From: an uncultured Bacteroidales bacterium
GTDB lineage: Bacteria; Bacteroidota; Bacteroidia; Bacteroidales; Paludibacteraceae
DNA: 59,397 nucleotides
Direction: 5' to 3'
Assembly (NCBI GenBank): GCA_902765485.1
Contig: CACWZZ010000020.1
Span: forward strand, 1 to 59,397
Shown here: positions 1 to 59,397 of the stretch, one piece after another
Layout: every line of letters begins with the position of its first letter
Position numbering within the stretch: position 1 is the stretch's first letter
The notes under the pieces: generated by a model
Told to the model about the DNA's origin: nothing
Seen by the model: only the letters and a program-made list of their open reading frames with translations
Database searches by the model: none
Translations under genes and position numbers: made by a program

Positions 1-538
1 ACGGTTTCTTCAGTTTCAAGGCCGTCAGCTTCAGATCAACCGATGCCACGGGTTTATTCTCTGCATCGTACACCGTATAGTCTTCTAAGGTAGCATATAG
101 CTGGGTATCTATCGTATCGGTTCGCAGCTCCGTTCCATTCCACGCGACGCGGTTGTCGTCCACAAACTGATAGAGGCTGTCGGTGGTCTTCAGTGGCAGC
201 AGTTGAACGGTTTGGGCATCCGAGAAATCACTCTGGAACGCACGCTGTATCTCGAAATAGTCGCCCTGAATCAGATCCTTGGCCGCCGGATATTTGGTAC
301 TCCAGGTGATTACACTTGCGCCGGTATAGCTGCCGTAATCATCCTGCTGCGCCGTCGCTTTGAAATCATAGATACGGTGGTACGCCGGAACATGTACGGC
401 ATTAGAATGAATGGTCTCTATATCTCCGGTGTCCTCGTTGCGATAGACCCTGAACGTGGCATCAAACGCGTAGTACCCCGAGTCGGAAGTAGGTACATAC
501 ATCGTACCGCTGTTCTCCTGGATTTGCACCGTTTCACT
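1..538 (-). CDS. Downstream part of a frameshifted secreted protein (runs off the left edge)
   Basis: Minus-strand reading frame open from about 538 to the window edge with no start codon of its own. It begins SETVQIQENSGTMYVPTSDS and continues as a beta-rich extracellular sequence with segments such as FEIQRAFQSDFSDAQ. It continues the protein encoded at 534-1148 after a +1 change of frame, since that frame stops at TGA 534-536 while this one is already open through the same bases. The style resembles the N-terminal half of the giant protein at 5746-11280. The 3' end, where a T9SS tail would be expected, lies outside the window. The function is not recognised beyond a secreted, probably cell-surface protein. 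Confidence 0.6.
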
Positions 539-1148
539 GGAAAGCGGATGGGTAGGTGGTGGAGAACTCGAAGAGCGGCGAGTAGTCAGCCTTGGTGGAA
601 GCGCGCTTGCGGATATCCGTTTGGATGGAGATCTTGAATTTCTTGTTATTGAGCACTGCAGGCGGATACCAATCAAACTCCAGGATCGTCACGCGCTTGC
701 AGTCGTCATCCGCCTGCTGCTTGAGATCGATGGTCGTCCAACCGCCAGTGAACTCAATCTGAGGGCGATTGCCGTTATACTCATTGGTCACGACAATCAC
801 GCCGCCCTTGGTATGATGATCATCGGAGCCGCGCCACATCCATACGCGGGCGTTACCCTTGTCGTTATCCTCGCGGTTGACACCCAAGGCAGGACCGCCC
901 ACACTCAGGAACCCCTCGACGGACTCGCCCAGCACCTGCCAGCGAACGACCGTATTGGCTGAATCCAGATGGTAGTCATTCCAGTTACCATGTGCCCATA
1001 CGGGGATCTTAAAGTGAATCGAATTGCGGCCGTTGCTATAGACCTGGTAGTGACGCTGCACCTCCAGATAGTCGTTCGCCTGTACGTTGGAGACAACTCC
1101 CGGTAACATCGTACCAAGTACCAGGATTAATAAGTAGATTCTTTTCAT
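534..1148 (-). CDS. Secreted protein N-terminal part, frameshifted
   Basis: 204 aa. Residues 1-25 form a Sec signal peptide (MKRIYLLILVLGTMLPGVVS, cleavage after VQA). The mature part has aromatic, glycine-rich segments (VWAHGNWNDYHLD, VWMWRGSDDHH). It stops at TGA 534-536, but the next frame continues without a stop to the window edge, so the natural product is much longer. The gene has its own promoter at 1274-1304 and a leader of about 118 bases. It looks like a paralogue of the start of the giant protein at 5746-11280. It may be a pseudogene, a sequencing error, or a site of +1 recoding; the sequence alone cannot decide. Confidence 0.7.
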   Translation of the reverse strand: MKRIYLLILVLGTMLPGVVSNVQANDYLEVQRHYQVYSNGRNSIHFKIPVWAHGNWNDYHLDSANTVVRWQVLGESVEGFLSVGGPALGVNREDNDKGNARVWMWRGSDDHHTKGGVIVVTNEYNGNRPQIEFTGGWTTIDLKQQADDDCKRVTILEFDWYPPAVLNNKKFKISIQTDIRKRASTKADYSPLFEFSTTYPSAFQ

Positions 1149-1273
1149 ATTATTGTGTTTTTTTAGATTTTCATCAAAAAACGGCGGCTGGCATAGTTGT
1201 CAGACACCGTTTAAACGTTGCAAAATCGATTCATGTGAAGGTAAGTAAGCATACTCAATTCCAAAAATCGCTG

Positions 1274-1304
1274 CAAAGGTAAAACTTTTTTCGGAATTAC
1301 GCAA
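1274..1304 (-). promoter_or_regulatory. Bacteroidota promoter for the gene at 1148
   Basis: On the minus strand, the -33 TTG is at 1302-1304 and the -7 TACCTTTG at 1274-1281, spaced by 20 bases. Confidence 0.75.
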
Positions 1305-1418
1305 GGATTTTCGTAAAAAAGCGTATAAATCACAAAATAATTTGCGTATGTGGGATTTTTGCGGTGCGTTTCGCGTGCTTGGGAATGCCGTTGACAATAA
1401 TTCTTTTTTTAGACAAAA

Positions 1419-1450
1419 AACAGACCCGCGAAAACATTCGCGAGCCTGTT
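1419..1450 (-). terminator. Rho-independent terminator after the giant gene
   Basis: Minus-strand hairpin with arms AACAGGCTCGCGAA and TTTTCGCGGGTCTGTT (few mismatches), followed by a T run. It lies about 35 bases after the stop at 1485. Confidence 0.75.
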
Positions 1451-1484
1451 TACTGACGCTTTAACAACTTAACACTTTAACGGT

Positions 1485-4400
1485 TTAACGCACTTCAGCG
1501 CCTAAGATGTTGAATACCTTGCCATCGGGATGGATGAGATAGATATGGTCGTTGATAAGCACCTTGCGCACCTTGGTACTTGGTACTTGGTCACTTGGTA
1601 CTTTGTCACTTGGTACTTGGTCACTTGGTACTTCCTCAATGCCCTCCGTGGCATTGAGTTGTATCACATATGGTTCCCACGGGGTACCGATATGGTTGTC
1701 GGAGACGAAGGTGAGGGTCTTGTCTATGACTCTCTCTTCACCATTGATGACGGTACGGAGCTCCATCGCCTGGCCTGCGCCGTCGCCGGCAATGACGAGG
1801 TAATAGAGGCTGTCGGTATGCGCACGTACCGCTCCGCGGCACTCACCGCCGATGTACGCCGCTATCTCGCATGTATCCACTACCGCCTCGCCGTCCATCA
1901 GACGGATCGTCATCGTCATGTTGCTCGGATAGGCACTGTACGCCCTTTGTACTTTGTACTTGGTACTTTGTCCCTTGGTACTTGCCATCAACTTCCGCTG
2001 CATATGGCTGACGGAGGAGGAGAGGGTCGGATAGACGAAGGACTTAGCCGTGCTGTCGGTGCTGTAATAGAGGTAGCCGTGGCCCGGTTCGAGCGCGGTG
2101 AGCGTGCCTTCCCAGCCGTAGAGGTCATAGACGGAAACGCCTGTCTGCGACTTGATGATGTCGCCCCACTTGGGCTGCACGCCCGCAAGGGCTTCGTCCA
2201 CCGTCATGGTTGACAGCGGCGTATAAGGCAACCAGTTCCAACCCTGCTCTATTCGTACTTCCATCGAGTCGGAAGGCAGCCGCTTGCCGCTAACGGAGAG
2301 CTGCGGGTCGAGGGTGGCGTTCGCCGTCTTGGTCGTCCGCAGGATACGCAGTTTGTACATCCTGTTCACCGCAAGCTTCAGCGGACCGTTGAAGATCGAG
2401 CCGGAGCTCTGGCTGAAGGTCTCCTGATCCTTGACAAGAACGTTCCAGCCCTTGTATTGGGGCGTGAAGACGAGGTCGCAGTACACCGACGGCGGCTCTA
2501 CGCCGAAGGCGATCCAGTTCCAGTTCTCGTGTACCGGAATGAGCTGCTCCACGCGGTCGGACTTGGTCCAGATAGCCGGTGTGTTGAAATTACCGATCAT
2601 CGTGTCCTGACGGAAAATCACTTGGTCACTTGGTACTTGGTAACTTGGTACTTGGTCACTTGGTACTTGTATATTCGCATCGGTATAGGCGATGCCTTTG
2701 GAGGCATCCCAGATACGGAAGGAGACGGGTTGGTTCTGGTCGGCGTCGGGAGTGTCGGAGCCGTAGATGATCAGGGTCTCGTACGCCGCGCCGCGTATCT
2801 TCTTCGGTGCAGCCACGCCGCGGCACTCGCCGCCGATGAAGGCAGCCACCATGCTCTCGGGGTTCTCCATCAGGATACCGCTGAGGTAAACCTGTCCGAT
2901 GATGGTCATGGAGTGGTCGTACTTGGTCGGGTCAACGGTCCAGTTAGGCGTCTCGCCGCGCACTTTCATGACGATACGGAGCGGTTCGAGGATGCCCTTG
3001 TTGCCCTGCACGCCTATCGTCGCTTCGTAGTTGCCTACCGGTACGAGCGGATTGACCGCAAAGCGCAACACTTTGGTCTTGAGCGGCTGGACATCGCTGA
3101 CGGCTGAAGGCTGATAGCTGACGGCTTCGTCGTTTACCAGACTCAGCCACGTCGGCATGTTCTCCACCGTGTAGTACTCGGTCTGACCGGACTTGTTCTC
3201 GATGGTCACATCGAAGGTGTAGTCCTCGCCGTACTGCTTGGTGATATTGACGGAGTCTTTACCCCAGAGGAGTGTGTTCTGCTGCACGTAGGCTGTCCAT
3301 TTGATCGGCTCGGAGGTGTTGCCGTTGAGGTCGTGTACATCCGTCAGGGTGATGTTGAGCGTCGTGCCCTCCAGGTCGCGCGCGGTGACTTCCGTTTCAG
3401 CGAGATTGATGACCACCTTGCGCTCGGACGCTACCGGCATTGCCGTGAGAACGGTCTCGGAGGGTGCGCGCTTGAGCGGCGGGGTGTTGGCTACATACGT
3501 ATGACGAGTGGACTGCATATCGCCCGCATTGCCGTAGATGGAGACGGGTGCCATGTTCTGCAGCGTGAAGCCCTTGGTGTCCACGCCGTTGATGGTGCTG
3601 TCTTTCTCAAACGGATAGTACCCCACTAAGCCCTGCGAATAGACCTTGGCGGTGTCGATGGTGTTGTACATATTGCTCAAAAGCCTGTCTTCGGAGAGCG
3701 TAGCTTTCCATATACGCACCTCATCGATGAAGGCATACTCCGCGTTCTTGGCGAAGACGAGTGCCGAGCCGCTCAGGTTCGGTACATCCGCCTCGGCGAT
3801 GACGGCAGTGCGTGCCCCGTCGAGGTAGAACGAAGCCGCCTGTCCGCGTACCACGTTGAGCGCGAAGTGGTGCCAGCCATAGACGATCTCCGGGAAATCA
3901 GTATGGGAGGCTACTGTCCGTGACTTCAAGCCGTAGTCCAACACGAGGTTCTGCGCCGTGTCGTAGCGCAGGCAGAGCTTCTCGGACTGCGCCTGCAGGT
4001 CGCCTGCCACGGAAGGCACGGCGGTCTCGAAGACGGTATCTGTTCCTATCGTCGGATAATACCATAGCTCGATGGCATAGCTGTCGTTGAAGCCGGTGGT
4101 GATGTGCGAGATGTCCGCCTGCATGCCGGCGGTGCTGTCCATACGGGCGGAGAGGTTTTTGCTGAGGATGTCCCATGCGTCTTTGCCGGTGAAGTTATGC
4201 GTGCGGCGTGTGTCTGCCGCCACGAAGCCGTGACCCTCGTTCATGTGCCAGTAGTTGGTCAGACCGTAGGTGTAGGTGTCTTTGGACACATACTTGTCGG
4301 TTTTCGCTTCCTTCAGGTCGCGGAAGATATTGTAGATCGCGAGGTCGTGGATGTTCGCGTCGATAGGACCGAGGTACAGGTAGTTGTCGTCGCGGTAGTC

Positions 4401-5813
4401 CGCTTTGTCTATCTCTACCTCCGAGACGGTCTGTCCGGTGAACAGGTCAAGGGTCGTCGTGTCGTACTGCGCTACCATGTTGAAGAGCATGGAGTCGGCG
4501 CGGTAGTTCATGGCGACGAACATCCATTCGTCCATCGGAACGGCTTTCTCGGAAGTGTATTTGGCGCCGGCGATATTGACTACCACATAGCCGTTCGGGT
4601 CTATCGAGAGCCCGAAGTTGCCATCCCCTTTCCCTTGGTGCAGGATAGTGCCGCTTTCGTGGGGGTTGAGCCAGAACTCCATAGCGAAGTTACCGCTGAG
4701 GAAGAGCGGGTTGTCCGTCCTCACCTCTTCGCCGTAAGGTCTGAGCCGCATCGACACCTCATGGTCGATCGGCTTGCCGTTCAGCCGGGCGGTAATCACG
4801 ATATTGGAGCTGCCCACATAGCCGGGGATGATGTCCTCGTTGAACTCTACCGAGAGCTGCTCGCCTATACCTAATATACCGTTCGCAGGCGCAGGCGTGT
4901 AAAGCGGACGCGGACGTTTCATATCTTTGATGACGGTCACCACGTCGCTGTAGGCGCGTATCGGGTCCTTGCCGTAAGGCGTGGTGGTGTACGCGCGGAA
5001 CTCATACTTGCCCTCGGGGTAATAGATGTCCTGGAGCATGTCGAGCGTCATCCACAGGTCGCCCTCCGTGGGCAGGAGCGTGCGGTTGGAGCCCGCCGTG
5101 TCCGTCACACTCGTTGCCCAGGCGTAGAGGTCACTCCACTGGGTGTTGCCCGCGAAGCGGTACTGCACGCCTATCTCCTTCAGATTGCGGAAATGGCGGT
5201 TGAAGCCCGACAGCTTGAGCTGCAGTTTGCCGTTGCCCGTCGTCACGTCAGTGTTGAGCACCGGGTTCTCCGCCGTCAGGGTCACCGGAGAGGACGAGGG
5301 CTGGAAGTGTACGCTCAGCAGTACCTTGTCGTAGATAACATTCGGCTGGTACTGCGACATGAACCATATCTCGATGCTGTCGTAGTCGAGGATCGACTCG
5401 TCGGTCTGACGGATGGAAATCACTTTCTGCGCAGTCTCGTTCTGGTTCAGGAGGATAGAGCGTCCGTTAACGGGCGTGCCGTCCATGAGGATCTCCAGAC
5501 CTTTCCGGTTCGTGCTCTCCGAGATACCGAAGTCGTAGCAGAAGTTCCTGCCTTGGTTGGAGTTGCTCATGTTGGAGCAGTAGAGCACGGCGTTCACGCT
5601 CTGCCCGGCGGGGATGTCGGTCAGGGTAAGGCTCTTGCCGGGATTGCCGGTGCCGTCGCCGATGCTGATACGCGGTTCCTCCATCCGTACAGAACCGTTG
5701 CCTAAAGGCAGAGGCTGCCCGTTGGGCTTGTAGTAATGGGTCGAATCAGCCGGCTCGTAGGGGTTGTAGGTCTGACCGCCGAAGAGGGTCCGCATCGCGG
5801 TTGCCGTCAGCAA
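1485..5813 (-). CDS. Giant T9SS-secreted LamG protein, C-terminal part
   Basis: 1442 aa. It has no plausible start or signal peptide and overlaps the end of the 5746-11280 frame by 68 bases, so it is the second part of one protein of about 3260 aa split by a +1 frame change near 5785-5800. Two LamG/concanavalin-like domains are visible around residues 360-500 and 560-720. A BACON/Ig-like module follows near 870-990 (THE TVENMPTWLSL region). The last 30 residues (KVLINDHIYLIHPDGKVFNI) match a T9SS type A sorting tail. The chain contains four repeat elements: VSYQPSAVSDVQP (3097-3126), VPSDQVPSYQVPSDQV (2617-2670), TKGQSTKYKVQ (1943-1984) and VPSDQVPSDKVPSDQVPS just before the sorting tail (1571-1633). 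It is probably a surface adhesin or glycan-binding protein. Confidence 0.8.
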   Translation of the reverse strand: MLTATAMRTLFGGQTYNPYEPADSTHYYKPNGQPLPLGNGSVRMEEPRISIGDGTGNPGKSLTLTDIPAGQSVNAVLYCSNMSNSNQGRNFCYDFGISESTNRKGLEILMDGTPVNGRSILLNQNETAQKVISIRQTDESILDYDSIEIWFMSQYQPNVIYDKVLLSVHFQPSSSPVTLTAENPVLNTDVTTGNGKLQLKLSGFNRHFRNLKEIGVQYRFAGNTQWSDLYAWATSVTDTAGSNRTLLPTEGDLWMTLDMLQDIYYPEGKYEFRAYTTTPYGKDPIRAYSDVVTVIKDMKRPRPLYTPAPANGILGIGEQLSVEFNEDIIPGYVGSSNIVITARLNGKPIDHEVSMRLRPYGEEVRTDNPLFLSGNFAMEFWLNPHESGTILHQGKGDGNFGLSIDPNGYVVVNIAGAKYTSEKAVPMDEWMFVAMNYRADSMLFNMVAQYDTTTLDLFTGQTVSEVEIDKADYRDDNYLYLGPIDANIHDLAIYNIFRDLKEAKTDKYVSKDTYTYGLTNYWHMNEGHGFVAADTRRTHNFTGKDAWDILSKNLSARMDSTAGMQADISHITTGFNDSYAIELWYYPTIGTDTVFETAVPSVAGDLQAQSEKLCLRYDTAQNLVLDYGLKSRTVASHTDFPEIVYGWHHFALNVVRGQAASFYLDGARTAVIAEADVPNLSGSALVFAKNAEYAFIDEVRIWKATLSEDRLLSNMYNTIDTAKVYSQGLVGYYPFEKDSTINGVDTKGFTLQNMAPVSIYGNAGDMQSTRHTYVANTPPLKRAPSETVLTAMPVASERKVVINLAETEVTARDLEGTTLNITLTDVHDLNGNTSEPIKWTAYVQQNTLLWGKDSVNITKQYGEDYTFDVTIENKSGQTEYYTVENMPTWLSLVNDEAVSYQPSAVSDVQPLKTKVLRFAVNPLVPVGNYEATIGVQGNKGILEPLRIVMKVRGETPNWTVDPTKYDHSMTIIGQVYLSGILMENPESMVAAFIGGECRGVAAPKKIRGAAYETLIIYGSDTPDADQNQPVSFRIWDASKGIAYTDANIQVPSDQVPSYQVPSDQVIFRQDTMIGNFNTPAIWTKSDRVEQLIPVHENWNWIAFGVEPPSVYCDLVFTPQYKGWNVLVKDQETFSQSSGSIFNGPLKLAVNRMYKLRILRTTKTANATLDPQLSVSGKRLPSDSMEVRIEQGWNWLPYTPLSTMTVDEALAGVQPKWGDIIKSQTGVSVYDLYGWEGTLTALEPGHGYLYYSTDSTAKSFVYPTLSSSVSHMQRKLMASTKGQSTKYKVQRAYSAYPSNMTMTIRLMDGEAVVDTCEIAAYIGGECRGAVRAHTDSLYYLVIAGDGAGQAMELRTVINGEERVIDKTLTFVSDNHIGTPWEPYVIQLNATEGIEEVPSDQVPSDKVPSDQVPSTKVRKVLINDHIYLIHPDGKVFNILGAEVR
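1571..1633 (-). repeat. Family A repeat, four units
   Basis: Tandem 15-bp unit ACTTGGTACTTGGTC with small variations. It is read on the coding strand as VPSDQVPSDKVPS and forms the linker before the T9SS tail of the giant protein. Confidence 0.9.
1943..1984 (-). repeat. Family A repeat
   Basis: A tract of TTTGTACTTGGTACTTTGTC type, read as TKGQSTKYKVQ. This is a different frame from the copy at 1571-1633 in the same gene. Confidence 0.85.
2617..2670 (-). repeat. Family A repeat
   Basis: Three to four 15-bp units read as VPSDQVPSYQVPSDQV in a surface loop of the giant protein. Confidence 0.9.
3097..3126 (-). repeat. Family B repeat
   Basis: CTGACGGCTGAAGGCTGAT type tract. On the coding strand it reads SYQPSAVSD inside the BACON-like module of the giant protein. 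Confidence 0.8.
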
Positions 5814-8800
5814 GAACGTAATCCCACTCGGTATAGTTTGTCGAATCTTTACCCGTTCCGGAGATAGTACCGCCGCCTACTGTGTTCTGCAGGTTTGTTA
5901 TGACACCTACATCTATAAAGTCGCTGATGTTCCAGTTGTTTTTCCAGCCTATTACGGCTTGGATTGTATAGTCTGTCTGAATCTGGTCAAGGCCGGTGGT
6001 GTCGTTGCGGTAGGTGAAGGTGCGGCTGCTACCACCGTCGATGGAGTAGTTCTTCGGCGTCTGGCTGTCCATCACGTTGATCTTTGCCTCCTCGTTTCGC
6101 CGGATGCAGTTTTCCCACGCCTCTATCTGCTCGTTGCACCACTCTACGCTGTCCCGCTCGTCCTTCTCGGGATGCTCCGGACCTACGAAGAGATAAGTGC
6201 CCTTTTCGCCGTAGTTGGAGGCGGAAGGATCAAGCCATGTCAACCATTTGGCGGACTTGCCGTGATTGACGTAGCTCTCGGCTGCCTCCTTCGACGCTAC
6301 TTGCGTGAGGAACTGCTTGCGCTGGCTTTTCCATTTCGGAATCATCACTTTCTCCAATTCGTATTGCGAATAGGCGAACATAGTCTTGATCTGTGTGCCC
6401 AATGCCAATGCGTCCTCCAATACGATTTCGTACTTGCCGCTCTGCACATTCTTCTTGATATGTACCTTCCGGCAGGTGCCGACGAGGATATTATTGGACG
6501 TACCTACATACACATCGCCCATGGCACCTACGTACGGATATTTGTCGCTGGTGGAAATGGATTCCACCGTAGTCTCGATGAACATGGAGTCTTTTTTGTG
6601 CGTATATTTCCAGTTAGACTTCACTCCGGTATTAACATCGGTATGTACTTCACTTGAACTGATAAGGGCTACACCTAATCCTTTTGCGGTAATGACTGTC
6701 GCTCCGGCGAGCCAATCCACCATCAGCGAATGCTCTCCCGATCTCTGATAGGTATAGTATTTCGTTTTGGTAAATACTTTACCTGTCTTGAGGGTGGTCT
6801 TGGAGTTCGCGCCGTACGGGTCACGCAGGATGAACTGCACATTGTCCGGTCCTTGGGTGACGAAGTTGTTACCCGTGGTGAGCGAGCCCAATACCACCGC
6901 GTCCATGCGGAAGGGCGTATAGGTGCGGTCGTCGCGGGTGAGGTTGATATAGAACTGACGCGTGAAGGGCGAGACGATGTTCGGGAAACCTACTGTCCAC
7001 TGCACGCGGGCACGGCCGTTCTTGTCGAGCGTAATCGGGTCGTGCTGCATCTGATAGACCTTACCGGGGGTATATTGCGTGGAGTCCTCCGGTGCATCGT
7101 AGATGACGGACTGGGTGGCACTCATCTCATTGCCGATGACCAGTTCCTGACCGTTGAGGTTCAGCGTATCCGTCACGGGTGCAGCACCGTCGTAGTTGGT
7201 ATATGCCTCGTAGGCGTGGATCGCGTACTCTACAGCATCCAGCATCTGATAGACCGGATAGCCGAAGCGGTAAGCCACAGTGTCGCCATTTATCGTATAG
7301 AGTTGGCGGAGGGTGTCGCTTACTACATCGTCCAGCTTCACGATGATGGAGTCCATACCGAACGCACCGGCGGGATTTCCTACTTGCACCACATCCACTT
7401 GCGGACGGGCGAAATAGGTCTGCACCATCTTGGTGTTGTACGTGTAGTTCAGCGTAACGGAGTCGCCTTGTGCATTGGTCGTCCGGAGAGAATCCGTCCG
7501 CTCTGCTCTCGGGTTGGTCAGGTCGATCTCCGGCAAGCTGGTGAACGCTATTTCTTTGCTGTTCTTGTCTATCTTAATACTCTTGGTGATATATTTGAGC
7601 GGCGGAAGCAGGGCGGAGAACTCGCCTGTCGCCGAGTCCGTGGTGATGGTAATATAGCGGGACAATTCCCCAACACCGGTAGAAGCATGGCTCCGGATAG
7701 ACGCGGTGTCGGAAGCGAAGAAGCGGTCCGTAGTAGCATATTCGGTCACCTTGGGCTGTTGGCGGTTGAAGGAGAGGTTGGCGTTGTTCAGACCGAGGGT
7801 GATGGTCGCCACGCCGATATTGTTCTTCGACAGCCCGAAGCCGACAGGCAGCGTGTCGTTGACCGTACCGCCGCCTATACGACCTGCGAAATTGACAAGC
7901 GTCGAGTCGAAGAAGTCGTACTGCACTTCGTCGGTGAAGTTATAGGTGCCGGTAAGGGGGTACCTGCCGCCGGCTACCATGGTGTGTCCTTCCAGACTTG
8001 CCTCGACGTAGTGCTCGCCGATAGGCACGCTGATGGAATAGCGACCCTCCGCATCGGTCTCTTTCACCTTGCCGTTGGCGGTCACCAACTCGCCGTCGAT
8101 ATAGAAGCGGACGCCCTCGGCAGGGATGTTCGTGCCGGCGTAATAGACATGTCCCCGCATGGGGAAGGAGCTGACGTCCTCAAAGTCGATATTGTTCGCC
8201 GTAAGGGACGAGGGGCTGACAAACATCGAGCGTTTCTCGGGATTGAACCGGTGGATGCCCAACTCGGGCGCAATCTTGTAGTTCGTACCGCCCTGCTGGA
8301 AGGGGATGCCGCGGATGATGTAGTCGCCCTCGCTGTCGGTCAGTCCGTACAGACCGAGGCGCTTCGGCACATCGGTAGTGGGGATCACGTTCGCACCTAC
8401 CTCGGGGTGGTTGAGCTGGTAGATACCTTCCTGGCAGGCTACATCGAAGGCGTATTTCACGACGCGCAGTCCTTCGTCGAGCGGCCAGTAGAGGAACAGA
8501 CCTTTCTCCGTGCCGCCGAGGATACGGCAGTAGTTGTTCTCTATCTCCTTGCGCGGAAGGGCGCGGCTCCATAGGCGCACATCGTCCACGCTGCCGGTGT
8601 AGGCGCTTCCCGCTGCGCGGTTGTCGCCGCCGATGCTGAAGGTCAGCGTTCCGGCGGTCTGGATGGCTTGCCAGCCGCTGTTAGCCACCTGCATACTGTC
8701 GGTGCGCAGGCTGTCCGTGCCCATGTAGAAACGCCACTTGCCGCCGCTATAGACAGCCGAGATATGGGTGAAGTCGGTCGCGGAGAACGTCAGCGAGGGG

Positions 8801-11280
8801 AACTCGGTGAGGTCGGTGGCGCCGTTCGAGCGGTCGATGGCGTAGAGGTGGAACACACCCTCGCTGCGCCGGATTCCCAATTCGATTGCGTTCGTGAGTT
8901 GCAGCAGCTGCTGCTGGTCGGCACCGAAGCTGCTCGGGCGTGCCCATAGCTGCAGCGTCACGCCCTTGCCGCCGTTCAGCACCGAGGCATAGCGCGTCGA
9001 GTCGCCTCTCCATTGCAGACCCTTGCCCGCGCCGCTGATATAGCGCGAGAAATACTGCGGTAGGATATCGTTCTCCTCCGTAGGCACGTTGTAGAGCTGT
9101 ACCTTCGCGCCCTGCACCGCCGTACCCGTGCCGAAGGAGACATGTCCGGTGATCGTGGCGTTTGCCTGACTGAAGCCCGGAGCAATCACTTCGTTCTTCT
9201 TCGTGAGCTGCGCCTCGCATTGCGCGCCGTACGCCTCTACCGAGTATTCGTAGTACGAGCCTGCCACGGCGCGCGTATCGGTAAACGTATATTCGGAGGC
9301 GGTGCCGTGCTTGTCGTCCGTGAGCAGCGTCCATTCGCTGTCGCCTATCACGCGGCGGAGCACGCGGTACCAGATGTCATACTGCCTGTCAGGGCTCACC
9401 ACTTTCCATTTGACGGTCACGGAACTCTCTTCCGTACCCGTAGAGGCAACCACCTCGCTGATATAAGTGCTGTCGGGCACGGAGGTGGAAGCGATATTGG
9501 AATAGAGCACCCGTCCGTTGATAGAGACGCGCACGCGGTACTCTTTCGGTTCGCAGACCGAACTGCCGGTAATATCCAGCATCGCTTCGGACTGATTCTT
9601 GTCCACCACAGGTGCCTCGCTCCGCGTCTGCCATGCCTTGTTGCTGCCCGCATCGCGGTAGTCGATATGCCAAGTCAGGTCATCCAACTCGATGCCGTAG
9701 TTCCATTTCAGACGCACCGCTGCGGTGTATTTCATGTCCTGCCAGAGTTCGATCTTCACCTCCATCTTCGTCTCTACCTCGTCTGTCTCCATCCAAAGGT
9801 CGTAGTCGTTGCGGGTGCGCTGGTAGCCCGGCAGTTGCGTCAACTTGTCCTTGTACGTGCTCTCCAAGATATCCGGCAGGAAGATGACGCGATACGTATA
9901 TTTCTTGTCGTACTCAATATTGCTGTCGGTCATTTTCAGGGAGGAGGCATTGCCGTTCAGCGTATTGACAAGGGTGTAGTCATTGGGCTTGCCCGGCTCG
10001 TAGCGGATCACATACCATTTGCCGTCCGTGCGGCAGCTGACTTCCTTGGTCGTGGAGCCGTCGTAGGCGGTCTCGGTCTCGTTTCTTTCCCAACTGACGG
10101 TCACCTCCTTGGTCCATTTGTTGTAGTCGGTGCTTACCGATATAGGGCGTGTGTAGGGCTGGATATAAGTGCCCGTGATATACGGCTGGTTGAGGTAGTT
10201 GTCATGCGCAAGGGTCCCGCCCAAGTTCACATGCATACCGCCTCGGTATTTCAGATAGACGGGCATGGTGTAGGCGTACTCGGCATGCCCTGCGTTGGGG
10301 CTGCGGAGCCAGGATTTCCACTCTACATCCATCTTGCCGCCGCTCTTTTCGGTGATATGCACATTGCTGCTGGAGGTGGTGTAGAAGTACTGGTAAGTGC
10401 TCATCTCTACGCTATCGTAGAAATACGCCCTCACTTCGTACGACTGCTTGAAGCGGTTGTCGGAGCGTTTGTCCGGCACATCCATCGCCACGCCCCGAAA
10501 AGAGCCGTCCGTGCCCCATGATACGGAAGAGAGCTTCGGCATCGGATAACCCTCTTTGAGCGCCGTGCAGTTGATGTCCTTGTCCCATTGCACCCACGCC
10601 AAGCTGTGCCAAATATTTTCCTCTGCGTTCTCTTTCATCATAATACACTTCACGCCATCTTCAAAGGCTCTGGAGGAAGGCATATATTGTATGGTTATAT
10701 ATCTATAATTGGATAAATTGGAAGCATGGATGTAGCCCCATGTGCTGTCGGTGATACTATAGGATACTGCTTGCCATTCACCATGTTTTTTCTTCCAATT
10801 GGCTATCGAATGTGCCTGACTGTCAGCAGTCATCACATAGATTTCTCCACTATACACACAATCCATATGTGATACACTGAAGTAATCACCATAACCCGCA
10901 AACACGGTGAATTCCCAATAGAATTGGTTGTTATCAGGATTGAACGTTTTCTTTGTCTCGAAAGAGCCCGAATAACCCTGAGACCCAATTTTGAAACTCT
11001 CTCCCCTGTATCGCACTGTCCCTCCGCCTTCATCATCCCTTATCCTATCCCATGCCCATGCGGGTAGAGCGGTGGTGCAGAGTAAGAGCAGCATAGCCGC
11101 CACTCTCGCGGCGTATGTTGCGCGTCTCTTGCGCGTCTCTTGCAACGCCTCTTGCGCGCGCTCTGTCGCAGTGTCTGTTCCAGCCACTCTCGCGCCACTC
11201 TCGCGCCACTTTTGGTTGCCACTCTCGCGCCACTCCGAAAAGTGAGTAAGCAGTCTTCCGACTGTCGTTTCTGTTTTCAT
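5746..11280 (-). CDS. Giant secreted FN3/LamG protein, N-terminal part
   Basis: 1844 aa. A hydrophobic signal segment MLLLLCTTALPAWA starts only at residue 63. The preceding 62 residues contain WRES/ARVA repeats encoded by 11-bp DNA repeats (11119-11236), so the N-region is abnormally long and translation could also start later. Fibronectin-III-like modules lie near 370-490 and 600-700. A LamG domain is near 750-930 (ends VDDVRLWSRALPRKEIENNY), and a carboxypeptidase-regulatory-like beta domain (MRGHVYYAGTNIPAEGVRFY) near 1030-1100. The frame ends in DADPLRRSDLQPLRAG, whereas the overlapping +1 frame supplies the natural LFGGQTYNPYEP continuation. It is therefore one gene with 1485-5813, and probably a T9SS-exported surface protein. 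Confidence 0.8.
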   Translation of the reverse strand: MKTETTVGRLLTHFSEWRESGNQKWRESGARVAGTDTATERAQEALQETRKRRATYAARVAAMLLLLCTTALPAWAWDRIRDDEGGGTVRYRGESFKIGSQGYSGSFETKKTFNPDNNQFYWEFTVFAGYGDYFSVSHMDCVYSGEIYVMTADSQAHSIANWKKKHGEWQAVSYSITDSTWGYIHASNLSNYRYITIQYMPSSRAFEDGVKCIMMKENAEENIWHSLAWVQWDKDINCTALKEGYPMPKLSSVSWGTDGSFRGVAMDVPDKRSDNRFKQSYEVRAYFYDSVEMSTYQYFYTTSSSNVHITEKSGGKMDVEWKSWLRSPNAGHAEYAYTMPVYLKYRGGMHVNLGGTLAHDNYLNQPYITGTYIQPYTRPISVSTDYNKWTKEVTVSWERNETETAYDGSTTKEVSCRTDGKWYVIRYEPGKPNDYTLVNTLNGNASSLKMTDSNIEYDKKYTYRVIFLPDILESTYKDKLTQLPGYQRTRNDYDLWMETDEVETKMEVKIELWQDMKYTAAVRLKWNYGIELDDLTWHIDYRDAGSNKAWQTRSEAPVVDKNQSEAMLDITGSSVCEPKEYRVRVSINGRVLYSNIASTSVPDSTYISEVVASTGTEESSVTVKWKVVSPDRQYDIWYRVLRRVIGDSEWTLLTDDKHGTASEYTFTDTRAVAGSYYEYSVEAYGAQCEAQLTKKNEVIAPGFSQANATITGHVSFGTGTAVQGAKVQLYNVPTEENDILPQYFSRYISGAGKGLQWRGDSTRYASVLNGGKGVTLQLWARPSSFGADQQQLLQLTNAIELGIRRSEGVFHLYAIDRSNGATDLTEFPSLTFSATDFTHISAVYSGGKWRFYMGTDSLRTDSMQVANSGWQAIQTAGTLTFSIGGDNRAAGSAYTGSVDDVRLWSRALPRKEIENNYCRILGGTEKGLFLYWPLDEGLRVVKYAFDVACQEGIYQLNHPEVGANVIPTTDVPKRLGLYGLTDSEGDYIIRGIPFQQGGTNYKIAPELGIHRFNPEKRSMFVSPSSLTANNIDFEDVSSFPMRGHVYYAGTNIPAEGVRFYIDGELVTANGKVKETDAEGRYSISVPIGEHYVEASLEGHTMVAGGRYPLTGTYNFTDEVQYDFFDSTLVNFAGRIGGGTVNDTLPVGFGLSKNNIGVATITLGLNNANLSFNRQQPKVTEYATTDRFFASDTASIRSHASTGVGELSRYITITTDSATGEFSALLPPLKYITKSIKIDKNSKEIAFTSLPEIDLTNPRAERTDSLRTTNAQGDSVTLNYTYNTKMVQTYFARPQVDVVQVGNPAGAFGMDSIIVKLDDVVSDTLRQLYTINGDTVAYRFGYPVYQMLDAVEYAIHAYEAYTNYDGAAPVTDTLNLNGQELVIGNEMSATQSVIYDAPEDSTQYTPGKVYQMQHDPITLDKNGRARVQWTVGFPNIVSPFTRQFYINLTRDDRTYTPFRMDAVVLGSLTTGNNFVTQGPDNVQFILRDPYGANSKTTLKTGKVFTKTKYYTYQRSGEHSLMVDWLAGATVITAKGLGVALISSSEVHTDVNTGVKSNWKYTHKKDSMFIETTVESISTSDKYPYVGAMGDVYVGTSNNILVGTCRKVHIKKNVQSGKYEIVLEDALALGTQIKTMFAYSQYELEKVMIPKWKSQRKQFLTQVASKEAAESYVNHGKSAKWLTWLDPSASNYGEKGTYLFVGPEHPEKDERDSVEWCNEQIEAWENCIRRNEEAKINVMDSQTPKNYSIDGGSSRTFTYRNDTTGLDQIQTDYTIQAVIGWKNNWNISDFIDVGVITNLQNTVGGGTISGTGKDSTNYTEWDYVLADGNRDADPLRRSDLQPLRAG
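11119..11160 (-). repeat. 11-bp tandem repeat (TTGCGCGTCTC)
   Basis: About three and a half units of TTGCGCGTCTC with one expanded unit, inside the 5' coding part of the giant gene. It encodes the ALQETRKRRA region upstream of the signal segment. Confidence 0.8.
11183..11236 (-). repeat. 11-bp tandem repeat (GCCACTCTCGC)
   Basis: Units of GCCACTCTCGC, four to five copies with one 13-bp variant. It is read on the coding strand as EWRESGNQKWRESGARVAG at the N-terminus of the giant protein. Confidence 0.85.
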
Positions 11281-11350
11281 AAATGTTGTTTGTTTTTTAT
11301 TTGTTAATATTTGTTTCTTTTCTTAATCAGAGTACATTTTTCTGCCTTTT

Positions 11351-11393
11351 TCTTGTGCCGCTTGTGTCTCGCTTGTGTCCCGTTTGTCTCTCG
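11351..11393. repeat. 11-bp tandem repeat (CTTGTGTCTCG)
   Basis: Units CTTGTGTCTCG, CTTGTGTCCCG and TTTGTCTCTCG in tandem with an 11-base period, non-coding. Confidence 0.75.
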
Positions 11394-11571
11394 GTGGTGA
11401 CAGTTATTCTTCCGCGAGGCGGCAATCTTAATAATAGTACATTTCGTATAGGGTTACTATACCCTTGCTATACCCATAGGCTATTATTGACATTGGATTA
11501 CCTGATTGCACTAAAAAAATGCATATTTCTGTAAAATCTGCACTAAAAAGATGCATTTCTTGCGGAATTAC

Positions 11572-11602
11572 TTGCATATATCATTTATTTTTACTACTTT
11601 TG
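11572..11602 (+). promoter_or_regulatory. Promoter of the AAA ATPase gene
   Basis: -33 TTG at 11572-11574 and -7 TACTTTTG at 11595-11602, spacer 20. Confidence 0.75.
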
Positions 11603-11681
11603 CAGCCGAATAGAGTTCACCAATTGGTGGACCACCGTTTAGTAAACCACCTAATTGTTTGTAAATTAAAAGATTAATACG

Positions 11682-12812
11682 ATGAAAAAAGAAGCGAAGC
11701 CGGCATTTTTGTATGGAGTGTCTGTAGGAGGTGATAATTTTACAGACCGAGTTCGTGAGACACGCCGTCTGAAAATGAATTTCGAGAACGGACTGAATGT
11801 TATTTTGATTTCTCCCCGACGAATGGGAAAGACATCGCTTGTCAAACATGTAGCCCAAGAGGTGGATAAAGAGATCGTCCAAACTGTGTATATGGACATC
11901 TATGACTGCCGCTCGGAATATGATTTCTATAACAAGTTTGCTGAAGCCATTATGATGCAGACCGGTTCAAAGATAGAACACACTTTGGATAATATACGTC
12001 AATTCTTAACACGTATTTCTCCTAAGCTATCTATTAATCCCGACCCAAGCACAGAATATTCTATATCGTTAGGAATTACCCCAAAAGAATATTCCCCTGA
12101 GGAAATCCTATCCCTGCCAGAACGGATGGCGAATCACATAGGTAAGCATATCGTGGTCTGCATAGATGAGTTTCAGCAGGTAGGCGAGTGGCCAGATAGT
12201 CTGTTAGTACAGAAACGTATGCGCGGAGTATGGCAGCATCACACACATGCTTCCTATTGCCTGTTCGGTAGCCGCCAGCACATGATGAACCAACTATTTC
12301 AGAACAAGCGCATGCCATTCTATCAGTTCGGAGAACCTAACTACCTGCAACCTATTCCCACAGAAGACTGGATACCCTTCATTCAGTCCAAATTCGAAAA
12401 GAAAGACCTGACTATCAGCGATACCTATGTCCGGCAGATATGTGACATCGTAGGAAACCAGTCTTCCTATGTACAACAATTGTCATGGGATGTGATGCTC
12501 AATACGGAGAAAACTGTAGATGACGAAGCGTTAGAAGCCGGTATCAATGATCTGCTCATGCAATGCACTCCGCTATTTATGGAGCAGACAGGTGGTCTGA
12601 CATCGTATCAACTCAATCTGCTGCGAGCCATTGTAGATGGTCAGCATACGCAATGGACCTCCCAAGAAGTGCTCTCCAAATATGGTTTGGGCACTAAATC
12701 CAATGTAGCGAAGATGCAAAAAGTAATGCTTGAGCGGGATTTCATTGTTTCTACAGAACAAGGACTTTTTCTTGCAGACCCCGTCATGAAGCTGTGGCTT
12801 CAGCATCGGTAA
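11682..12812 (+). CDS. AAA ATPase, archaeal-ATPase/ATPase_2-like
   Basis: 376 aa. The P-loop is SPRRMGKTS at residues 44-52, with the first glycine replaced by serine/proline-arginine as is usual in this family. Walker B is VVCIDEF near 158-164. The rest looks like a lid and a C-terminal winged-helix region (QLNLLRAIVDGQHTQWTSQE onward, residues about 306-376). Proteins of this type are stand-alone P-loop ATPases of unknown cellular role, widespread in Bacteroidota and archaea and often scattered as accessory genes. It has its own promoter and is convergent with the next gene. Confidence 0.85.
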   Translation: MKKEAKPAFLYGVSVGGDNFTDRVRETRRLKMNFENGLNVILISPRRMGKTSLVKHVAQEVDKEIVQTVYMDIYDCRSEYDFYNKFAEAIMMQTGSKIEHTLDNIRQFLTRISPKLSINPDPSTEYSISLGITPKEYSPEEILSLPERMANHIGKHIVVCIDEFQQVGEWPDSLLVQKRMRGVWQHHTHASYCLFGSRQHMMNQLFQNKRMPFYQFGEPNYLQPIPTEDWIPFIQSKFEKKDLTISDTYVRQICDIVGNQSSYVQQLSWDVMLNTEKTVDDEALEAGINDLLMQCTPLFMEQTGGLTSYQLNLLRAIVDGQHTQWTSQEVLSKYGLGTKSNVAKMQKVMLERDFIVSTEQGLFLADPVMKLWLQHR

Positions 12813-12839
12813 TCCAATATGTCAAAGATCGTATTTGGG

Positions 12840-12866
12840 CTGTCAGCATTCAGCTGTCAGCTTTGA
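12840..12866 (+). repeat. Family B repeat, intergenic
   Basis: CTGTCAGCATTCAGCTGTCAGC between the convergent AAA ATPase and lipoprotein genes. This is a non-coding copy of the element found in aroB and tsaB. Confidence 0.8.
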
Positions 12867-12870
12867 GATT

Positions 12871-13986
12871 CTACGGCTGCTTTTCGAGCCTTAGCCCGGT
12901 GGCAGGCACAAACTCGCCTTCTTTAAGGACGGCTTTCGCCGTGCCGATGTAGGTGCCGTTTGTGGTGGCGTTGTCGGTGGTACTGGTGACGGTGAAATTG
13001 TAAATTACGCCATCTTCGTCATCAATAGGGAACAGCGCAACATAGACCTCCGTCGGGTTAGTGCCTATAGGGGTGGTAATTGTAAGCGGCTTGCCGCCAG
13101 TAATTTCCCACACCGGATCTACGGAGACGTTCGATGTCGGTTTGTTCTGCGCGATGGACACCGTGCCCTGCTGCGGATAGGTGCCGTCATAGGCACCACC
13201 AACAATGCTGATTTCAAGCGAGCTTATTGGGAGCGGCTTGTCATTTTCATCCACGAACGAGAACTTACAAACCGTGAGCAGGCTCTTCATCTCAGCCAGC
13301 TCCGCGTTGGCGGTCGTCTCCGTGACGGACACCACGCTCGCGATACCATAGATATGGTGGAAATCCTTCGCCAACTTTGCTAACGTTCCGTTCTGTCCGG
13401 CTACGGAGATGGTGTACTCCGCAGACAGAGGGCTATCGTGGAAGGTGAAGTCCGCCGGATCCGGCACCGGATAGATAAGCGCCAATTGGTCTGACGCGGT
13501 GCACCAAACCCTGTCCCCGACAAACGACGCAATACGCTCCGCCTTGTCCGCACTGAGCGTGCCGGAGAGATCCACTGGGCCCTCTTGGGGGTCAATGTAC
13601 TCGTTGCGGCTCAGATTGCGGTAGAACACCTCGTCGCCAATGCTCCATAGGGCATCCAGCACATCCCCGTTCTCCGTGATGGTAGCCTGCGGAAGACGTC
13701 TGACGGCTGATGCAGGTGTGACCTTGCTGACGGCTTGCTGCGTCACTATCAGCGTGCGGGGCTTGAGCTCCGCCTGCTGTTTGGGCTGGTCAGGGTTATT
13801 GGTAGAACAAGCCGTTCCCAAGAACAGCAGCGACGAGCACACCGCGCCTGCCAGCCACATAAAAAAGCCGCCAGTGTTCTTTTTATAGCCGGAGATTTGT
13901 GCTTTGATACCTCCGCTGGCGCAGAGCATCTGCTGCGGAGTGGTTGCCACGGTCTCTATGCGTGGCAGAATGTAGATTTTCTTCAT
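12871..13986 (-). CDS. Fimbrillin-like surface lipoprotein
   Basis: 371 aa from the first ATG. A lipoprotein signal peptide starts at Met43 (MWLAGAVCSSLLFLGTAC, lipobox LGTAC), so the mature protein starts at that cysteine. Met43 corresponds to an alternative start at 13860. Residues 1-42 (MKKIYILPRIETVATTPQQM) resemble the small free-standing peptides often found next to fimbrillin-type genes in Bacteroidales and appear fused here. The mature part is beta-rich with the sequence character of FimA/Mfa-like surface proteins; this family call is an inference. A degenerate family B tract (13699-13740) encodes VSKVTPASAVRR. The promoter is at 14222-14252, leaving a structured leader of about 230 bases. 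Confidence 0.7.
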   Translation of the reverse strand: MKKIYILPRIETVATTPQQMLCASGGIKAQISGYKKNTGGFFMWLAGAVCSSLLFLGTACSTNNPDQPKQQAELKPRTLIVTQQAVSKVTPASAVRRLPQATITENGDVLDALWSIGDEVFYRNLSRNEYIDPQEGPVDLSGTLSADKAERIASFVGDRVWCTASDQLALIYPVPDPADFTFHDSPLSAEYTISVAGQNGTLAKLAKDFHHIYGIASVVSVTETTANAELAEMKSLLTVCKFSFVDENDKPLPISSLEISIVGGAYDGTYPQQGTVSIAQNKPTSNVSVDPVWEITGGKPLTITTPIGTNPTEVYVALFPIDDEDGVIYNFTVTSTTDNATTNGTYIGTAKAVLKEGEFVPATGLRLEKQP

Positions 13987-14221
13987 TATGTATGGTAGTC
14001 AAAAATTATCAATATATACACGCAAGCGGCACCCGCGAATTGCGGGCACCGCCTGTGATAGCGTTGCGTTGGTCTGTGGGTTGCTTACAATATGACTGCG
14101 GAGGCGAGGTATGCGAATACCTCCTCCATATGGCAGCAGGGGTATTTCGTTGGCTATGAGCGCCGTATGTGCAGTGCGTAAGCATATGAATCCTAATCAA
14201 AGTGTTTATCAAAAATCGCTG
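13987..14221 (-). other. Structured 5' leader of the lipoprotein gene
   Basis: Transcribed leader between the promoter and the ATG at 13986. It contains two hairpins on the minus strand: GAGGTAT-TCGC-ATACCTC near 14100-14125, and an imperfect GCGGTGCCCGC / GCGGGTGCCGC stem near 14037-14063. No T run follows either, so they are not plain terminators. A translational or antitermination role is possible. No gene is supported here. Confidence 0.5.
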
Positions 14222-14252
14222 CAAAGGTACGACTTTTTTCGGAATTACGCAA
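14222..14252 (-). promoter_or_regulatory. Promoter of the lipoprotein gene
   Basis: Minus strand: -33 TTG at 14250-14252, -7 TACCTTTG at 14222-14229, spacer 20. Confidence 0.75.
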
Positions 14253-14292
14253 GAGATATATAAGAAAAAAAACAAAGTAGGCGGGATTTTAT

Positions 14293-14323
14293 TTGCATAT
14301 TTGCAAAAAAAGCAGTACCTTTG
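14293..14323 (+). promoter_or_regulatory. Promoter of rsmF
   Basis: -33 TTG at 14293-14295, -7 TACCTTTG at 14316-14323, spacer 20. The ATG at 14334 follows after only 10 bases, so the transcript is nearly leaderless. This excludes the upstream ATG at 14202. Confidence 0.8.
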
Positions 14324-14333
14324 CAGCCGATTT

Positions 14334-15677
14334 ATGTTACCTGTTGATTTCATAGAGTCTATGCGACAGCTGCTCGGAACCGAAGCGGAGCTGCTCATAC
14401 GCGCGCTCGAGACCGAGCCCGTGACCTCCATTCGCCTCAACAGCAAGCTCGACGTGCTGACCTTTGAGGGCGACACCGAGGAGGTGCCGTGGCATATAGA
14501 CGGCTATTATCTCAGCGTCCGTCCGCAGTTCACCTTAGACCCCCTCTTTCACGCCGGCTGCTACTATGTGCAGGAAGCCAGTTCGATGTTTCTCCAGCAG
14601 GTACTGGAGCAATACCTGGACAGTTCGTCGCTTGTATTGGATCTATGTGCTGCTCCGGGCGGCAAGAGTACGCTGATCAGCGAATACCTCGGTCGCGACG
14701 GACTATTAGTGAGCAACGAGGTCGTACGCCAGCGCGTGTTCATCTTATCGGAGAATATCCAGAAATGGGGCAACGGCAACACCGTCGTCACCCATAACAC
14801 CGCCGAGGAGTTCGGCGAGCGGTGCAAGCACCTCTTCGACTGCGTGGTTGTGGATGCGCCCTGCTCGGGAGAAGGTATGTTCCGCAAGGATCCGCAGGCG
14901 CGCGAGGAATGGAGTCCGAAGACGGTGATCCTCTGCGCAGAGCGCCAACGGTCCATTCTGATGGACGTTTGGGACGCGCTCAAACCCGGCGGTTTACTGG
15001 TCTATAGCACCTGCACGTTCAACGAAGAAGAGAACGAGAAGAACGTGGAATGGCTATGCGACATCTTGGGCGGAGAAGTGCTCGAGGTGGATTACGAGCC
15101 GGAATGGGGCATCACCGAAGGGCGCGCAGGATACCATTTCTATCCGCATAAGACCAAAGGCGAGGGTTTCTACCTGTGCGCCATCCGCAAGAGCGAGCGC
15201 GAGGCATTGGATCCCGCTAAGATCAAGGCTCCGAAGCGCGACACGCCTATGGCTCATCCCGAATACATGGCGGCTATGCGGAGCTGGTTGCAGCACCCGG
15301 ACGAGTGGGCAATCCGCTATTCGGACCGTTTTGCCACCGCCTATCCGTTGAAATGGAAAGAGATCATTGATTGGTTAGGCACCCGAATGACCTGTATCTC
15401 GACGGGGTTCGGCATCGGCGAAGAGCGCGGCAAGGGGATTGCGCCGCAGCATAGCCTGAGTATGGCGAAAGAGTTGCGGAAAGAGGCGTTCCCGAATATC
15501 AGTTTGAGCCGCGAGCAGGCTTTGAGTTACCTGCGTTGCGAGGCTTTGAGTCTGAGCGACGTGCCTTTGGGGCTCGTCCTCCTGACTTACGAGGGTGTGC
15601 CCCTCGGTTTCGCGAAGAATGTCGGGAACCGGCTGAATAACCTTTATCCGAACGAGTGGCGGATCCGTCACCTTTGA
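14334..15677 (+). CDS. rsmF: 16S rRNA m5C methyltransferase, RsmF/NOL1-NOP2-Sun family
   Basis: 447 aa from the ATG just after the promoter. It methylates a cytosine in 16S rRNA using S-adenosylmethionine. The AdoMet loop is DLCAAPGGKST (103-113). Two catalytic cysteines are visible, in VVDAPCSGEGMF (about 173-183) and YSTCTFNEEENE (near 228). The C-terminal PUA-like region ends NRLNNLYPNEWRIRHL, as in Bacteroidota homologues. The last 179 bases overlap, tail to tail, the helicase gene on the other strand. The exact target cytosine cannot be told from sequence. Confidence 0.9.
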   Translation: MLPVDFIESMRQLLGTEAELLIRALETEPVTSIRLNSKLDVLTFEGDTEEVPWHIDGYYLSVRPQFTLDPLFHAGCYYVQEASSMFLQQVLEQYLDSSSLVLDLCAAPGGKSTLISEYLGRDGLLVSNEVVRQRVFILSENIQKWGNGNTVVTHNTAEEFGERCKHLFDCVVVDAPCSGEGMFRKDPQAREEWSPKTVILCAERQRSILMDVWDALKPGGLLVYSTCTFNEEENEKNVEWLCDILGGEVLEVDYEPEWGITEGRAGYHFYPHKTKGEGFYLCAIRKSEREALDPAKIKAPKRDTPMAHPEYMAAMRSWLQHPDEWAIRYSDRFATAYPLKWKEIIDWLGTRMTCISTGFGIGEERGKGIAPQHSLSMAKELRKEAFPNISLSREQALSYLRCEALSLSDVPLGLVLLTYEGVPLGFAKNVGNRLNNLYPNEWRIRHL

Positions 15678-16770
15678 GAAACGATTCTATTTTCGACCAA
15701 TAATGTCTATCAGCGGCGGAGACCAGGGTCAGGGCTTCTCCGCTGTTTTCAGCTCTGGCAGTCCGTCCGATACGATGGACGTAGTCTTCCGGGTCATGCG
15801 GCACGTCATAATTGATGACGAGCGGCACATCGTTGACGTCAATGCCCCGCGCAACGACATCGGTAGCGACCAACACCGCCACTTTGCCATTTCTGAAATC
15901 AAGCATGACCTGGTCTCGCTCCTGCTGCTCCAGATCGGAATGCATTGCGCGCGCGTCAATATGGAGCGCGCGTAGCGTGCGCGTGAGTTCCTTCACGCGC
16001 TGTTTCTTGCCCGCAAAAAGGATGACCTTTTTTAAGGTTGAATGATGACTGCGTAGAGTGGAGAGGACGGCTTCGACTTTGTCGGTCTCCTCCAGGAAGA
16101 GATGTCGCTGGGTGATCGTCTCCGGCGGCCGCGAGACGGCGATCTTGATCTCCACCGGATCGCGCATGATAGCGCGCGCCATGCGGCGGATATTCTCCGG
16201 CATAGTAGCGGAGAACATAATGGTCTGGCGGTCTGCAGGCAGCCGGCGGACGATCGTCATGATGTCGTCATAGAAACCCATGTCCAGCATCCGGTCCGCT
16301 TCATCGAGGATAAAATACTTGACGCCGGAGAAGTCAATATCGTATATGTTCATCTGGCTCAGCAGCCGTCCGGGCGTAGCAATGACGATGTCCGCTCCTC
16401 GTTGCAATCCGTTGACCTGGTTTCCCCACGCGCCGTTATCCCGTCCGCCGTAGATAGCGACGGAGGAGAAGGGAACGTAGAAACCGAATCCCTCCATCTG
16501 CTGGTCTATCTGCTGCGCGAGCTCGCGCGTCGGCGCCATAATGATCGCATTGAGTTTGTCGGGGTCGTGGTCGTCGAAGGCGAGGTTGGTCAACAGCGGC
16601 AGGATATACGCCGCGGTCTTTCCTGTGCCGGTCTGGGCACAAGAAATAACATCCCGCCGATCCAAGATCACAGGTATCGTCTGCTCCTGGACGGGCGTGC
16701 ATGTATCGAAATGCATGTCCCACAGGGCGTCCAGGACTTCGTCAGAAAGTGCTAATTCATCGAAATACAT
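15499..16770 (-). CDS. DEAD-box RNA helicase, RhlE-like
   Basis: 423 aa. An ATP-dependent RNA helicase probably acting in ribosome assembly or RNA decay. The Q motif is at the N-terminus (PVQEQTIP), motif I AQTGTGKT near 42-49, motif II DEAD near 156-159, motif III SAT, and motif VI HRIGRTAR near 330-337. The core ends at about residue 360 (WSKIESFLK). The remaining basic Ser/Arg/Gly-rich tail of about 60 residues is typical for RhlE-type enzymes, but here it is encoded antisense to the conserved end of rsmF. It is the last gene of the operon that begins with the thioredoxin at 20476. Confidence 0.9.
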   Translation of the reverse strand: MYFDELALSDEVLDALWDMHFDTCTPVQEQTIPVILDRRDVISCAQTGTGKTAAYILPLLTNLAFDDHDPDKLNAIIMAPTRELAQQIDQQMEGFGFYVPFSSVAIYGGRDNGAWGNQVNGLQRGADIVIATPGRLLSQMNIYDIDFSGVKYFILDEADRMLDMGFYDDIMTIVRRLPADRQTIMFSATMPENIRRMARAIMRDPVEIKIAVSRPPETITQRHLFLEETDKVEAVLSTLRSHHSTLKKVILFAGKKQRVKELTRTLRALHIDARAMHSDLEQQERDQVMLDFRNGKVAVLVATDVVARGIDVNDVPLVINYDVPHDPEDYVHRIGRTARAENSGEALTLVSAADRHYWSKIESFLKGDGSATRSDKGYSAGSRHSSRNRGAHPRKSGGRAPKARRSDSKPRNAGNSKPARGSN

Positions 16771-16777
16771 AAATAAC

Positions 16778-16816
16778 TTTCAACTTCTTTCAACTTTCAA
16801 CTTTCAACTTTCAACT
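16778..16816. repeat. Family D repeat (TTTCAAC), intergenic
   Basis: Five tandem copies of the 7-mer TTTCAAC, one interrupted, filling the gap between the SDR stop and the helicase start. Confidence 0.9.
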
Positions 16817-18369
16817 TACTTCTCCCAGCCGTCGAAGATCTCAGGACCGTAGATGTTGTTCTCCGAGGGGTCATGCAGCGGTGCCCATAGTTGCGCAAAG
16901 AAGGGGTTTTCTTTTGCCACTTCGTCCCAATGCCAGGGGATAGCTGATGGCTCTCCCTCATATGGGAACGGCATGTCGTACGGAGACCAGTGTCCGCCGA
17001 GGAGGACCAGACGGCGCGAGGCATGGAATGAACGTCCGTGCGCATCTTCCCAGGTATCGTTGCCGAGATACTTACCGCCGCGGAAGGCTGCCGCTTTCTG
17101 CAGCTCCGCGTCGGTGAGGGTGTCCACATCCTTGGACTCGTCGTAGCCGTGATCGAGCAGTACGGGCGTCGTAGAAGGGTGCGAGAGGTCAAAATGCGCC
17201 CAGTCGGGTATTGCGCGATAGGCTTCGAGCGAGCCGTAATAAGCCGATACACGCTGGAGGGCACGCTCTTTGTCCTTGGTACTTTGTCCCTTGGTACTTT
17301 GTCCCTTGGTACTTTGCTTGATCCACCATTGGGTGCCGTGCTCTTTGCTGTTTGCCATAAACCACATGGCGGCTTTGACGCAATGAGGGAAGAGTTTGGC
17401 AATATGGGTCTTGGCGGCGAACTTGATTCCCGCCGGTAGCGAAGGTGCTTTTGCCATCTGCGCGAAATACTCCTTGACGGGCACGTTCGCGCGGAAGTGA
17501 AGATAAGATTCCAGCACGTCGCCGTCAATATACCACATACCGTGGAAATTGCGGGTGGTAAACCAATTGGCGTTGAAGATCTTCTCCGGCGCCGGACATC
17601 CGATGGCGTCGAGGAGCAGCACTTCGAACTCATAGTTCGAGAGCCGGTATTGGTCACCGGAGCCGATGTTATAATAACGGTTCCAGAACTCTGTCGGCAC
17701 TTCGGGCCGGCAGACGCGCTCCAGCAGCCGTCCGCTATCCTCGACAGTAGCCCATTCGAGCACGCCGCGGATCGGAACATGGAACATAATCGGGTCGTAG
17801 TTCTTCAGGATCGCCGGATAGAGAATACCGGACTGACGCAGAGAGACCCAGGTCTTGATGCCCGAATCGGTAATGATCCGTTCCGCCATCGCCTTGGTGA
17901 CACCATAATGGTCATAGGCAGAGACGCAGATCGGGTCTCCTGCCCTGCCCCAATGAAGAGGTTCACGGCGGTCTCCCATCTGCGCTACCGAACCGATATA
18001 AACCACTTTGGGTTGCTTGTCCTCGGGTTGAGCCAGTACAGCCTTGGTAATATTCTGCGCCGCAGTTATATTCGTGCGGAAAGTTGCTTTAGGTCGGTAG
18101 TCCGCTTGGGGCGAGACCATGCCGCCGACATGAAGGATTATATCTGCGCCCGTGACACCGCGAAGGACATCGTCATAGTTCGTGAGATCGCCCCAGACGA
18201 TGGACAGTTGGGGGTTGCAAGAGGAGAGAGGCGCGAGCAGTTCTTTATTTTTCTTGCTGGGTCGGGCAAGGATACGGAGGTCGTAACGGTCCGGGTAACG
18301 GAGTATCTCGGTCATTCCGGCGAAACCCATCGTGCCGGTGGCTCCGGTGAGAAAAACGGTAGTCTTCAT
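16816..18369 (-). CDS. NAD(P)-dependent epimerase/dehydratase (extended SDR)
   Basis: 517 aa. The Rossmann motif TGATGTMG is at 8-15, and the catalytic tyrosine and lysine are in YDHYGVTKAM near 168-177. The C-terminal 200 residues are longer than a standard epimerase and contain several tryptophan-rich motifs. Within this part lies KQSTKGQSTKGQSTKDKE (near 352-369), encoded by three units of the family A repeat (17270-17316). The substrate is unknown; homologues act on nucleotide sugars or steroid-like alcohols. It sits between the antiporter and helicase genes in one minus operon. Confidence 0.8.
   Translation of the reverse strand: MKTTVFLTGATGTMGFAGMTEILRYPDRYDLRILARPSKKNKELLAPLSSCNPQLSIVWGDLTNYDDVLRGVTGADIILHVGGMVSPQADYRPKATFRTNITAAQNITKAVLAQPEDKQPKVVYIGSVAQMGDRREPLHWGRAGDPICVSAYDHYGVTKAMAERIITDSGIKTWVSLRQSGILYPAILKNYDPIMFHVPIRGVLEWATVEDSGRLLERVCRPEVPTEFWNRYYNIGSGDQYRLSNYEFEVLLLDAIGCPAPEKIFNANWFTTRNFHGMWYIDGDVLESYLHFRANVPVKEYFAQMAKAPSLPAGIKFAAKTHIAKLFPHCVKAAMWFMANSKEHGTQWWIKQSTKGQSTKGQSTKDKERALQRVSAYYGSLEAYRAIPDWAHFDLSHPSTTPVLLDHGYDESKDVDTLTDAELQKAAAFRGGKYLGNDTWEDAHGRSFHASRRLVLLGGHWSPYDMPFPYEGEPSAIPWHWDEVAKENPFFAQLWAPLHDPSENNIYGPEIFDGWEK
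17270..17316 (-). repeat. Family A repeat inside the SDR gene
   Basis: Three units of CTTGGTACTTTGTCC, read as GQSTK. This frame differs from the DQVPS frame used in the giant protein and TsaB. Confidence 0.9.
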
Positions 18370-18370
18370 A

Positions 18371-18396
18371 TAATTGGTAATTGGTAATTGGTGATT
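18371..18396. repeat. TTGGTAA tandem repeat, intergenic
   Basis: AATTGGTAATTGGTAATTGG fills the space between the antiporter stop and the SDR start. Confidence 0.75.
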
Positions 18397-20006
18397 TATT
18401 TTTTATGCATCCATCGGGTGACACGGAGCCAGCGTTCATGCGCACGCTGGCGCACTTCGGCACGCCAGAGCGCTTCTTCCTCCGCATCGGAGATCATGTG
18501 CTGGTACGTAGCTTCGGCATCCTGGTCGCTGATAGCAAGGAGTTGGTCTCCGACCTGCAGGACGGAAGTTCCGGTGGGGACGAAGAAGTCTTCGCCCCTG
18601 CGGACCATAATGATCAGGGTATGCGGAGGTATTTTCATCTCCCGGAGCGTTGCCCCGGGTTCCAACATCTTCGGAGTAACCTCCACCTCGCGCGCGGAGG
18701 ACTGGATCTCATCGGGCAGGTCCATGTCAAAATGCTCCAAGGTGCGCGTTTCCGTTTGCGGCAGGTCGAGTTTCAGTCTGCGTGCTATCCACGTCAAGGT
18801 AGTACCTTGAACCAAGAGAGAAAGGATCGTACAGAGGAATACTACATTGAAGATCGAGTCGGCAAAAGGCACATCCTGCGCCTTGCACATGATAGCAAAA
18901 ATGATCGGCACAGCGCCCTTCAGTCCCACCCAAGAGAGCAGCAACTTATCGCGCTGGCGGTATTGGCGGAAAGGAAGCATACAGATCCACACCGAGAGAG
19001 GACGTGCAATAAAGATCATTGCAATCGAGATCAACAACCCCGGCAGCCAGACATGGTAGTCCAGCAAGTCGGTCGGGTTAACGATCAGACCGAGCATAAG
19101 GAACATAACAAGCTGGGAGAGCCAAGTCAGTCCGTTGAAGAAAGAGCGGGTCTGGCGTTTGCGGGTGAACTTATTATTCCCGATGATGAGTCCGCCGACA
19201 TAGACCGCGAGGTACGTATTGCCCTGCAGGTAATACGTGATCGCAAAGATGAAGATACACGCGGTCAGGATCATGATCGGATAGAGGGATTCGTTGCCCA
19301 GTTTGACCCTTCTCATGAGTGCGACCAGCCCTTCTCCGAGGACGAAGCCGAGGACCGTACCCATAACGAGCTGGATGACGATCGTCTGGATAATAGGCAG
19401 TGCTGTCACCGGCGCAGCCAGCCCTTTGATCGTATGGACGGAGACGACGACCGAGATCAGGGTAGTTGTCAAGACATACGCCATGGGGTCGTTCGCTCCG
19501 GATTCGAGTTCCAAGAGAGGTCTGAGGTTATGTTTGAGTCCTATTCCGTTGGTACGAAGGAGCGAGAAGACGGACGCCGAGTCGGTAGAAGACATCGTTG
19601 CCGCCATGAGAAGCGCCAGCCAAATCGACATAGACGAGAGGGCAGAGAGCCAGCCGTAAAGGAAATAAATGATGACGCCGATAATAACGCAGGTCAGGAA
19701 GACACCAAGGGTCGCCAGCGTGACACCGGGCGCAAGGACGGATTTGATGTCCGACAGCTTGGTCTCCATTCCTCCGGTGAAGAGAATAATACACATAGCG
19801 ACCGTGGAGAGCGCCTGCGCGCTACCAATATCAATCGTTACTCCCTCCATACCGAAGAGGGAAGTCATGGTATGGGAGCCAAAGAACATACCGACCGCCA
19901 GGAACAGAAGGAGCGCCGGTACACCGTATTTATATCCGATCTTGTCTGCAAAAATAGAGACAAAGAAAAGGAGAGACAGGATAAGAAGGATCAATTCAAC
20001 CTGCAT
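18396..20006 (-). CDS. CPA1-family K+(Na+)/H+ antiporter with C-terminal RCK_C domain
   Basis: 536 aa inner-membrane protein with about 12 hydrophobic segments in residues 1-385. The transport-site signature is ESGANDPMAY near 168-177, and a second conserved segment is WVGLKGAVPI near 360. The cytoplasmic C-terminus (about 400-490) has the TrkA-C/RCK_C character (PHTLIIMVRRGEDFFVPTG), suggesting gating by a nucleotide or other ligand. It is closest in plan to the CvrA/NhaP2 potassium-proton antiporters. The thioredoxin stop lies 5 bases upstream, so the two are co-transcribed. Confidence 0.88.
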   Translation of the reverse strand: MQVELILLILSLLFFVSIFADKIGYKYGVPALLLFLAVGMFFGSHTMTSLFGMEGVTIDIGSAQALSTVAMCIILFTGGMETKLSDIKSVLAPGVTLATLGVFLTCVIIGVIIYFLYGWLSALSSMSIWLALLMAATMSSTDSASVFSLLRTNGIGLKHNLRPLLELESGANDPMAYVLTTTLISVVVSVHTIKGLAAPVTALPIIQTIVIQLVMGTVLGFVLGEGLVALMRRVKLGNESLYPIMILTACIFIFAITYYLQGNTYLAVYVGGLIIGNNKFTRKRQTRSFFNGLTWLSQLVMFLMLGLIVNPTDLLDYHVWLPGLLISIAMIFIARPLSVWICMLPFRQYRQRDKLLLSWVGLKGAVPIIFAIMCKAQDVPFADSIFNVVFLCTILSLLVQGTTLTWIARRLKLDLPQTETRTLEHFDMDLPDEIQSSAREVEVTPKMLEPGATLREMKIPPHTLIIMVRRGEDFFVPTGTSVLQVGDQLLAISDQDAEATYQHMISDAEEEALWRAEVRQRAHERWLRVTRWMHKK

Positions 20007-20011
20007 AGCTG

Positions 20012-20476
20012 CTAGTTGTTTGTTTTAGTGTCAGTTTTAGCGTCCGTTTTCGCAGCGTCCTGTTTAAGGAGGAACTCGTCTATTATTTGGACGATGTTCT
20101 CTTTCGGCATGAGCCCTTTGAGCAAAGCGGGTTTGCCTTCTACAGGGATATAGAGGACCTGCGGGATGGACTGGATATTGAATATATACGCAAGCTCACG
20201 CTCACGCTCGGTGTCGACCTTGTAGAAATACACTTGGTCACAATAGGTCTGGCTGAGTTCCTCCATGATCGGCGCAAGGCGTTTGCACGGTCCGCACCAA
20301 GTCGTATAGAAATCAATGACGCAGGGTTTATCGCCTTTATAGACCCAGCCACCCTTGCTTGTCCGGTAGTCGCAGACGCGTTGGAGGAATTGCTCCGTAG
20401 TGAGATAGACTACATCCTCGGCAAAAGCAGTAAGAGCCATACAGGCGAGGAGGGATATAATTAGAAATTTTCGCAT
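20012..20476 (-). CDS. Periplasmic thioredoxin-family protein
   Basis: 154 aa from Met at 20476, chosen because the upstream ATG lies before the promoter. Residues 1-19 are a signal peptide (MRKFLIISLLACMALTAFA). The redox motif WCGPC lies near residues 59-63 and is followed by the usual conserved cis-proline (SIPQVLYIP). It is likely a periplasmic thiol-disulfide oxidoreductase. The C-terminal tail KTDAKTDTKTNN is low-complexity and derives from a small DNA repeat. It is the first gene of the operon with the antiporter, SDR and helicase. Confidence 0.88.
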   Translation of the reverse strand: MRKFLIISLLACMALTAFAEDVVYLTTEQFLQRVCDYRTSKGGWVYKGDKPCVIDFYTTWCGPCKRLAPIMEELSQTYCDQVYFYKVDTERERELAYIFNIQSIPQVLYIPVEGKPALLKGLMPKENIVQIIDEFLLKQDAAKTDAKTDTKTNN

Positions 20477-20493
20477 AGTACACAAAATTTGCG

Positions 20494-20524
20494 CAAAATT
20501 ACAAAATAATTTTGACATACGCAA
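20494..20524 (-). promoter_or_regulatory. Promoter of the thioredoxin operon, interlocked with aroB promoter
   Basis: Minus strand: -33 TTG at 20522-20524, -7 TAATTTTG at 20494-20501, spacer 20. Its -33 lies inside the spacer of the opposing aroB promoter. Confidence 0.8.
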
Positions 20525-20541
20525 AAAATGTTGTAACTTTG
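20512..20541 (+). promoter_or_regulatory. Promoter of aroB
   Basis: -33 TTG at 20512-20514, -7 TAACTTTG at 20534-20541, spacer 19. It overlaps the divergent thioredoxin promoter. Confidence 0.8.
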
Positions 20542-20561
20542 CAGCGAAAATAGAGAAAAAA

Positions 20562-21623
20562 ATGTTTTGCAAAGATATACAGAGCGCATTATCGCCAATT
20601 TTGAGTCATTACGATCCGGATCAGGTCGTATGGATCGTGGACGAGCACGTGCGTAGTTTTTCGTTGTTTTCTCGTGGTTGTTCCGTGGTTGTTTCGTGGT
20701 TTGAATCTATTTCAGAGGACGACAAATCGCTCCAAACGGTAGAGCGGATTTGGGATTTGTTGCTGGAGAAAGGCATTACACGGCGCGGTCTGCTGGTCGC
20801 CGTCGGAGGCGGTGTATTGACCGACGTAGCGGGTTTTGCCGCAGCTACCTACAGACGCGGGATCGACTGGGTGGCGGTTCCGACTACTTTGCTGGCGATG
20901 GTGGACGCAAGCACGGGAGGCAAGACCGGAATCAATTACAAGGGAATGAAGAATATGATCGGTGCGTTCTATCCGCCGGTGGAGACCATTATATGGTCCG
21001 GATGGCTGGAGACCCTACCGGCGAAGGAGCTATTAAGCGGATTCGGGGAGATCGTGAAGATGGGACTGATAGAGCCTTCAGCTGTCAGCCATCAGCCTTC
21101 GGACCGGCTCTGGGAGGCGTTGATGCGTTATGATTTGGAGAAGATGGATATAGAGGAGTTGGAACCGATCATTGAGGCTTGCGTGGCGGCGAAGGAGCGG
21201 ATAGTAGCAGCAGACCCGAAAGAGGAAGGACTGCGGAAGGTTTTGAATTTCGGTCACACGTTCGGGCACGCGATAGAAGCCGTCAGCCATCAGCCATCAG
21301 CCGTCAGCCATCAGCCGTCAGCTCACGGCTATGCCGTGTTATACGGAATGGTCGCAGAGACGTACCTGAGTGTGGTGAAGTTGGGTTGCGACAAAGGGGT
21401 ATTGCAGCAGCTGACGCAGATGGTCATTCATTATTACGGCAAGCCGGAGTGCAAGTGCTCCGACCGAGGCAAGTTGATTGAATTGATGAAGCAGGACAAA
21501 AAGAACGAGCATGCAGGAGAGATCAACTGCACACTCATTCGTGGTATAGGTGAACCGGTGATAAACCAGGTGATCACAGAGGCGGAAGCCGAGGAGGCTT
21601 GGGAGTACCTGTTCAGTCTTTAG
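20562..21623 (+). CDS. aroB: 3-dehydroquinate synthase
   Basis: 353 aa cytoplasmic enzyme converting DAHP to 3-dehydroquinate, the second step of the shikimate pathway, with NAD and a divalent metal. The NAD site GGGVLTDVAGF lies near 85-95. Metal ligands are Glu in SGFGEIVKMG and the two histidines in GHTFGHA and AHGYAV. Between those histidines the native loop is replaced by VSHQPSAVSHQPSA, encoded by family B repeats. A second copy (PSAVSHQPSD) follows the glutamate region. Residues 33-47 (SLFSRGCSVVVSWFE) come from an 11-bp tandem array. The active-site residues remain intact, so the enzyme is probably functional. Confidence 0.93.
   Translation: MFCKDIQSALSPILSHYDPDQVVWIVDEHVRSFSLFSRGCSVVVSWFESISEDDKSLQTVERIWDLLLEKGITRRGLLVAVGGGVLTDVAGFAAATYRRGIDWVAVPTTLLAMVDASTGGKTGINYKGMKNMIGAFYPPVETIIWSGWLETLPAKELLSGFGEIVKMGLIEPSAVSHQPSDRLWEALMRYDLEKMDIEELEPIIEACVAAKERIVAADPKEEGLRKVLNFGHTFGHAIEAVSHQPSAVSHQPSAHGYAVLYGMVAETYLSVVKLGCDKGVLQQLTQMVIHYYGKPECKCSDRGKLIELMKQDKKNEHAGEINCTLIRGIGEPVINQVITEAEAEEAWEYLFSL
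20661..20704 (+). repeat. 11-bp tandem repeat (TCGTGGTTGTT) in aroB
   Basis: Four units near TCGTGGTTGTT, coding for SLFSRGCSVVVSWF. The same unit occurs outside genes at 58325-58346. Confidence 0.8.
21075..21101 (+). repeat. Family B repeat in aroB, copy 1
   Basis: TTCAGCTGTCAGCCATCAGC tract read as PSAVSHQPS. Confidence 0.9.
21279..21323 (+). repeat. Family B repeat in aroB, copy 2
   Basis: Six 7-bp units of CAGCCAT/CAGCCGT type read as AVSHQPSAVSHQPSA between the two metal-binding histidines. Confidence 0.95.
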
Positions 21624-22545
21624 ACTCGTACGCCGCTACGATCCGTTTCACCAGCGGATGGCGGACGATGTCTTTTTCGTTGAAGGTAATGATTTTGATT
21701 CCTTTGATGCCTTGGAACCGTTCCAGAGCGTCGCGGAGTCCCGATTTCTGGGTAGGCGGCAGGTCTATCTGGGTCATATCGCCTGTGACGATCATTTTGC
21801 CGCCCATTCCAAGGCGGGTAAGGAACATTTTGAGTTGGAGCGCCGTAGTATTCTGGGCTTCATCAAGAATGACGACGGCGTCAGAGAGTGTGCGTCCGCG
21901 CATAAAGGCTAGGGGCGCAATCTGGATCGTTCCTTTCTCCATGTATTCGGTCAGTTTCGCTCCTGGGATCATGTCCTGGAGGGCATCATAGAGAGGCTGC
22001 AGATACGGGTCTATTTTCTCCTTCATGTCTCCCGGAAGGAAACCGAGTTTCTCTCCGGCTTCAACGGCGGGTCGGGAAAGGATGATACGCCGTACTTCTT
22101 TGTTTTTGAGAGCCCTTACGGCAAGTGCGATTGCCGTATAAGTCTTACCGGATCCGGCAGGTCCGACAGCAAAGAGAAGATCGTTCTCTTCGTACGCATT
22201 GACAAGTGCCTGCTGGTTGAGAGAGCGGGCATAGATGGACTTGCCGTTGACACCATGGAGGATCAAGTTATCGGTAGCCCGCTCCTGCGGTTTATCGCCG
22301 TGGAGGAGCATAAGGATGTCTTGTTCCGAGAGGCGGTTATTGCGGATACAGAACTGCTCGCAGAGAGCGAGAGAGTGCTGAAAATGAGCAATCGCGGTTT
22401 CCGAACCGGTTACTTTGACTTGGTATCCCCGTGCTACGATGCGTACATCGGGGTGTTGGTTTTTGAGACAGAGGATGTTCGAATTATTGACCCCGTAGAA
22501 GGTCGGCGTATCGAGGGCATCCTGAAGATTGATGATCGTTTCCAT
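21613..22545 (-). CDS. PhoH-like ATPase
   Basis: 310 aa. Walker A is GPAGSGKT near 128-135 and Walker B VVILDEAQN near 225-233. PhoH/PhoL-type proteins bind ATP and RNA and are tied to ribosome or RNA quality control. The N-terminal KH-like region includes the usual FYGVNN motif, which supports the start at 22545. The 3' end overlaps the end of aroB by 11 bases, tail to tail. The upstream hsdR_N frame runs 62 bases into it. It is likely the last gene of the glnS operon. Confidence 0.9.
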   Translation of the reverse strand: METIINLQDALDTPTFYGVNNSNILCLKNQHPDVRIVARGYQVKVTGSETAIAHFQHSLALCEQFCIRNNRLSEQDILMLLHGDKPQERATDNLILHGVNGKSIYARSLNQQALVNAYEENDLLFAVGPAGSGKTYTAIALAVRALKNKEVRRIILSRPAVEAGEKLGFLPGDMKEKIDPYLQPLYDALQDMIPGAKLTEYMEKGTIQIAPLAFMRGRTLSDAVVILDEAQNTTALQLKMFLTRLGMGGKMIVTGDMTQIDLPPTQKSGLRDALERFQGIKGIKIITFNEKDIVRHPLVKRIVAAYESKD

Positions 22546-22930
22546 TCACATAAATTGCCTGTATTCCATTGTATAACAATAGGTGAGGCACGTTAAGTTT
22601 TCTATTATATGTTAATGCTTGGTCAAGCGTTTTTTGGGTAAGGGGCACCGTCTCTGCCTTACATTCGATGAGCATGAGAGGCACAACCCCACCCTTGCCC
22701 TCCCCACAAGGGAGGGAAGTCTTAGCATAGACGACTGCGTCACACCTTTTCTTTGTTTCTCCGACAGAGATCGCTTGCTCTACCGCGATGAGCGAAGCGG
22801 GATAGTCCAGTTGCTCCACCAGATGGTGAAGCAACTGTTGCCTGACCCACTCTTCGGGCGTTAGTCGCACCCAACGGTGACGCCATTCGCAGAAGATCTG
22901 CTCCTTATTTTGGTTTATGCGGGTGCGCAT
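22484..22930 (-). CDS. HsdR N-terminal-domain protein, shortened
   Basis: 148 aa. It belongs to the small Bacteroidota proteins carrying a type I restriction HsdR N-terminal fold (LTPEEWVRQ motif near 23-31, catalytic-like LIECKA near 96-101), of unknown function and not part of a full type I system here. The loop before the IECK strand contains SLPCGEGKGGVV from a family C element (22685-22721). The C-terminus lacks the usual ending and reads into the first 62 bases of phoH. Homologous residues LVNYPSVL lie upstream of the ATG in frame, but a TAG from a CTAG-rich repeat cuts them off. It may be decaying. Confidence 0.7.
   Translation of the reverse strand: MRTRINQNKEQIFCEWRHRWVRLTPEEWVRQQLLHHLVEQLDYPASLIAVEQAISVGETKKRCDAVVYAKTSLPCGEGKGGVVPLMLIECKAETVPLTQKTLDQALTYNRKLNVPHLLLYNGIQAIYVNGNDHQSSGCPRYADLLRGQ
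22685..22721 (-). repeat. Family C element in the hsdR_N gene
   Basis: ACCCTTGCCCTCCCCACAAG followed by GGAGGGAAG. A near-palindrome read as SLPCGEGKGGV. Confidence 0.9.
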
Positions 22931-22946
22931 AAGGACAGAGGGATAG

Positions 22947-22980
22947 TTTACTAGTCTTCTAGTCTACTAGTTTACTAGTT
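22947..22980. repeat. CTAGTTTA-type tandem repeat
   Basis: Four CTAG-containing 8-mers between the glnS stop and the hsdR_N start. Confidence 0.85.
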
Positions 22981-24715
22981 ATTTTAGGTAATTATCCTTG
23001 AGCGAGCAGGTGCGGTTGAGTACCAACTTCTCTGCTGTAGTGTCCGGATCCACGACGAAGTAACCTTGTTTCAAGAGTTGGTAGTGATTCTCTTGCTCGA
23101 TTCCGTCTTTGAGTACCGGTTCGTGCATCTCGCTGCGGAGGGAACCTTCCACTTTGGCGGTAACGACCTTGAGGCTATCAGGGTTGAGGAGGTCACGGAA
23201 GTCTCCTTCTTCAGCAGAGGGGTTCTCTACCGCAAAAAGACGGTCGTAGAGACGTACCTCGGCATCGATGCAGGAGTTGCACTCCACCCAGTTGATAGTT
23301 GCTTTGGTCTTGCGGTTGCCTCCTTCTGTTCCCGATTTGGAGTTGGGATCGTAAGTCGCATAAACGGTGGTAATATTGCCGTTTTCGTCCTTCTCGCAGC
23401 CGGTAGCCTGAATGATATAAGATGCTTTGAGTCGCACTTCGCGTCCGCCGGGAGAGAGGCGATAGAACTTATTGTCCGCTTCCTCCAGGAAATCGCCGCG
23501 CTCTATCCAGAGTTCCTTTCCGAACTTCATTTCGCGCGTACCGAGTTCCTCATGCCCGTCGATGTTTTCCGCTACGATGGTTTCTCCTTCGCCCTCATAA
23601 TTGGTAATGACGAGTTTGACGGGATCGAAGATAGCACATACACGCGGAGCGGTCTCTTTGAGGTCTTCGCGGATGGTGTGCTCCAGCAGCCCTTGGTCGA
23701 TCATTCCTTCCACCTTGGTGTAACCGATCTTGTCCATGAACGTACGGATGGCGGAAGGTGTATAGCCGCGCCGGCGGAGACCACAGACGGTCGGCATTCG
23801 CGGATCGTCCCAACCTGCTACGAGACCCTCTTTGACGAGCTGGAGCATTTTGCGTTTGGACATAACGGTATAGGTAATGTTCAGACGGTTGAACTCCCGC
23901 TGTTTCGGACGGTAGTCCGGTCCGTAAGGAGAGAGTCCGGCGAAGTTCTCTCCTGTGATTTGATCCAGGAAATAGTCATAGAGCGGACGGTGTACCTCAA
24001 ATTCGAGTGTACAGATGGAGTGGGTCACACCCTCGAAATAGTCGCTCTGTCCGTGTGCGAAATCGTACATCGGATAGACGTTCCAGCGGCGACCCGTACG
24101 GTGGTGCGGATGGGAGGTAATGATACGATACATGATCGGGTCGCGGAAGTGCATGTTGGGGTTCGCCATGTCTATTTTGGCACGAAGAACCATCTTGCCT
24201 TCCTCTATCTCGCCGGCCTGCATAGCTTCGAAGAGACGGAGGTTCTCTTCGATCGGACGGTCGCGATAAGGGGACGCTACACCGGGTTCGGTCGGCGTAC
24301 CTTTCTGCTCGGCTATCTGTTCCGCGGTCTGCTCATCGACATAGGCCTTGCCCTCTTTGATGAAGCGGATGGCAAGTTCATAGAGTTGCTCGAAATAGTC
24401 GGAGGCATAGAAGATCTTGCCCCATTTGAATCCGAGCCAGCGAATGTCGCGTTCGATGGTCTCTACGTACTCGGTGTCCTCTTTGGCAGGGTTGGTGTCG
24501 TCGAAACGGAGGTTGCAGACGCCGTTGTATTTTTCGGCGATGCCGAAGTCCATGCAGATGGCTTTGACGTGTCCGATATGCAGGTATCCGTTCGGCTCCG
24601 GCGGGAAACGGGTCTGAATACGTCCGTTGTTCACTCCCTCAGCGAGGTCTTTTTCCACGATCTGCTCAATGAAATTGAGGCTACGTTCTTCTGTTTGGAT
24701 TTTTTCGTTTTCCAT
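22979..24715 (-). CDS. glnS: Glutaminyl-tRNA synthetase
   Basis: 578 aa class I aminoacyl-tRNA synthetase charging tRNA-Gln with glutamine in the cytoplasm. The HIGH motif is in PPEPNGYLHIGHVKAI near 37-52, and the KMSKS-like motif is VMSKRKML near 278-285. The anticodon-binding beta-barrels are at the C-terminus. Its presence suggests direct glutaminylation rather than the transamidation route. It is the probable first gene of an operon with hsdR_N and phoH. No canonical promoter was found upstream. Confidence 0.95.
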   Translation of the reverse strand: MENEKIQTEERSLNFIEQIVEKDLAEGVNNGRIQTRFPPEPNGYLHIGHVKAICMDFGIAEKYNGVCNLRFDDTNPAKEDTEYVETIERDIRWLGFKWGKIFYASDYFEQLYELAIRFIKEGKAYVDEQTAEQIAEQKGTPTEPGVASPYRDRPIEENLRLFEAMQAGEIEEGKMVLRAKIDMANPNMHFRDPIMYRIITSHPHHRTGRRWNVYPMYDFAHGQSDYFEGVTHSICTLEFEVHRPLYDYFLDQITGENFAGLSPYGPDYRPKQREFNRLNITYTVMSKRKMLQLVKEGLVAGWDDPRMPTVCGLRRRGYTPSAIRTFMDKIGYTKVEGMIDQGLLEHTIREDLKETAPRVCAIFDPVKLVITNYEGEGETIVAENIDGHEELGTREMKFGKELWIERGDFLEEADNKFYRLSPGGREVRLKASYIIQATGCEKDENGNITTVYATYDPNSKSGTEGGNRKTKATINWVECNSCIDAEVRLYDRLFAVENPSAEEGDFRDLLNPDSLKVVTAKVEGSLRSEMHEPVLKDGIEQENHYQLLKQGYFVVDPDTTAEKLVLNRTCSLKDNYLK

Positions 24716-24731
24716 AATTATATGTGTGTAT

Positions 24732-24935
24732 TTAATTATTTATCATTATTTTCTTTTGGTCAATTATAGTACCGTTCTGGTCTTTATAGAGGACTATATA
24801 TACTCCTTGCGGCAGACCTGTGGTCTCTATTGGCTCGTCAGTATTTTGTATTTCTTGTGTACGCATTAAGCCATAGACAGAATGCCAAAGTTCCAAAGTA
24901 TATGCCTCGTTATTAGTTATAGCAGGCTTATACAA
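24732..24935 (-). pseudogene. Orphan T9SS sorting-domain fragment
   Basis: About 67 aa, reading AYTLELWHSVYGLMR and LPQGVYIVLYKDQNG, the characteristic ending of T9SS type A sorting domains. There is no signal peptide and no ATG (the frame opens after a TAG, with TTG the only start), so it cannot be an exported cargo alone. It lies just after the lipoprotein gene 24965-25984, in another frame. It is best read as the remnant of a lost cargo gene, or as the detached tail of that lipoprotein after a frame change. Confidence 0.6.
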
Positions 24936-24964
24936 AGGTGAGGACGGGCGGTTGATATTTTTAC

Positions 24965-25984
24965 TTATCTATATTGTATCCAACCGCAAGAGGCTCCCTC
25001 TAACATCAAAATATTTCTTTTATATGATTCATCGTAACCATCATAGAAATACCTCATCATACTGTCTTGTATACAAGAAAAAAGCGTAAACATTGAGCAT
25101 TCGGAAGAGTTGACTTTTCCAGTAAGATTATATTCGTTGGGACTCCATATGGAACTCTTCTCTCTTCTTGTTCTTCGTTCTGCATAATTAAGAAAAGTAA
25201 TAGAAGATGTATCTTGGAAGTAAACGATTTTGCCTTTGTAACTAAATGCCTCAAATGTTTTAGGTAGTTTGAATTTACGCATTATACCGCAATTCACTAA
25301 TTTATTTGACTTATACTGCTGCCAAGAACCATCCATGTGTAATAATAGAACATTAGTAGAATCTGTTCTGCATTCGCAATCAGTGCCAAAAACATAAGAA
25401 TTGGCATTGAATAGATATGTCCCCGCGCGGTGCTCCAAAGGCTCATATTCTACATTGAAAGCTCCGCCCCATAGTCCGGTTTTCTGCTGGTGTTCTATGC
25501 CTTGTTGTCTAAGTTCATAGTACTTATTTAGATTCTTTGCGCTCATGCTTTTTATTTCTAACGGATAGTTGCATGGTTCGGTAGCCGGCATGACGGGATA
25601 GACGAGAGAGTCGTTGTATTTGATGATGAACAATTCGCGCGTGGGGATATAGAATGTATATCGCCTTGTGGTGTCGTTTGCTGCTTGGTTCAGGAGTGCG
25701 CTCTTTGTGTCTCTTGGTGCTTCGTACAGGTAGAGGGTGTCCTTGTCTGCTTTGGCACGGAGCAGCTGACGCCCTTGGTTGAGCGTGATACGCAGGGTGT
25801 CGGCATGCCAAAGAAGGCTCATGGTGCCTTTGAGGGTTTGGGATGAGTCGTTCACTTCTGCGTCAATAATCTCTCCGCTTAACGGCTGTGTGCCATATTT
25901 GCCCGTAACATATCCGCTCTTCACGCCGCAGGCGGAGAGGGAGAATGCAAGGATAAGCAATACTATGTATGTATAGTTGGTCAT
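24965..25984 (-). CDS. Lipoprotein of unknown function
   Basis: 339 aa. Residues 1-19 are a lipoprotein signal (IVLLILAFSLSAC, lipobox LSAC), placing the protein in the inner or outer membrane facing the periplasm or surface. No known domain is recognised. The N-terminal third is beta-rich and the C-terminus cysteine-containing (EGASCGWIQYR). It follows the hypothetical protein 26007-26432 with only a repeat (TTTACTCA) between them. A T9SS-like tail lies directly downstream in a different frame. Confidence 0.7.
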   Translation of the reverse strand: MTNYTYIVLLILAFSLSACGVKSGYVTGKYGTQPLSGEIIDAEVNDSSQTLKGTMSLLWHADTLRITLNQGRQLLRAKADKDTLYLYEAPRDTKSALLNQAANDTTRRYTFYIPTRELFIIKYNDSLVYPVMPATEPCNYPLEIKSMSAKNLNKYYELRQQGIEHQQKTGLWGGAFNVEYEPLEHRAGTYLFNANSYVFGTDCECRTDSTNVLLLHMDGSWQQYKSNKLVNCGIMRKFKLPKTFEAFSYKGKIVYFQDTSSITFLNYAERRTRREKSSIWSPNEYNLTGKVNSSECSMFTLFSCIQDSMMRYFYDGYDESYKRNILMLEGASCGWIQYR

Positions 25985-26001
25985 TTACTCATTTACTCAT
26001 T
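25979..26001. repeat. TTTACTCA tandem repeat
   Basis: CATTTACTCATTTACTCATT at the start of the lipoprotein gene, related to the CATTTACCATT tracts at 29258 and 53403. Confidence 0.7.
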
Positions 26002-26006
26002 AGTTT

Positions 26007-26432
26007 TTATTGCTCGTGTGCCTGTTGGCGGAGGCGGGAATAGATGAGGGCATAGAGGAAGCGGTCGAACTGGGTGTAGATCTTCTGCTTGCCTGTTTTC
26101 TTGAGGACGGGTGCTTCGGGGTCGGGTTTGCCTGTAGTCAGTTGGCGGTCAAAGCGTGCGCGGAGAGTCGTCAGGTCCGTCGAATCGGAAGAGAGTAGTT
26201 GGTTGGTAAGACGTTGCGCCTGCTGCATGAGTTCCATATTCCGTTTTTCGTCTCCCCGCGGCGGTTTTTTCTTGAAGTTCCGTTTATCGACCTGGGTATA
26301 AGCGTGTCTCTTATCGAGTACGACGCGGCCGCGCGCATCGTACCTGCGCGTTCCTCGAAAAATAACTTCATCTTTGTGATTGAGTTTGCCCGTCAATCGC
26401 TCAAACATTGCTGTGAGACTAAATTTTGCCAT
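26007..26432 (-). CDS. Conserved-looking hypothetical protein
   Basis: 141 aa, basic, no signal peptide or membrane segment. The N-terminus MAKFSLTAMFERLTGKLNHK, a central KRHAYTQVDKRNFKKKP stretch and the aromatic C-terminus suggest a small nucleic-acid- or ribosome-associated protein. I do not recognise a family with known function. It lies downstream of lpxA, separated by an 11-bp CCTAGGTAT array. Confidence 0.65.
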   Translation of the reverse strand: MAKFSLTAMFERLTGKLNHKDEVIFRGTRRYDARGRVVLDKRHAYTQVDKRNFKKKPPRGDEKRNMELMQQAQRLTNQLLSSDSTDLTTLRARFDRQLTTGKPDPEAPVLKKTGKQKIYTQFDRFLYALIYSRLRQQAHEQ

Positions 26433-26471
26433 ATTGTCGTTGGTTTATCGTCATACTCCGGGGCCGACAAT

Positions 26472-26515
26472 AACCTAGGTATAACCTAGGTATCACCTAG
26501 GTATCACCTAGGGTT
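26472..26515. repeat. 11-bp tandem repeat (CACCTAGGTAT)
   Basis: Four exact-period units of [AC]ACCTAGGTAT between lpxA and the hypothetical gene. Each contains the palindrome ACCTAGGT. Confidence 0.9.
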
Positions 26516-26533
26516 GACCCGAAAGTTATAGTA

Positions 26534-27274
26534 TTATGCACGAACGATACCTCTTGTGGAGGCACGTACGAAATTCAGTATGAGGTCCCGTTCGGGCGAA
26601 GCGGGTATTTCCGCTTCGATGCGTTCGAGCGCTTGGGAGACGATCAAGCCTGAGTTATAGATGAGGCGGTAGGTCTCCTGGATCGTGTGTATCTGTTCGG
26701 GCGTAAAGCCGCGGCGGTTGAGTCCGACGGAGTTGATGCCGCAGAAAGCGATCGGATCTCTGGCGGCAATAACGTACGGCGGAATGTCCTTATTGATCTT
26801 CGATCCGCCCTGAATCATGACGTGCGAGCCGATATGCGAGAACTGGTGAACGAGTGTACCTCCGCCGATGATGGCGAAATCGTCCACTTCCACTTCTCCG
26901 GCTAACTGGGTCGCATTGGACATGATGATATTATCATGCAGGACACAATCGTGCGCGACATGGCAGTACGCCATGATGAGGTTGTTGGAGCCAATGACCG
27001 TTTTTCCTTTGGAGGCGGTACCGCGATGGACGGTAACGAACTCACGGAGGACACAGTTATCGCCGATGACGGTCCACGTCTCTTCGCCGCGGAACTTGAG
27101 ATCCTGCGGAACAGCGCCGATGACGGCGGAAGGGAAGACATGGCAGTTATCGCCGAGAATCACATTATCGTCGATATAGGCAAAGGCGTCGATGGTGACA
27201 TTTTTGCCGATTTGAGCCTTTGGGCTCACATATGCTAAAGGAGAGATGTTATTTTCGCATTTATTCATTTTCAC
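26534..27274 (-). CDS. lpxA: UDP-N-acetylglucosamine acyltransferase
   Basis: 246 aa. It catalyses the first step of lipid A synthesis, transfer of an R-3-hydroxyacyl chain from ACP to UDP-GlcNAc, in the cytoplasm. A left-handed beta-helix of hexapeptide repeats (IGKNVTIDAFAYIDDNVILG) fills residues 10-180. The catalytic histidine lies in AYCHVAHDCVLHDN near 117-130. A helical C-terminal region follows, as usual. It is the third gene of lpxD-lpxC-lpxA. Confidence 0.93.
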   Translation of the reverse strand: MKMNKCENNISPLAYVSPKAQIGKNVTIDAFAYIDDNVILGDNCHVFPSAVIGAVPQDLKFRGEETWTVIGDNCVLREFVTVHRGTASKGKTVIGSNNLIMAYCHVAHDCVLHDNIIMSNATQLAGEVEVDDFAIIGGGTLVHQFSHIGSHVMIQGGSKINKDIPPYVIAARDPIAFCGINSVGLNRRGFTPEQIHTIQETYRLIYNSGLIVSQALERIEAEIPASPERDLILNFVRASTRGIVRA

Positions 27275-27292
27275 ATTTTCCTATTTATTCGT

Positions 27293-28195
27293 TTATTCTG
27301 AGAGGATCTGGTTGCGGAGGCGGCGGACGCACTGGGTATTGAAGGTGTGTCCGGGTTTATAGGCTTTGACACGTCCCCGGAGCCGCAGCCCGAGGAGGGA
27401 GAGGTCTCCGATGACGTCCAGCAGTTTGTGCCGCGCCGGTTCATTGGGATAATTGAGCGGCGAGAGGTAACCGAGTTTCTTTGCATCCAGATGCGGCTGC
27501 CCCAGTTTGTCGCAGAAATAATCCATTCCGTCCTGGGAGAGTTCGGTTTCGTAGATGACAAGCGCATTCTTGAGGTCTCCGCCTTTGATGAGTCCGACGC
27601 GGAGAAGGGGTTCGATCTCGCGCACGAAACAGAAGGTCCGCGCCGCCGCCATGTCCACGGGGTAATCCGCGAGGTTTTTCAGCGTCGCATGTTGCTCACG
27701 GAGGAGCCGCGAGTCGAAGGCGATGGTGACATCAATCTCGTAATGGTCGCAAGGCTCGATACGCATCATGTTTCCGTGCTCGGATATATACTCGATGGGT
27801 TCGCGCACGACATAGACCTGTTGCTCGGCATCCTGTTCGACCAAGCCGACACGCTGGATCTCCTGCACAAAGAGTTTGGCAGAGCCATCGAGGATCGGCA
27901 TTTCGGGTGCATCGACATCGATGATACAGTTATCGACTCCCAGCGCGTAGAGGGCAGAGAGGGCATGTTCGACTGTGGAGATTTTCCATTTTCCCCGTTC
28001 AAGTACGGTGCCTCGCTCGGTAGCGGAGACATATTCCGCGAGTGCTTGGTGGCAAGGCTGTCCGGGCAAGTCCACGCGGCGAAGACAAACGCCTGTGTTC
28101 TCCGGCGCAGGACGGAAGGTAGCGGTCACAAAGAGACCTGTGTGCAGTCCGACCGAAGAGAGGGTAAAGCTATCTTTTAGGGTATGCTGTTTCAA
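27293..28195 (-). CDS. lpxC: UDP-3-O-acyl-N-acetylglucosamine deacetylase
   Basis: 300 aa zinc enzyme performing the committed deacetylation of lipid A synthesis. Visible motifs include SVEHALSALYALG-type sequence near 75-88 (zinc-binding His) and DVIGDLSLLG with its preceding His near 252-267. The final KPGHTFN contributes the catalytic histidine. In most Bacteroidota, LpxC is fused to the dehydratase FabZ; this protein ends right after the LpxC domain, and no fabZ frame lies between it and lpxA. Confidence 0.93.
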   Translation of the reverse strand: MKQHTLKDSFTLSSVGLHTGLFVTATFRPAPENTGVCLRRVDLPGQPCHQALAEYVSATERGTVLERGKWKISTVEHALSALYALGVDNCIIDVDAPEMPILDGSAKLFVQEIQRVGLVEQDAEQQVYVVREPIEYISEHGNMMRIEPCDHYEIDVTIAFDSRLLREQHATLKNLADYPVDMAAARTFCFVREIEPLLRVGLIKGGDLKNALVIYETELSQDGMDYFCDKLGQPHLDAKKLGYLSPLNYPNEPARHKLLDVIGDLSLLGLRLRGRVKAYKPGHTFNTQCVRRLRNQILSE

Positions 28196-28199
28196 GGGA

Positions 28200-28232
28200 A
28201 ATTAAAAATTAAAAATTATGAATTAAAAATTA
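28200..28232. repeat. AATTAAAA tract
   Basis: AATTAAAAATTAAAAATTAT between lpxD and lpxC. Similar tracts occur at 30580-30600 and 44783-44814. Confidence 0.6.
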
Positions 28233-29246
28233 GTGTTTGCCGCTTTGTTTGAAGCGTACAACGGCGCGTCGCCAGACAGAGGCGTCGATGGCAGGAGTGC
28301 CCATGTACGTGCCGGGTGCTTTGACTGTGTTCGGTACACCGGATTGCGCGCCAAAGACACAGTGGTCGGGTATCTCGATGTGTCCGGCTATGCCGACTTG
28401 TCCCGCGAGGATACAATGTGCGCCGATCTTGGAACTGCCGGCTATACCAACCTGTGCGCAGAGGAAAGAAGACGCGCCGACCTCGACGTTATGCCCGATC
28501 TGGACAAGATTGTCCAGTTTGGCGTTGGTGCGAATGACGGTCGAACCCATCATAGCGCGGTCGATCGTAGTGTTGGCTCCGATCTCCACATCGTCATCTA
28601 TGATGACATTTCCTATCTGCGGGATCTTCCGGTTGATACCCTGTGCGTCGGGTTCGAAACCGAAGCCGTCCGAGCCGACTACTGCTCCGGCATGGAGGAT
28701 ACAGTTCGCTCCAATGAGGCAGTTATAATAGACTTTGACGCCGGCATAGAGGACGGTATTGTCGCCAATCGTCACATTATCGCCGATATAGACATGCGGA
28801 TAGATCTGCACGCCTTTGCCGAGGCGGACGTTGCGCCCGATGTATGCGAATGCGCCGATATACGCATCGGATGGGATCTGTACTCCTTCGGCGACGAAGG
28901 ACGGCTGCTCAACGCCTTTGCGGGGCGGGTTCATCGCTTTGGAGACGATGGAGAGAAGTTGCGCCATCGCTCCGCGTGCGTTAGGAACGAGGATGAAAGC
29001 GCCAGAAACCCCACCCCGCCCCTCTCCACAAGGGAGGGAGTTCGGATCAGAGATGAGCGAGCGGGTGATGAGGACCACGCCGGCTTTGGTGTTAGCGAGG
29101 AAAGGGAGATATTTCTCCTCCGTGACAAAGGAGAGATGTTTGGGTTCCGCAGCCTCGATGGGCGCTACGTCGCAGACCATCGAAGACGCGTTTCCGTATA
29201 GTTCTCCGCCCAAGAGAGCGGCTATTTGCTGTGCACTAAATTCCAT
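28230..29246 (-). CDS. lpxD: UDP-3-O-(3-hydroxyacyl)glucosamine N-acyltransferase
   Basis: 338 aa from Met at 29246; the upstream ATG at 29261 is inside an intergenic repeat. It adds the second acyl chain in lipid A synthesis. The N-terminal uridine-binding domain is at 1-110, the left-handed beta-helix from about 115 to 300, and the catalytic histidine lies in NLVQIGHNVEVG. The N-terminal domain carries DPNSLPCGEGRGGVSG (near 85-100), an in-frame family C element between a beta strand and its partner. It is the first lpx gene, after the HD hydrolase. Confidence 0.92.
   Translation of the reverse strand: MEFSAQQIAALLGGELYGNASSMVCDVAPIEAAEPKHLSFVTEEKYLPFLANTKAGVVLITRSLISDPNSLPCGEGRGGVSGAFILVPNARGAMAQLLSIVSKAMNPPRKGVEQPSFVAEGVQIPSDAYIGAFAYIGRNVRLGKGVQIYPHVYIGDNVTIGDNTVLYAGVKVYYNCLIGANCILHAGAVVGSDGFGFEPDAQGINRKIPQIGNVIIDDDVEIGANTTIDRAMMGSTVIRTNAKLDNLVQIGHNVEVGASSFLCAQVGIAGSSKIGAHCILAGQVGIAGHIEIPDHCVFGAQSGVPNTVKAPGTYMGTPAIDASVWRRAVVRFKQSGKH
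29007..29043 (-). repeat. Family C element in lpxD
   Basis: CCCCACCCCGCCCCTCTCCA followed by CAAGGGAGGGAG, read as NSLPCGEGRGGVS. Confidence 0.92.
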
Positions 29247-29257
29247 GAAATTATTTA

Positions 29258-29292
29258 CCATTTAGTCATTTACCATGTACCATTTATTCAGT
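29258..29292. repeat. CATTTACCATT-type tract
   Basis: TTACCATTTAGTCATTTACC and a further CATT unit between the HD hydrolase and lpxD. Similar at 53403-53446. Confidence 0.75.
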
Positions 29293-30532
29293 CAAGGCGA
29301 TATTTGAACAAATACCTCTTTGTCGGTTTTCGTGTGAGTGCGGCGAGGTCGAGTATCTCGGAGGCTTCGGCTATGTCGCGCACGGTACCATCGTTATACA
29401 AGATGTCGATTGAGTCCGCTTTCTCGGAATAGGTATTGCTGGTGGATATATGTTCGGACCAGAAGTAACGGGCGTCCTCTTCGCTGATATGCAGGGCTTC
29501 GGCATATTCGCGGTTGAGGGCTTGTTTTTGGGCATCGGTAAGCGGCTCGGAGAGCAGTTCTCCGCGGAAAAGGCGGCGGTTGATGAAGCTCTCGGAAAGA
29601 GCGGAGAGCACTTTGTCGCCGCTGCTGATCCACGCCTTGATGGCGCAGAGCACGTCGTTATCGTCCAGCAGGGCATAGCGGTCCAGCGCTTCGCTATGAA
29701 CGGCAAAATCCGCAAACGTGATGTGATTATACAGGAAATAATGAAGCGCAGGGGAGCAGAAGAGCTCCACCCCTTTATGCGCCAGCTCCTTTGCGCGGGA
29801 GAGGATCTGGATGAGTTGCTGCTCGGCGGCGACGGAGGTCTTATGGAGATAGACCTGCCAGTACATGAGCCGGCGTGCGACAAGGAATTTCTCTACGGAG
29901 TAGATTCCTTTGACCTGCACGACGAGGCGGTCGTTCCGTACGTCGAGCATCTTCAGGAGCCGTTCGCTCGCCACACGCCCCTCCTGCACACCCGTGAAGA
30001 AGGAGTCGCGGCAGAGGTAATCCATCCGGTCCACATCCAGTTGGCTGGAGATGAGCTGGTGGAGGAAATGCTTGTGGTACTCATTCTTGAAGATCGCAAT
30101 CGCCATGTCGAGCGGTCCCTGTTCGTTGCGCGCCTTGCTGAGGTCGGCATTGATACGCTCCATCATAAGGAGAGATATATCTTCGTGTGTAACGCCATCG
30201 ACGAGGGTATGTTCGAGGACATGGGAGAACGGTCCGTGACCGATGTCATGGAGGAGGATCGCAATCATAGCGGAAGTTGCTTCTTCGTCCGTTATTTCAA
30301 CGCCTTTGAGCCTCAGCGAAGTAATTGCTTCCTGCATGAGGTGCATCGCTCCGAGCGAGTGCCCGAAACGGCTGTGCATCGCACCGGGATAGACCAAATA
30401 AGAGAGCCCTAATTGGCGGATTCGATTAAGTCGCTGCACATAAGGATGCTGCAGCACATCGTATATCAGTTCATTCGGAATCGAGAGGAAACCGAAGACA
30501 GGATCGTTAATAATTTTCAGTTTGTTAGCCAT
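29288..30532 (-). CDS. HD-domain phosphohydrolase
   Basis: 414 aa from Met at 30532; the earlier ATG at 30580 precedes the promoter. It is an HD-superfamily metal-dependent phosphohydrolase of the dNTPase-like type. Metal ligands are visible as RFGHSLGAMH (near 55-64), HDIGHGPFSH (near 95-104) and the later DVDRMDYL (near 165). The substrate is unknown. It is the first gene of the run leading into lpxD-lpxC-lpxA, a common Bacteroidales arrangement. Confidence 0.88.
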   Translation of the reverse strand: MANKLKIINDPVFGFLSIPNELIYDVLQHPYVQRLNRIRQLGLSYLVYPGAMHSRFGHSLGAMHLMQEAITSLRLKGVEITDEEATSAMIAILLHDIGHGPFSHVLEHTLVDGVTHEDISLLMMERINADLSKARNEQGPLDMAIAIFKNEYHKHFLHQLISSQLDVDRMDYLCRDSFFTGVQEGRVASERLLKMLDVRNDRLVVQVKGIYSVEKFLVARRLMYWQVYLHKTSVAAEQQLIQILSRAKELAHKGVELFCSPALHYFLYNHITFADFAVHSEALDRYALLDDNDVLCAIKAWISSGDKVLSALSESFINRRLFRGELLSEPLTDAQKQALNREYAEALHISEEDARYFWSEHISTSNTYSEKADSIDILYNDGTVRDIAEASEILDLAALTRKPTKRYLFKYRLD

Positions 30533-30550
30533 ACGCACATAAATCGGGCA

Positions 30551-30580
30551 CAAAGGTACGAAAAATATTTCGAAATTCAA
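30551..30580 (-). promoter_or_regulatory. Promoter of the HD hydrolase-lpx operon
   Basis: Minus strand: -33 TTG 30578-30580, -7 TACCTTTG 30551-30558, spacer 19. Confidence 0.8.
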
Positions 30581-30649
30581 AATAAAAATTAAAAATTAGC
30601 GAGAAAGACAAAAAAAACTATACTAAAAGTGTAGTAACACGTCCGTAAT

Positions 30650-30671
30650 GGTCGCGGAGTGGTCGCGGAGG
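30650..30671. repeat. 11-bp tandem repeat (GGTCGCGGAGT)
   Basis: Two perfect-period copies, GGTCGCGGAGT and GGTCGCGGAGG, in the divergent region upstream of ssb. Confidence 0.75.
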
Positions 30672-30718
30672 TGAAATTAGCGTTTGAGAAGCAATATGCA
30701 AATTTTTAGTACATTTTT

Positions 30719-30749
30719 TTGCGTAATTCAAAAAAAAGCAGTACCTTTG
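30719..30749 (+). promoter_or_regulatory. Promoter of ssb
   Basis: -33 TTG 30719-30721, -7 TACCTTTG 30742-30749, spacer 20. Confidence 0.8.
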
Positions 30750-30811
30750 CAGGCGCAAAGGTTTATGAATCATTTTAAAACAAACAAAAACAACAAATTT
30801 AAACAATTTTT

Positions 30812-31273
30812 ATGTCAAGCGTAAACAAAGTAATTTTAATTGGTAACGTTGGTGCAGATCCGGAAGTACGTTACCTGGACAGAGGCGTAGCGATTGCAAC
30901 ATTCAATTTGGCAACCACCGAACGCGGTTATGTAATGCAGAACGGTACTCAGGTGCCGGACGTGACGGAATGGCACTCGATCGTATTATGGCGCAATCTG
31001 GCGGAATGGGCTCAGCAGAACCTGAAGAAGAGCATGAAAGTGTATGTAGAAGGCAAACTGAAAACGCGCAGTTGGGAGAAAGACGGACAGATCCGCCGCA
31101 AGACAGAGGTGGTAGCAGAGAACATTCAGATCCTTTACCGTCCTGAGATTTACAGAAATCAGAATGCAGCCGGCAGCAGTCAGCCGTCAGACGAAGCAGT
31201 AGCACAGAACGACGGAGCAGAGGAGCCGAAGGAAGGCAGCCAGGGCGGTTTCTTTGACGGCATATTCAGATGA
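30812..31273 (+). CDS. ssb: Single-stranded DNA-binding protein
   Basis: 153 aa. The OB fold at residues 1-105 (NKVILIGNVGADPEVRYLD, WHSIVLWRNLAEWAQQNLKK) binds ssDNA as a tetramer in replication and repair. The linker 118-145 contains AAGSSQPSDEAV, derived from a family B tract (31166-31192). The C-terminal tip GGFFDGIFR departs from the usual acidic DDLPF-type ending. The stop overlaps the next gene's ATG (ATGA). Confidence 0.93.
   Translation: MSSVNKVILIGNVGADPEVRYLDRGVAIATFNLATTERGYVMQNGTQVPDVTEWHSIVLWRNLAEWAQQNLKKSMKVYVEGKLKTRSWEKDGQIRRKTEVVAENIQILYRPEIYRNQNAAGSSQPSDEAVAQNDGAEEPKEGSQGGFFDGIFR
31166..31192 (+). repeat. Family B tract in the ssb linker
   Basis: GCAGCCGGCAGCAGTCAGCC followed by GTCAG, read as AAGSSQPSD. 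A divergent copy. Confidence 0.65.
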
Positions 31274-32226
31274 GTAACAAAGAGCGATATAGCGAATGGG
31301 TAGCGGCTCAGGAGTACGTGCCGATTTTCATGCAGCCGTGGTGGATGGATGCCGTCTGCGCGGGCAAGGAATGGGACGTGCTGCTGGTGGAGCAGGAAGG
31401 CGAAATCGTCGGAGCTATGCCTTATTTATTACGCAAGCGCGCGTGGTTTCGGTATATCGTCATGCCCCAGCAGACCCAGATCGGCGGTATATGGGTGACG
31501 CCGGAGATCACGGCGGACCGATGGAAGACCGCAGAGGTGTGCCGGCTGATCAAAGAGCAGATAGACGGGTTAGGTATCGCTTATTACTACCAGCAATACC
31601 TGCCCGGCAGTCTTTGTGTAGATGCGATGCGTGCGTTAGGGTTCAAGACCAAGGAGCGCGTGACGTACCGGATGGAGAATCTGAGCAATCTGGACGAAGT
31701 GGTTGCGGGCTTCAGCAAGAACAAAAAAAGGCAGTTGCAGAAGGCGTTAAGTCTGCATGCCGAGCACGGAATGGAGATCGAAGATTTCTACCGGTTTCAT
31801 GTCCGCTGTCTGGCGGAAAAGAAGCGCAAGATCAGTTACAGCCGCGAGTTCCTGCTGGTGCTGGAGCGCAAAGCGCGGCGGTTAGGGCAATGCGAAGTGC
31901 TGAGTATCTGCAACGCCGACGGCGTGCCGTACGCAGCTGCGTTCCTCGTCTGGGACAAGCACTATATGTACTATCTGATACCGGCTTACGATCCGGCTTT
32001 CGGTGAGAGCGGCGCAGGTGCGTTGCTGGCGCTGGAAGCGATGAAACTGGCGCGTGAGAAACAGGTGCAGTTCGATTTCGAGGGTTCGATGGAGCGCGGT
32101 ACCGCGAAACATTACAAGCAATTCGGTTCCGTTCCGGCGACCTATTACAGCGTAGAGAAATACTACAAACCTATTTTCCGGATTGCAATCTGGCTGCAGA
32201 AGTTGCGGGAACTGAAGTTCCATTAA
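31270..32226 (+). CDS. FemAB/GNAT-fold acyl- or aminoacyltransferase
   Basis: 318 aa soluble protein. Two GNAT-like halves are apparent. The conserved segment FEGSMERGTAKHYKQFG near 278-294 is typical of FemAB/BioF2-like acetyltransferases in Bacteroidota. Possible roles are modification of peptidoglycan precursors or of surface glycans. The following two glycosyltransferase genes favour a cell-envelope glycan role, but the substrate is unknown. It is translationally coupled to ssb by a 4-base overlap. Confidence 0.78.
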   Translation: MSNKERYSEWVAAQEYVPIFMQPWWMDAVCAGKEWDVLLVEQEGEIVGAMPYLLRKRAWFRYIVMPQQTQIGGIWVTPEITADRWKTAEVCRLIKEQIDGLGIAYYYQQYLPGSLCVDAMRALGFKTKERVTYRMENLSNLDEVVAGFSKNKKRQLQKALSLHAEHGMEIEDFYRFHVRCLAEKKRKISYSREFLLVLERKARRLGQCEVLSICNADGVPYAAAFLVWDKHYMYYLIPAYDPAFGESGAGALLALEAMKLAREKQVQFDFEGSMERGTAKHYKQFGSVPATYYSVEKYYKPIFRIAIWLQKLRELKFH

Positions 32227-32256
32227 ACGGTTAAACTGTTAAACTGTTAAAACGTT
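32225..32256. repeat. TTAAACTG tandem repeat
   Basis: GGTTAAACTGTTAAACTGTT between the FemAB-like and glycosyltransferase genes. Confidence 0.75.
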
Positions 32257-32258
32257 CC

Positions 32259-33332
32259 TTGCGAGTACTCTACCTCACACCGTGGTATCCGTCTGAGCAA
32301 GACGCGATGAGTGGTCTCTTCGTGCAGAAGCACGCGGAGTCTGTTCGTGCGCAGGGTTGCGAAGTGTGGGTGATTCATTCAGAGAGTTGGCGCGAACTGC
32401 TCTTGGCATGGCGAGACTTGCGGCGCGAAGGATGGATGCCGGATGTGGTGCAACTGAATGTCATTCAGAAGCAAGGTGTTCTCGCATTGTGGCTGAAACG
32501 GCGATATGGGATTCCGTATGTGATCGTAGAGCACTGGAGCGGGTACCTGCCGGAGAACGGGATGTTCGGGCGACTGAACATTCTCAAAAAGAAACTCTAC
32601 AAACGCATTGCCGCAGAGGCTTCCGCGATCCTGCCCGTAAGCGACCGGTTAGCCGAAGCGATGCAAGAATGCGGCATAGAAAACCACAAGTGGCTGAGGA
32701 TCAACAATGTAGTGGATGACTTCTTTTTCGATAAATCGACATATCGAAATATTGATATATCGAACCGTCCCAAAAGGTTTCTCCATGTAAGCTGTTTTGA
32801 CGAGCGCGCGAAGAACGTATCGGGTCTGCTACGGGCGGCAAAGATGCTGAGCGAAAAAAGGCAGGACTGGCAGCTGGTAATGGTCGGAACCGGTATTGAT
32901 TATGAGGATATGCGCGCGTACGAGCGGGATTTGGATATCCCTGAAGGTCTGATCCGCTGGACGGGTGAGTTGACGCCGCGCGAAGTGGCGGACGAGATGC
33001 ACCGCGCGGATGTGTTTGTGCTCTCCAGCCGGTACGAGACGTACGGCGTAGTGCTGGCGGAAGCGGCAGTCGCAGGCATGCAGATTGTGAGTACGCCGGT
33101 GGGGATAGCCGAAGAAGTGGGTGCACTCATTGTGTCGCAAGAGATCGCGCAAAACAAAGCCGGTAAGTTTGCGGAGTTTCTGGAAGCGGCGGCGTGGAAG
33201 CCGTCAGAGATCAGCCCTCAGAAGTCAGCTATCAGTTGTCAGCCGTCAGAGGTCAGAAGTCAGTATTCGGCAGAAAGTATTGGAAAGAAACTCAAAGAGG
33301 TCTATGATAGCTGTTTGCATCGCGACATATAA
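32259..33332 (+). CDS. Glycosyltransferase family 4
   Basis: 357 aa, GT-B fold. Start at TTG 32259 (reads MRVLYLTPWYPSEQDAMSG), which gives the proper first beta strand; no ATG fits. The donor-binding region is HRADVFVLSSRYETYGVVLAEAAV near 247-270, with the EX7E glutamates, and it would retain the anomeric configuration. Residues 313-340 (PSEISPQKSAISCQPSEVRS) are a family B element. The linker SKSTYRNIDISNRP-like segment near 165-178 comes from an ATATCGA-rich tract. The last 29 bases overlap the start of the next gene. It probably acts in capsule, LPS or glycoprotein synthesis. Confidence 0.85.
   Translation: MRVLYLTPWYPSEQDAMSGLFVQKHAESVRAQGCEVWVIHSESWRELLLAWRDLRREGWMPDVVQLNVIQKQGVLALWLKRRYGIPYVIVEHWSGYLPENGMFGRLNILKKKLYKRIAAEASAILPVSDRLAEAMQECGIENHKWLRINNVVDDFFFDKSTYRNIDISNRPKRFLHVSCFDERAKNVSGLLRAAKMLSEKRQDWQLVMVGTGIDYEDMRAYERDLDIPEGLIRWTGELTPREVADEMHRADVFVLSSRYETYGVVLAEAAVAGMQIVSTPVGIAEEVGALIVSQEIAQNKAGKFAEFLEAAAWKPSEISPQKSAISCQPSEVRSQYSAESIGKKLKEVYDSCLHRDI
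33199..33272 (+). repeat. Family B repeat in the GT4 gene
   Basis: About ten units of a variable TCAGNNG/TCAGCCG 7-mer, read as PSEISPQKSAISCQPSE. It is the longest coding copy in the window. Confidence 0.88.
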
Positions 33333-34218
33333 TCATGAGGCTTTTATCGCCGAGGCGATCGAGAGTGTGCTCTCGCAGCAATGCGATGAGGCGATGTGCA
33401 TCTATATAGGCGACGATGCTTCCACGGACGGTACCTCGTCGGTATGTCGTCGGTATGCGGCGCAGGACAAACGGATCGTGTATATACGGCGTGAGACGAA
33501 CATGGGGCTGGTGCGCAACACGATTGATTTATACCGCCGGATCATGGCGGACGGAGCGGATTATATCGCGATGCTGGACGGAGACGATTTTTGGTGCCAC
33601 GAGGGGAAACTGCAGATGCAAGTGGACTACCTGCGCGCGCACCCCGAATGCGGGTTCGTGCATACCGGCGGCAGGGTGCTCTCCGGCAGCAACAAATGGA
33701 CTTTCGGTCAACGGGAAGGGGTCTATGGGATTGATTCGCCGGGGTTCGCCAACTGCACGGTGGTTTTTCGGACAGAGTTGCTGGACGAGAAGGTGTTAGA
33801 AGCGATCGAAGCACAGGATTTTCGATGGTTGGATTACCCGCTGTACGGCGTTTTCTACCAGAAGACGAAATGGGCTTATTTGCCGGAGGAAACCGCCATT
33901 TGGCGGGATCATGAGTCCGTTTCGCAACCCCGAGAGGCGAAAGCGATCTTACGCAACCGCGAAGAGCGATGCCGGATGTGGCGATGGCTGGACACACAGT
34001 TTCCCGGAAAAGTGGGCTATTCGCAAGAAGTGGAAAAGAACTATTTATGCGAAGTGAGACTGAATTTGATTTACCAATTTGACGACCTTAGTCTGGTCAC
34101 TCCGGAGTTGCTAAAAGCCTACCAGCCGGGGAGTTGGAAGCAGAGAATGAAGAAAATAGGGCTCAAAAACAAGATATTTTATTCTATTTTGCGAAAATTT
34201 TCACAAAAATTTGCATAA
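33304..34218 (+). CDS. Glycosyltransferase family 2
   Basis: 304 aa from ATG 33304 (MIAVCIATYNHEAFIAEAIE); the longer frame upstream only reads the repeat and GT4 gene in a shadow frame. It is a GT-A enzyme with an inverting mechanism. The nucleotide-sugar site includes DDASTDGTS near 39-47, and the metal-binding DXD equivalent is MLDGDDFW near 93-100. It overlaps the GT4 end, so the pair is co-translated. The acceptor is unknown. Confidence 0.87.
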   Translation: MIAVCIATYNHEAFIAEAIESVLSQQCDEAMCIYIGDDASTDGTSSVCRRYAAQDKRIVYIRRETNMGLVRNTIDLYRRIMADGADYIAMLDGDDFWCHEGKLQMQVDYLRAHPECGFVHTGGRVLSGSNKWTFGQREGVYGIDSPGFANCTVVFRTELLDEKVLEAIEAQDFRWLDYPLYGVFYQKTKWAYLPEETAIWRDHESVSQPREAKAILRNREERCRMWRWLDTQFPGKVGYSQEVEKNYLCEVRLNLIYQFDDLSLVTPELLKAYQPGSWKQRMKKIGLKNKIFYSILRKFSQKFA

Positions 34219-34241
34219 ATCGCAAAAAAGCAGTATCTTTG
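34211..34241 (+). promoter_or_regulatory. Promoter of tonB
   Basis: -33 TTG 34211-34213, -7 TATCTTTG 34234-34241, spacer 20. It overlaps the end of the GT2 gene. Confidence 0.78.
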
Positions 34242-34303
34242 TAGCCGATTTTGAAATCTGAGTGCCTGCGGGCGGAAGATAAACGACCTAAAAAACACAA
34301 GAT

Positions 34304-34984
34304 ATGCAAGTAAAGAAGTCAGAAAATGCCAGTTTGGAGAAGGACAAACTCGTCTATGTATTGATGGGTTTGGTATTCGTACTCAGCGTTATATACGTAG
34401 CGCTGGAGTGGACTGAGCGCGAGGTCACAAAGTACGAAGTGACCGACACAGAGTTCCTCTTTGAGGAAGAGGTAGAGATTCAGCAGACGAGTCAAGAGAC
34501 TCCTCCCCCTCCCCCACCCCCTGCCGTACAGGAAGTGGAAGTGCTGAACGTAGTAGAGGATAACGTAGAGACCGAGTCAATCGAGGTGAACACCGAGGAC
34601 GACAAGGAAGCTGAAGTGGTTATCGCTGCGCCGGTAGAGGCTCCCGTTGAGGAAGAGGAAGAAGAGGTTGTCTTCGTCGTTGTTGAGACGATGCCGGAGT
34701 TCCCGGGTGGACAGCAGGCATTGTTCAAATACCTGAGCGAGAACGTGAAGTATCCGGTTATTGCGCAGGAGAACGGTATCCAAGGTCGTGTGATCTGCCA
34801 GTTCGTGGTGAACCGTGACGGTTCGATCGTTGATGTAGAGGTTGTTCGTTCGGGTGGAGATCCTTCGCTGGACAAAGAGGCTATCCGCGTCATCAAATCG
34901 ATGCCGAAATGGAAACCGGGTAAGCAGCGTGGTAAAGCCGTTCGCGTGAAATATACCGTGCCTGTTAATTTCAAGCTCCAATAA
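34304..34984 (+). CDS. tonB: TonB-family energy transducer
   Basis: 226 aa. An N-terminal membrane anchor lies at about 17-36 (YVLMGLVFVLSVIYVALEW). A periplasmic proline and acidic spacer follows (PPPPPPPAVQEVEV at 67-80, then Glu-rich stretches). The C-terminal TonB domain (145-226) contains the characteristic YPVIAQENGIQGRVICQFVV and ends VPVNFKLQ. It transmits proton-motive energy from ExbBD to outer-membrane receptors; no exbBD genes are in the window. It has its own promoter. Confidence 0.88.
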   Translation: MQVKKSENASLEKDKLVYVLMGLVFVLSVIYVALEWTEREVTKYEVTDTEFLFEEEVEIQQTSQETPPPPPPPAVQEVEVLNVVEDNVETESIEVNTEDDKEAEVVIAAPVEAPVEEEEEEVVFVVVETMPEFPGGQQALFKYLSENVKYPVIAQENGIQGRVICQFVVNRDGSIVDVEVVRSGGDPSLDKEAIRVIKSMPKWKPGKQRGKAVRVKYTVPVNFKLQ

Positions 34985-35033
34985 GCCATCAGCCGTCAGA
35001 AATCAGCCATCAGAAAGCTGAATACTGAATGTC
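34985..35033 (+). repeat. Family B repeat, intergenic tonB-recG
   Basis: GCCATCAGCCGTCAGAAATC followed by AGCCATCAG. It fills the whole gap between tonB and recG. Confidence 0.9.
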
Positions 35034-37158
35034 AATTATGGAGCTATCTCACAGAGATATAACGTATTGTAAGAATGTCGGTGCGAAGCGTGCCGACATT
35101 CTTCGTAAAGAATTGAAGGTGAATACCGCACTGGACATGGTGCGGCAGTATCCGTATAAGTATATCGACCGAAGCCGGTTCTATCGGATTGCGGAGATAG
35201 AGGACGAGGACACGTATGTGCAGATCGTTGGCGAAGTGACGGAATGGCACACGATCGGCATCGGTCGGGCGCAACGGCTGAGCGCCACCTTCAACGACGG
35301 AACGCACCAATGCGAGTTGGTGTGGTTCAAGGGCGTGCAGTATGTCAAGTTACAGCGCGGGATCAAATATCTGCTGTTCGGCAAGCCGAGCCGATTCAAT
35401 CACACCTATAATTTCGTTCATCCGGAGTTGACGCCGTGGAGCAAAGTGACGCCGGAGATGACGCAGGGTCTGGAGCCGTATTACAATACGACGGAGACCA
35501 TGAAGCGGCATGGGCTGAACTCCAAAGCGATACGAAATATCATTGCGGAGCTGATGCCGGAGCTGAAGATGGGTGTGCCGGACACGATGGGTGCAGATAT
35601 CTTGCAGCGATACCGTCTGATGGGCTTGACCGATGCGCTGGTGAATGTGCATTTCCCCAAAGACACACCGACGATGCAGGCGGCGCGGGCAAGGCTGAAA
35701 TTCGAGGAATTATTCTATATCCAGATGCAGTTGCTAAGGCAGATGAAGCGCAGGGAGCAGAACCCGGGCTTCGCGATGCCGATGGTGGGCAGCCGTTTTC
35801 ACGCCTTGTATAAGTCGCTGCCTTTTGACCTGACGGGTGCGCAGAAACGAGTGATTCATGAGATCCACGACGACCTGAAATCCGGACGCCAGATGAACCG
35901 ACTGCTGCAAGGTGATGTGGGTAGCGGCAAGACCTTAGTGGCGCTGCTATGCTGTCTGCTGGCTGTTGACAACGGCTATCAGACTTGTATCATGGCGCCG
36001 ACGGAGATATTGGCGAACCAGCATTACGAGACCCTGAAGGCATTCTTGGCGCCATTAGGCGACGCAGTACATATCGCTCTGTTAACCGGTTCGACGACCG
36101 CCAAGCAACGGGTGCCGATCCATGAGGGGCTGCTGAATGGCACAATCCATATATTAATAGGTACGCACGCGCTCATAGAGGACACGGTGCAGTGGCAGAA
36201 CTTAGGGTTCGTCGTGATCGACGAGCAGCACCGTTTCGGCGTGGCGCAGCGGGCGAAACTATGGGGGAAATCAGCTGTCAGCCATCAGAATTCAGCCGTC
36301 AGTATTCCGCCGCATATCCTGGTCATGACGGCTACGCCTATTCCGCGCACCTTGGCGATGACCGTCTATGGCGATCTGCATGTGAGTATCATCGATGAGC
36401 TGCCGCCGGGACGCAAGCCGGTGCAGACCATCCATTATAATATCAATCGCCGGGCGCAGGTGTATGCCTTCTTGCGCAAACAGATCCAAGAAGGGAGGCA
36501 GGTCTATGTGGTTTATCCGCTGATCAAAGAGAATGAGAAACTGGACTTGCAGGACCTGCAGAACGGTTTTAATGAGTTATGCGAGGCGTTCCCGGAATAT
36601 AAGATTTCCATGGTGCACGGTCAGATGAAAGCGGCGGACAAGGACCTGCAGATGCAGCGGTTTGCGAGTGGAGAGACCCAGATTCTGGTAGCGACGACCG
36701 TCATTGAGGTGGGCGTGAACGTACCGAACGCGACGGTGATGATGATCCAGAACGCAGAGCGGTTCGGGCTGAGCCAGTTGCACCAGTTACGCGGACGTGT
36801 GGGTCGCGGCGGAGACCAGAGTTACTGCCTGCTGCTGACCGACTTGGAGATCAGCGGCGATACGCGCAAACGGATGGATATCATGGTGGCTACCAACGAC
36901 GGTTTCCGCATCGCGGAGGAGGACTTGCGTCTGCGCGGCGCGGGCGATATAGACGGCACCCAGCAGTCGGGTATTCCCTTTGATCTGCATATAGCCAACC
37001 TGTCCACAGACGGTCAGTTGCTGACGCTGGCACGACAGGCAGCGATGGATATTCTGGACAAAGATCCGATGCTGGAGGACGAGATGAACCGGATATACAA
37101 AAGAAGACTCGACACCTTGCGGATCGAGTCTCCTCAGAATTGGAGCGAAATAAGCTGA
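35029..37158 (+). CDS. recG: ATP-dependent DNA helicase RecG
   Basis: 709 aa (Met at 35029 or 35038). It remodels stalled forks and Holliday junctions. An N-terminal wedge/OB domain lies at about 1-200. Walker A is GDVGSGKT near 302-309, the DEQHRFG box near 401-407, and QLRGRVGRG near 588-596, followed by the TRG region. Between the DEQH box and motif III (TATPIPRT) sits SAVSHQNSAVSIPPH, a family B insertion (36269-36306) of about 12 residues. All helicase motifs are intact. Confidence 0.93.
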   Translation: MSIMELSHRDITYCKNVGAKRADILRKELKVNTALDMVRQYPYKYIDRSRFYRIAEIEDEDTYVQIVGEVTEWHTIGIGRAQRLSATFNDGTHQCELVWFKGVQYVKLQRGIKYLLFGKPSRFNHTYNFVHPELTPWSKVTPEMTQGLEPYYNTTETMKRHGLNSKAIRNIIAELMPELKMGVPDTMGADILQRYRLMGLTDALVNVHFPKDTPTMQAARARLKFEELFYIQMQLLRQMKRREQNPGFAMPMVGSRFHALYKSLPFDLTGAQKRVIHEIHDDLKSGRQMNRLLQGDVGSGKTLVALLCCLLAVDNGYQTCIMAPTEILANQHYETLKAFLAPLGDAVHIALLTGSTTAKQRVPIHEGLLNGTIHILIGTHALIEDTVQWQNLGFVVIDEQHRFGVAQRAKLWGKSAVSHQNSAVSIPPHILVMTATPIPRTLAMTVYGDLHVSIIDELPPGRKPVQTIHYNINRRAQVYAFLRKQIQEGRQVYVVYPLIKENEKLDLQDLQNGFNELCEAFPEYKISMVHGQMKAADKDLQMQRFASGETQILVATTVIEVGVNVPNATVMMIQNAERFGLSQLHQLRGRVGRGGDQSYCLLLTDLEISGDTRKRMDIMVATNDGFRIAEEDLRLRGAGDIDGTQQSGIPFDLHIANLSTDGQLLTLARQAAMDILDKDPMLEDEMNRIYKRRLDTLRIESPQNWSEIS
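36269..36306 (+). repeat. Family B repeat in recG
   Basis: TCAGCTGTCAGCCATCAGAA followed by TTCAGCCGTCAG, read as SAVSHQNSAVS. Confidence 0.92.
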
Positions 37159-37356
37159 TTACTTATCGTCGTTAGCGTGCAATGACTGCACATAACGGGC
37201 ATGTGCCATCTTAACTCGCTTCAGCTCACTCGGTTTGTCGAATTGCTGACGGCGACGGAGCTCTTTTACGACACCCGTCTTATCGAATTTGCGTTTGAAT
37301 TTCTTAATCGCGCGCTCGATGTTCTCAGCTTTCGCGTTCGGCAAGAAGATTGCAAT
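37159..37356 (-). CDS. rpsU: Ribosomal protein bS21
   Basis: About 61-65 aa basic small-subunit protein (ENIERAIKKFKRKFDKTGVV). The frame has no ATG or GTG. TTG at 37344 gives 61 residues. ATT at 37356 gives 65 residues and puts ENIE at residues 11-14, close to the usual bS21 N-terminus, with a GGAG 11 bases upstream (37368-37371). I give the longer coordinate but the start is uncertain. A promoter and a leader of about 110 bases with two hairpins suggest post-transcriptional control. bS21 is linked to anti-Shine-Dalgarno masking in Bacteroidota. Confidence 0.85.
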   Translation of the reverse strand: MAIFLPNAKAENIERAIKKFKRKFDKTGVVKELRRRQQFDKPSELKRVKMAHARYVQSLHANDDK

Positions 37357-37465
37357 GGTTTATACCGCTCCGCTAAATAAACGGGCAACTTCTGCCTCCG
37401 CTCTCCCCAAAAATTAAAATTTTCGGGGACCCCATTTAGGGGTTTAGTGCTTATTCGAGCGAAAA
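37357..37465 (-). promoter_or_regulatory. Structured rpsU leader
   Basis: On the minus strand it contains CCCC-TAAAT-GGGG, then CCCCGAAAATT / AATTTTTGGGG, then GGCA-GAAG-TTGCC, ending in a GGAG element near the start. This is a plausible autoregulatory leader, an inference. Confidence 0.5.
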
Positions 37466-37471
37466 AGCGTG

Positions 37472-37502
37472 CAAAATTACAACAAATATTTGAATTGACC
37501 AA
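37472..37502 (-). promoter_or_regulatory. Promoter of rpsU
   Basis: Minus strand: -33 TTG 37500-37502, -7 TAATTTTG 37472-37479, spacer 20. Confidence 0.78.
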
Positions 37503-37519
37503 ATTTTAGGACGTTTTTT

Positions 37520-37550
37520 TTGCATAAATGCGTTTTTTTTTGTACTTTTG
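37520..37550 (+). promoter_or_regulatory. Promoter of tcdA
   Basis: -33 TTG 37520-37522, -7 TACTTTTG 37543-37550, spacer 20. The ATG follows at 37570. Confidence 0.8.
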
Positions 37551-37569
37551 CACCCTAAATCAATACAGA

Positions 37570-38262
37570 ATGGACGAATTCTTCTCAAGAAGCGAAGCAT
37601 TATTGGGTGCCGAAGCGATGGAAGCGCTTCGTACAAAACGGGTGATCCTGTTCGGCGTCGGAGGCGTGGGTTCATGGTGCGCAGAGGCACTAGTTCGGAC
37701 GGGATTAACGCATCTGACTATTGTGGATGGCGACACCGTACAGCCGTCTAATGTCAACCGGCAGCTGCCGGCAACGAGGGAGACCTTGGGACGTCCCAAA
37801 GTGGAGGTGCTGCGCGAAAGGCTGCTAACCATCAATCCCGAAGCGGAGATAGTGGCAGTTTTTGAAAACTACTTTGCGGACGGAAAAACCGAGAGCGGTG
37901 CAGATCTGAAGATCTGTGAATACGACTACGTCATCGATGCGATCGATTCCGTGGCGGCAAAGACAGACCTTATTTTATGCGCGACGCGCACGCGAGGGGT
38001 GAAGATATTCAGCTCCATGGGTGCCGCACTCCGCTTCGATCCGACCAAAGTGACGACAGGCGAACTGATGTCCATTCAAGGCGACGCACTCGCCAAAGCC
38101 GTGCGCGCACGCATGAAGCGAATAGGTCTTCACCCGTATAGAAAAGTGAAATGCGTCTATTCGACGGAGCAACCGCAACAATGCGCCACCCGGGGCAGCC
38201 TCATGCAAGTCACCGCCGTCTTCGGCTGCACGTTAGCAAGCATGGTGATCGGAGACATGTGA
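37570..38262 (+). CDS. tcdA: tRNA threonylcarbamoyladenosine dehydratase (ThiF/E1-like)
   Basis: 230 aa from the ATG after the promoter. It uses ATP to cyclise t6A37 of tRNA to ct6A. The nucleotide loop GVGGVGSW is near 28-35, the conserved DGDTVQPSNVNRQ near 55-67, and the C-terminal AdoMet-family-like core is usual for the TcdA/CsdL group. The window also carries TsaB of the upstream t6A pathway. It is convergent with the methylase gene across a repeat-rich gap. Confidence 0.88.
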   Translation: MDEFFSRSEALLGAEAMEALRTKRVILFGVGGVGSWCAEALVRTGLTHLTIVDGDTVQPSNVNRQLPATRETLGRPKVEVLRERLLTINPEAEIVAVFENYFADGKTESGADLKICEYDYVIDAIDSVAAKTDLILCATRTRGVKIFSSMGAALRFDPTKVTTGELMSIQGDALAKAVRARMKRIGLHPYRKVKCVYSTEQPQQCATRGSLMQVTAVFGCTLASMVIGDM

Positions 38263-38360
38263 TTTTTAGTGGACAGGGGCCGGGCAGAGGCAGGAGAGAG
38301 GGTCGGCAATGGGTAACGGATGACTAAGAATATACAAGAACATATAACGATTTGAGTAGC

Positions 38361-38379
38361 CCCCGAATCCGATTCGGGG
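38361..38379. terminator. Hairpin CCCCGAATC / GATTCGGGG
   Basis: A 9-bp perfect stem with a one-base loop. It may serve as a terminator for tcdA, but the following T/A run is weak. Confidence 0.45.
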
Positions 38380-38400
38380 TAAAAGAAGAAAAAATTTGAC

Positions 38401-38574
38401 ATGGCAGAAATGGCAAAAGTGGCAAAAAAATGATATTGCATTATTTGCACTATTTGCACTTTGATGAGCGAAAGTGCAAAAAGTGCAGAAAGTGCAAGGC
38501 AAAAAAATGACATGACCGGATTGACCGGATTGACCGTTTGGGGTGAAACGGTCAAAAAGGTCAAAACGGTCAGA
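38401..38574. repeat. Three 9-bp repeat arrays separated by A7TGA-type spacers
   Basis: Array 1 has three TGGCAAAAG-like units. Array 2 has TTTGCACTA/TTTGCACTT facing AAAGTGCAA units. Array 3 has GACCGGATT units facing AAACGGTCA units. AAAAAAATGACAT or a close variant precedes each array. Arrays 2 and 3 can each fold into a long stem. Confidence 0.85.
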
Positions 38575-38640
38575 ACAAAAATTTATATACCGGATGTAAA
38601 GGATTTTAGGATGGGTGTTTAGTTTTTTAGGAAAAAGACA

Positions 38641-39834
38641 CTATTTTATTCCAATAAAGTCGCTTAGCGGTCTCAAACGCGCACGATAGGTATTGATACG
38701 CTGCTTAAGATTAGAGGGAAGTTTCTTTGGGCGTGTTGGATGGTTATCAAAAGGTATAACGATGTAATATGCTGCATGTTCCGGATGAAAACCATGTTTC
38801 TCCAATGTCTCTTTTGTCCAGATTGAGAATGAGCCTTCCTTACCTTTCTTGATATGGAAGAGTTGTGCCTCTTTTCCGTCCGTGTGCAGTAAGACATAGC
38901 GCATCTTCTCAAATCCCGGTGTCACTTGCAAAGAGCCTTCACTATCTCCTGCACGCATATAACAAATGCCTTTCTCTATCATTAGCTCGCGTGTTTCTTT
39001 GCGGGCGTGGTTAACAATCACCATTGTTTCCTCCGGTGTTTCGCTTATCTTGCGCAAGAACTTCTCTGCGATATTAGGATCTGAGATTTCCACTCTTCTT
39101 CGAATTCCTAATTGCAGAAATTCTTCTGATTGATCTATGCCTATAAACTTGCGTCCGAGAAGATTTGCAGCAATACCTGTAGTGCATGAACCGGCAAATG
39201 GATCTAATATAGTATCGCCTTCGTGTGTACAAGCAAGAATAATTCTATATAGCAAACGTAATGGCTTCTGCGTTGGGTGTTTACCTTGCTCTTTCTCCCA
39301 TCTGCTAACCGCCGGAATACGCCACACATCTGTCATTTGTGTGCCGCCGTTCAACTGTTTCATAGTCTCATAGTTGAACTTGTGCGTTTTTTGCGCATGT
39401 TTGCGCGCCCAAATGATGAGTTCGGTAGAGAAATTAAAATACTTGCATGACAAATTAGGTGGTGGGTCGGTTTTCTGCCAAGTGATGGTATTAAGCACTT
39501 TGTATCCTAATTCTTGCAGGCAGCGCATTACTACATGTATATTATGGTGTGTGCCGCTAATCCAGATTGTGCCGTTTTCTTTGAGTTTCGGGCGACAGAG
39601 TTCCAACCAACGGCGGTTAAAGTCGTAGATGTATTCGGGTGTGCCGCCTTTGTCCCATTCTCCTTTATCCACGCACACTTGTTTGCCACTTTGCACACTT
39701 ATTCCGCCGTTGCTAAGGAAATATGGCGGATCAGCAAAGATAGCATCAATAGAGTTATCCTCTACTTCTTTCAACCGCTCCATGCAATCACCTTGCAAGA
39801 TCCGAAAGTCGGGATATGTAGCGCTATTTAACAT
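38641..39834 (-). CDS. DpnA-type DNA adenine methyltransferase with C-terminal extension
   Basis: 397 aa. It is probably an N6-adenine methylase of the beta order: DPPYFLSNGG (near 35-44) precedes the AdoMet motif DPFAGSC (near 213-219). The stretches SNGGISVQSGKQVCVDKGEWDK and QKTDPPPNLSCKYFNFSTEL closely follow DpnA of the DpnII system, which can methylate GATC on single-stranded DNA. The known DpnA ends near residue 268. Here about 125 extra residues follow, with unrecognised function. The start overlaps the endonuclease stop by 11 bases. Confidence 0.88.
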   Translation of the reverse strand: MLNSATYPDFRILQGDCMERLKEVEDNSIDAIFADPPYFLSNGGISVQSGKQVCVDKGEWDKGGTPEYIYDFNRRWLELCRPKLKENGTIWISGTHHNIHVVMRCLQELGYKVLNTITWQKTDPPPNLSCKYFNFSTELIIWARKHAQKTHKFNYETMKQLNGGTQMTDVWRIPAVSRWEKEQGKHPTQKPLRLLYRIILACTHEGDTILDPFAGSCTTGIAANLLGRKFIGIDQSEEFLQLGIRRRVEISDPNIAEKFLRKISETPEETMVIVNHARKETRELMIEKGICYMRAGDSEGSLQVTPGFEKMRYVLLHTDGKEAQLFHIKKGKEGSFSIWTKETLEKHGFHPEHAAYYIVIPFDNHPTRPKKLPSNLKQRINTYRARLRPLSDFIGIK

Positions 39835-40657
39835 GTGCGATAAATTCGGTAATGGTTGTTAGATTATAGATACTTGGAATAGCCGCAAACGCTTCTTCTA
39901 GTTTATTGCGAGCCGAGTTCCAACCGATACCATCAGTTATCCAGACAAACTCAAAGCCGGGCACACCATTCACTTTCGGCGCGACATCTGTATAGGAACG
40001 GGCTACTTCGTTGAGTTTAGAACCTCCTCCGGAATAGAAATTCACTTCTATGAGATAGGTTTTTTCCTTGGCGGAGATTACAAAGTCGAAGACTTTCTGG
40101 TCTGTTCCTAGCACCGCAGAAATAGCAGGATATTCTTTAGAGGATACCTGTTCGCGATATTTGATCCCGGCATTATCAAAGATTCGTGCGACAAGCGTTT
40201 CTGTTATCTCTCCGCTTCTGTTTTTGCGTGCGTTCGTATCAAGACCCGTTTCCACACCAAAGACATAATCCACAAGGTCTTTCACCTCTTTATTTTGGAA
40301 CACTTTATCCAAACCTGTACCCTCAATGAATTTCATTACTCCATCTACCGAACTAAACAAGGTATGAATGGACTGCATGGAGCCATCATAGTCGATGTAC
40401 TTTTTATCGTCCTTCTTACGCGTTGCGATGAGGATATCCATTACTTCGAAAACACGTTTGTCACGATTCCAAAGCGCCTCAACTGCTTCACGAAGATTGT
40501 CTTTTCCGATGAGGTAATTGAGCGTGTTGAGACTGATTTCTATATCCGCTACATTGCGAGCTATTTTCGGGAAATCGCAATAGAAATCGAGTGTTGCGTT
40601 TGTTTCTCGCAACTGCGACATAAATAGGTTAAATTGTGCTGTAGTATGTGCTGCCAT
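39824..40657 (-). CDS. DpnII-type restriction endonuclease (GATC)
   Basis: 277 aa. Key segments match the DpnII/MboI endonuclease family: LNTLNYLIG (near 44-52), LVDYVFGVETGLDTNARKNR (near 128-147), FDFVIS and YLIEVNFYSGGGSKLNE (near 193-218, the probable metal site), and FVWITDGIGW. It is expected to cut unmethylated GATC. It lies between the two methylase genes (order dpnM-like, endonuclease, dpnA-like), unlike the M-A-B order of the Streptococcus cassette. It is probably co-transcribed with both. Confidence 0.9.
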   Translation of the reverse strand: MAAHTTAQFNLFMSQLRETNATLDFYCDFPKIARNVADIEISLNTLNYLIGKDNLREAVEALWNRDKRVFEVMDILIATRKKDDKKYIDYDGSMQSIHTLFSSVDGVMKFIEGTGLDKVFQNKEVKDLVDYVFGVETGLDTNARKNRSGEITETLVARIFDNAGIKYREQVSSKEYPAISAVLGTDQKVFDFVISAKEKTYLIEVNFYSGGGSKLNEVARSYTDVAPKVNGVPGFEFVWITDGIGWNSARNKLEEAFAAIPSIYNLTTITEFIAHVK

Positions 40658-40660
40658 AGT

Positions 40661-41572
40661 TTAGAATAAATGGGGTTGTTTAACATCTTTATAATTGTGA
40701 ACCAAAATCTCTGTCAGTTTGCCACGCTTGCTGGCATTTGCGTTCACACTCCGCGAAGCCCACACACGTTCAATGATGTATGGAGAATAAAGAGCGTCAA
40801 AGAAACCGTCTTGACAATCCGAATTACTCAACATGAAATGATAACCGGACGCGGCAACAGTATCGCAAAATTCTTTGAGACGAATTTGCGCAAGGTCATT
40901 AAAAGCCTCTTTGGTATAATCATTGAAACTGCTTGTGTTGTTCAAAGGACGATAAGGCGGATCAAAATAAAAGAGCGTCTTTCCTTCAGCGAAAGGAAAT
41001 ATTTGCTGATAATCGCCGGTATATATCTTTACCTTTTGTAACAGTTCGCTATCTGCGTAAATCGTTTTGGCATCGCATATTTGAGGATAATCATATCTGC
41101 CGAAAGGCACATTGAAAAGCCCTGCTTTATTGACACGAAAAAGGCCATTAAAGCAAGTACGGTTCAGGAAAAAGAATAGCGTTGTGTTTCGGAGTGGGTC
41201 TAATGATTTGGTGTTAAACTCATCACGTCGCTGCATATAGAAAGCTTTGCGTTCATCTTCGGAAGTGAGCGCATAATACTCCGTTTGGATCTGTTGCAAG
41301 GCCTCCACCAATTCAGACGGATGGTCGCGCACCACTTTGTAGCACGTTGTCAAATCCGGATTGATGTCGTTAATAACGGCTGTTTGGATATTGGAATGCG
41401 CACGTAGCATATAAAAGAGCATAGCTCCCCCGCCCACAAAGGGCTCTATGTACGTCACATCTCTCCATTCATCAAAATCAGCCGGAAGCAAAGCTTCTAA
41501 TTGCTCAAGGAGCTGTGTTTTGCCACCAACCCACTTAACAAATGGTTTGGCGACCGATTCGGTTAATTTCAT
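40661..41572 (-). CDS. Dam/DpnM-type N6-adenine methyltransferase (GATC)
   Basis: 303 aa. The AdoMet motif PFVKWVGGKTQLL is at 10-22, FVGGGAMLF near 44-52, and the catalytic DPPY near 196-199. This is the alpha order seen in Dam and DpnM. It protects double-stranded GATC sites. It is the first gene of the restriction-modification operon. A stem (GATAGCA 41575-41581 / TGCTATC 41592-41598) sits three bases before the ATG and could limit translation. No standard promoter is visible. Confidence 0.92.
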   Translation of the reverse strand: MKLTESVAKPFVKWVGGKTQLLEQLEALLPADFDEWRDVTYIEPFVGGGAMLFYMLRAHSNIQTAVINDINPDLTTCYKVVRDHPSELVEALQQIQTEYYALTSEDERKAFYMQRRDEFNTKSLDPLRNTTLFFFLNRTCFNGLFRVNKAGLFNVPFGRYDYPQICDAKTIYADSELLQKVKIYTGDYQQIFPFAEGKTLFYFDPPYRPLNNTSSFNDYTKEAFNDLAQIRLKEFCDTVAASGYHFMLSNSDCQDGFFDALYSPYIIERVWASRSVNANASKRGKLTEILVHNYKDVKQPHLF

Positions 41573-41867
41573 CAGATAGCATTTTGCTGTCTGCTATCTT
41601 TACTATTCTGCTCTACGACCACACAAACGGCAAGAATACACACAAAAAATGCGGGCAAACTTGCTCGCACTGTGGTCGTAGGAAAAGCACCAATAGAAAG
41701 ACAAGTCGCCCGCGTAGTCTGCGGGTTTGCTTTTGGTCTTTCTAATTTGCTTATTCTTGAAATTTCCTACGTTTCAGTGCGAATAGACAAATAGCAAACG
41801 CTAATTAATAAAAATATGTTTACTCCGCCGCTGCGGACGTATATATGTCAGTTAAATTTCTCGGTTC
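41573..41867. other. Intergenic region with nested inverted repeats
   Basis: 295 bases between dpnM-like and the DpnD-like gene. An 11-bp perfect inverted repeat (CTACGACCACA 41613-41623 / TGTGGTCGTAG 41671-41681) encloses an inner stem (TGCGGGCAA/TTGCTCGCA). A second inverted repeat, AGAAAGAC 41695-41702 / GTCTTTCT 41736-41743, encloses GCCCGC/GCGGGT. No gene is supported. It could encode a structured RNA or be a small mobile-element remnant. Confidence 0.6.
41575..41598 (-). promoter_or_regulatory. Hairpin at the dpnM-like start codon
   Basis: A 7-bp perfect stem GATAGCA/TGCTATC with a 10-base loop, ending three bases upstream of the ATG. Confidence 0.5.
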
Positions 41868-42032
41868 TTATTTACAAATTATTGTCGGTTCACCTATAAA
41901 ATCGCCTGCGTCCAAAACAATCTCACCTTTGCGATAAAGCGCTCTGACTTTGCTAATTGCATCGTCCGCATCTTTTGCCTCTACGGCTACTTCTTTTTGC
42001 AAAATTTCCTCTATGACAATAGTATATTTCAT
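41868..42032 (-). CDS. DpnD/PcfM-like small protein
   Basis: 54 aa (MKYTIVIEEILQKEVAVEAK, ending DFIGEPTIICK). The pattern of an N-terminal strand, EAKDADDAISKVRALY helix and a GEIVLDAGDF motif matches the DpnD/PcfM family, small proteins found beside Dpn restriction cassettes and on conjugative elements, of unknown function. Its position upstream of the DpnII-type operon supports the call. It is too short for routine gene finders. Confidence 0.75.
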   Translation of the reverse strand: MKYTIVIEEILQKEVAVEAKDADDAISKVRALYRKGEIVLDAGDFIGEPTIICK

Positions 42033-42113
42033 TTATTTAGACGCTTCCCTGTCACCACTTTTTTACGCTGTTGGTGCCAGCGATTGCTATTTATCGTCGA
42101 CAATTAACGATTG

Positions 42114-42515
42114 TTATTTTGTGTTGAGCAACTTTTCGATTTGCTCTACCAGTTCGTATGCTACCGGTTTTAGCGCTTCGATATCTTCACGCGTCACATC
42201 ATAAATAACATCATAATCCGCCTTCTCACGCATATTTTCCATCACCGCAATAAAATGTCCGTACTTAGGATCAATAATACCTGTTTTGATGAAATGCTGA
42301 TGAAACTGCGCGTTCGTCCCGTGATGCGATTTAGAATAAATACCATTAGCGACAAATAGCGCATGGATTGCATGGAAAACGGCATAATAGAATCGGTTAG
42401 CCGCTGCTGAGATAGAATCTATCTTCAATAACTGCTCGCCATCTGCAAGGCATGTATGGCATTTATCTAAATGCAACTGCATTAAGACTTGTTTATCTTC
42501 GTTTGTCAAACTCAT
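42114..42515 (-). CDS. HEPN-domain protein (partner of MNT nucleotidyltransferase)
   Basis: 133 aa all-helical protein. The conserved NRFYYAVFHAIHALF (near 40-54) and the HHGTNAQFHQHFI segment (near 63-75) fit the HEPN family that pairs with minimal nucleotidyltransferases. Such HEPN proteins can be RNases, with the partner acting as antitoxin by nucleotide transfer; whether this branch is toxic is not known. Its ATG overlaps the stop of the MNT gene (ATGA), so they are co-translated. Confidence 0.82.
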   Translation of the reverse strand: MSLTNEDKQVLMQLHLDKCHTCLADGEQLLKIDSISAAANRFYYAVFHAIHALFVANGIYSKSHHGTNAQFHQHFIKTGIIDPKYGHFIAVMENMREKADYDVIYDVTREDIEALKPVAYELVEQIEKLLNTK

Positions 42516-42838
42516 ACTAAAACTATTTTGTCGCTTTCGACGTTATGATAAAACGGGGTGAAATAGCGTTTTTCCCATTCCTTACGGGTGTATAGCATCG
42601 GGTTGATTTCAATACCCTCATTCCATCCCATCTCCACGAAGGGGTACGCATAATGTTCAAAATCTTGTAACTGTTGGCGTTCTTGATCCACCAACACCAA
42701 CAAATCCCAGTCGGAATCGGGGCGATTATCGCCACGCGCGCGGGAACCATATAGCAATAAGTGGCTACCCTTAGGAAGGACCTGCTTCCCAAGAGTGATT
42801 ATTTGCTCTAATATGCTATTATTCGACGTCATAGTCAT
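42512..42838 (-). CDS. Minimal nucleotidyltransferase (MNT) domain protein
   Basis: 108 aa. The signature GSRARGDNRPDSDWDLLV (31-48) has the GS motif and the DxD metal ligands of the DNA polymerase beta fold. It is likely the antitoxin or modifier partner of the HEPN protein. The promoter lies at 42849-42879 with almost no leader; Met at 42838 is used, and Met at 42832 is possible. Confidence 0.86.
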   Translation of the reverse strand: MTMTSNNSILEQIITLGKQVLPKGSHLLLYGSRARGDNRPDSDWDLLVLVDQERQQLQDFEHYAYPFVEMGWNEGIEINPMLYTRKEWEKRYFTPFYHNVESDKIVLV

Positions 42839-42848
42839 TTTGCGGCTG

Positions 42849-42879
42849 CAAAATTACAAAAAATAAATGATATACGCAA
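42849..42879 (-). promoter_or_regulatory. Promoter of the MNT-HEPN pair
   Basis: Minus strand: -33 TTG 42877-42879, -7 TAATTTTG 42849-42856, spacer 20. Confidence 0.8.
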
Positions 42880-42925
42880 GAGGAATTGTTATTTTTATAG
42901 CAAATCCTTGGGCGGGCAGATAATA

Positions 42926-42959
42926 AAATAAGGTACGCGCGGGTGCGCGTACCTTATTT
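42926..42959 (-). terminator. Strong terminator after pgm
   Basis: A near-perfect stem AAATAAGGTACGCGC / GCGCGTACCTTATTT with a four-base loop. A second small stem (TCCGCC/GGCGGA, 42962-42979) lies between it and the pgm stop. Confidence 0.85.
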
Positions 42960-42994
42960 ATATCCGCCAAACTTGGCGGATGCAAGAGGGGAGA

Positions 42995-44776
42995 TTAGAG
43001 ACCGAGGGATTTCTTGATCTCCGGAACACGGGCTTCGGCTTCGGCGGTGCAACGCTCGTAGTCAGCACCGGTGAAGGGTTTGCCGGATTTAACCGGAATC
43101 TCGAAATAGAACTTGATCTTCGGCTCGGTACCCGAGGGACGAACAGAAACCTTCAGACCGCCCTCGGTGAAGTACTGGAGTACATTGGAAGTCGCGTTCA
43201 ACGGCATTTCTATTTTCTCATTTTCCCATTTACCATTTACCAATTTCTTCTGTTCAAGGAGTTTGAAGTCTTTGATCTTAACCACTTTCTCGCCTGCAAT
43301 CTCCTGCGGCGGGTTCTCGCGATAGTTCTTCATCATAGCCTGGATCTCCTCTGCACCCGTCTTACCCGGACGAACGACGTTGATGGTCGTCTCGCGTTGG
43401 AAGCCGTAGTCCTCGTATATCTTGAGGAGGTAATCATAGAGGGTCATGCCGTTATCCTTGGCATACGCAGCGATCTCGCAGATGAGGCAGATAGCCGAAG
43501 GCGAACATTTATCGCGGACTGCGTCGTACGGCAGGAAGCCGAAGGACTCTTCGCCGCCACCGATATATTTGCGTTTGCCTTCCCACATACGGATACGGTT
43601 GGCAATCCATTTGAAGCCGGTGTACTCGTCGGTGAGGGTAACGCCCTGCGCGTCGGCAATCTTGCGGATGAGTTCGGAGGTAACGATGGTCTTAACGATA
43701 TACATATCGTCGCGGAACTTACCCAGACGCTTCATGTTGTTGATGATGTAGTAGTGGAACATGATGTTGGTCTGGTTTCCGTTGATGATGACCCACTCGC
43801 CTTTGTCGTTGCGGCAAACGATAGCGATACGGTCCGCGTCCGGGTCGGAAGCGATCACGAGGTCAGCGCCCAGCTTGGTACCCAGTTTCATACCGAGGGT
43901 CATTGCCTCAGCGTTCTCCGGGTTCGGGGAAACGACGGTCGGGAAATTACCATCAATGACCATCTGCTCGGGCACCACGTGGATGTTCTGGAATCCCCAT
44001 GAGCGGAGGCACATCGGCACGATCTGACGTCCGGCACCGTGCATCGGGGTATAAACGATGTTGAGGTCTTTCTGGCGCAGGATGGTGTCCTGGTCGATCA
44101 TAACGGACTTAACCGCCATCATGTAGTCGTAGTCCATCTCGCCTCCGATGATCTCAATGAGGTCTTTGTCCGCCTCCCATTTGACATCCGCGAGGGTTAC
44201 TTTGTTGACTTCGTCAATAATTCCTTGGTCATGCGGCTGGAGCACCTGCGAACCATCCTCCCAATAAGCCTTGTAGCCGTTGTACTCTTTGGGGTTGTGA
44301 GAAGCGGTGACGTTGACACCGCCTTGGCATTTGAGTTGACGGATAGCGAAGGAGACCTCCGGCGTCGGACGCAGGGACTCAAAGAGATAGACCTTGATTC
44401 CGTTAGCAGAGAAGATATTGGCTACGGTCTCCGCGAACATACGTCCGTTATTACGGCAGTCATGACCTACCACCACTGCTACACGACCGTTCTGGACATG
44501 CTCAAAGCCGCCTTGTTTCTGTACCTTGAGGAGGTAGTTAGCATAGCCCTGGGTAGCCATGGCTACGATGTACTTGTTCATTCGGTTGGTACCCGGTCCC
44601 ATGATACCGCGCAATCCGCCGGTACCAAATTCGAGGGTACGATAGAAAGCGTCGATGAGTTCGGTTTTGTCCTCCGCCTCCATCATAGCTTTCACTTGTG
44701 CGCGGGTCTCCGCGTCGAACGGTTCGCGGGTCCAAACCTCAGCGACCGACATCACTTGTTTCAATTCTTCGTTCAT
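42995..44776 (-). CDS. Phosphoglucomutase/phosphomannomutase (alpha-D-phosphohexomutase)
   Basis: 593 aa cytoplasmic enzyme interconverting hexose 1- and 6-phosphates. The active serine is in TASHNPKEYNGYK near 142-154, the metal loop is DPDADR near 313-318, and the sugar loop GGEESFG near 405-411. The C-terminal RPSGTEPKIKFYFE binds phosphate. The segment LVNGKWENEKIEMP (43210-43245) reads through a CATTTACC-type repeat tract. It is probably the last gene of the hflX-hpt-pgm operon, ending at the terminator 42926-42959. Confidence 0.92.
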   Translation of the reverse strand: MNEELKQVMSVAEVWTREPFDAETRAQVKAMMEAEDKTELIDAFYRTLEFGTGGLRGIMGPGTNRMNKYIVAMATQGYANYLLKVQKQGGFEHVQNGRVAVVVGHDCRNNGRMFAETVANIFSANGIKVYLFESLRPTPEVSFAIRQLKCQGGVNVTASHNPKEYNGYKAYWEDGSQVLQPHDQGIIDEVNKVTLADVKWEADKDLIEIIGGEMDYDYMMAVKSVMIDQDTILRQKDLNIVYTPMHGAGRQIVPMCLRSWGFQNIHVVPEQMVIDGNFPTVVSPNPENAEAMTLGMKLGTKLGADLVIASDPDADRIAIVCRNDKGEWVIINGNQTNIMFHYYIINNMKRLGKFRDDMYIVKTIVTSELIRKIADAQGVTLTDEYTGFKWIANRIRMWEGKRKYIGGGEESFGFLPYDAVRDKCSPSAICLICEIAAYAKDNGMTLYDYLLKIYEDYGFQRETTINVVRPGKTGAEEIQAMMKNYRENPPQEIAGEKVVKIKDFKLLEQKKLVNGKWENEKIEMPLNATSNVLQYFTEGGLKVSVRPSGTEPKIKFYFEIPVKSGKPFTGADYERCTAEAEARVPEIKKSLGL

Positions 44777-44782
44777 GGCAAT

Positions 44783-44814
44783 AGTAATTAAAAATTATAA
44801 ATTAAAAATTATTT
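44783..44814. repeat. AATTAAAAATT tract
   Basis: An A/T repeat between hpt and pgm, like 28200-28232. Confidence 0.6.
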
Positions 44815-45354
44815 TTTCACTTTATAGATGGCATCAAGGTTTCGCATGAAGCCGTCGAAATCGAGTCCGTACCCGATGACGAACTCCTCGGAAATCTCAT
44901 GTCCGACATAGTCGGGTTTGGCATCGTCGTACTCCAGTTTAGCGGGTTTGAAGAGCATAGTAGCCACCCGGACCGAGTTCGCGCCATGCGCACGGAGATG
45001 CGCTTTGAGTTGGTGGATCGTCAGTCCCGTGTCCACTATATCCTCCACGATAATCACATCGCGCTGGTCCACCACTTGCTGGAGCGGCACGATGAACTCC
45101 AGTTGTCCGGTAGTAGCCATACCGAAATAGGAGCTGACGCGGATGAACGTCTGTTCGCACCGGATATCCTTATCAAGCGCCCGGATGAGGTCCGCGGCAA
45201 AGACAAAAGCGCCGTTGAGAACCACGACAAAGAGCGGTTCCTTATCCCGGTAGTCCGCACTAATGCGATCTGCTACTTGCTGCACATCCTCCGCTATCTG
45301 CTTCGGAGTGAGCCATTCCTCAAAATGATAACCTTGTTCGTCGATGCTTCGCAT
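44809..45354 (-). CDS. hpt: Hypoxanthine phosphoribosyltransferase
   Basis: 181 aa. A purine salvage enzyme making IMP/GMP from hypoxanthine/guanine and PRPP. The PRPP loop is VIIVEDIVDTGLT near 100-112, with a flexible hood and the purine site KPDYVGHEI near 144-152. It is in the operon with hflX upstream, separated by a GAAGATTTA repeat. Confidence 0.93.
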   Translation of the reverse strand: MRSIDEQGYHFEEWLTPKQIAEDVQQVADRISADYRDKEPLFVVVLNGAFVFAADLIRALDKDIRCEQTFIRVSSYFGMATTGQLEFIVPLQQVVDQRDVIIVEDIVDTGLTIHQLKAHLRAHGANSVRVATMLFKPAKLEYDDAKPDYVGHEISEEFVIGYGLDFDGFMRNLDAIYKVKK

Positions 45355-45361
45355 ATATATT

Positions 45362-45394
45362 TAGAATTTGAAGATTTACAAATTTGAAGATTTA
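45362..45394. repeat. GAAGATTTACAAATTT tandem tract
   Basis: Two copies of TTTGAAGATTTAC between hflX and hpt, reaching the hflX stop. Confidence 0.7.
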
Positions 45395-46744
45395 CTCCTC
45401 GTAGTTTTGGAAGAGGAAGTCGTTATAGGGATAGCGCTGCACATGGATCGCCTTGATGCGGTCATACATGAGCGCGCGCAGTGAGTCTATATTATCTTTG
45501 TTTTTCGCCGAAATGAAGATGCAGTCTTCACCCAAGCGCGCCATCCATGTCTTTTGGAGGTCAGCGAGCGAGAGGTTCTCACGTTTGACGGGCGTGAGGT
45601 CATCTTCTTCTTTCGGCGTATAGGTGAAATTATCTATCTTATTGAAGACCACAATACGGGGGATTGAAACCCCACCCGACCTCCCCACAAGGGAGGAGAT
45701 GTGTTTGCTGCCGGACTCCCTCCCTTGAGGGGAGGGTTGGGGAGAGGTTATGATTTCATTGAGGGTCTGCTCAACGACCTCGTACTGCTCCTCGAAATTC
45801 GGATGGGATATATCCACGACATGGATGAGCAGGTCTGCTTCGCGCACTTCGTCAAGCGTCGATTTGAAGGACTCAACGAGGTGGTGAGGCAGCTTGCGAA
45901 TAAAGCCGACTGTGTCGGAGAGAAGGAAAGGCAGGTTCTCGATCGTCACCTTGCGTACCGTAGTATCCAAGGTAGCAAAGAGTTTGTTCTCCGCAAAGAC
46001 ATCCGATTTGGAGAGGAGATTCATGAGGGTCGATTTGCCCACATTGGTGTACCCGACGAGCGCGACACGCACCATTTTACCCCGGTGCAGGCGCTGGGTC
46101 GCCATCTGTTTGTCGATGGTCTTGAGTTGCTCACGGAGGAGCGCAATCCGCTGTCCTATCACCCGTTTATCCGCCTCTATCTGGGTCTCACCCATACCAC
46201 GGTTGGTGCCTCCACCTCCGCGCTGGCGATCCAAGTGGGACCACATACGGGTCAGACGGGGCAACATATACTGAAGGTGCGCCATCTCGACCTGGGTCTT
46301 GGCATAAGAGGTCTGCGCACGCTGGAGGAAGATCTCCAGAATCAAAATCGTGCGGTCAATGACACGGACGGGGGAAGAAACCCCACCCGACCTCCCCTCA
46401 GGGGAGGGGACTTTTTTGTTTAGTTCTTTCTCCAAGTTACGTATCTGGCGAGGGGACAGTTCGTCGTCAAAAATGACGACATCTACCACCGGTTTTTCCT
46501 CACTCGGTTCCTCCTCGCGGGAAACGATAAACTGCCTGATCTCCTCCAGTTTGCCCTCTCCGACATAGGTAGAGGTGTTAGGTTGGTCGAGGCGTTGGGT
46601 AAAACGCTTCACCGGCACGATCCCATGCGTGTCAGCAAGAAATGCCAGCTCGTCCAAGTACTCTTTGGTACGATCCTCCGGTTGAGCGGGAGTAATCAAT
46701 CCCACCAAAACGGCATGCTCTATATATGGTTTAATTTCAATCAC
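45392..46744 (-). CDS. hflX: Ribosome-associated GTPase HflX
   Basis: 450 aa. A GTPase that binds the 50S subunit and rescues or splits stalled ribosomes. The HflX N-domain is at 1-200 and G1 is GYTNVGKST near 230-238. G3 is DTVGF near 278-282 and G4 NKID near 377-380. Three family C elements lie in frame. VPSPEGRSGGVSS (46377-46410) extends the N-domain. A back-to-back inverted pair, TSPQPSPQGRESG and SSLVGRSGGVS (45666-45750), sits just before the G4 strand and adds about 25 residues. Confidence 0.93.
   Translation of the reverse strand: MIEIKPYIEHAVLVGLITPAQPEDRTKEYLDELAFLADTHGIVPVKRFTQRLDQPNTSTYVGEGKLEEIRQFIVSREEEPSEEKPVVDVVIFDDELSPRQIRNLEKELNKKVPSPEGRSGGVSSPVRVIDRTILILEIFLQRAQTSYAKTQVEMAHLQYMLPRLTRMWSHLDRQRGGGGTNRGMGETQIEADKRVIGQRIALLREQLKTIDKQMATQRLHRGKMVRVALVGYTNVGKSTLMNLLSKSDVFAENKLFATLDTTVRKVTIENLPFLLSDTVGFIRKLPHHLVESFKSTLDEVREADLLIHVVDISHPNFEEQYEVVEQTLNEIITSPQPSPQGRESGSKHISSLVGRSGGVSIPRIVVFNKIDNFTYTPKEEDDLTPVKRENLSLADLQKTWMARLGEDCIFISAKNKDNIDSLRALMYDRIKAIHVQRYPYNDFLFQNYEE
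45666..45750 (-). repeat. Family C inverted pair in hflX
   Basis: One copy in each orientation (45666-45703 and 45712-45750), separated by about 8 bases and able to form a long G/C-rich stem in the mRNA. Both are open in frame. Confidence 0.92.
46377..46410 (-). repeat. Family C element in hflX N-domain
   Basis: ACCCCACCCGACCTCCCCTC followed by AGGGGAGGGG, read as VPSPEGRSGGVS. Confidence 0.92.
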
Positions 46745-46748
46745 GCTG

Positions 46749-46779
46749 CAAAGTTACACAAAAAAAATGACATACGCAA
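46749..46779 (-). promoter_or_regulatory. Promoter of hflX
   Basis: Minus strand: -33 TTG 46777-46779, -7 TAACTTTG 46749-46756, spacer 20. Confidence 0.8.
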
Positions 46780-46815
46780 GCGTATGCCATTCTTTTCTCA
46801 AAAATTCCGCAAAAA

Positions 46816-47085
46816 TTACTTACGGATACCGAGTTCTTTGATGATTGCACGATAGCGCTCGATGTCTTTCGATTTCAAATAATCCAACATACGGCGACGT
46901 TTACCAACGAGTGCGGTCAGCGCGCGCTCCGTACCGAAGTCCTTACGATTGTTCTTCAGGTGCTCGGTCAGGTGGTTGATACGGAAAGTAAACAAAGCGA
47001 TCTGGCTCTCAGCAGAACCGGTGTTTTTTGCGTCGTTGCCGTATTTAGCGAACAACTCAGCTTTTTTCTCAGAAGTTAAATACAT
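46816..47085 (-). CDS. rpsO: Ribosomal protein uS15
   Basis: 89 aa, the standard length. It binds 16S rRNA helices in the platform early in assembly. The conserved core TGSAESQIALFTFRINHLT and the ending GKRRRMLDYLKSKD are present. It has its own promoter (47204-47234) and a leader of about 110 bases holding a family B repeat (47098-47127) just before the ATG. Confidence 0.95.
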   Translation of the reverse strand: MYLTSEKKAELFAKYGNDAKNTGSAESQIALFTFRINHLTEHLKNNRKDFGTERALTALVGKRRRMLDYLKSKDIERYRAIIKELGIRK

Positions 47086-47097
47086 AATTTTTAGTTT

Positions 47098-47127
47098 TCA
47101 GCCTTCAGCTATCAGCTGTCAGCTTGG
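47098..47127. repeat. Family B repeat in the rpsO leader
   Basis: TCAGCCTTCAGCTATCAGCT followed by GTCAGC. It lies antisense to the rpsO transcript, about 12 bases before the start codon. Confidence 0.85.
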
Positions 47128-47203
47128 GTTAAACAATCACCGCCAAAGTTGAATCTGTCATCGCAACTTCGCGGCATTTATGCCTTTTCGCAGAAAAAGC
47201 GTG

Positions 47204-47234
47204 CAAAAGTACTGCTTTTTTCTGAAACCACCAA
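47204..47234 (-). promoter_or_regulatory. Promoter of rpsO
   Basis: Minus strand: -33 TTG 47232-47234, -7 TACTTTTG 47204-47211, spacer 20. Confidence 0.8.
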
Positions 47235-47285
47235 ATTTTTTTGAAGAAAAGTGATTAATATTCGCGTTTTTTAGCTAAAGCACGA

Positions 47286-47942
47286 TTAACTGCGTTTCTC
47301 TGCTCCGATTGTGGTGAAATCACCATGTCCGGGATAGACGCGTGTGTCGTCCGGCAGAGTAAACAGACGTCGGAGAGAATCGATCATTTGTCCCATGTCG
47401 CCGCCGGGCAAGTCGGTTCTGCCATACCCCATCCGAAATAGCGTGTCGCCGGAGAGCAGCACTTTCTCGTCCTGCCAATAGAGACAGATCGAACCGGGCG
47501 TATGTCCGGGAGTGTGGAGAATTGAGAGTTGAAAGTTGAAAGTTGAAAGTTGAGAGTTTAGTGGTTCTATGGGGAAGGGTTGGGGCGTAGTACGGATACC
47601 GAAGAGGTTATATTGCGTCTGCATGGCTTGCGCCATCGGTATATCCACTTCGTGCATCAGGACGGGAGTATGCCACTGCTCCGTAGCCCATGCGGCACCC
47701 CATAGGTGGTCCAGATGACCATGGGTGGCGAGGATTAAAACCTCTCCCCGACCCTCTCCACAAGAGAGGGAGTTTATGTAGCCCTTCAAAAGCTGACGCT
47801 CGTACTCATTAGAGCAGGCGGGGTCGATGAGTAGAATTGACGCCTCTCCCCGACCCTCCCCCGCAGGGAGGGAGGAAACGACATAGGTATTCGTTCCGAA
47901 AGAACCAAATTCAAAGGATTTTATCTCCAACATTCCTGACAT
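47286..47942 (-). CDS. Metallo-beta-lactamase-fold hydrolase (glyoxalase II-like)
   Basis: 218 aa. The zinc motif THGHLDH is near 74-80, further ligands are HTPGHTPGS near 145-153 and GDTLF near 168-172, and the final GHGD is near 203-206. It is a hydroxyacylglutathione-hydrolase-like thioesterase by family. Three unrelated-origin repeat peptides are in frame: SSLPAGEGRGEAS and NSLSCGEGRGEVL (family C) at beta-hairpins, and NSQLSTFNFQLSI (family D) before the HTPGH ligand. Together they form about a sixth of the protein. It overlaps the radical SAM gene end by 22 bases. Confidence 0.88.
   Translation of the reverse strand: MSGMLEIKSFEFGSFGTNTYVVSSLPAGEGRGEASILLIDPACSNEYERQLLKGYINSLSCGEGRGEVLILATHGHLDHLWGAAWATEQWHTPVLMHEVDIPMAQAMQTQYNLFGIRTTPQPFPIEPLNSQLSTFNFQLSILHTPGHTPGSICLYWQDEKVLLSGDTLFRMGYGRTDLPGGDMGQMIDSLRRLFTLPDDTRVYPGHGDFTTIGAEKRS
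47519..47563 (-). repeat. Family D repeat in the MBL gene
   Basis: Four to five GAAAGTT/GAGAGTT units (TTTCAAC on the coding strand), read as NSQLSTFNFQLS. Confidence 0.92.
47739..47774 (-). repeat. Family C element in the MBL gene, copy 1
   Basis: CCTCTCCCCGACCCTCTCCA followed by CAAGAGAGGG, read as NSLSCGEGRGEV. Confidence 0.9.
47841..47875 (-). repeat. Family C element in the MBL gene, copy 2
   Basis: CCTCTCCCCGACCCTCCCCC followed by GCAGGGAGGGAG, read as SSLPAGEGRGEA. Confidence 0.9.
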
Positions 47943-48904
47943 ATTTGAGGGGTTTCACGTAGTGCAGCCCGACGAAAAGCGAGTGCTTTCTCATTACTAA
48001 AGAGTTCGCGCAGGGGTGCGTTCATTATATTTCCATACGCGTACGCGTGCGCCTTGTCATAGCAGCAAGGCAGGACCTCACCCTCCGTAGTAATCACTAC
48101 TCCGCTCCAGACACGGAGACACCCGCGGTGCAGCGGACGGCGATGGTACGAGGAGGAGTTTGCAGTTGTAATATAGCGGCTGTAACGAGGATCGGAAGGC
48201 ATGAGCGGATGCCCGTGGGTGTAGTTATAGAGTTGCGCGGTTTTGAAGGTCAGTGTATCCGCTCCGAGCGATTTATATTGGCGCTTGAAATCTTGCCACT
48301 CCTGTTCGTTCGTACGGAGGCGGAGAACTTGCAGTTCGATAGTGATACGCGCACGCAGACGCCCTTTAGCTGCACGTAACATCCGCAATGCTTCTTTCGT
48401 CTTCGCGAGACTTCCACCGACACGATAGGCATTATAACTCTCCTCGGTGAGCCCGTCCATGGAAACGATAATACGATCCAGTCCTGCTCCGACCAACGCT
48501 TCTGCCATCGGCTCCGTCATAGCCTGGGCATTGGTAGAGACAATGGTATAGAGTCCTTCCGAATGAGCTTGCGAAATCATTTGCGGCAGATTCGGATTGA
48601 GCAGAGGTTCGCCCTGAAAATAGAACTGAACGGTATGAGCATACCTCTTGATCTCGTCCAGCGTCCTCTGCCACACCTCACTACTCATAAAAGGAGGTCT
48701 GACGGCTGAGTTCTGACGGCTGACTCCCCCCTGCCCTACCGGACATTCGGGACAACGGAGTTGGCAAACCGAAGCCGGTTCGACCGAAACAAACATCGGT
48801 CTATGTGCAATATGCACCGAGCCCAAAAGACTCAGTGCATAACTCGCATAGCAACGCATCGCATTGGCAACACGCGAGAAGATATATCGGTTAATGAATT
48901 GCAA
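47921..48904 (-). CDS. Radical SAM/SPASM-like enzyme
   Basis: 327 aa. The 4Fe-4S motif is CQLRCPECPVG near 48-57 (CxxxCxxC), followed by the SAM-binding GEP segment (FQGEPLLNP near 96-104). A C-terminal cysteine cluster (CCYD near 274, CQECW at the end) suggests an auxiliary SPASM/twitch cluster. A family B element encodes GVSRQNSAVRPP directly after the cluster motif. The substrate is unknown; such enzymes often modify peptides or cofactors. It overlaps the rpiB end by 14 bases. Confidence 0.87.
   Translation of the reverse strand: MQFINRYIFSRVANAMRCYASYALSLLGSVHIAHRPMFVSVEPASVCQLRCPECPVGQGGVSRQNSAVRPPFMSSEVWQRTLDEIKRYAHTVQFYFQGEPLLNPNLPQMISQAHSEGLYTIVSTNAQAMTEPMAEALVGAGLDRIIVSMDGLTEESYNAYRVGGSLAKTKEALRMLRAAKGRLRARITIELQVLRLRTNEQEWQDFKRQYKSLGADTLTFKTAQLYNYTHGHPLMPSDPRYSRYITTANSSSYHRRPLHRGCLRVWSGVVITTEGEVLPCCYDKAHAYAYGNIMNAPLRELFSNEKALAFRRAALRETPQICQECWR
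48698..48724 (-). repeat. Family B repeat in the radical SAM gene
   Basis: CTGACGGCTGAGTTCTGACG followed by GCTGAC, read as VSRQNSAVR. Confidence 0.88.
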
Positions 48905-49340
48905 TCTTATTCACGCGACGCTCGTGACGTCCTCCCTCAAAATCGGTCTGGAAGAAGGTACGAACAATATCCAGTGCTTTGGGCGCAGAGATGAAATTGG
49001 CCGGAAGCCCGAGTACGTTCGCATTATTATGCGCACGCGCCAGCTCTGCAAGACGCGTCTCCCAGCACAAAGCCGCACGGATACCTTGGTGCTTATTCGC
49101 CGTCATGGTAATTCCATTGCCGGTAGAGCAGATCACCACGCCATACTCGAACTCGCCTTTCTCCACCGCCTCAGCCAGCGGATGAGCGAAATCCGGATAG
49201 TCACAACTCTCGGTATTATAACAACCGAAATCTTTCACTTTGGCTCCATTGTCCTCCAAGAACAATTGAACCTGTTGTTTTAAAGCGAAGCCCGCATGGT
49301 CAGACGCCAACGCGATAGTCATTTCACTAAAACTTTTCAT
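48891..49340 (-). CDS. rpiB: Ribose-5-phosphate isomerase B
   Basis: 149 aa (Met at 49340, or Met7 at 49322, which begins the conserved MTIALASDHAGFALK). It interconverts ribose-5-P and ribulose-5-P in the pentose phosphate pathway. Conserved residues are SDHAG near 14-18, the catalytic cysteine in VICSTGNGITMTANK near 69-83, and ALCW near 89. It is in the marC-rpiB-radical SAM-MBL operon. Confidence 0.93.
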   Translation of the reverse strand: MKSFSEMTIALASDHAGFALKQQVQLFLEDNGAKVKDFGCYNTESCDYPDFAHPLAEAVEKGEFEYGVVICSTGNGITMTANKHQGIRAALCWETRLAELARAHNNANVLGLPANFISAPKALDIVRTFFQTDFEGGRHERRVNKIAIH

Positions 49341-49365
49341 ATCTCTATTATTTATTTATTATTTT

Positions 49366-49977
49366 TTAAAATACCGCAGCCAAGTTGCCAAACATCAGTT
49401 TGCACGAGATAGCAAGGACGATGATGCCGAAGAACTTGCGGATGATATAGAGCGCCGTAGTACCCAGATACTTGGTAAGCCAGTTGGTTCCAATGAGGAC
49501 CAGATACAGGACGAGCATACAGAGGAAGAGGGAGATACAGAGGCTGGCGATACTATACTCGGCAGTGATCGCCAAGAGCGCGGTAAACGCTCCCGGTCCG
49601 GCATACATAGGGAACGCCAGCGGCACAATCGAACTGCCGCTACCGATCTCGCCCTCCAGTTTGTCATTCTGGAAGATCGTGATATCCAAGATCATCTCCA
49701 GCGCCATCAGGAAGATCACAAATCCGCCGGCTATCGCGAAATACTCGATCTGCACACCGAAGAGTTTGAGGATCCATTCGCCCAGGAAAAGGAAGGACAT
49801 CAGAATAATGAGACTCGCGATACAGACCTTGTCCGCATGGATCTTAATACCCTTCTTCTCCATCGCAATCGTGATGGGGATATTGCCGAAAGGATCGATG
49901 ATCGCAATCAGAAAAACGAACGAGGATAATACCTGCCAAATATCAATTGTACCGAAAAAATTCCGTAATGCTTCCAT
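49366..49977 (-). CDS. MarC-family integral membrane protein
   Basis: 203 aa from ATG 49977; the upstream ATG at 50028 lies in the promoter. Six hydrophobic segments are visible, with the family motif DPFGNIPI near 29-36 and a second half repeat PLAFPMYAGPGA near 113-124. The function is unsettled: once linked to multiple antibiotic resistance, now listed as UPF0056. It is the first gene of the operon with rpiB. Confidence 0.88.
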   Translation of the reverse strand: MEALRNFFGTIDIWQVLSSFVFLIAIIDPFGNIPITIAMEKKGIKIHADKVCIASLIILMSFLFLGEWILKLFGVQIEYFAIAGGFVIFLMALEMILDITIFQNDKLEGEIGSGSSIVPLAFPMYAGPGAFTALLAITAEYSIASLCISLFLCMLVLYLVLIGTNWLTKYLGTTALYIIRKFFGIIVLAISCKLMFGNLAAVF

Positions 49978-49997
49978 GATTTTAACGAATTTGGACG

Positions 49998-50028
49998 CAA
50001 AGGTACGATTTTTTTTGCACATATGCAA
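49998..50028 (-). promoter_or_regulatory. Promoter of marC operon, interlocked with efp promoter
   Basis: Minus strand: -33 TTG 50026-50028, -7 TACCTTTG 49998-50005, spacer 20. Confidence 0.8.
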
Positions 50029-50045
50029 ATTTTTTTGTACCTTTG
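50015..50045 (+). promoter_or_regulatory. Promoter of efp
   Basis: -33 TTG 50015-50017, -7 TACCTTTG 50038-50045, spacer 20. Its layout against the marC promoter copies the aroB/thioredoxin pair. Confidence 0.8.
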
Positions 50046-50065
50046 CAGCGAATTTGCGAAAAATT

Positions 50066-50101
50066 GAATTATAAATTGTAAATAACCAAATTGTAAATCA
50101 C
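50066..50101. repeat. AAATTGTAAAT tandem tract
   Basis: TATAAATTGTAAATAACC followed by AAATTGTAAATCA, in the efp leader. Confidence 0.65.
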
Positions 50102-50104
50102 TTT

Positions 50105-50668
50105 ATGATTAACAGTCAAGACATCAAAAACGGCGTATGCATTCGCATGGACGGCCGTTTGTATTTCGTAATTGAGTTTTTGCACGTGAAGCCGGGAAAA
50201 GGCAATACGATTATGCGTGTGAAGTTTAAAGATGTAGTAGATGGCCGCGTATTGGAGCGCCGCTTTAACATCGGTGAGAAACTGGAGGATGTACGCGTAG
50301 AGCGCCGTCCGTACCAATTCCTGTACAAAGAGGGCGATGACTATATCTTCATGAATAACGAGACGTTCGAGCAAGTGCCTATCGCTCACGACCTGATCAC
50401 CGGTGTTGATTTCCTGAAAGAGGGATTCACGGTAGATGTAGTATCGGACGCAACGACCGAGACGATTCTCTTCGCCGAGTTGCCGACCAAGGTAGAGCTG
50501 GCGGTCACGTACACCGAGCCGGGTCTGAAGGGCGATACCGCTACCAACACGTTGAAACCGGCAACGCTGGAGACCGGAGCAGAGATCCGCGTGCCGCTGT
50601 TTATCAACGAAGGCGAGATCGTTCGCGTGGATACCCGCGATGGTAGTTATTGCGAGCGCGTTCGTTAA
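50105..50668 (+). CDS. efp: Translation elongation factor P
   Basis: 187 aa. It stimulates peptide bond formation at polyproline stretches. Three domains: KOW-like 1-62, then two OB domains. The tip loop KPGKGNT places the target lysine at residue 32; no modification enzyme is in the window. The ending INEGEIVRVDTRDGSYCERV is normal. It is followed by the DUF1232 and pepO genes on the same strand. Confidence 0.95.
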   Translation: MINSQDIKNGVCIRMDGRLYFVIEFLHVKPGKGNTIMRVKFKDVVDGRVLERRFNIGEKLEDVRVERRPYQFLYKEGDDYIFMNNETFEQVPIAHDLITGVDFLKEGFTVDVVSDATTETILFAELPTKVELAVTYTEPGLKGDTATNTLKPATLETGAEIRVPLFINEGEIVRVDTRDGSYCERVR

Positions 50669-50670
50669 TA

Positions 50671-50862
50671 ATGCAACAGAGAACAAAATACAAAATGAAC
50701 ATTTGGATCAGCGCAATCATTGCGCTGATCTATTTAATTATTCCGGCTGATTTCCTGCCGGATGTTGTTCCTGTGACCGGATGGATAGACGATTTGGTTG
50801 CTATCCTTCTGGCGCTGACGAATGCACTCATTTTTGCCTCTAAACTACGAAAAGGTAACTAA
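50671..50862 (+). CDS. DUF1232 (YkvA-like) small membrane protein
   Basis: 63 aa from ATG 50671, 2 bases after the efp stop (Met at 50695 is possible). One to two hydrophobic segments carry the family pattern LIYLIIPADFLPDVVPVTGWIDD. It resembles YkvA-type inner-membrane proteins of unknown function. The spacing implies co-transcription with efp. Confidence 0.82.
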   Translation: MQQRTKYKMNIWISAIIALIYLIIPADFLPDVVPVTGWIDDLVAILLALTNALIFASKLRKGN

Positions 50863-50878
50863 TTAATCACCGTAATAT

Positions 50879-52897
50879 ATGAAAAAACTTATTTTTACGC
50901 TAGCAGCGTTTGCAGTTATGACAACAGCATGCACTACCAAACAACAGACGACCGGTATTAGCCTGGATAATTTGGACACCACGGCGGTGCCGCAGAATGA
51001 TTTCTACCAGTTTGCTTGCGGCGGATGGATGGAGAAAAACCCCTTGACACCGGAATACAGCCGTTTCGGTTCGTTCGACAAACTGGGTCTGCAGAATCTG
51101 GAGCAAGTGAACGGTCTGATTCAAGAGATTGCCGCTAAAAAACACCAGCAAGGCTCGATAGAGCAGAAGATCGGCGATGTGTATAATCTGGCGATGGACA
51201 CCGCCCGTCGCGAGGGAGAAGGTATTGCGCCGGTAGAGGCGACTTTGAAAGAGATTGCATCCATTGACCGTCGCGAAGATCTGAGCCGCATCTTAGGTGC
51301 CGCTATGGATTTTCAGCTTTGGGCTATGTACGTCGATGCAGACGCGATGAATAGCTCGATGAATATTCTGAACGAGTACCAAGCCGGTTTCTCGCTGGGA
51401 GAGAAAGAGTATTATCTCGACACCGACGAACAGACCACCGCTATCCGGAATGCGTATGTAGCATACGTAGAGAAGATGTTCGGGCTTTTCGGATTTGAGA
51501 ACGCCGCAGAGAAAGCGCAGACTATCCTGCGAATGGAGACGCGTCTGGCGAAAGCCGCTTACAGCAACGTCGAACTTCGCGACCCGCAGCGCAACTACAA
51601 CAAGATGAGCGTAGCCGAGTTGCAAGAGTTAGTACCGCAGGTCGATTGGAAAGTTTATTTCGAAGCGCTGGGTGTAGAGTTAGACAGTCTGTCTGTAGGT
51701 CAGATCCCTCACCTACAGGAAGCAGGCAAGATGCTTGCCGACGAGCCGCTGGAGGATTTGAAGACCCTCTTTGCATGGCAAGTGATTGAGGGTGCAAGTT
51801 CGTATCTGACGAACGAGATCTATATGACTTCCTTTGATTTCTACGGCAAAGTGCTGTCCGGCACGGAAGAGCCAAGACCGCTGTGGAAACGTGCTGTCGG
51901 TATCGTGAACGGTACGCTGGGCGAGGCGGTAGGTCAGATGTACGTCAAGAAATATTTCCCGGAAGAGAATAAGGAACGCATGCTTGCGCTCGTGCATAAC
52001 TTGCAGAAAGCATTGGGCATCCGTATTGAGAACCTGACTTGGATGAGCGACGAGACCAAAGCCAAAGCCATCGAGAAACTGAACGCTATCACTATCAAGA
52101 TCGGTTATCCGGACGAGTGGCGCGACTATAGCAAACTGGAGATCAACCCCGAGGACACCTATTATGCCAACCTGCAGCGTGCTGCCAAGTTTGAGCAGGA
52201 CTACAGCCTCAGCTTCCTCGGCAAACCGGTAGATAAGAAGAAATGGTATATGACGCCGCAGACCGTGAATGCGTATTATAACCCGTCCTCCAACGAGATC
52301 TGTTTCCCGGCTGGTATTCTGCAATATCCGTTCTTCGACATGGAGGCGGACGATGCGTTCAACTACGGCGCTATCGGCGTAGTGATCGGTCATGAGATGA
52401 CCCACGGATTCGACGACCAGGGATGTCAGTTTGACAAAGACGGTAACATGGTCAACTGGTGGACCGCAGAGGACAAAGCTGCTTTCGACACCCGCACCAA
52501 AGTGATGGAAGAGGCGTTCAACAAGATCGAGGTTGCTCCGGGTGTACACGCCAACGGCGCCTTCACGCTGGGCGAGAATATTGCCGACCACGGCGGATTA
52601 CAAGTAGCCTATCTGGCTTTCACCCTCAATGAGGAAGCCAAGACAGAGAAAGACCGCTTGCAGACCCGCGACGGGTTCACGCCGGCGCAGCGTTTCTTCC
52701 TCGCATACGCCAATGTATGGGCAGGTAACATCCGTCCGGAGGAGATTCTGAACCGCACGAAGAGCGATCCTCACTCGCTCGGTCGCTGGCGCGTGAATGG
52801 TGCGCTGCCGCAGATCAACGCTTGGTACGAAGCTTGGAACGTAACCGAAGAGTCACCGATGTACGTCAAGCCGGAGGAGCGAGTAAGTATCTGGTAA
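50879..52897 (+). CDS. pepO: M13-family metallopeptidase (neprilysin-like), lipoprotein
   Basis: 672 aa. The N-terminal lipoprotein signal ends at MTTAC (residue 18), so it is anchored at the cell envelope facing out. The zinc site is VVIGHEMTHGFDD near 497-509, with the third ligand in ENIADHGGLQVAY near 560-572. The M13 C-terminal motif RWRVNGALPQ is present. It degrades oligopeptides. It follows efp and DUF1232 and ends before a bidirectional terminator. Confidence 0.93.
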   Translation: MKKLIFTLAAFAVMTTACTTKQQTTGISLDNLDTTAVPQNDFYQFACGGWMEKNPLTPEYSRFGSFDKLGLQNLEQVNGLIQEIAAKKHQQGSIEQKIGDVYNLAMDTARREGEGIAPVEATLKEIASIDRREDLSRILGAAMDFQLWAMYVDADAMNSSMNILNEYQAGFSLGEKEYYLDTDEQTTAIRNAYVAYVEKMFGLFGFENAAEKAQTILRMETRLAKAAYSNVELRDPQRNYNKMSVAELQELVPQVDWKVYFEALGVELDSLSVGQIPHLQEAGKMLADEPLEDLKTLFAWQVIEGASSYLTNEIYMTSFDFYGKVLSGTEEPRPLWKRAVGIVNGTLGEAVGQMYVKKYFPEENKERMLALVHNLQKALGIRIENLTWMSDETKAKAIEKLNAITIKIGYPDEWRDYSKLEINPEDTYYANLQRAAKFEQDYSLSFLGKPVDKKKWYMTPQTVNAYYNPSSNEICFPAGILQYPFFDMEADDAFNYGAIGVVIGHEMTHGFDDQGCQFDKDGNMVNWWTAEDKAAFDTRTKVMEEAFNKIEVAPGVHANGAFTLGENIADHGGLQVAYLAFTLNEEAKTEKDRLQTRDGFTPAQRFFLAYANVWAGNIRPEEILNRTKSDPHSLGRWRVNGALPQINAWYEAWNVTEESPMYVKPEERVSIW

Positions 52898-52932
52898 GAT
52901 GTCAGCTATCAGCCATCAGCTGTCAGATGGCA
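52898..52932 (+). repeat. Family B repeat after pepO
   Basis: TCAGCTATCAGCCATCAGCT followed by GTCAGATGGCAG, starting at the pepO stop. Confidence 0.9.
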
Positions 52933-52944
52933 GAGAATATAAAA

Positions 52945-52975
52945 AAGATGGAGGCCCGAGGGTCTCCATCTTTCG
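52945..52975. terminator. Bidirectional terminator between pepO and HIT gene
   Basis: Stem AAGATGGAGGCCC / GGGTCTCCATCTTT with a short loop, flanked by A and T runs, between convergent genes. Confidence 0.85.
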
Positions 52976-52992
52976 GAAAAGTTTCCTGTTGT

Positions 52993-53406
52993 TTATTGTT
53001 TATTTTTCTCTATCGCCTCAGCGATGGAGTTGGCGATGAACGCCATCTCCTCCGCGGGGAGAGAGAGTTTCGGGTTGGTAAAGAGCATGTCCTTCTCCGA
53101 GTTCATCGGCACGAGATGGACGTGCACATGGTTGACCTCCATACCGAGGACCGCTACGCCTACGCGTTTGCAGCCCGTAGCGGCTTTGATCCCGCGTGCC
53201 ACTTTAGCAGCAAAAGTCATCAGACTCTGCAACTGTTCGTCCGAGAGATCGAAGATATAATCCGCTTCCGGCTCTGCCAATTTAGGCACCACCAGCGTAT
53301 GACCTTTTACCAAAGGATTGATATCCAGAAACGCATAGTTCTTGTCATCCTCCGCTACCTTGTAGCTCGGTATTTCGCCTTTGATGATACGTGTGAAGAT
53401 CGTCAT
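52993..53406 (-). CDS. HIT-family hydrolase
   Basis: 137 aa. The histidine triad HVHVHLVPM is near 96-104, and the N-terminal FTRIIKGEIPSYKV is typical of Hint/HinT-type purine nucleotide phosphoramidases. It hydrolyses adenosine phosphoramidates or dinucleoside polyphosphates; the exact substrate is unknown. It follows greA across a CATTTACC-type repeat. Confidence 0.9.
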   Translation of the reverse strand: MTIFTRIIKGEIPSYKVAEDDKNYAFLDINPLVKGHTLVVPKLAEPEADYIFDLSDEQLQSLMTFAAKVARGIKAATGCKRVGVAVLGMEVNHVHVHLVPMNSEKDMLFTNPKLSLPAEEMAFIANSIAEAIEKNKQ

Positions 53407-53446
53407 GTCATTTACTATTTAGTCATTTACCATTTGGCCATTTAGA
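53403..53446. repeat. CATTTA-type tandem tract
   Basis: GTCATTTACTATTTAGTCAT followed by TTACCATTTGGCCATTTAG between greA and HIT. Confidence 0.75.
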
Positions 53447-53912
53447 GGCTAATCTCCAATATCTCAAATTCCAGAATTCCTACAGGCACTTGGATCTTGG
53501 CTATCTCGCCCACTTTCTTGCCCAGCAGACCTTTCGCGATCGGCGTAGCGATAGAGAGTTTGCCCTCCGCGAGATTGGCTTCTCCTTCGGTCACCAGTTG
53601 GAATGTTTTCTCCTGCCCGTTGTTGAGTTGACGCACGCGCACTTTGGTAAAAATCTTCACCTCGTCGGTATTCAGCGACGAAGTATCCAATACACGGGCT
53701 TCCATGAGACGGGATTTGAGCACTGCGATCTTTGTTTCCAGCGCACCTTGTGCTTCTTTCGCCGCATCATACTCCGCATTTTCGCTCAGATCGCCTTTCT
53801 CGCGTGCTTCTGCTATAGCGGCAATGATACGTGGGCGCTCCACCGTCTCCAGGAATTGGAGCTCCTCTTTCAGTTTCTTAAGACCTTCTTCGGTCATGTA
53901 CGTTACTGCCAT
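53442..53912 (-). CDS. greA: Transcript cleavage factor GreA
   Basis: 156 aa. It restarts backtracked RNA polymerase by stimulating transcript cleavage. The N-terminal coiled coil at 1-75 has the acidic tip around GDLSENAEYDAA (41-52). The C-terminal FKBP-like domain has ISIATPIAKGLLGKKVGE. It sits 12 bases downstream of a 33-residue gene in an operon with the HIT gene, behind a terminator-like leader. Confidence 0.95.
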   Translation of the reverse strand: MAVTYMTEEGLKKLKEELQFLETVERPRIIAAIAEAREKGDLSENAEYDAAKEAQGALETKIAVLKSRLMEARVLDTSSLNTDEVKIFTKVRVRQLNNGQEKTFQLVTEGEANLAEGKLSIATPIAKGLLGKKVGEIAKIQVPVGILEFEILEISL

Positions 53913-53924
53913 AATATAAAAGTA

Positions 53925-54026
53925 TTAATATTTTCGGTTTAAAATCTCCCCGGCAATAATCGCCTTGCGGACCTCGTCCGGGTCCGTCATATCCGGGATA
54001 TTCGTATTTTTCGTTTCCTCAGCCAT
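53925..54026 (-). CDS. Small conserved Bacteroidales-type protein upstream of greA
   Basis: 33 aa: MAEETKNTNIPDMTDPDEVR, ending AIIAGEILNRKY. The DPDEVRKAII helix with the RKY ending resembles short conserved peptides I associate with Bacteroidota genomes; the function is unknown. It lies between the greA promoter and greA, 12 bases before the greA ATG, so it is likely translated from the same mRNA. Confidence 0.65.
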   Translation of the reverse strand: MAEETKNTNIPDMTDPDEVRKAIIAGEILNRKY

Positions 54027-54035
54027 ATAAAAAAT

Positions 54036-54049
54036 AAGGCGTACGCCTT
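54036..54049 (-). terminator. Terminator-like hairpin in the greA leader
   Basis: Palindrome AAGGCGTACGCCTT followed on the minus strand by ATTTTTTAT, 10 bases before the ATG at 54026. An upstream stem TAATAGGA/TCCTATTA lies at 54065-54092. It could attenuate greA transcription. Confidence 0.6.
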
Positions 54050-54135
54050 CTTTTTGTTTAAAAGTAATAGGAAACTTCACAGCCTCCTATTACCATTAAA
54101 CCTAAACCTTAACTATGAAAATTTTGTTTTCGTTG

Positions 54136-54166
54136 CAAAAGTACTGCTTTTATTTGACATAGCCAA
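54136..54166 (-). promoter_or_regulatory. Promoter of the greA operon
   Basis: Minus strand: -33 TTG 54164-54166, -7 TACTTTTG 54136-54143, spacer 20. Confidence 0.78.
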
Positions 54167-54186
54167 ATTTTTTTGCAAAAAAATGC

Positions 54187-55524
54187 TTAAATTGTTTGTT
54201 TTTTTACGATTTCTCCCCGTAAAGTGGCTGCAGAGGCTTCGGATATGCGAACTTTCACAAGATCCCCCACCTTTTCATCCGTTCGCGGGAAGACGACTGT
54301 TTTGTATTGCTCGGTGCGTCCATACATGTCGTCGTGGCTTCGTTTGGAGAAGCCCTCTACCAGCACCTCCACCTCTTTTCCCACTTCGCGGAGGTTGGAC
54401 TCCAGAGAGAGTTGGGTCTGCAGGGCAATGATCTCATTGAGCCGACGCACTTTCTCTTCTTCGGGGATGTTATCCGGCAGATGTTTGGAGGCATAGGTGC
54501 CCGGCCGCTCCGAGTATTTGAACATGAACGCCGAGTCGAACCCTACTTCCCGCATCAGGCTGAGCGTCTCGGCATGGTCTTCCAGCGTCTCGTCGTGGAA
54601 ACCGCAGAAAATATCTGTGCTGATCGCCGCGGTAGGCAGTATCCGCCGGATAGCGGCTATGCGGTCCAGATACCATTCGCGGGTATATTTGCGGTTCATG
54701 AGTTTCAGGATATGATTGGATCCCGACTGCACCGCCAGATGGATGAACTTACAGAGGTTAGCATGCCGGCTGATAGCTTCCAGCGTCTTATCCGACATGT
54801 CCTTGGGATGGCTGGTAGTAAAGCGGATACGCATGTCCGGCACCGCTTCGGCTACGATCTCCAGCAGGTCGGCGAAATCAATATTCCCGTAGCGGTAGGA
54901 ATTGACGTTCTGCCCCAGCAGGGTGACCTCTTTGTACCCCTTGGCTTGCAGATCGCGCACCTCATTGAGGATCGACTCCACATCGCGGCTGCGTTCGCGA
55001 CCGCGGGTATAAGGCACTACGCAATAGGAGCAGAAATTATTGCACCCGCGCATGATAGAGACGAATCCGCTGATCGAACGTCCGATGCGGGCAGGAATGA
55101 TCTGGCGGTAGGTCTCGGTGGTGCTAAGGGTCACATTGAGTGCCTTGTGTCCCTGTTCGCATTGCGCCAGGAGGTTCGGGATATCCAGATAGGCATCCGG
55201 TCCCGCTACGAAATCCACTCCGTACTCATCGATCAGCTCCTGCCCCATCCGCTCTGCCATACAACCGATCACGCCGATTATATACCGGCGGTTCGAAGTG
55301 CCGGATTGACGATTTCGGATATGCGCTTTCAGTTCGCGGAGGCGAGCTCCCACTTTCTGCTCCGCGTTGTCACGGATGGAGCAGGTGTTGAGCAAAACGA
55401 TATCCGCATCCTCCCATCGGTCCGCCATTTCGGCGTCCGTAGTTTGCAAAATAGCAGCCACAACCTCGCTGTCCGCGACGTTCATTTGGCAGCCATAAGT
55501 CTCAATATAGAATTTTTTTGTCAT
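54187..55524 (-). CDS. miaB: tRNA-2-methylthio-N6-dimethylallyladenosine synthase
   Basis: 445 aa from ATG 55524 (MTKKFYIETYGCQMN); the longer frame is antisense to a tRNA and is rejected. A radical SAM methylthiotransferase acting on i6A37 of tRNA. The N-terminal UPF0004 domain has cysteines at residue 12 and further along (NTCSIRD). The radical SAM motif CNNFCSYCVVPY is near 155-166. A C-terminal TRAM domain begins near 375 (LVEGFSKRSHDDMYG). It is convergent-adjacent to the greA promoter region. Confidence 0.95.
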   Translation of the reverse strand: MTKKFYIETYGCQMNVADSEVVAAILQTTDAEMADRWEDADIVLLNTCSIRDNAEQKVGARLRELKAHIRNRQSGTSNRRYIIGVIGCMAERMGQELIDEYGVDFVAGPDAYLDIPNLLAQCEQGHKALNVTLSTTETYRQIIPARIGRSISGFVSIMRGCNNFCSYCVVPYTRGRERSRDVESILNEVRDLQAKGYKEVTLLGQNVNSYRYGNIDFADLLEIVAEAVPDMRIRFTTSHPKDMSDKTLEAISRHANLCKFIHLAVQSGSNHILKLMNRKYTREWYLDRIAAIRRILPTAAISTDIFCGFHDETLEDHAETLSLMREVGFDSAFMFKYSERPGTYASKHLPDNIPEEEKVRRLNEIIALQTQLSLESNLREVGKEVEVLVEGFSKRSHDDMYGRTEQYKTVVFPRTDEKVGDLVKVRISEASAATLRGEIVKKQTI

Positions 55525-55529
55525 TTTTC

Positions 55530-55560
55530 TTGCATATTTCAAAAAAAAGCAGTACCTTTG
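55530..55560 (+). promoter_or_regulatory. Promoter of tRNA-Pro
   Basis: -33 TTG 55530-55532, -7 TACCTTTG 55553-55560, spacer 20, directed at the tRNA. Confidence 0.8.
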
Positions 55561-55586
55561 CACCCGCTTTTGAAAATTAAAGCATT

Positions 55587-55660
55587 CGGGGAGTGGCGCA
55601 GCCCGGTAGCGCAACGGTCTGGGGGACCGGAGGTCGCGTGTTCGAATCACGTCTCCCCGA
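55587..55660 (+). tRNA. tRNA-Pro (anticodon GGG)
   Basis: 74 bases. Acceptor arm CGGGGAG/CTCCCCG with discriminator A. D-arm GCGCAGCCCGGTAGCGC. Anticodon loop CTGGGGG gives anticodon GGG, with an A-G mismatch at the top of the anticodon stem. T-arm CGTGTTCGAATCACG. CCA is not encoded. It has its own promoter and is followed by a terminator. Confidence 0.93.
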
Positions 55661-55661
55661 C

Positions 55662-55690
55662 AAAAAGGATGGCTTACTGCCGTCCTTTTT
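55662..55690. terminator. Terminator after tRNA-Pro
   Basis: Stem AAAAAGGATGGC / GCCGTCCTTTTT with loop TTACT. It also serves the porW-like gene ending at 55689 on the other strand. Confidence 0.82.
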
Positions 55691-58301
55691 ATTTTACAAG
55701 CGGGAGGTTGATTTCTGTCACCGGGCGGACAGTTACTCCCACGAGTGCACGCTGCATCTCGGCGTTCTTTTGCAGCAGGTCAATCCACCACTCTGCTTCA
55801 TCCATATCGGCAAATCCGCTGACGCGGAGGGCGCAGCCTGTACCGAAGACCGGCATCTTCTGCAGGTCAAAGTCACGGATCAGGAACTGCGAGAAATTAA
55901 ACAGCGCCACTTCGTATTGCAGTTCATTCAGCGCCGTTTCATCCGCTTTGGGCAAGATCAGCAATACCACAGAGGGCTGGTTGCGGTCCTCGCTCCATTG
56001 CTGCTGTTCTTTCTCCGTGTCCTCCGGTGTATCCGTCTCCGTCTGGTCGCGCAGTTCCGCCAGACCTCCTGTCGCACCGCCTTTCTGGCTCTCCATACCT
56101 TGCCCCATCATTGCCAGCATATCTTTCGCCATCGCGCCCATTTCGCTATCGCCGAACCGCGATACCAGTTGCTGCAACTCGCGCACAAAGGCATCTTGTC
56201 CTTCCGTCCGCGCAACAGCTACGGCATTCAGGAACAGGAACCGGGGCAGGAGTGCACTTTGCGAGTACGCGGTATCGGCATAGAGCTTATTGGCTTTGAC
56301 AACAGCGAACTCGCCTTTGGTATAAGCGCGATAGGTCTGGGCATAGAGCGAATCCTGCTCCGCCATCATACGCTGCATGCGCGCTATATAGGCTTCGTCG
56401 TGGCGCAGTGCCTGCATCCGCCGGTCCTCGTATATCGGATCGAGACAAGAGTGATTAGGGAACCGGCGCTCCAGTTCGCGCAGGGTCTCCTCCGCCTGCG
56501 GCTGATCCTCCAGACGGTCTCGATAGATGAAATAGAGCGCTACCATTGCATCCCGCCAGAGGCTGTCGCTCAATGCATAGTCCTGCTCCGTACGGGGGAT
56601 CTGCTGGAGATAATAGTTCGGATCATGCGGATCTGTAGAGCGCGGCAGAGGTTTGGGAGCCAAGGTGTCTGCTGCCGCGGCAGTAGAGCCGAGGGTGTCT
56701 GTGCCCTGCTCTCCTTCCTCTTGGTTTGCCGGGAAATCGCTCGCTACGACCTGCTTGTTCTGTCTTCTCCAGTTGTCCTCCAGCGGACGGGTGCCCCACC
56801 GACGGCGCCATTCCTGCTGGCCTTGTTTCACCAGTTGCGGGTTATAGAAATACCATTCGCCTTTTTGAGCCCCTCCGCCGCCGAGCATATTGGCGGTATT
56901 GACGCTTCGCGGCATATTATCGCCTCGCGCTATTTCGAGTGCTTCTTGCGCCTGGCGTGCGGAATCCTGTTTCTCCGATTCAATCAGGTCGGCTATGATC
57001 TTATCCACCACCGCTCGTTGCTCTTCCTCCGGCATGCGGCTGAGTCGCTGCAGCGAGTCCTGCAACTGGGATTGGGTATAAGACACGATCAGTTCGTCCA
57101 GCACCTCGGACCGCTTCTGCACGCGCGCATAGTCCTTATGCTCGGCGGTCAGGATAGTGACCGCTTCGCGGTAGCACGGCTGCGCCTTCACGTACGCGCG
57201 TTGTTCAAAATATATATCGCCCGCGCGCACGAGGACGGCGGCTTTGGCTGTGCCGGCTTGGGTGGATTCCGCAATTGCTTTCTCGTACATCTCCAGCGCC
57301 TTGGCGGTATCTTTGTTTTGAAGATGGATATTACCCATCGCGCCATAGATCTGGTCCAAACGGTCTTTGAATTTCGATTGCCGGGTCATGGTCTTGAGTT
57401 GGCGCAGCGATCCTTTGCCGCCCAACTCGGCTATGCGGATTCGGGCATTGAACTCCATCTCGTTGGGCGGAGCCATGCGCACGACGGATTTATAGGACTG
57501 GATTGCCTCGTCGCGTTTGGAGTCCATCTCGTACAACTGACCTAAGACATACGCGAACCGCGGACGGTAAATCTTGCGCTTCTCATGCGGGATCGCCAGT
57601 TTGACAAACGGTATTGCTTCGCGGTAATGTCCGCCTTTGAGCAGCACGTCCGCTTTGACGGCGGCGTACAGTTTCGCATGCTTGCGGCTGAGCGCGTCTA
57701 TCTGGACGCGGTTCAGCATATCTTCCGCCTCATACTGCCATCCCATCTCGGCATACGCCCGCGCGATCCACAGCTGGCATTGCGCAATCATATCCGGGTC
57801 GTTCTGGTAATGATTGATGATATAGTTGAATGTACTGACGGCACCCAGAAAATCGCCCTTGTGGAACTCCGCCTGCCCCAACCGCATCCATGCCAAGTCC
57901 ATCGCGGCATTGAATTCCTCGGACTGGAGCCACAGTTTGTATTTCGGATCGTTCGCCCTTTTGGGGTCGCGTTTGGGTTTCGATTTGATCGAGTGCAGTT
58001 TGATACACTTGCGGCATTTCTCGATGGTCTTGTCCATTTGCGAAGCCGACGCTTCCGCCGCCTGGTGGTTCGACACCGGATAAAGATACAGCACGCGGCT
58101 GTAATCGTCCGAATTGGCATCCCGGATGGCTTTCAGCCCCTCTTCGTATGCCACATTGCCGTTATAGAGAATATTATATTTGACTTTCGTCTGGTGGAAC
58201 GAACGGGTCGCCCATGTGTTTTTCCGGGTAGCACAAGAGGTAGCGAGCAGGACGAGAATTCCGGCTAACGCAAAATGTACTATTTTTAAGATTCTACCCA
58301 T
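55689..58301 (-). CDS. PorW/SprE-like TPR lipoprotein of type IX secretion
   Basis: 870 aa. The lipoprotein signal ends at LLATSC (Cys23). The segment directly after the signal, SFHQTKVKYNILYNGNVAYEEGLKAI, and the many tetratricopeptide repeats between about 140 and 450 match the PorW/SprE family, a lipoprotein needed for type IX secretion and, in gliding species, motility. The length equals the longer SprE forms. The central, glutamine-rich part (about 490-560) is low-complexity. Finding it with a T9SS tail (1485-5813) fits. It follows tsaB in the same direction. Confidence 0.83.
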   Translation of the reverse strand: MGRILKIVHFALAGILVLLATSCATRKNTWATRSFHQTKVKYNILYNGNVAYEEGLKAIRDANSDDYSRVLYLYPVSNHQAAEASASQMDKTIEKCRKCIKLHSIKSKPKRDPKRANDPKYKLWLQSEEFNAAMDLAWMRLGQAEFHKGDFLGAVSTFNYIINHYQNDPDMIAQCQLWIARAYAEMGWQYEAEDMLNRVQIDALSRKHAKLYAAVKADVLLKGGHYREAIPFVKLAIPHEKRKIYRPRFAYVLGQLYEMDSKRDEAIQSYKSVVRMAPPNEMEFNARIRIAELGGKGSLRQLKTMTRQSKFKDRLDQIYGAMGNIHLQNKDTAKALEMYEKAIAESTQAGTAKAAVLVRAGDIYFEQRAYVKAQPCYREAVTILTAEHKDYARVQKRSEVLDELIVSYTQSQLQDSLQRLSRMPEEEQRAVVDKIIADLIESEKQDSARQAQEALEIARGDNMPRSVNTANMLGGGGAQKGEWYFYNPQLVKQGQQEWRRRWGTRPLEDNWRRQNKQVVASDFPANQEEGEQGTDTLGSTAAAADTLAPKPLPRSTDPHDPNYYLQQIPRTEQDYALSDSLWRDAMVALYFIYRDRLEDQPQAEETLRELERRFPNHSCLDPIYEDRRMQALRHDEAYIARMQRMMAEQDSLYAQTYRAYTKGEFAVVKANKLYADTAYSQSALLPRFLFLNAVAVARTEGQDAFVRELQQLVSRFGDSEMGAMAKDMLAMMGQGMESQKGGATGGLAELRDQTETDTPEDTEKEQQQWSEDRNQPSVVLLILPKADETALNELQYEVALFNFSQFLIRDFDLQKMPVFGTGCALRVSGFADMDEAEWWIDLLQKNAEMQRALVGVTVRPVTEINLPLVK

Positions 58302-58324
58302 TTTTATACTGTATCGGGGTTTTG

Positions 58325-58346
58325 TCGTGGTTGCATCGTGGTTGTT
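58325..58346. repeat. 11-bp tandem repeat (TCGTGGTTGTT)
   Basis: Two units, TCGTGGTTGCA and TCGTGGTTGTT, upstream of the porW-like gene. Same unit as in aroB. Confidence 0.75.
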
Positions 58347-58390
58347 TGCTATGCAGATCAGGTCAAAACGCGGTCAAAAGTTTACTATTT

Positions 58391-59146
58391 TTAAGATTTC
58401 AGTCCCTTGACATGGCTTTGCGCCGCAATGAACTCCTTCAGGTAATAAGGTTCGTAATAGGCTAATTGCTGATGGCTGATAGCTGATGGCTGTCTGCTCT
58501 CCGCCAGCGCACCCATATACTGCGCCTCCGGCACGATGCCTGGGACGAAATGCCAATTGGGGGACGTCAGTACGGACTGGCATTTAGCGGCTCCGTCACC
58601 GAAATAATAATAGGAAGCCCCTTCCCGACCCTCCCCTAAAAGGGAGGGAGTCAGAAGCGACTCTTCGCCCTCTACCACCACAGCCTGTGCCCTATTCACC
58701 TTGGTACTTGGCACTTGGTCACTTGGTACTTGGTCACTTGGTACTTTGTCACTTGGTACTTCCGTATAGACTTCCATCCGCCGCGCGTCGATCATAGGGA
58801 TGAGGATAGCTGACGGCTGAAGGCTGACAGCAGTTTTGGCAGCCTCGCAGAGTATGTCCAGCGTCGGAATAGGGATGAGCGGCACATCAAGTCCGTAGCA
58901 CAGTCCTTTGGCGGTCGAGGTACCGATACGCAGTCCGGTATAGCTGCCCGGTCCTTCGGAGAGGGATACTGCTTCTATAGCGAGACCTTGCTCCCGTGCG
59001 AACGCGAGCAGTTCCTCTATATAGCGAGGAAGCAACCGCGCATGGTTGCCACCCTCAAGGGATATACACTGCTTAACCGGCACACCATCTTTACAGATCG
59101 CTGCCGAACAAACAGAAGTACTTGTTTCTATACACAACACCGTCAT
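58391..59146 (-). CDS. tsaB: tRNA threonylcarbamoyladenosine biosynthesis protein TsaB
   Basis: 251 aa from Met at 59146 (MTVLCIETSTSVCSAAIC), chosen over the ATG at 59167 because that begins within a repeat. It is an ASKHA-fold partner of TsaD in t6A synthesis. Conserved SLSEGPGSYTGLRIG and KGLCYG lie near 61-82. Four repeat elements from three families are in frame: SLQPSA (B, 58808-58832), VPSDKVPSDQVPSDQVPS (A, 58700-58762), PSLLGEGREGAS (C, 58613-58653) and RQPSAISHQ (B, 58467-58494). They fall in loops and the C-terminal half. Confidence 0.92.
   Translation of the reverse strand: MTVLCIETSTSVCSAAICKDGVPVKQCISLEGGNHARLLPRYIEELLAFAREQGLAIEAVSLSEGPGSYTGLRIGTSTAKGLCYGLDVPLIPIPTLDILCEAAKTAVSLQPSAILIPMIDARRMEVYTEVPSDKVPSDQVPSDQVPSTKVNRAQAVVVEGEESLLTPSLLGEGREGASYYYFGDGAAKCQSVLTSPNWHFVPGIVPEAQYMGALAESRQPSAISHQQLAYYEPYYLKEFIAAQSHVKGLKS
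58467..58494 (-). repeat. Family B repeat in tsaB, copy 2
   Basis: GCTGATGGCTGATAGCTGAT followed by GGCTG, read as QPSAISHQ. Confidence 0.92.
58613..58653 (-). repeat. Family C element in tsaB
   Basis: CCTTCCCGACCCTCCCCTAA followed by AAGGGAGGGAG, read as PSLLGEGREGAS. Confidence 0.9.
58700..58762 (-). repeat. Family A repeat in tsaB
   Basis: Four 15-bp units, read as VPSDKVPSDQVPSDQVPS. Confidence 0.95.
58808..58832 (-). repeat. Family B repeat in tsaB, copy 1
   Basis: GCTGACGGCTGAAGGCTGAC, read as VSLQPSA. Confidence 0.85.
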
Positions 59147-59154
59147 TGTTTCCC

Positions 59155-59188
59155 TTTCACCTTTCAACTTTCAACTTTCACTTTCCCA
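59155..59188. repeat. Family D repeat in the tsaB leader
   Basis: TTTCAACTTTCAACTTTCAC with flanking variants between the tsaB promoter and its start codon. Confidence 0.88.
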
Positions 59189-59198
59189 AAATGCGGTG

Positions 59199-59229
59199 CA
59201 AAGGTACTGCTTTTTTTCGATATATGCAA
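59199..59229 (-). promoter_or_regulatory. Promoter of tsaB
   Basis: Minus strand: -33 TTG 59227-59229, -7 TACCTTTG 59199-59206, spacer 20. Confidence 0.8.
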
Positions 59230-59257
59230 AAAAAAGCACCCCGAGAGGTGCTTTTTT
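59228..59257 (-). terminator. Terminator of the truncated right-edge gene
   Basis: Stem AAAAAAGCACC / GGTGCTTTTTT, 50 bases after the stop at 59307 and directly upstream of the tsaB promoter. Confidence 0.82.
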
Positions 59258-59306
59258 CTGTTTAGAGCGACTATAAGTCGCGTTTAATGCTTCGCGTCTA
59301 GCGCGT

Positions 59307-59397
59307 TTACAGCTTCGAGGCTTTGTATTTCATCTTCTTCGGAAAGTTGAAGTGGTAAGCCACTTTCACTCCCGCGTCGAAATAACCGAGTTTGTCG
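59307..59397 (-). CDS. C-terminus of an outer-membrane beta-barrel-like protein (partial)
   Basis: Only the last 30 residues are in the window: DKLGYFDAGVKVAYHFNFPK, then KMKYKASKL and a stop. The alternating aromatic strand (YFDAGVKVAYHFNF) looks like the final strand of an outer-membrane barrel, but nothing more can be said. The rest lies beyond the right edge. Confidence 0.5.
   Translation of the reverse strand, partial: DKLGYFDAGVKVAYHFNFPKKMKYKASKL

Follow-up and report, generated by a model that had tools for sequence, protein, structure and literature searches.

What kind of process places several families of short repeats both between genes and, in frame, inside the genes of conserved enzymes? 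The question is raised by a stretch of 59,397 nucleotides, here called the window, from a genome (G000, 83% complete) of an uncultured Bacteroidales genus of gut bacteria, whose nearest named records are Paludibacteraceae MAGs. A preliminary description had placed at least four repeat families, A to D, between genes and inside at least eleven coding regions. The observation is real and is confirmed: dispersed micro-repeat arrays, mainly of period 7, 11 and 15 and including 8-mers, lie in intergenic DNA and in frame within about 13 genes (LamG3_a, SDR, aroB, HSDR_N, lpxD, SSB, where it is degenerate, GT4, recG, PGM, HflX, MBL, rSAM and TsaB), and the open reading frames of these genes run uninterrupted through them. 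Like long simple sequence repeats, the arrays are made of tandem short units and are longer than chance would give. No known RNA family matched them; the sole Rfam match in the window at gathering scores is a tRNA at 55587-55660. The genomes nearest to G000 that we compared are metagenome-derived and include a syntenic sister that is ~96% identical, G075, and a second comparison genome, G078. Pure assembly error is an improbable explanation, judging from the assemblies: arrays at orthologous places, and copies of family C, turn up again in the syntenic contigs of two further genomes.

Micro-repeats in the genus and in the window

Runs of period 7, 11 and 15 occur at 4.1, 1.8 and 0.8 per 100 kb in the genus (389 kb from 20 same-genus genomes), against 0.4, 0.0 and 0.0 in other families of the order (238 kb, 15 families) and none once the genus stretches are shuffled; the corresponding figures for the window are 11.8, 6.7 and 11.8. 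Period 8 gives no separation in this sample (1.0 per 100 kb in the genus versus 0.8 in the order, with 3.4 in the window), and the periods enriched in the genus and near absent from the other-family stretches are 7, 11, 14, 15 and 22. As 7 of the 20 stretches sampled from the genus lack any run at period 7, 8, 11 or 15, the window is repeat-rich even for its genus. Across five genomes (270 kb) the recurring cores are AATT and TCAG at step 7 and ATTT, TTAA and CTAG at step 8, with zero at steps 5, 10 and 13. The array score is reached by 4.5% of random 75-bp stretches of the window.

That several micro-repeat types are spread genome-wide, as had been proposed, is well founded: G000 holds 25 exact matches to CTTGGTNACTTGGT, 303 matches to four TCAGNNN cores in a row and 36 matches to the 19-base core of family C (at most one mismatch), and the controls, reversed sequences for the first two, gave 0 in G000. 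The 36 other same-genus genomes searched have 0 to 156 TCAGNNN matches. The reversed TCAGNNN control finds matches elsewhere (93 in G007, 102 in G143), where GACTNNN is probably a repeat family in its own right. As a list, the original four families stand, and the list missed 8-mers, 9-mers, 11-mers and the AATTNNN and CATTTAC heptamers.

Tandem families

The unit of family A is CTTGGTA alternating with CTTGGTCA, so that its period of 15 is 7+8. The LamG-type protein gene carries three arrays, at 1572..1633 (+, the gene being on the - strand), 1945..1983 (+, a CTTTGTA variant) and 2620..2669 (+); another lies in the SDR gene (17268..17316, +), where it is shorter by 15 bp in G075 and G078, and one in TsaB (58700..58761, +), shorter by 21 bp in G075. 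By eye the flanks of family A arrays are unrelated except for the pair at 1572 and 58700, whose arrays have an exact 41-bp string in common and are 96% identical over 67 nt.

In family B, units of a TCAG core and a variable triplet follow one another at step 7, giving a lattice. The window contains 12 arrays with at least three exact cores, 8 genic and 4 intergenic, whereas 20 mononucleotide shuffles gave 0.0 per shuffle, and all 8 genic arrays run in the stop-free sense. Besides those in the enzyme loops described below, family B arrays include a sense-oriented one in the LamG-type protein gene (3096..3126, -), one of nine cores whose triplets vary, in the C-terminal part of the GT4 gene (33199..33263, +), one in the radical SAM gene (48694..48723, -), which is the same in G075, and one in the HflX/MBL spacer (47097..47124, +), where G075 has a CATTTGGT-type sequence and G078 has ATTTACG; a degenerate stretch in the C-terminal part of SSB (31154..31193, +) is more regular in G075. 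In five hand-chosen arrays, core positions differ between G000 and G075 at 7/119 (6%) and spacers at 23/89 (26%; Fisher p 9e-5), with flanks at 25/1100 (2%), and the counts against G078 are 7/118, 19/89 (p 0.0012) and 66/1097; the core conservation is partly ascertained, because arrays whose cores are intact in the window were the ones picked; two comparisons (33204 versus G075, 48694 versus G078) show the cores changing no less than the spacers. When 97 typed four-core matches of the 303 in the whole genome (from contigs C1 to C9, three of one C6 array being left out) were condensed to 56 family B loci, 2 pairs had spacer triples in common, a count reached by 1218 of 5000 shuffles (mean 0.99). 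Whole-array copying as the main route of family B was rejected on this ground, spacer triples being shared no more than by chance.

Units are identical along the array for family D (CTTTCAA) and for several 8- and 11-mers, but not in the TCAGNNN and AATTNNN arrays. Family D fills the DEAD-helicase/SDR spacer (16775..16817, +, with CTTTCAA at 16787), where both G075 and G078 have a TTTGACA-type array. It recurs in the MBL hydrolase gene (47517..47558, -, CTTTCAA at 47522) as six 7-mers by our reading, at a site where G075 and G078 have six 8-mers (ATTTGAAG/C), a net difference of 6 bp; a further copy at 59154 is intergenic, since it is upstream of the likely TsaB ATG. Among the other types, AATTAAA heptamers lie between lpxC and lpxD (28199..28232; AATAATG-type in G075, AATTAAA-type in G078) and CATTTAC-type heptamers in the phosphoglucomutase gene (43222..43242, +), with a similar array in G075 and no clear array in G078. 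Two G075 loci have a 32-bp AATT string in common.

A palindromic family

Family C behaves unlike A, B and D, which are tandem and non-palindromic: it is a near-palindrome of ~36 bp, also found in frame, and is mostly stable. Its window copies lie in the HSDR_N-like gene (22684..22720, +; the same in G075 and G078), lpxD (29006..29042, +), hflX (45659..45695, +; 45711-45749, -, from the inverted-repeat list; and about 46370-46406, +, missing in G078), the MBL gene (47738..47774, +, and a second copy at 47840-47876) and, in diverged form, TsaB (58616..58652, +). Seven of these eight are nearly unchanged in G075, which has new copies besides. Like REPs, family C is a palindrome in the 20-40 bp range with many copies and conserved arms; by eye, the arms still pair in 23 of the 24 listed exact matches from G000 (16 CCC/GGG, 7 CTC/GAG, 1 mixed), and the GTAG or CGTC tag that REPs have at one end is absent from the eight window copies.

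Enzyme loops across the genus

Across the genus, the same loops of AroB, RecG and TsaB carry various repeat families or none. In AroB an 11-mer array near the N terminus (20657..20701, +) is of the same type in G075 and is replaced by a different 11-mer array in G078; at the family B array of loop 1 (21073..21108, +) G075 has family C, and at that of loop 2 (21278..21322, +) G075 has a family C-like sequence and G078 TCAATTM heptamers. Among 30 loop-2 loci, from 55 genomes with AroB, 11 score as heptamer arrays with differing units, versus 50 of 1200 control stretches. In RecG the window's family B array lies in a loop at about aa 416-427 (36271..36302, +). Of 80 homologues, kept from 246 relatives, 3 have family B there and 14 have other residues, with nothing in 63 of 81 rows; the predicted model puts the insert in a coil of low confidence flanked by a helix and a strand. 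One RecG, L074, has a segment nearly identical to that of L062 while the genes are otherwise more diverged, and it looks like an import from another lineage. In TsaB (30 aligned rows, with L002, L004 and L005 left out for wrong frame) the family B arrays at 58460..58492 (-) and 58809..58839 (-) correspond in G075 to a CTTTCAC-type sequence and to TGAATTG heptamers, respectively. Under ancient vertical inheritance, distant relatives should share both the peptides and their positions; in these three proteins we saw different peptides or none. G077, to which L061 belongs, returned the same places as G075 and so is not independent of it.

Repeat sites in sister genomes

Indels were counted inside BLAST blocks >800 bp, which cover 38,062 window bases for G075 and 35,778 for G078. 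Of the 22 indels of at least 5 bp between G000 and G075, 17 are repeat-associated, as are 15 of the 20 events against G078, so that on a sister-species scale the process, earlier described as active or recent, is recent. Against G075 the repeat indels are divisible by 3 in 10 of 10 genic cases and 2 of 7 intergenic ones, which, together with the open frames, agrees with the claim that coding copies keep the frame; against G078 the figures are 4 of 5 and 2 of 10, and the genic exception, +5 in aroB, is offset at another place, as the lifted gene reads open through to its final codon. Some lifted genes lack read-through or have an odd length (TsaB, MBL and lpxD in G075; lpxD, recG, HflX and g487 in G078, in which TsaB is unaligned), and this is tentatively put down to the chosen window ends or to unaligned parts; the extra base of the G075 TsaB is upstream of the likely ATG.

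At eight sites, switched in the sense of a reading from two or three genomes, G075 holds another sequence family at the same place, including both AroB loops, the MBL-hydrolase loop and two TsaB loops, and intergenic spacers also switch family. At such sites an old array may have been overwritten, or an empty site may have been filled separately in each lineage. The preliminary picture of repeats that spread and are then filtered for tolerant loops is largely supported, by the kept frame and by the predicted coil of the RecG insert, although its word 'inserted' is incomplete: at many sites the sister's sequence belongs to a different family from that of the window. In the 1-10 bp next to switched arrays divergence is 15.2%; farther out it is flat (7.2, 8.3, 5.8 and 8.7% at 11-30, 31-60, 61-120 and 121-250 bp). 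Arrays that are shared change in unit number at 17303 (15 bp), 18371 (7 bp), 22943 (16 bp) and 45373 (16 bp).

Discussion

Unit families are common to several loci and species, genes keep their frame, the TCAG core changes less than its spacer, and loop and spacer sites differ in content or presence between genomes that are ~96% identical. The explanation that we find best, and to which we would give an even chance, is that these are non-autonomous micro-satellites, mostly with units of 7, 8, 11 and 15 bp, produced by slippage and core-paced template switching, turned over very fast in this genus and selected for tolerated loops. New arrays would form by replication slippage together with template switching in trans, with the 4-5 bp core as the microhomology that re-primes each step and units drawn singly from a genome pool of related units; they would afterwards expand, contract or be overwritten, and selection would remove all but those that preserve the frame, contain no stop and lie in surface loops or linkers. 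Family C would be a separate palindromic REP-like element, largely stable after insertion. We infer template switching from pattern alone, no copying intermediate having been seen. Spacer triples shared no more than in shuffles are as expected if units are drawn singly, whereas the 32-bp AATT and 41-bp family A strings keep their unit order, which fits block copying and counts against a unit-by-unit view. It is tempting to go further and propose a general Bacteroidota mutational process, in which a 4-bp core primes and a free triplet is copied from a dispersed pool, writing and rewriting short peptide loops of essential enzymes so often that it dominates the small indels separating sister species, with no dedicated mobile element, but we regard this extension as tentative and rather doubtful.

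Slippage in place, with each locus amplifying its own local seed, would readily give the unit-number changes at shared arrays. It is improbable as the general explanation, however, given that the same families occur at unrelated loci and in several species, that spacers change more than cores, and that the exchange of six 7-mers for six 8-mers in the MBL gene without loss of frame is hard to reach by single-unit steps. Nor is a mutator arising by loss of MutS the cause, as 21 of 23 genomes of the genus, G000 among them, have MutS_I, and the two lacking it are 68% and 54% complete. Another possibility is that homologous recombination between lineages shuffles loop alleles made long ago, which would require no high insertion rate. 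The L074 RecG segment speaks for it, as does the 6-9% divergence of switched-site flanks at 11-250 bp, which exceeds the 4.1% mean, so that import of alleles from other lineages may contribute; yet divergence does not rise towards the switched array beyond 10 bp, TCAGNNN has undergone bursts at species level, and intergenic spacers switch as well, and we consider this reading unlikely. Ku-type end joining found no counterpart in our searches, with Ku in 0 of 25 genomes and only Bacillus subtilis positive among 14 control genomes.

The many families in one genome, the many loci, the lineage-specific bursts and the single RVT_1 match in G000 could also be taken to point to a still unknown dedicated mobile system, be it a transposase, an RNA-templated polymerase or a nuclease, that writes the arrays. 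Array length is not fixed, however, and family A flanks, one pair apart, look unrelated. When two candidate families were checked in 16 incomplete genomes of the genus, 5 had Y1_Tnp (4 above the cut-off) and 5, G000 included, had RVT_1. The RAYT/Y1 transposase raised in the preliminary description does not track the repeats and was not found in G000, an absence that is not certain at 83% completeness; the reverse transcriptase raised with it fails as a driver too, since G003, G006 and G014 have AroB or TsaB repeats and no RVT_1 match. We therefore think a dedicated system quite unlikely. By analogy with published proposals for Geobacter and Beggiatoaceae heptamers (PMC2700814; PMC4679880), the cores might instead be binding sites under selection and the arrays regulatory platforms, in keeping with conserved cores beside changing spacers. 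Family switching at the same site, and arrays inside housekeeping coding regions with rotating codon phase, make this scarcely credible here.

Heptamer arrays in and between genes are already known elsewhere, and what appears to be new is the fast switching of families in enzyme loops. The cyanobacterial STRR, or degenerate heptanucleotide repeats, have fixed and variable positions, as in the P6b loop of the tRNA-Leu intron, where different heptamer classes have been reported at the same loop. The window arrays resemble them in architecture, as dispersed degenerate heptanucleotide arrays; the cyanobacterial cases are in an RNA gene and intergenic DNA and probably differ in sequence. A heptanucleotide class of long simple sequence repeats (LSSR) is known in prokaryotes (Mrazek et al., 2007, as described in PMC4679880); going by that description, the present arrays are set apart by many families per genome, units of core plus variable triplet, and loop family switching between sisters, some of which may already be described in the 2007 work. 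TAACTGA heptamers, described from Beggiatoaceae, Cyanobacteria and five Bacteroidetes (MacGregor, 2015, PMC4679880), including two sets in Paludibacter propionicigenes, likewise form dispersed arrays, some within ORFs in a stop-free orientation. Unlike those of the window, as far as that account goes, they are one unit family, found in the main genome mostly just upstream of starts, and those inside ORFs sit mainly at the ends of proteins or in hypothetical ones. The multicopy elements of Geobacter metallireducens also comprise several classes with 4-5 tandem hepta- or octanucleotides, one of them with 49 copies within and between genes; the parts of that report available to us interpret them as regulatory RNA or regulator sites and describe no family switching at orthologous sites (PMC2700814). 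Rickettsia palindromic elements and in-gene REPs are similar in lying in frame within genes that likely encode functional proteins, and in recB two Xanthomonas species have different REPs at about one and the same place, but those elements are palindromic, as in the window only family C is (PMC3733652, in the portion consulted). In the open-licence literature, to which our search was confined (subscription papers lay outside it), we found no description of Paludibacteraceae repeats of these types or of family switching in enzyme loops.

If our interpretation is correct, such loops are not to be read as conserved or functional features, and the insertions in AroB, RecG, TsaB and others would be a natural series for studies of protein tolerance. 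How heptamer repeats arise, which has long been asked for cyanobacteria and other groups, would become approachable through close genomes. Most small indels between sister species of this genus would then stem from one repeat-writing process, and many species would have re-made the same enzyme loops independently.

Results

The genome that holds the window (G000) is 83% complete at 2.1 Mb in 41 contigs, the window being contig C20. RecG of this genome shares 99% identity with the protein of a Paludibacteraceae MAG whose label gives roe deer duodenum as its source, and the RecG relatives kept (80 of 246) bear the titles Paludibacteraceae, Bacteroidales or the like, many coming from hosts that include sheep, goat, cattle, yak and deer. 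Pfam domains in the window comprise a DEAD helicase, SDR, AroB, PhoH, class I (E and Q) tRNA synthetase, LpxA, LpxC, LpxD, SSB, two glycosyltransferases, TonB, RecG, phosphoglucomutase, an HflX-like GTPase, an MBL hydrolase, a radical SAM enzyme, peptidase M13 and a TsaD-family protein, for which we use the earlier name TsaB. At 1485-11280 lie two LamG-domain proteins of great length (1442 and 1844 aa), the first with three arrays of family A (period 15); no aligned counterpart of 1085-14219 is present in the fetched part of contig C36 of G075, the syntenic sister genome. Highly similar upstream sequences (GCAGTACCTTTGCA blocks) occur at 1262-1305, 14210-14336, 30692-30756, 34184-34253, 55503-55572 and 59187-59242, and presumably resemble Bacteroidota-type promoters.

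The micro-repeats reported in the preliminary description are real and leave a sharp size signature at periods 7, 11, 14 and 15. Window runs of at least 10 matches number 9, 8, 7 and 10 at these lags, respectively, with a smaller excess at lags 21, 22 and 24, two runs each at lags 8 and 9, one each at lags 6 and 10, and none at lags 2-5, 12, 13 or 20. Periods 7, 11, 14, 15 and 22 are also enriched in 20 same-genus stretches and almost missing from 15 stretches of other families in the order; period 8 shows no clear difference (1.0 vs 0.8 per 100 kb), and density is uneven, 7 of the 20 genus stretches lacking any run at periods 7, 8, 11 or 15. When 4-mers repeated four times at a constant step were counted over 270 kb of five close genomes, steps 7, 8, 11, 14 and 15 gave 446, 142, 58, 42 and 88, and steps 6, 9 and 12 gave 8, 2 and 4, with 0 at steps 5, 10 and 13. 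The main step-7 cores there are AATT and TCAG, the latter being the core that family B combines with a spacer triplet. These triplets come from a restricted pool: 103 spacers from 30 arrays in 8 genomes are of 23 kinds, CCG and CCA being commonest and none beginning with G; G-initial spacers make up 2 of 168 in the G000 family B list, and G-containing subfamilies were found in other genomes.

The repeat families are common to several loci and species, and their dosage is species-specific. Four successive TCAG cores match 303 times in G000 and between 0 and 156 times in each of 36 other genomes of the genus, with at least one match in 30 of the 37 (G000 counted), in 8 of 24 genomes from other families of the order and, phylum-wide, in 54 of 147 other genomes. 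Some of these last genomes have matches with mixed triplets in contigs of several Mb; the TCAG unit design is thus neither limited to the genus nor a product of errors in a single MAG. Family C, a near-palindrome of ~36 bp, has 36 matches in G000 and is present in 15 of 31 same-genus genomes (G000 counted) and in 1 of 20 others. TCAGNNN-rich stretches at G042:C7:76973-77284 (~310 bp) and G051:C6:22338-22467 (~130 bp), in two further genomes, could be sources of units. In G026, from another family of the order, 9 family C matches occur together with 6 matches to a Y1 transposase, and a partner of family C might be sought there.

Array turnover between sister genomes

Array turnover is fast and precise. 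Over 38 kb aligned with G075, 17 of 22 indel events of at least 5 bp are repeat-associated, and the lengths of these are divisible by three in 10 of 10 genic but 2 of 7 intergenic cases (Fisher p 0.003); for the second syntenic genome, G078, 15 of 20 indels are repeat-associated, divisible by three in 4 of 5 genic and 2 of 10 intergenic cases. At eight sites another sequence family stands at the same place in G075: in intergenic spacers at 16771, 28199 and 47097, in AroB loops at 21073 and 21278, in the MBL gene at 47522 and in TsaB at 58460 and 58809. At the MBL site, as read by eye, G075 and G078 have six 8-mers where G000 has six 7-mers. Arrays with no counterpart in the other genome include, in G075, AATTGAC in an HSDR_N gene, CATTTAC in g487 and a family C copy inside a tRNA-synthetase gene, and, in the window, GTTAAACT units at the end of a GNAT gene. 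Family C is mostly stable after placement, since seven of the eight window copies are nearly unchanged in G075, the TsaB copy having diverged.

In five orthologous family B arrays, picked by their intact cores in the window (a choice estimated to bias core change downward by up to about half), cores differ from G075 at 7 of 119 positions, spacers at 23 of 89 and flanks at 25 of 1100, against 4.1% for aligned sites as a whole, and from G078 at 7 of 118, 19 of 89 and 66 of 1097, against 7.7% overall. By this estimate the ascertainment bias is smaller than the observed fourfold difference between cores and spacers. The trend is reversed in two of ten single comparisons (33204 vs G075 and 48694 vs G078), and array 48694 is identical in G075. 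Spacer order common to different family B loci is not above chance; two cases of block copying exist.

A restriction-modification cluster at 38401-41572 (N6/N4 methylase, DpnII-type endonuclease, Dam-type methylase) adjoins a 9-bp repeat patch at 38401-38576. Neither sister aligns with the cluster: at this place G075 has ~7 kb with internally repetitive genes, and in G078 the flanks are ~80 bp apart.

Different repeats in the same enzyme loops

Corresponding loops are filled by different repeats in sister species. In both G000 and another genome, G018, family B occupies AroB loop 1 (after KTGLI or KMGLI) and loop 2 (between GHALEE and HGYAV). In G075, the closest sister found, whose AroB is 93.3% identical outside the loops (991/1062), loop 1 is family C and loop 2 a C-like GC-rich sequence; in G078, loop 1 is family B and loop 2 consists of TCAATTM heptamers. 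Other species have ACAATGG, AATGGTC, TTCACAA, ATTCAGN, GGTTACG, GACCAAC, CACCGTT or GAATTNN units, or short loops. Loop 0 holds one 11-mer common to G000 and G075 and a different 11-mer in G078. An automatic score, which misses family C and short arrays, detected tandem arrays in loops 0, 1 and 2 of 6, 6 and 11 of 30 AroB sequences (control, 50/1200). A longer in-frame repeat type outside families A-D (CTACAGCATAGCGGTC-like, with a related TTGCAGCATAGCGGTC) was seen in loop 0 of homologue L035 (G003) and loop 2 of L049 (G004).

The family B loop of RecG occurs in the window and in homologues L061, L062 and L074 (4 of 81 rows), with other residues in 14 rows and none in 63, and L074, L097, L100, L111 and L115 have family A-like or CAATCAC-type inserts at a second loop. 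The recG gene of L074 (3001-5160) appears mosaic between a window-diverged gene and an L062-like loop segment. The window insert is predicted to lie in a coil that joins helix 405-413 to strand 429-434, in a model with a mean pLDDT of 77.5 and values <50 at 419-423. In TsaB, repeats likewise vary at three loops (27 of 30 rows usable).

Discussion

As a kind, such arrays are already known. Earlier reports describe heptamer and octamer arrays within and between genes in Geobacter metallireducens (PMC2700814) and in Beggiatoaceae, cyanobacteria and a few Bacteroidetes (PMC4679880), which share with the present system short-unit arrays in genes and spacers, and in-frame repeats inside genes in Rickettsia and REP-rich genomes (PMC3733652), which share the keeping of frame. 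Our search of open-licence literature found neither rapid family switching in the same enzyme loops, nor a core-plus-variable-triplet lattice with unequal change, nor dominance of such arrays among small indels, and these three features would be new.

The units would be written, in the reading we favour, by slippage together with template switching paced by microhomology. This is suggested by the core/spacer pattern and by switching with flanking divergence that is flat beyond 10 bp, as well as by negative results for other drivers: neither a transposase nor a reverse transcriptase, the enzymes proposed for a search in the preliminary description, tracks the repeats across the genomes searched, Ku was found in none of 25 genomes, which speaks against Ku-type end joining, and MutS, whose loss would be expected of a mutator, is present in 21 of 23 genomes of the genus, G000 among them. 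Allele import by recombination probably takes place as well: the raised divergence in the flanks of switched sites allows it, and it is suggested by the RecG gene of L074, which has ~81% identity to its window counterpart over the whole gene yet almost matches L062 where the family B loop lies.

Slippage and template switching would account for how units are written; where arrays lie is explained by tolerance, in loops, linkers and spacers. All eight genic family B arrays of the window are in a stop-free sense, and four arrays are intergenic, the listed genes covering 87% of the window. What the arrays contain is best explained if units from a common pool are written again and again.
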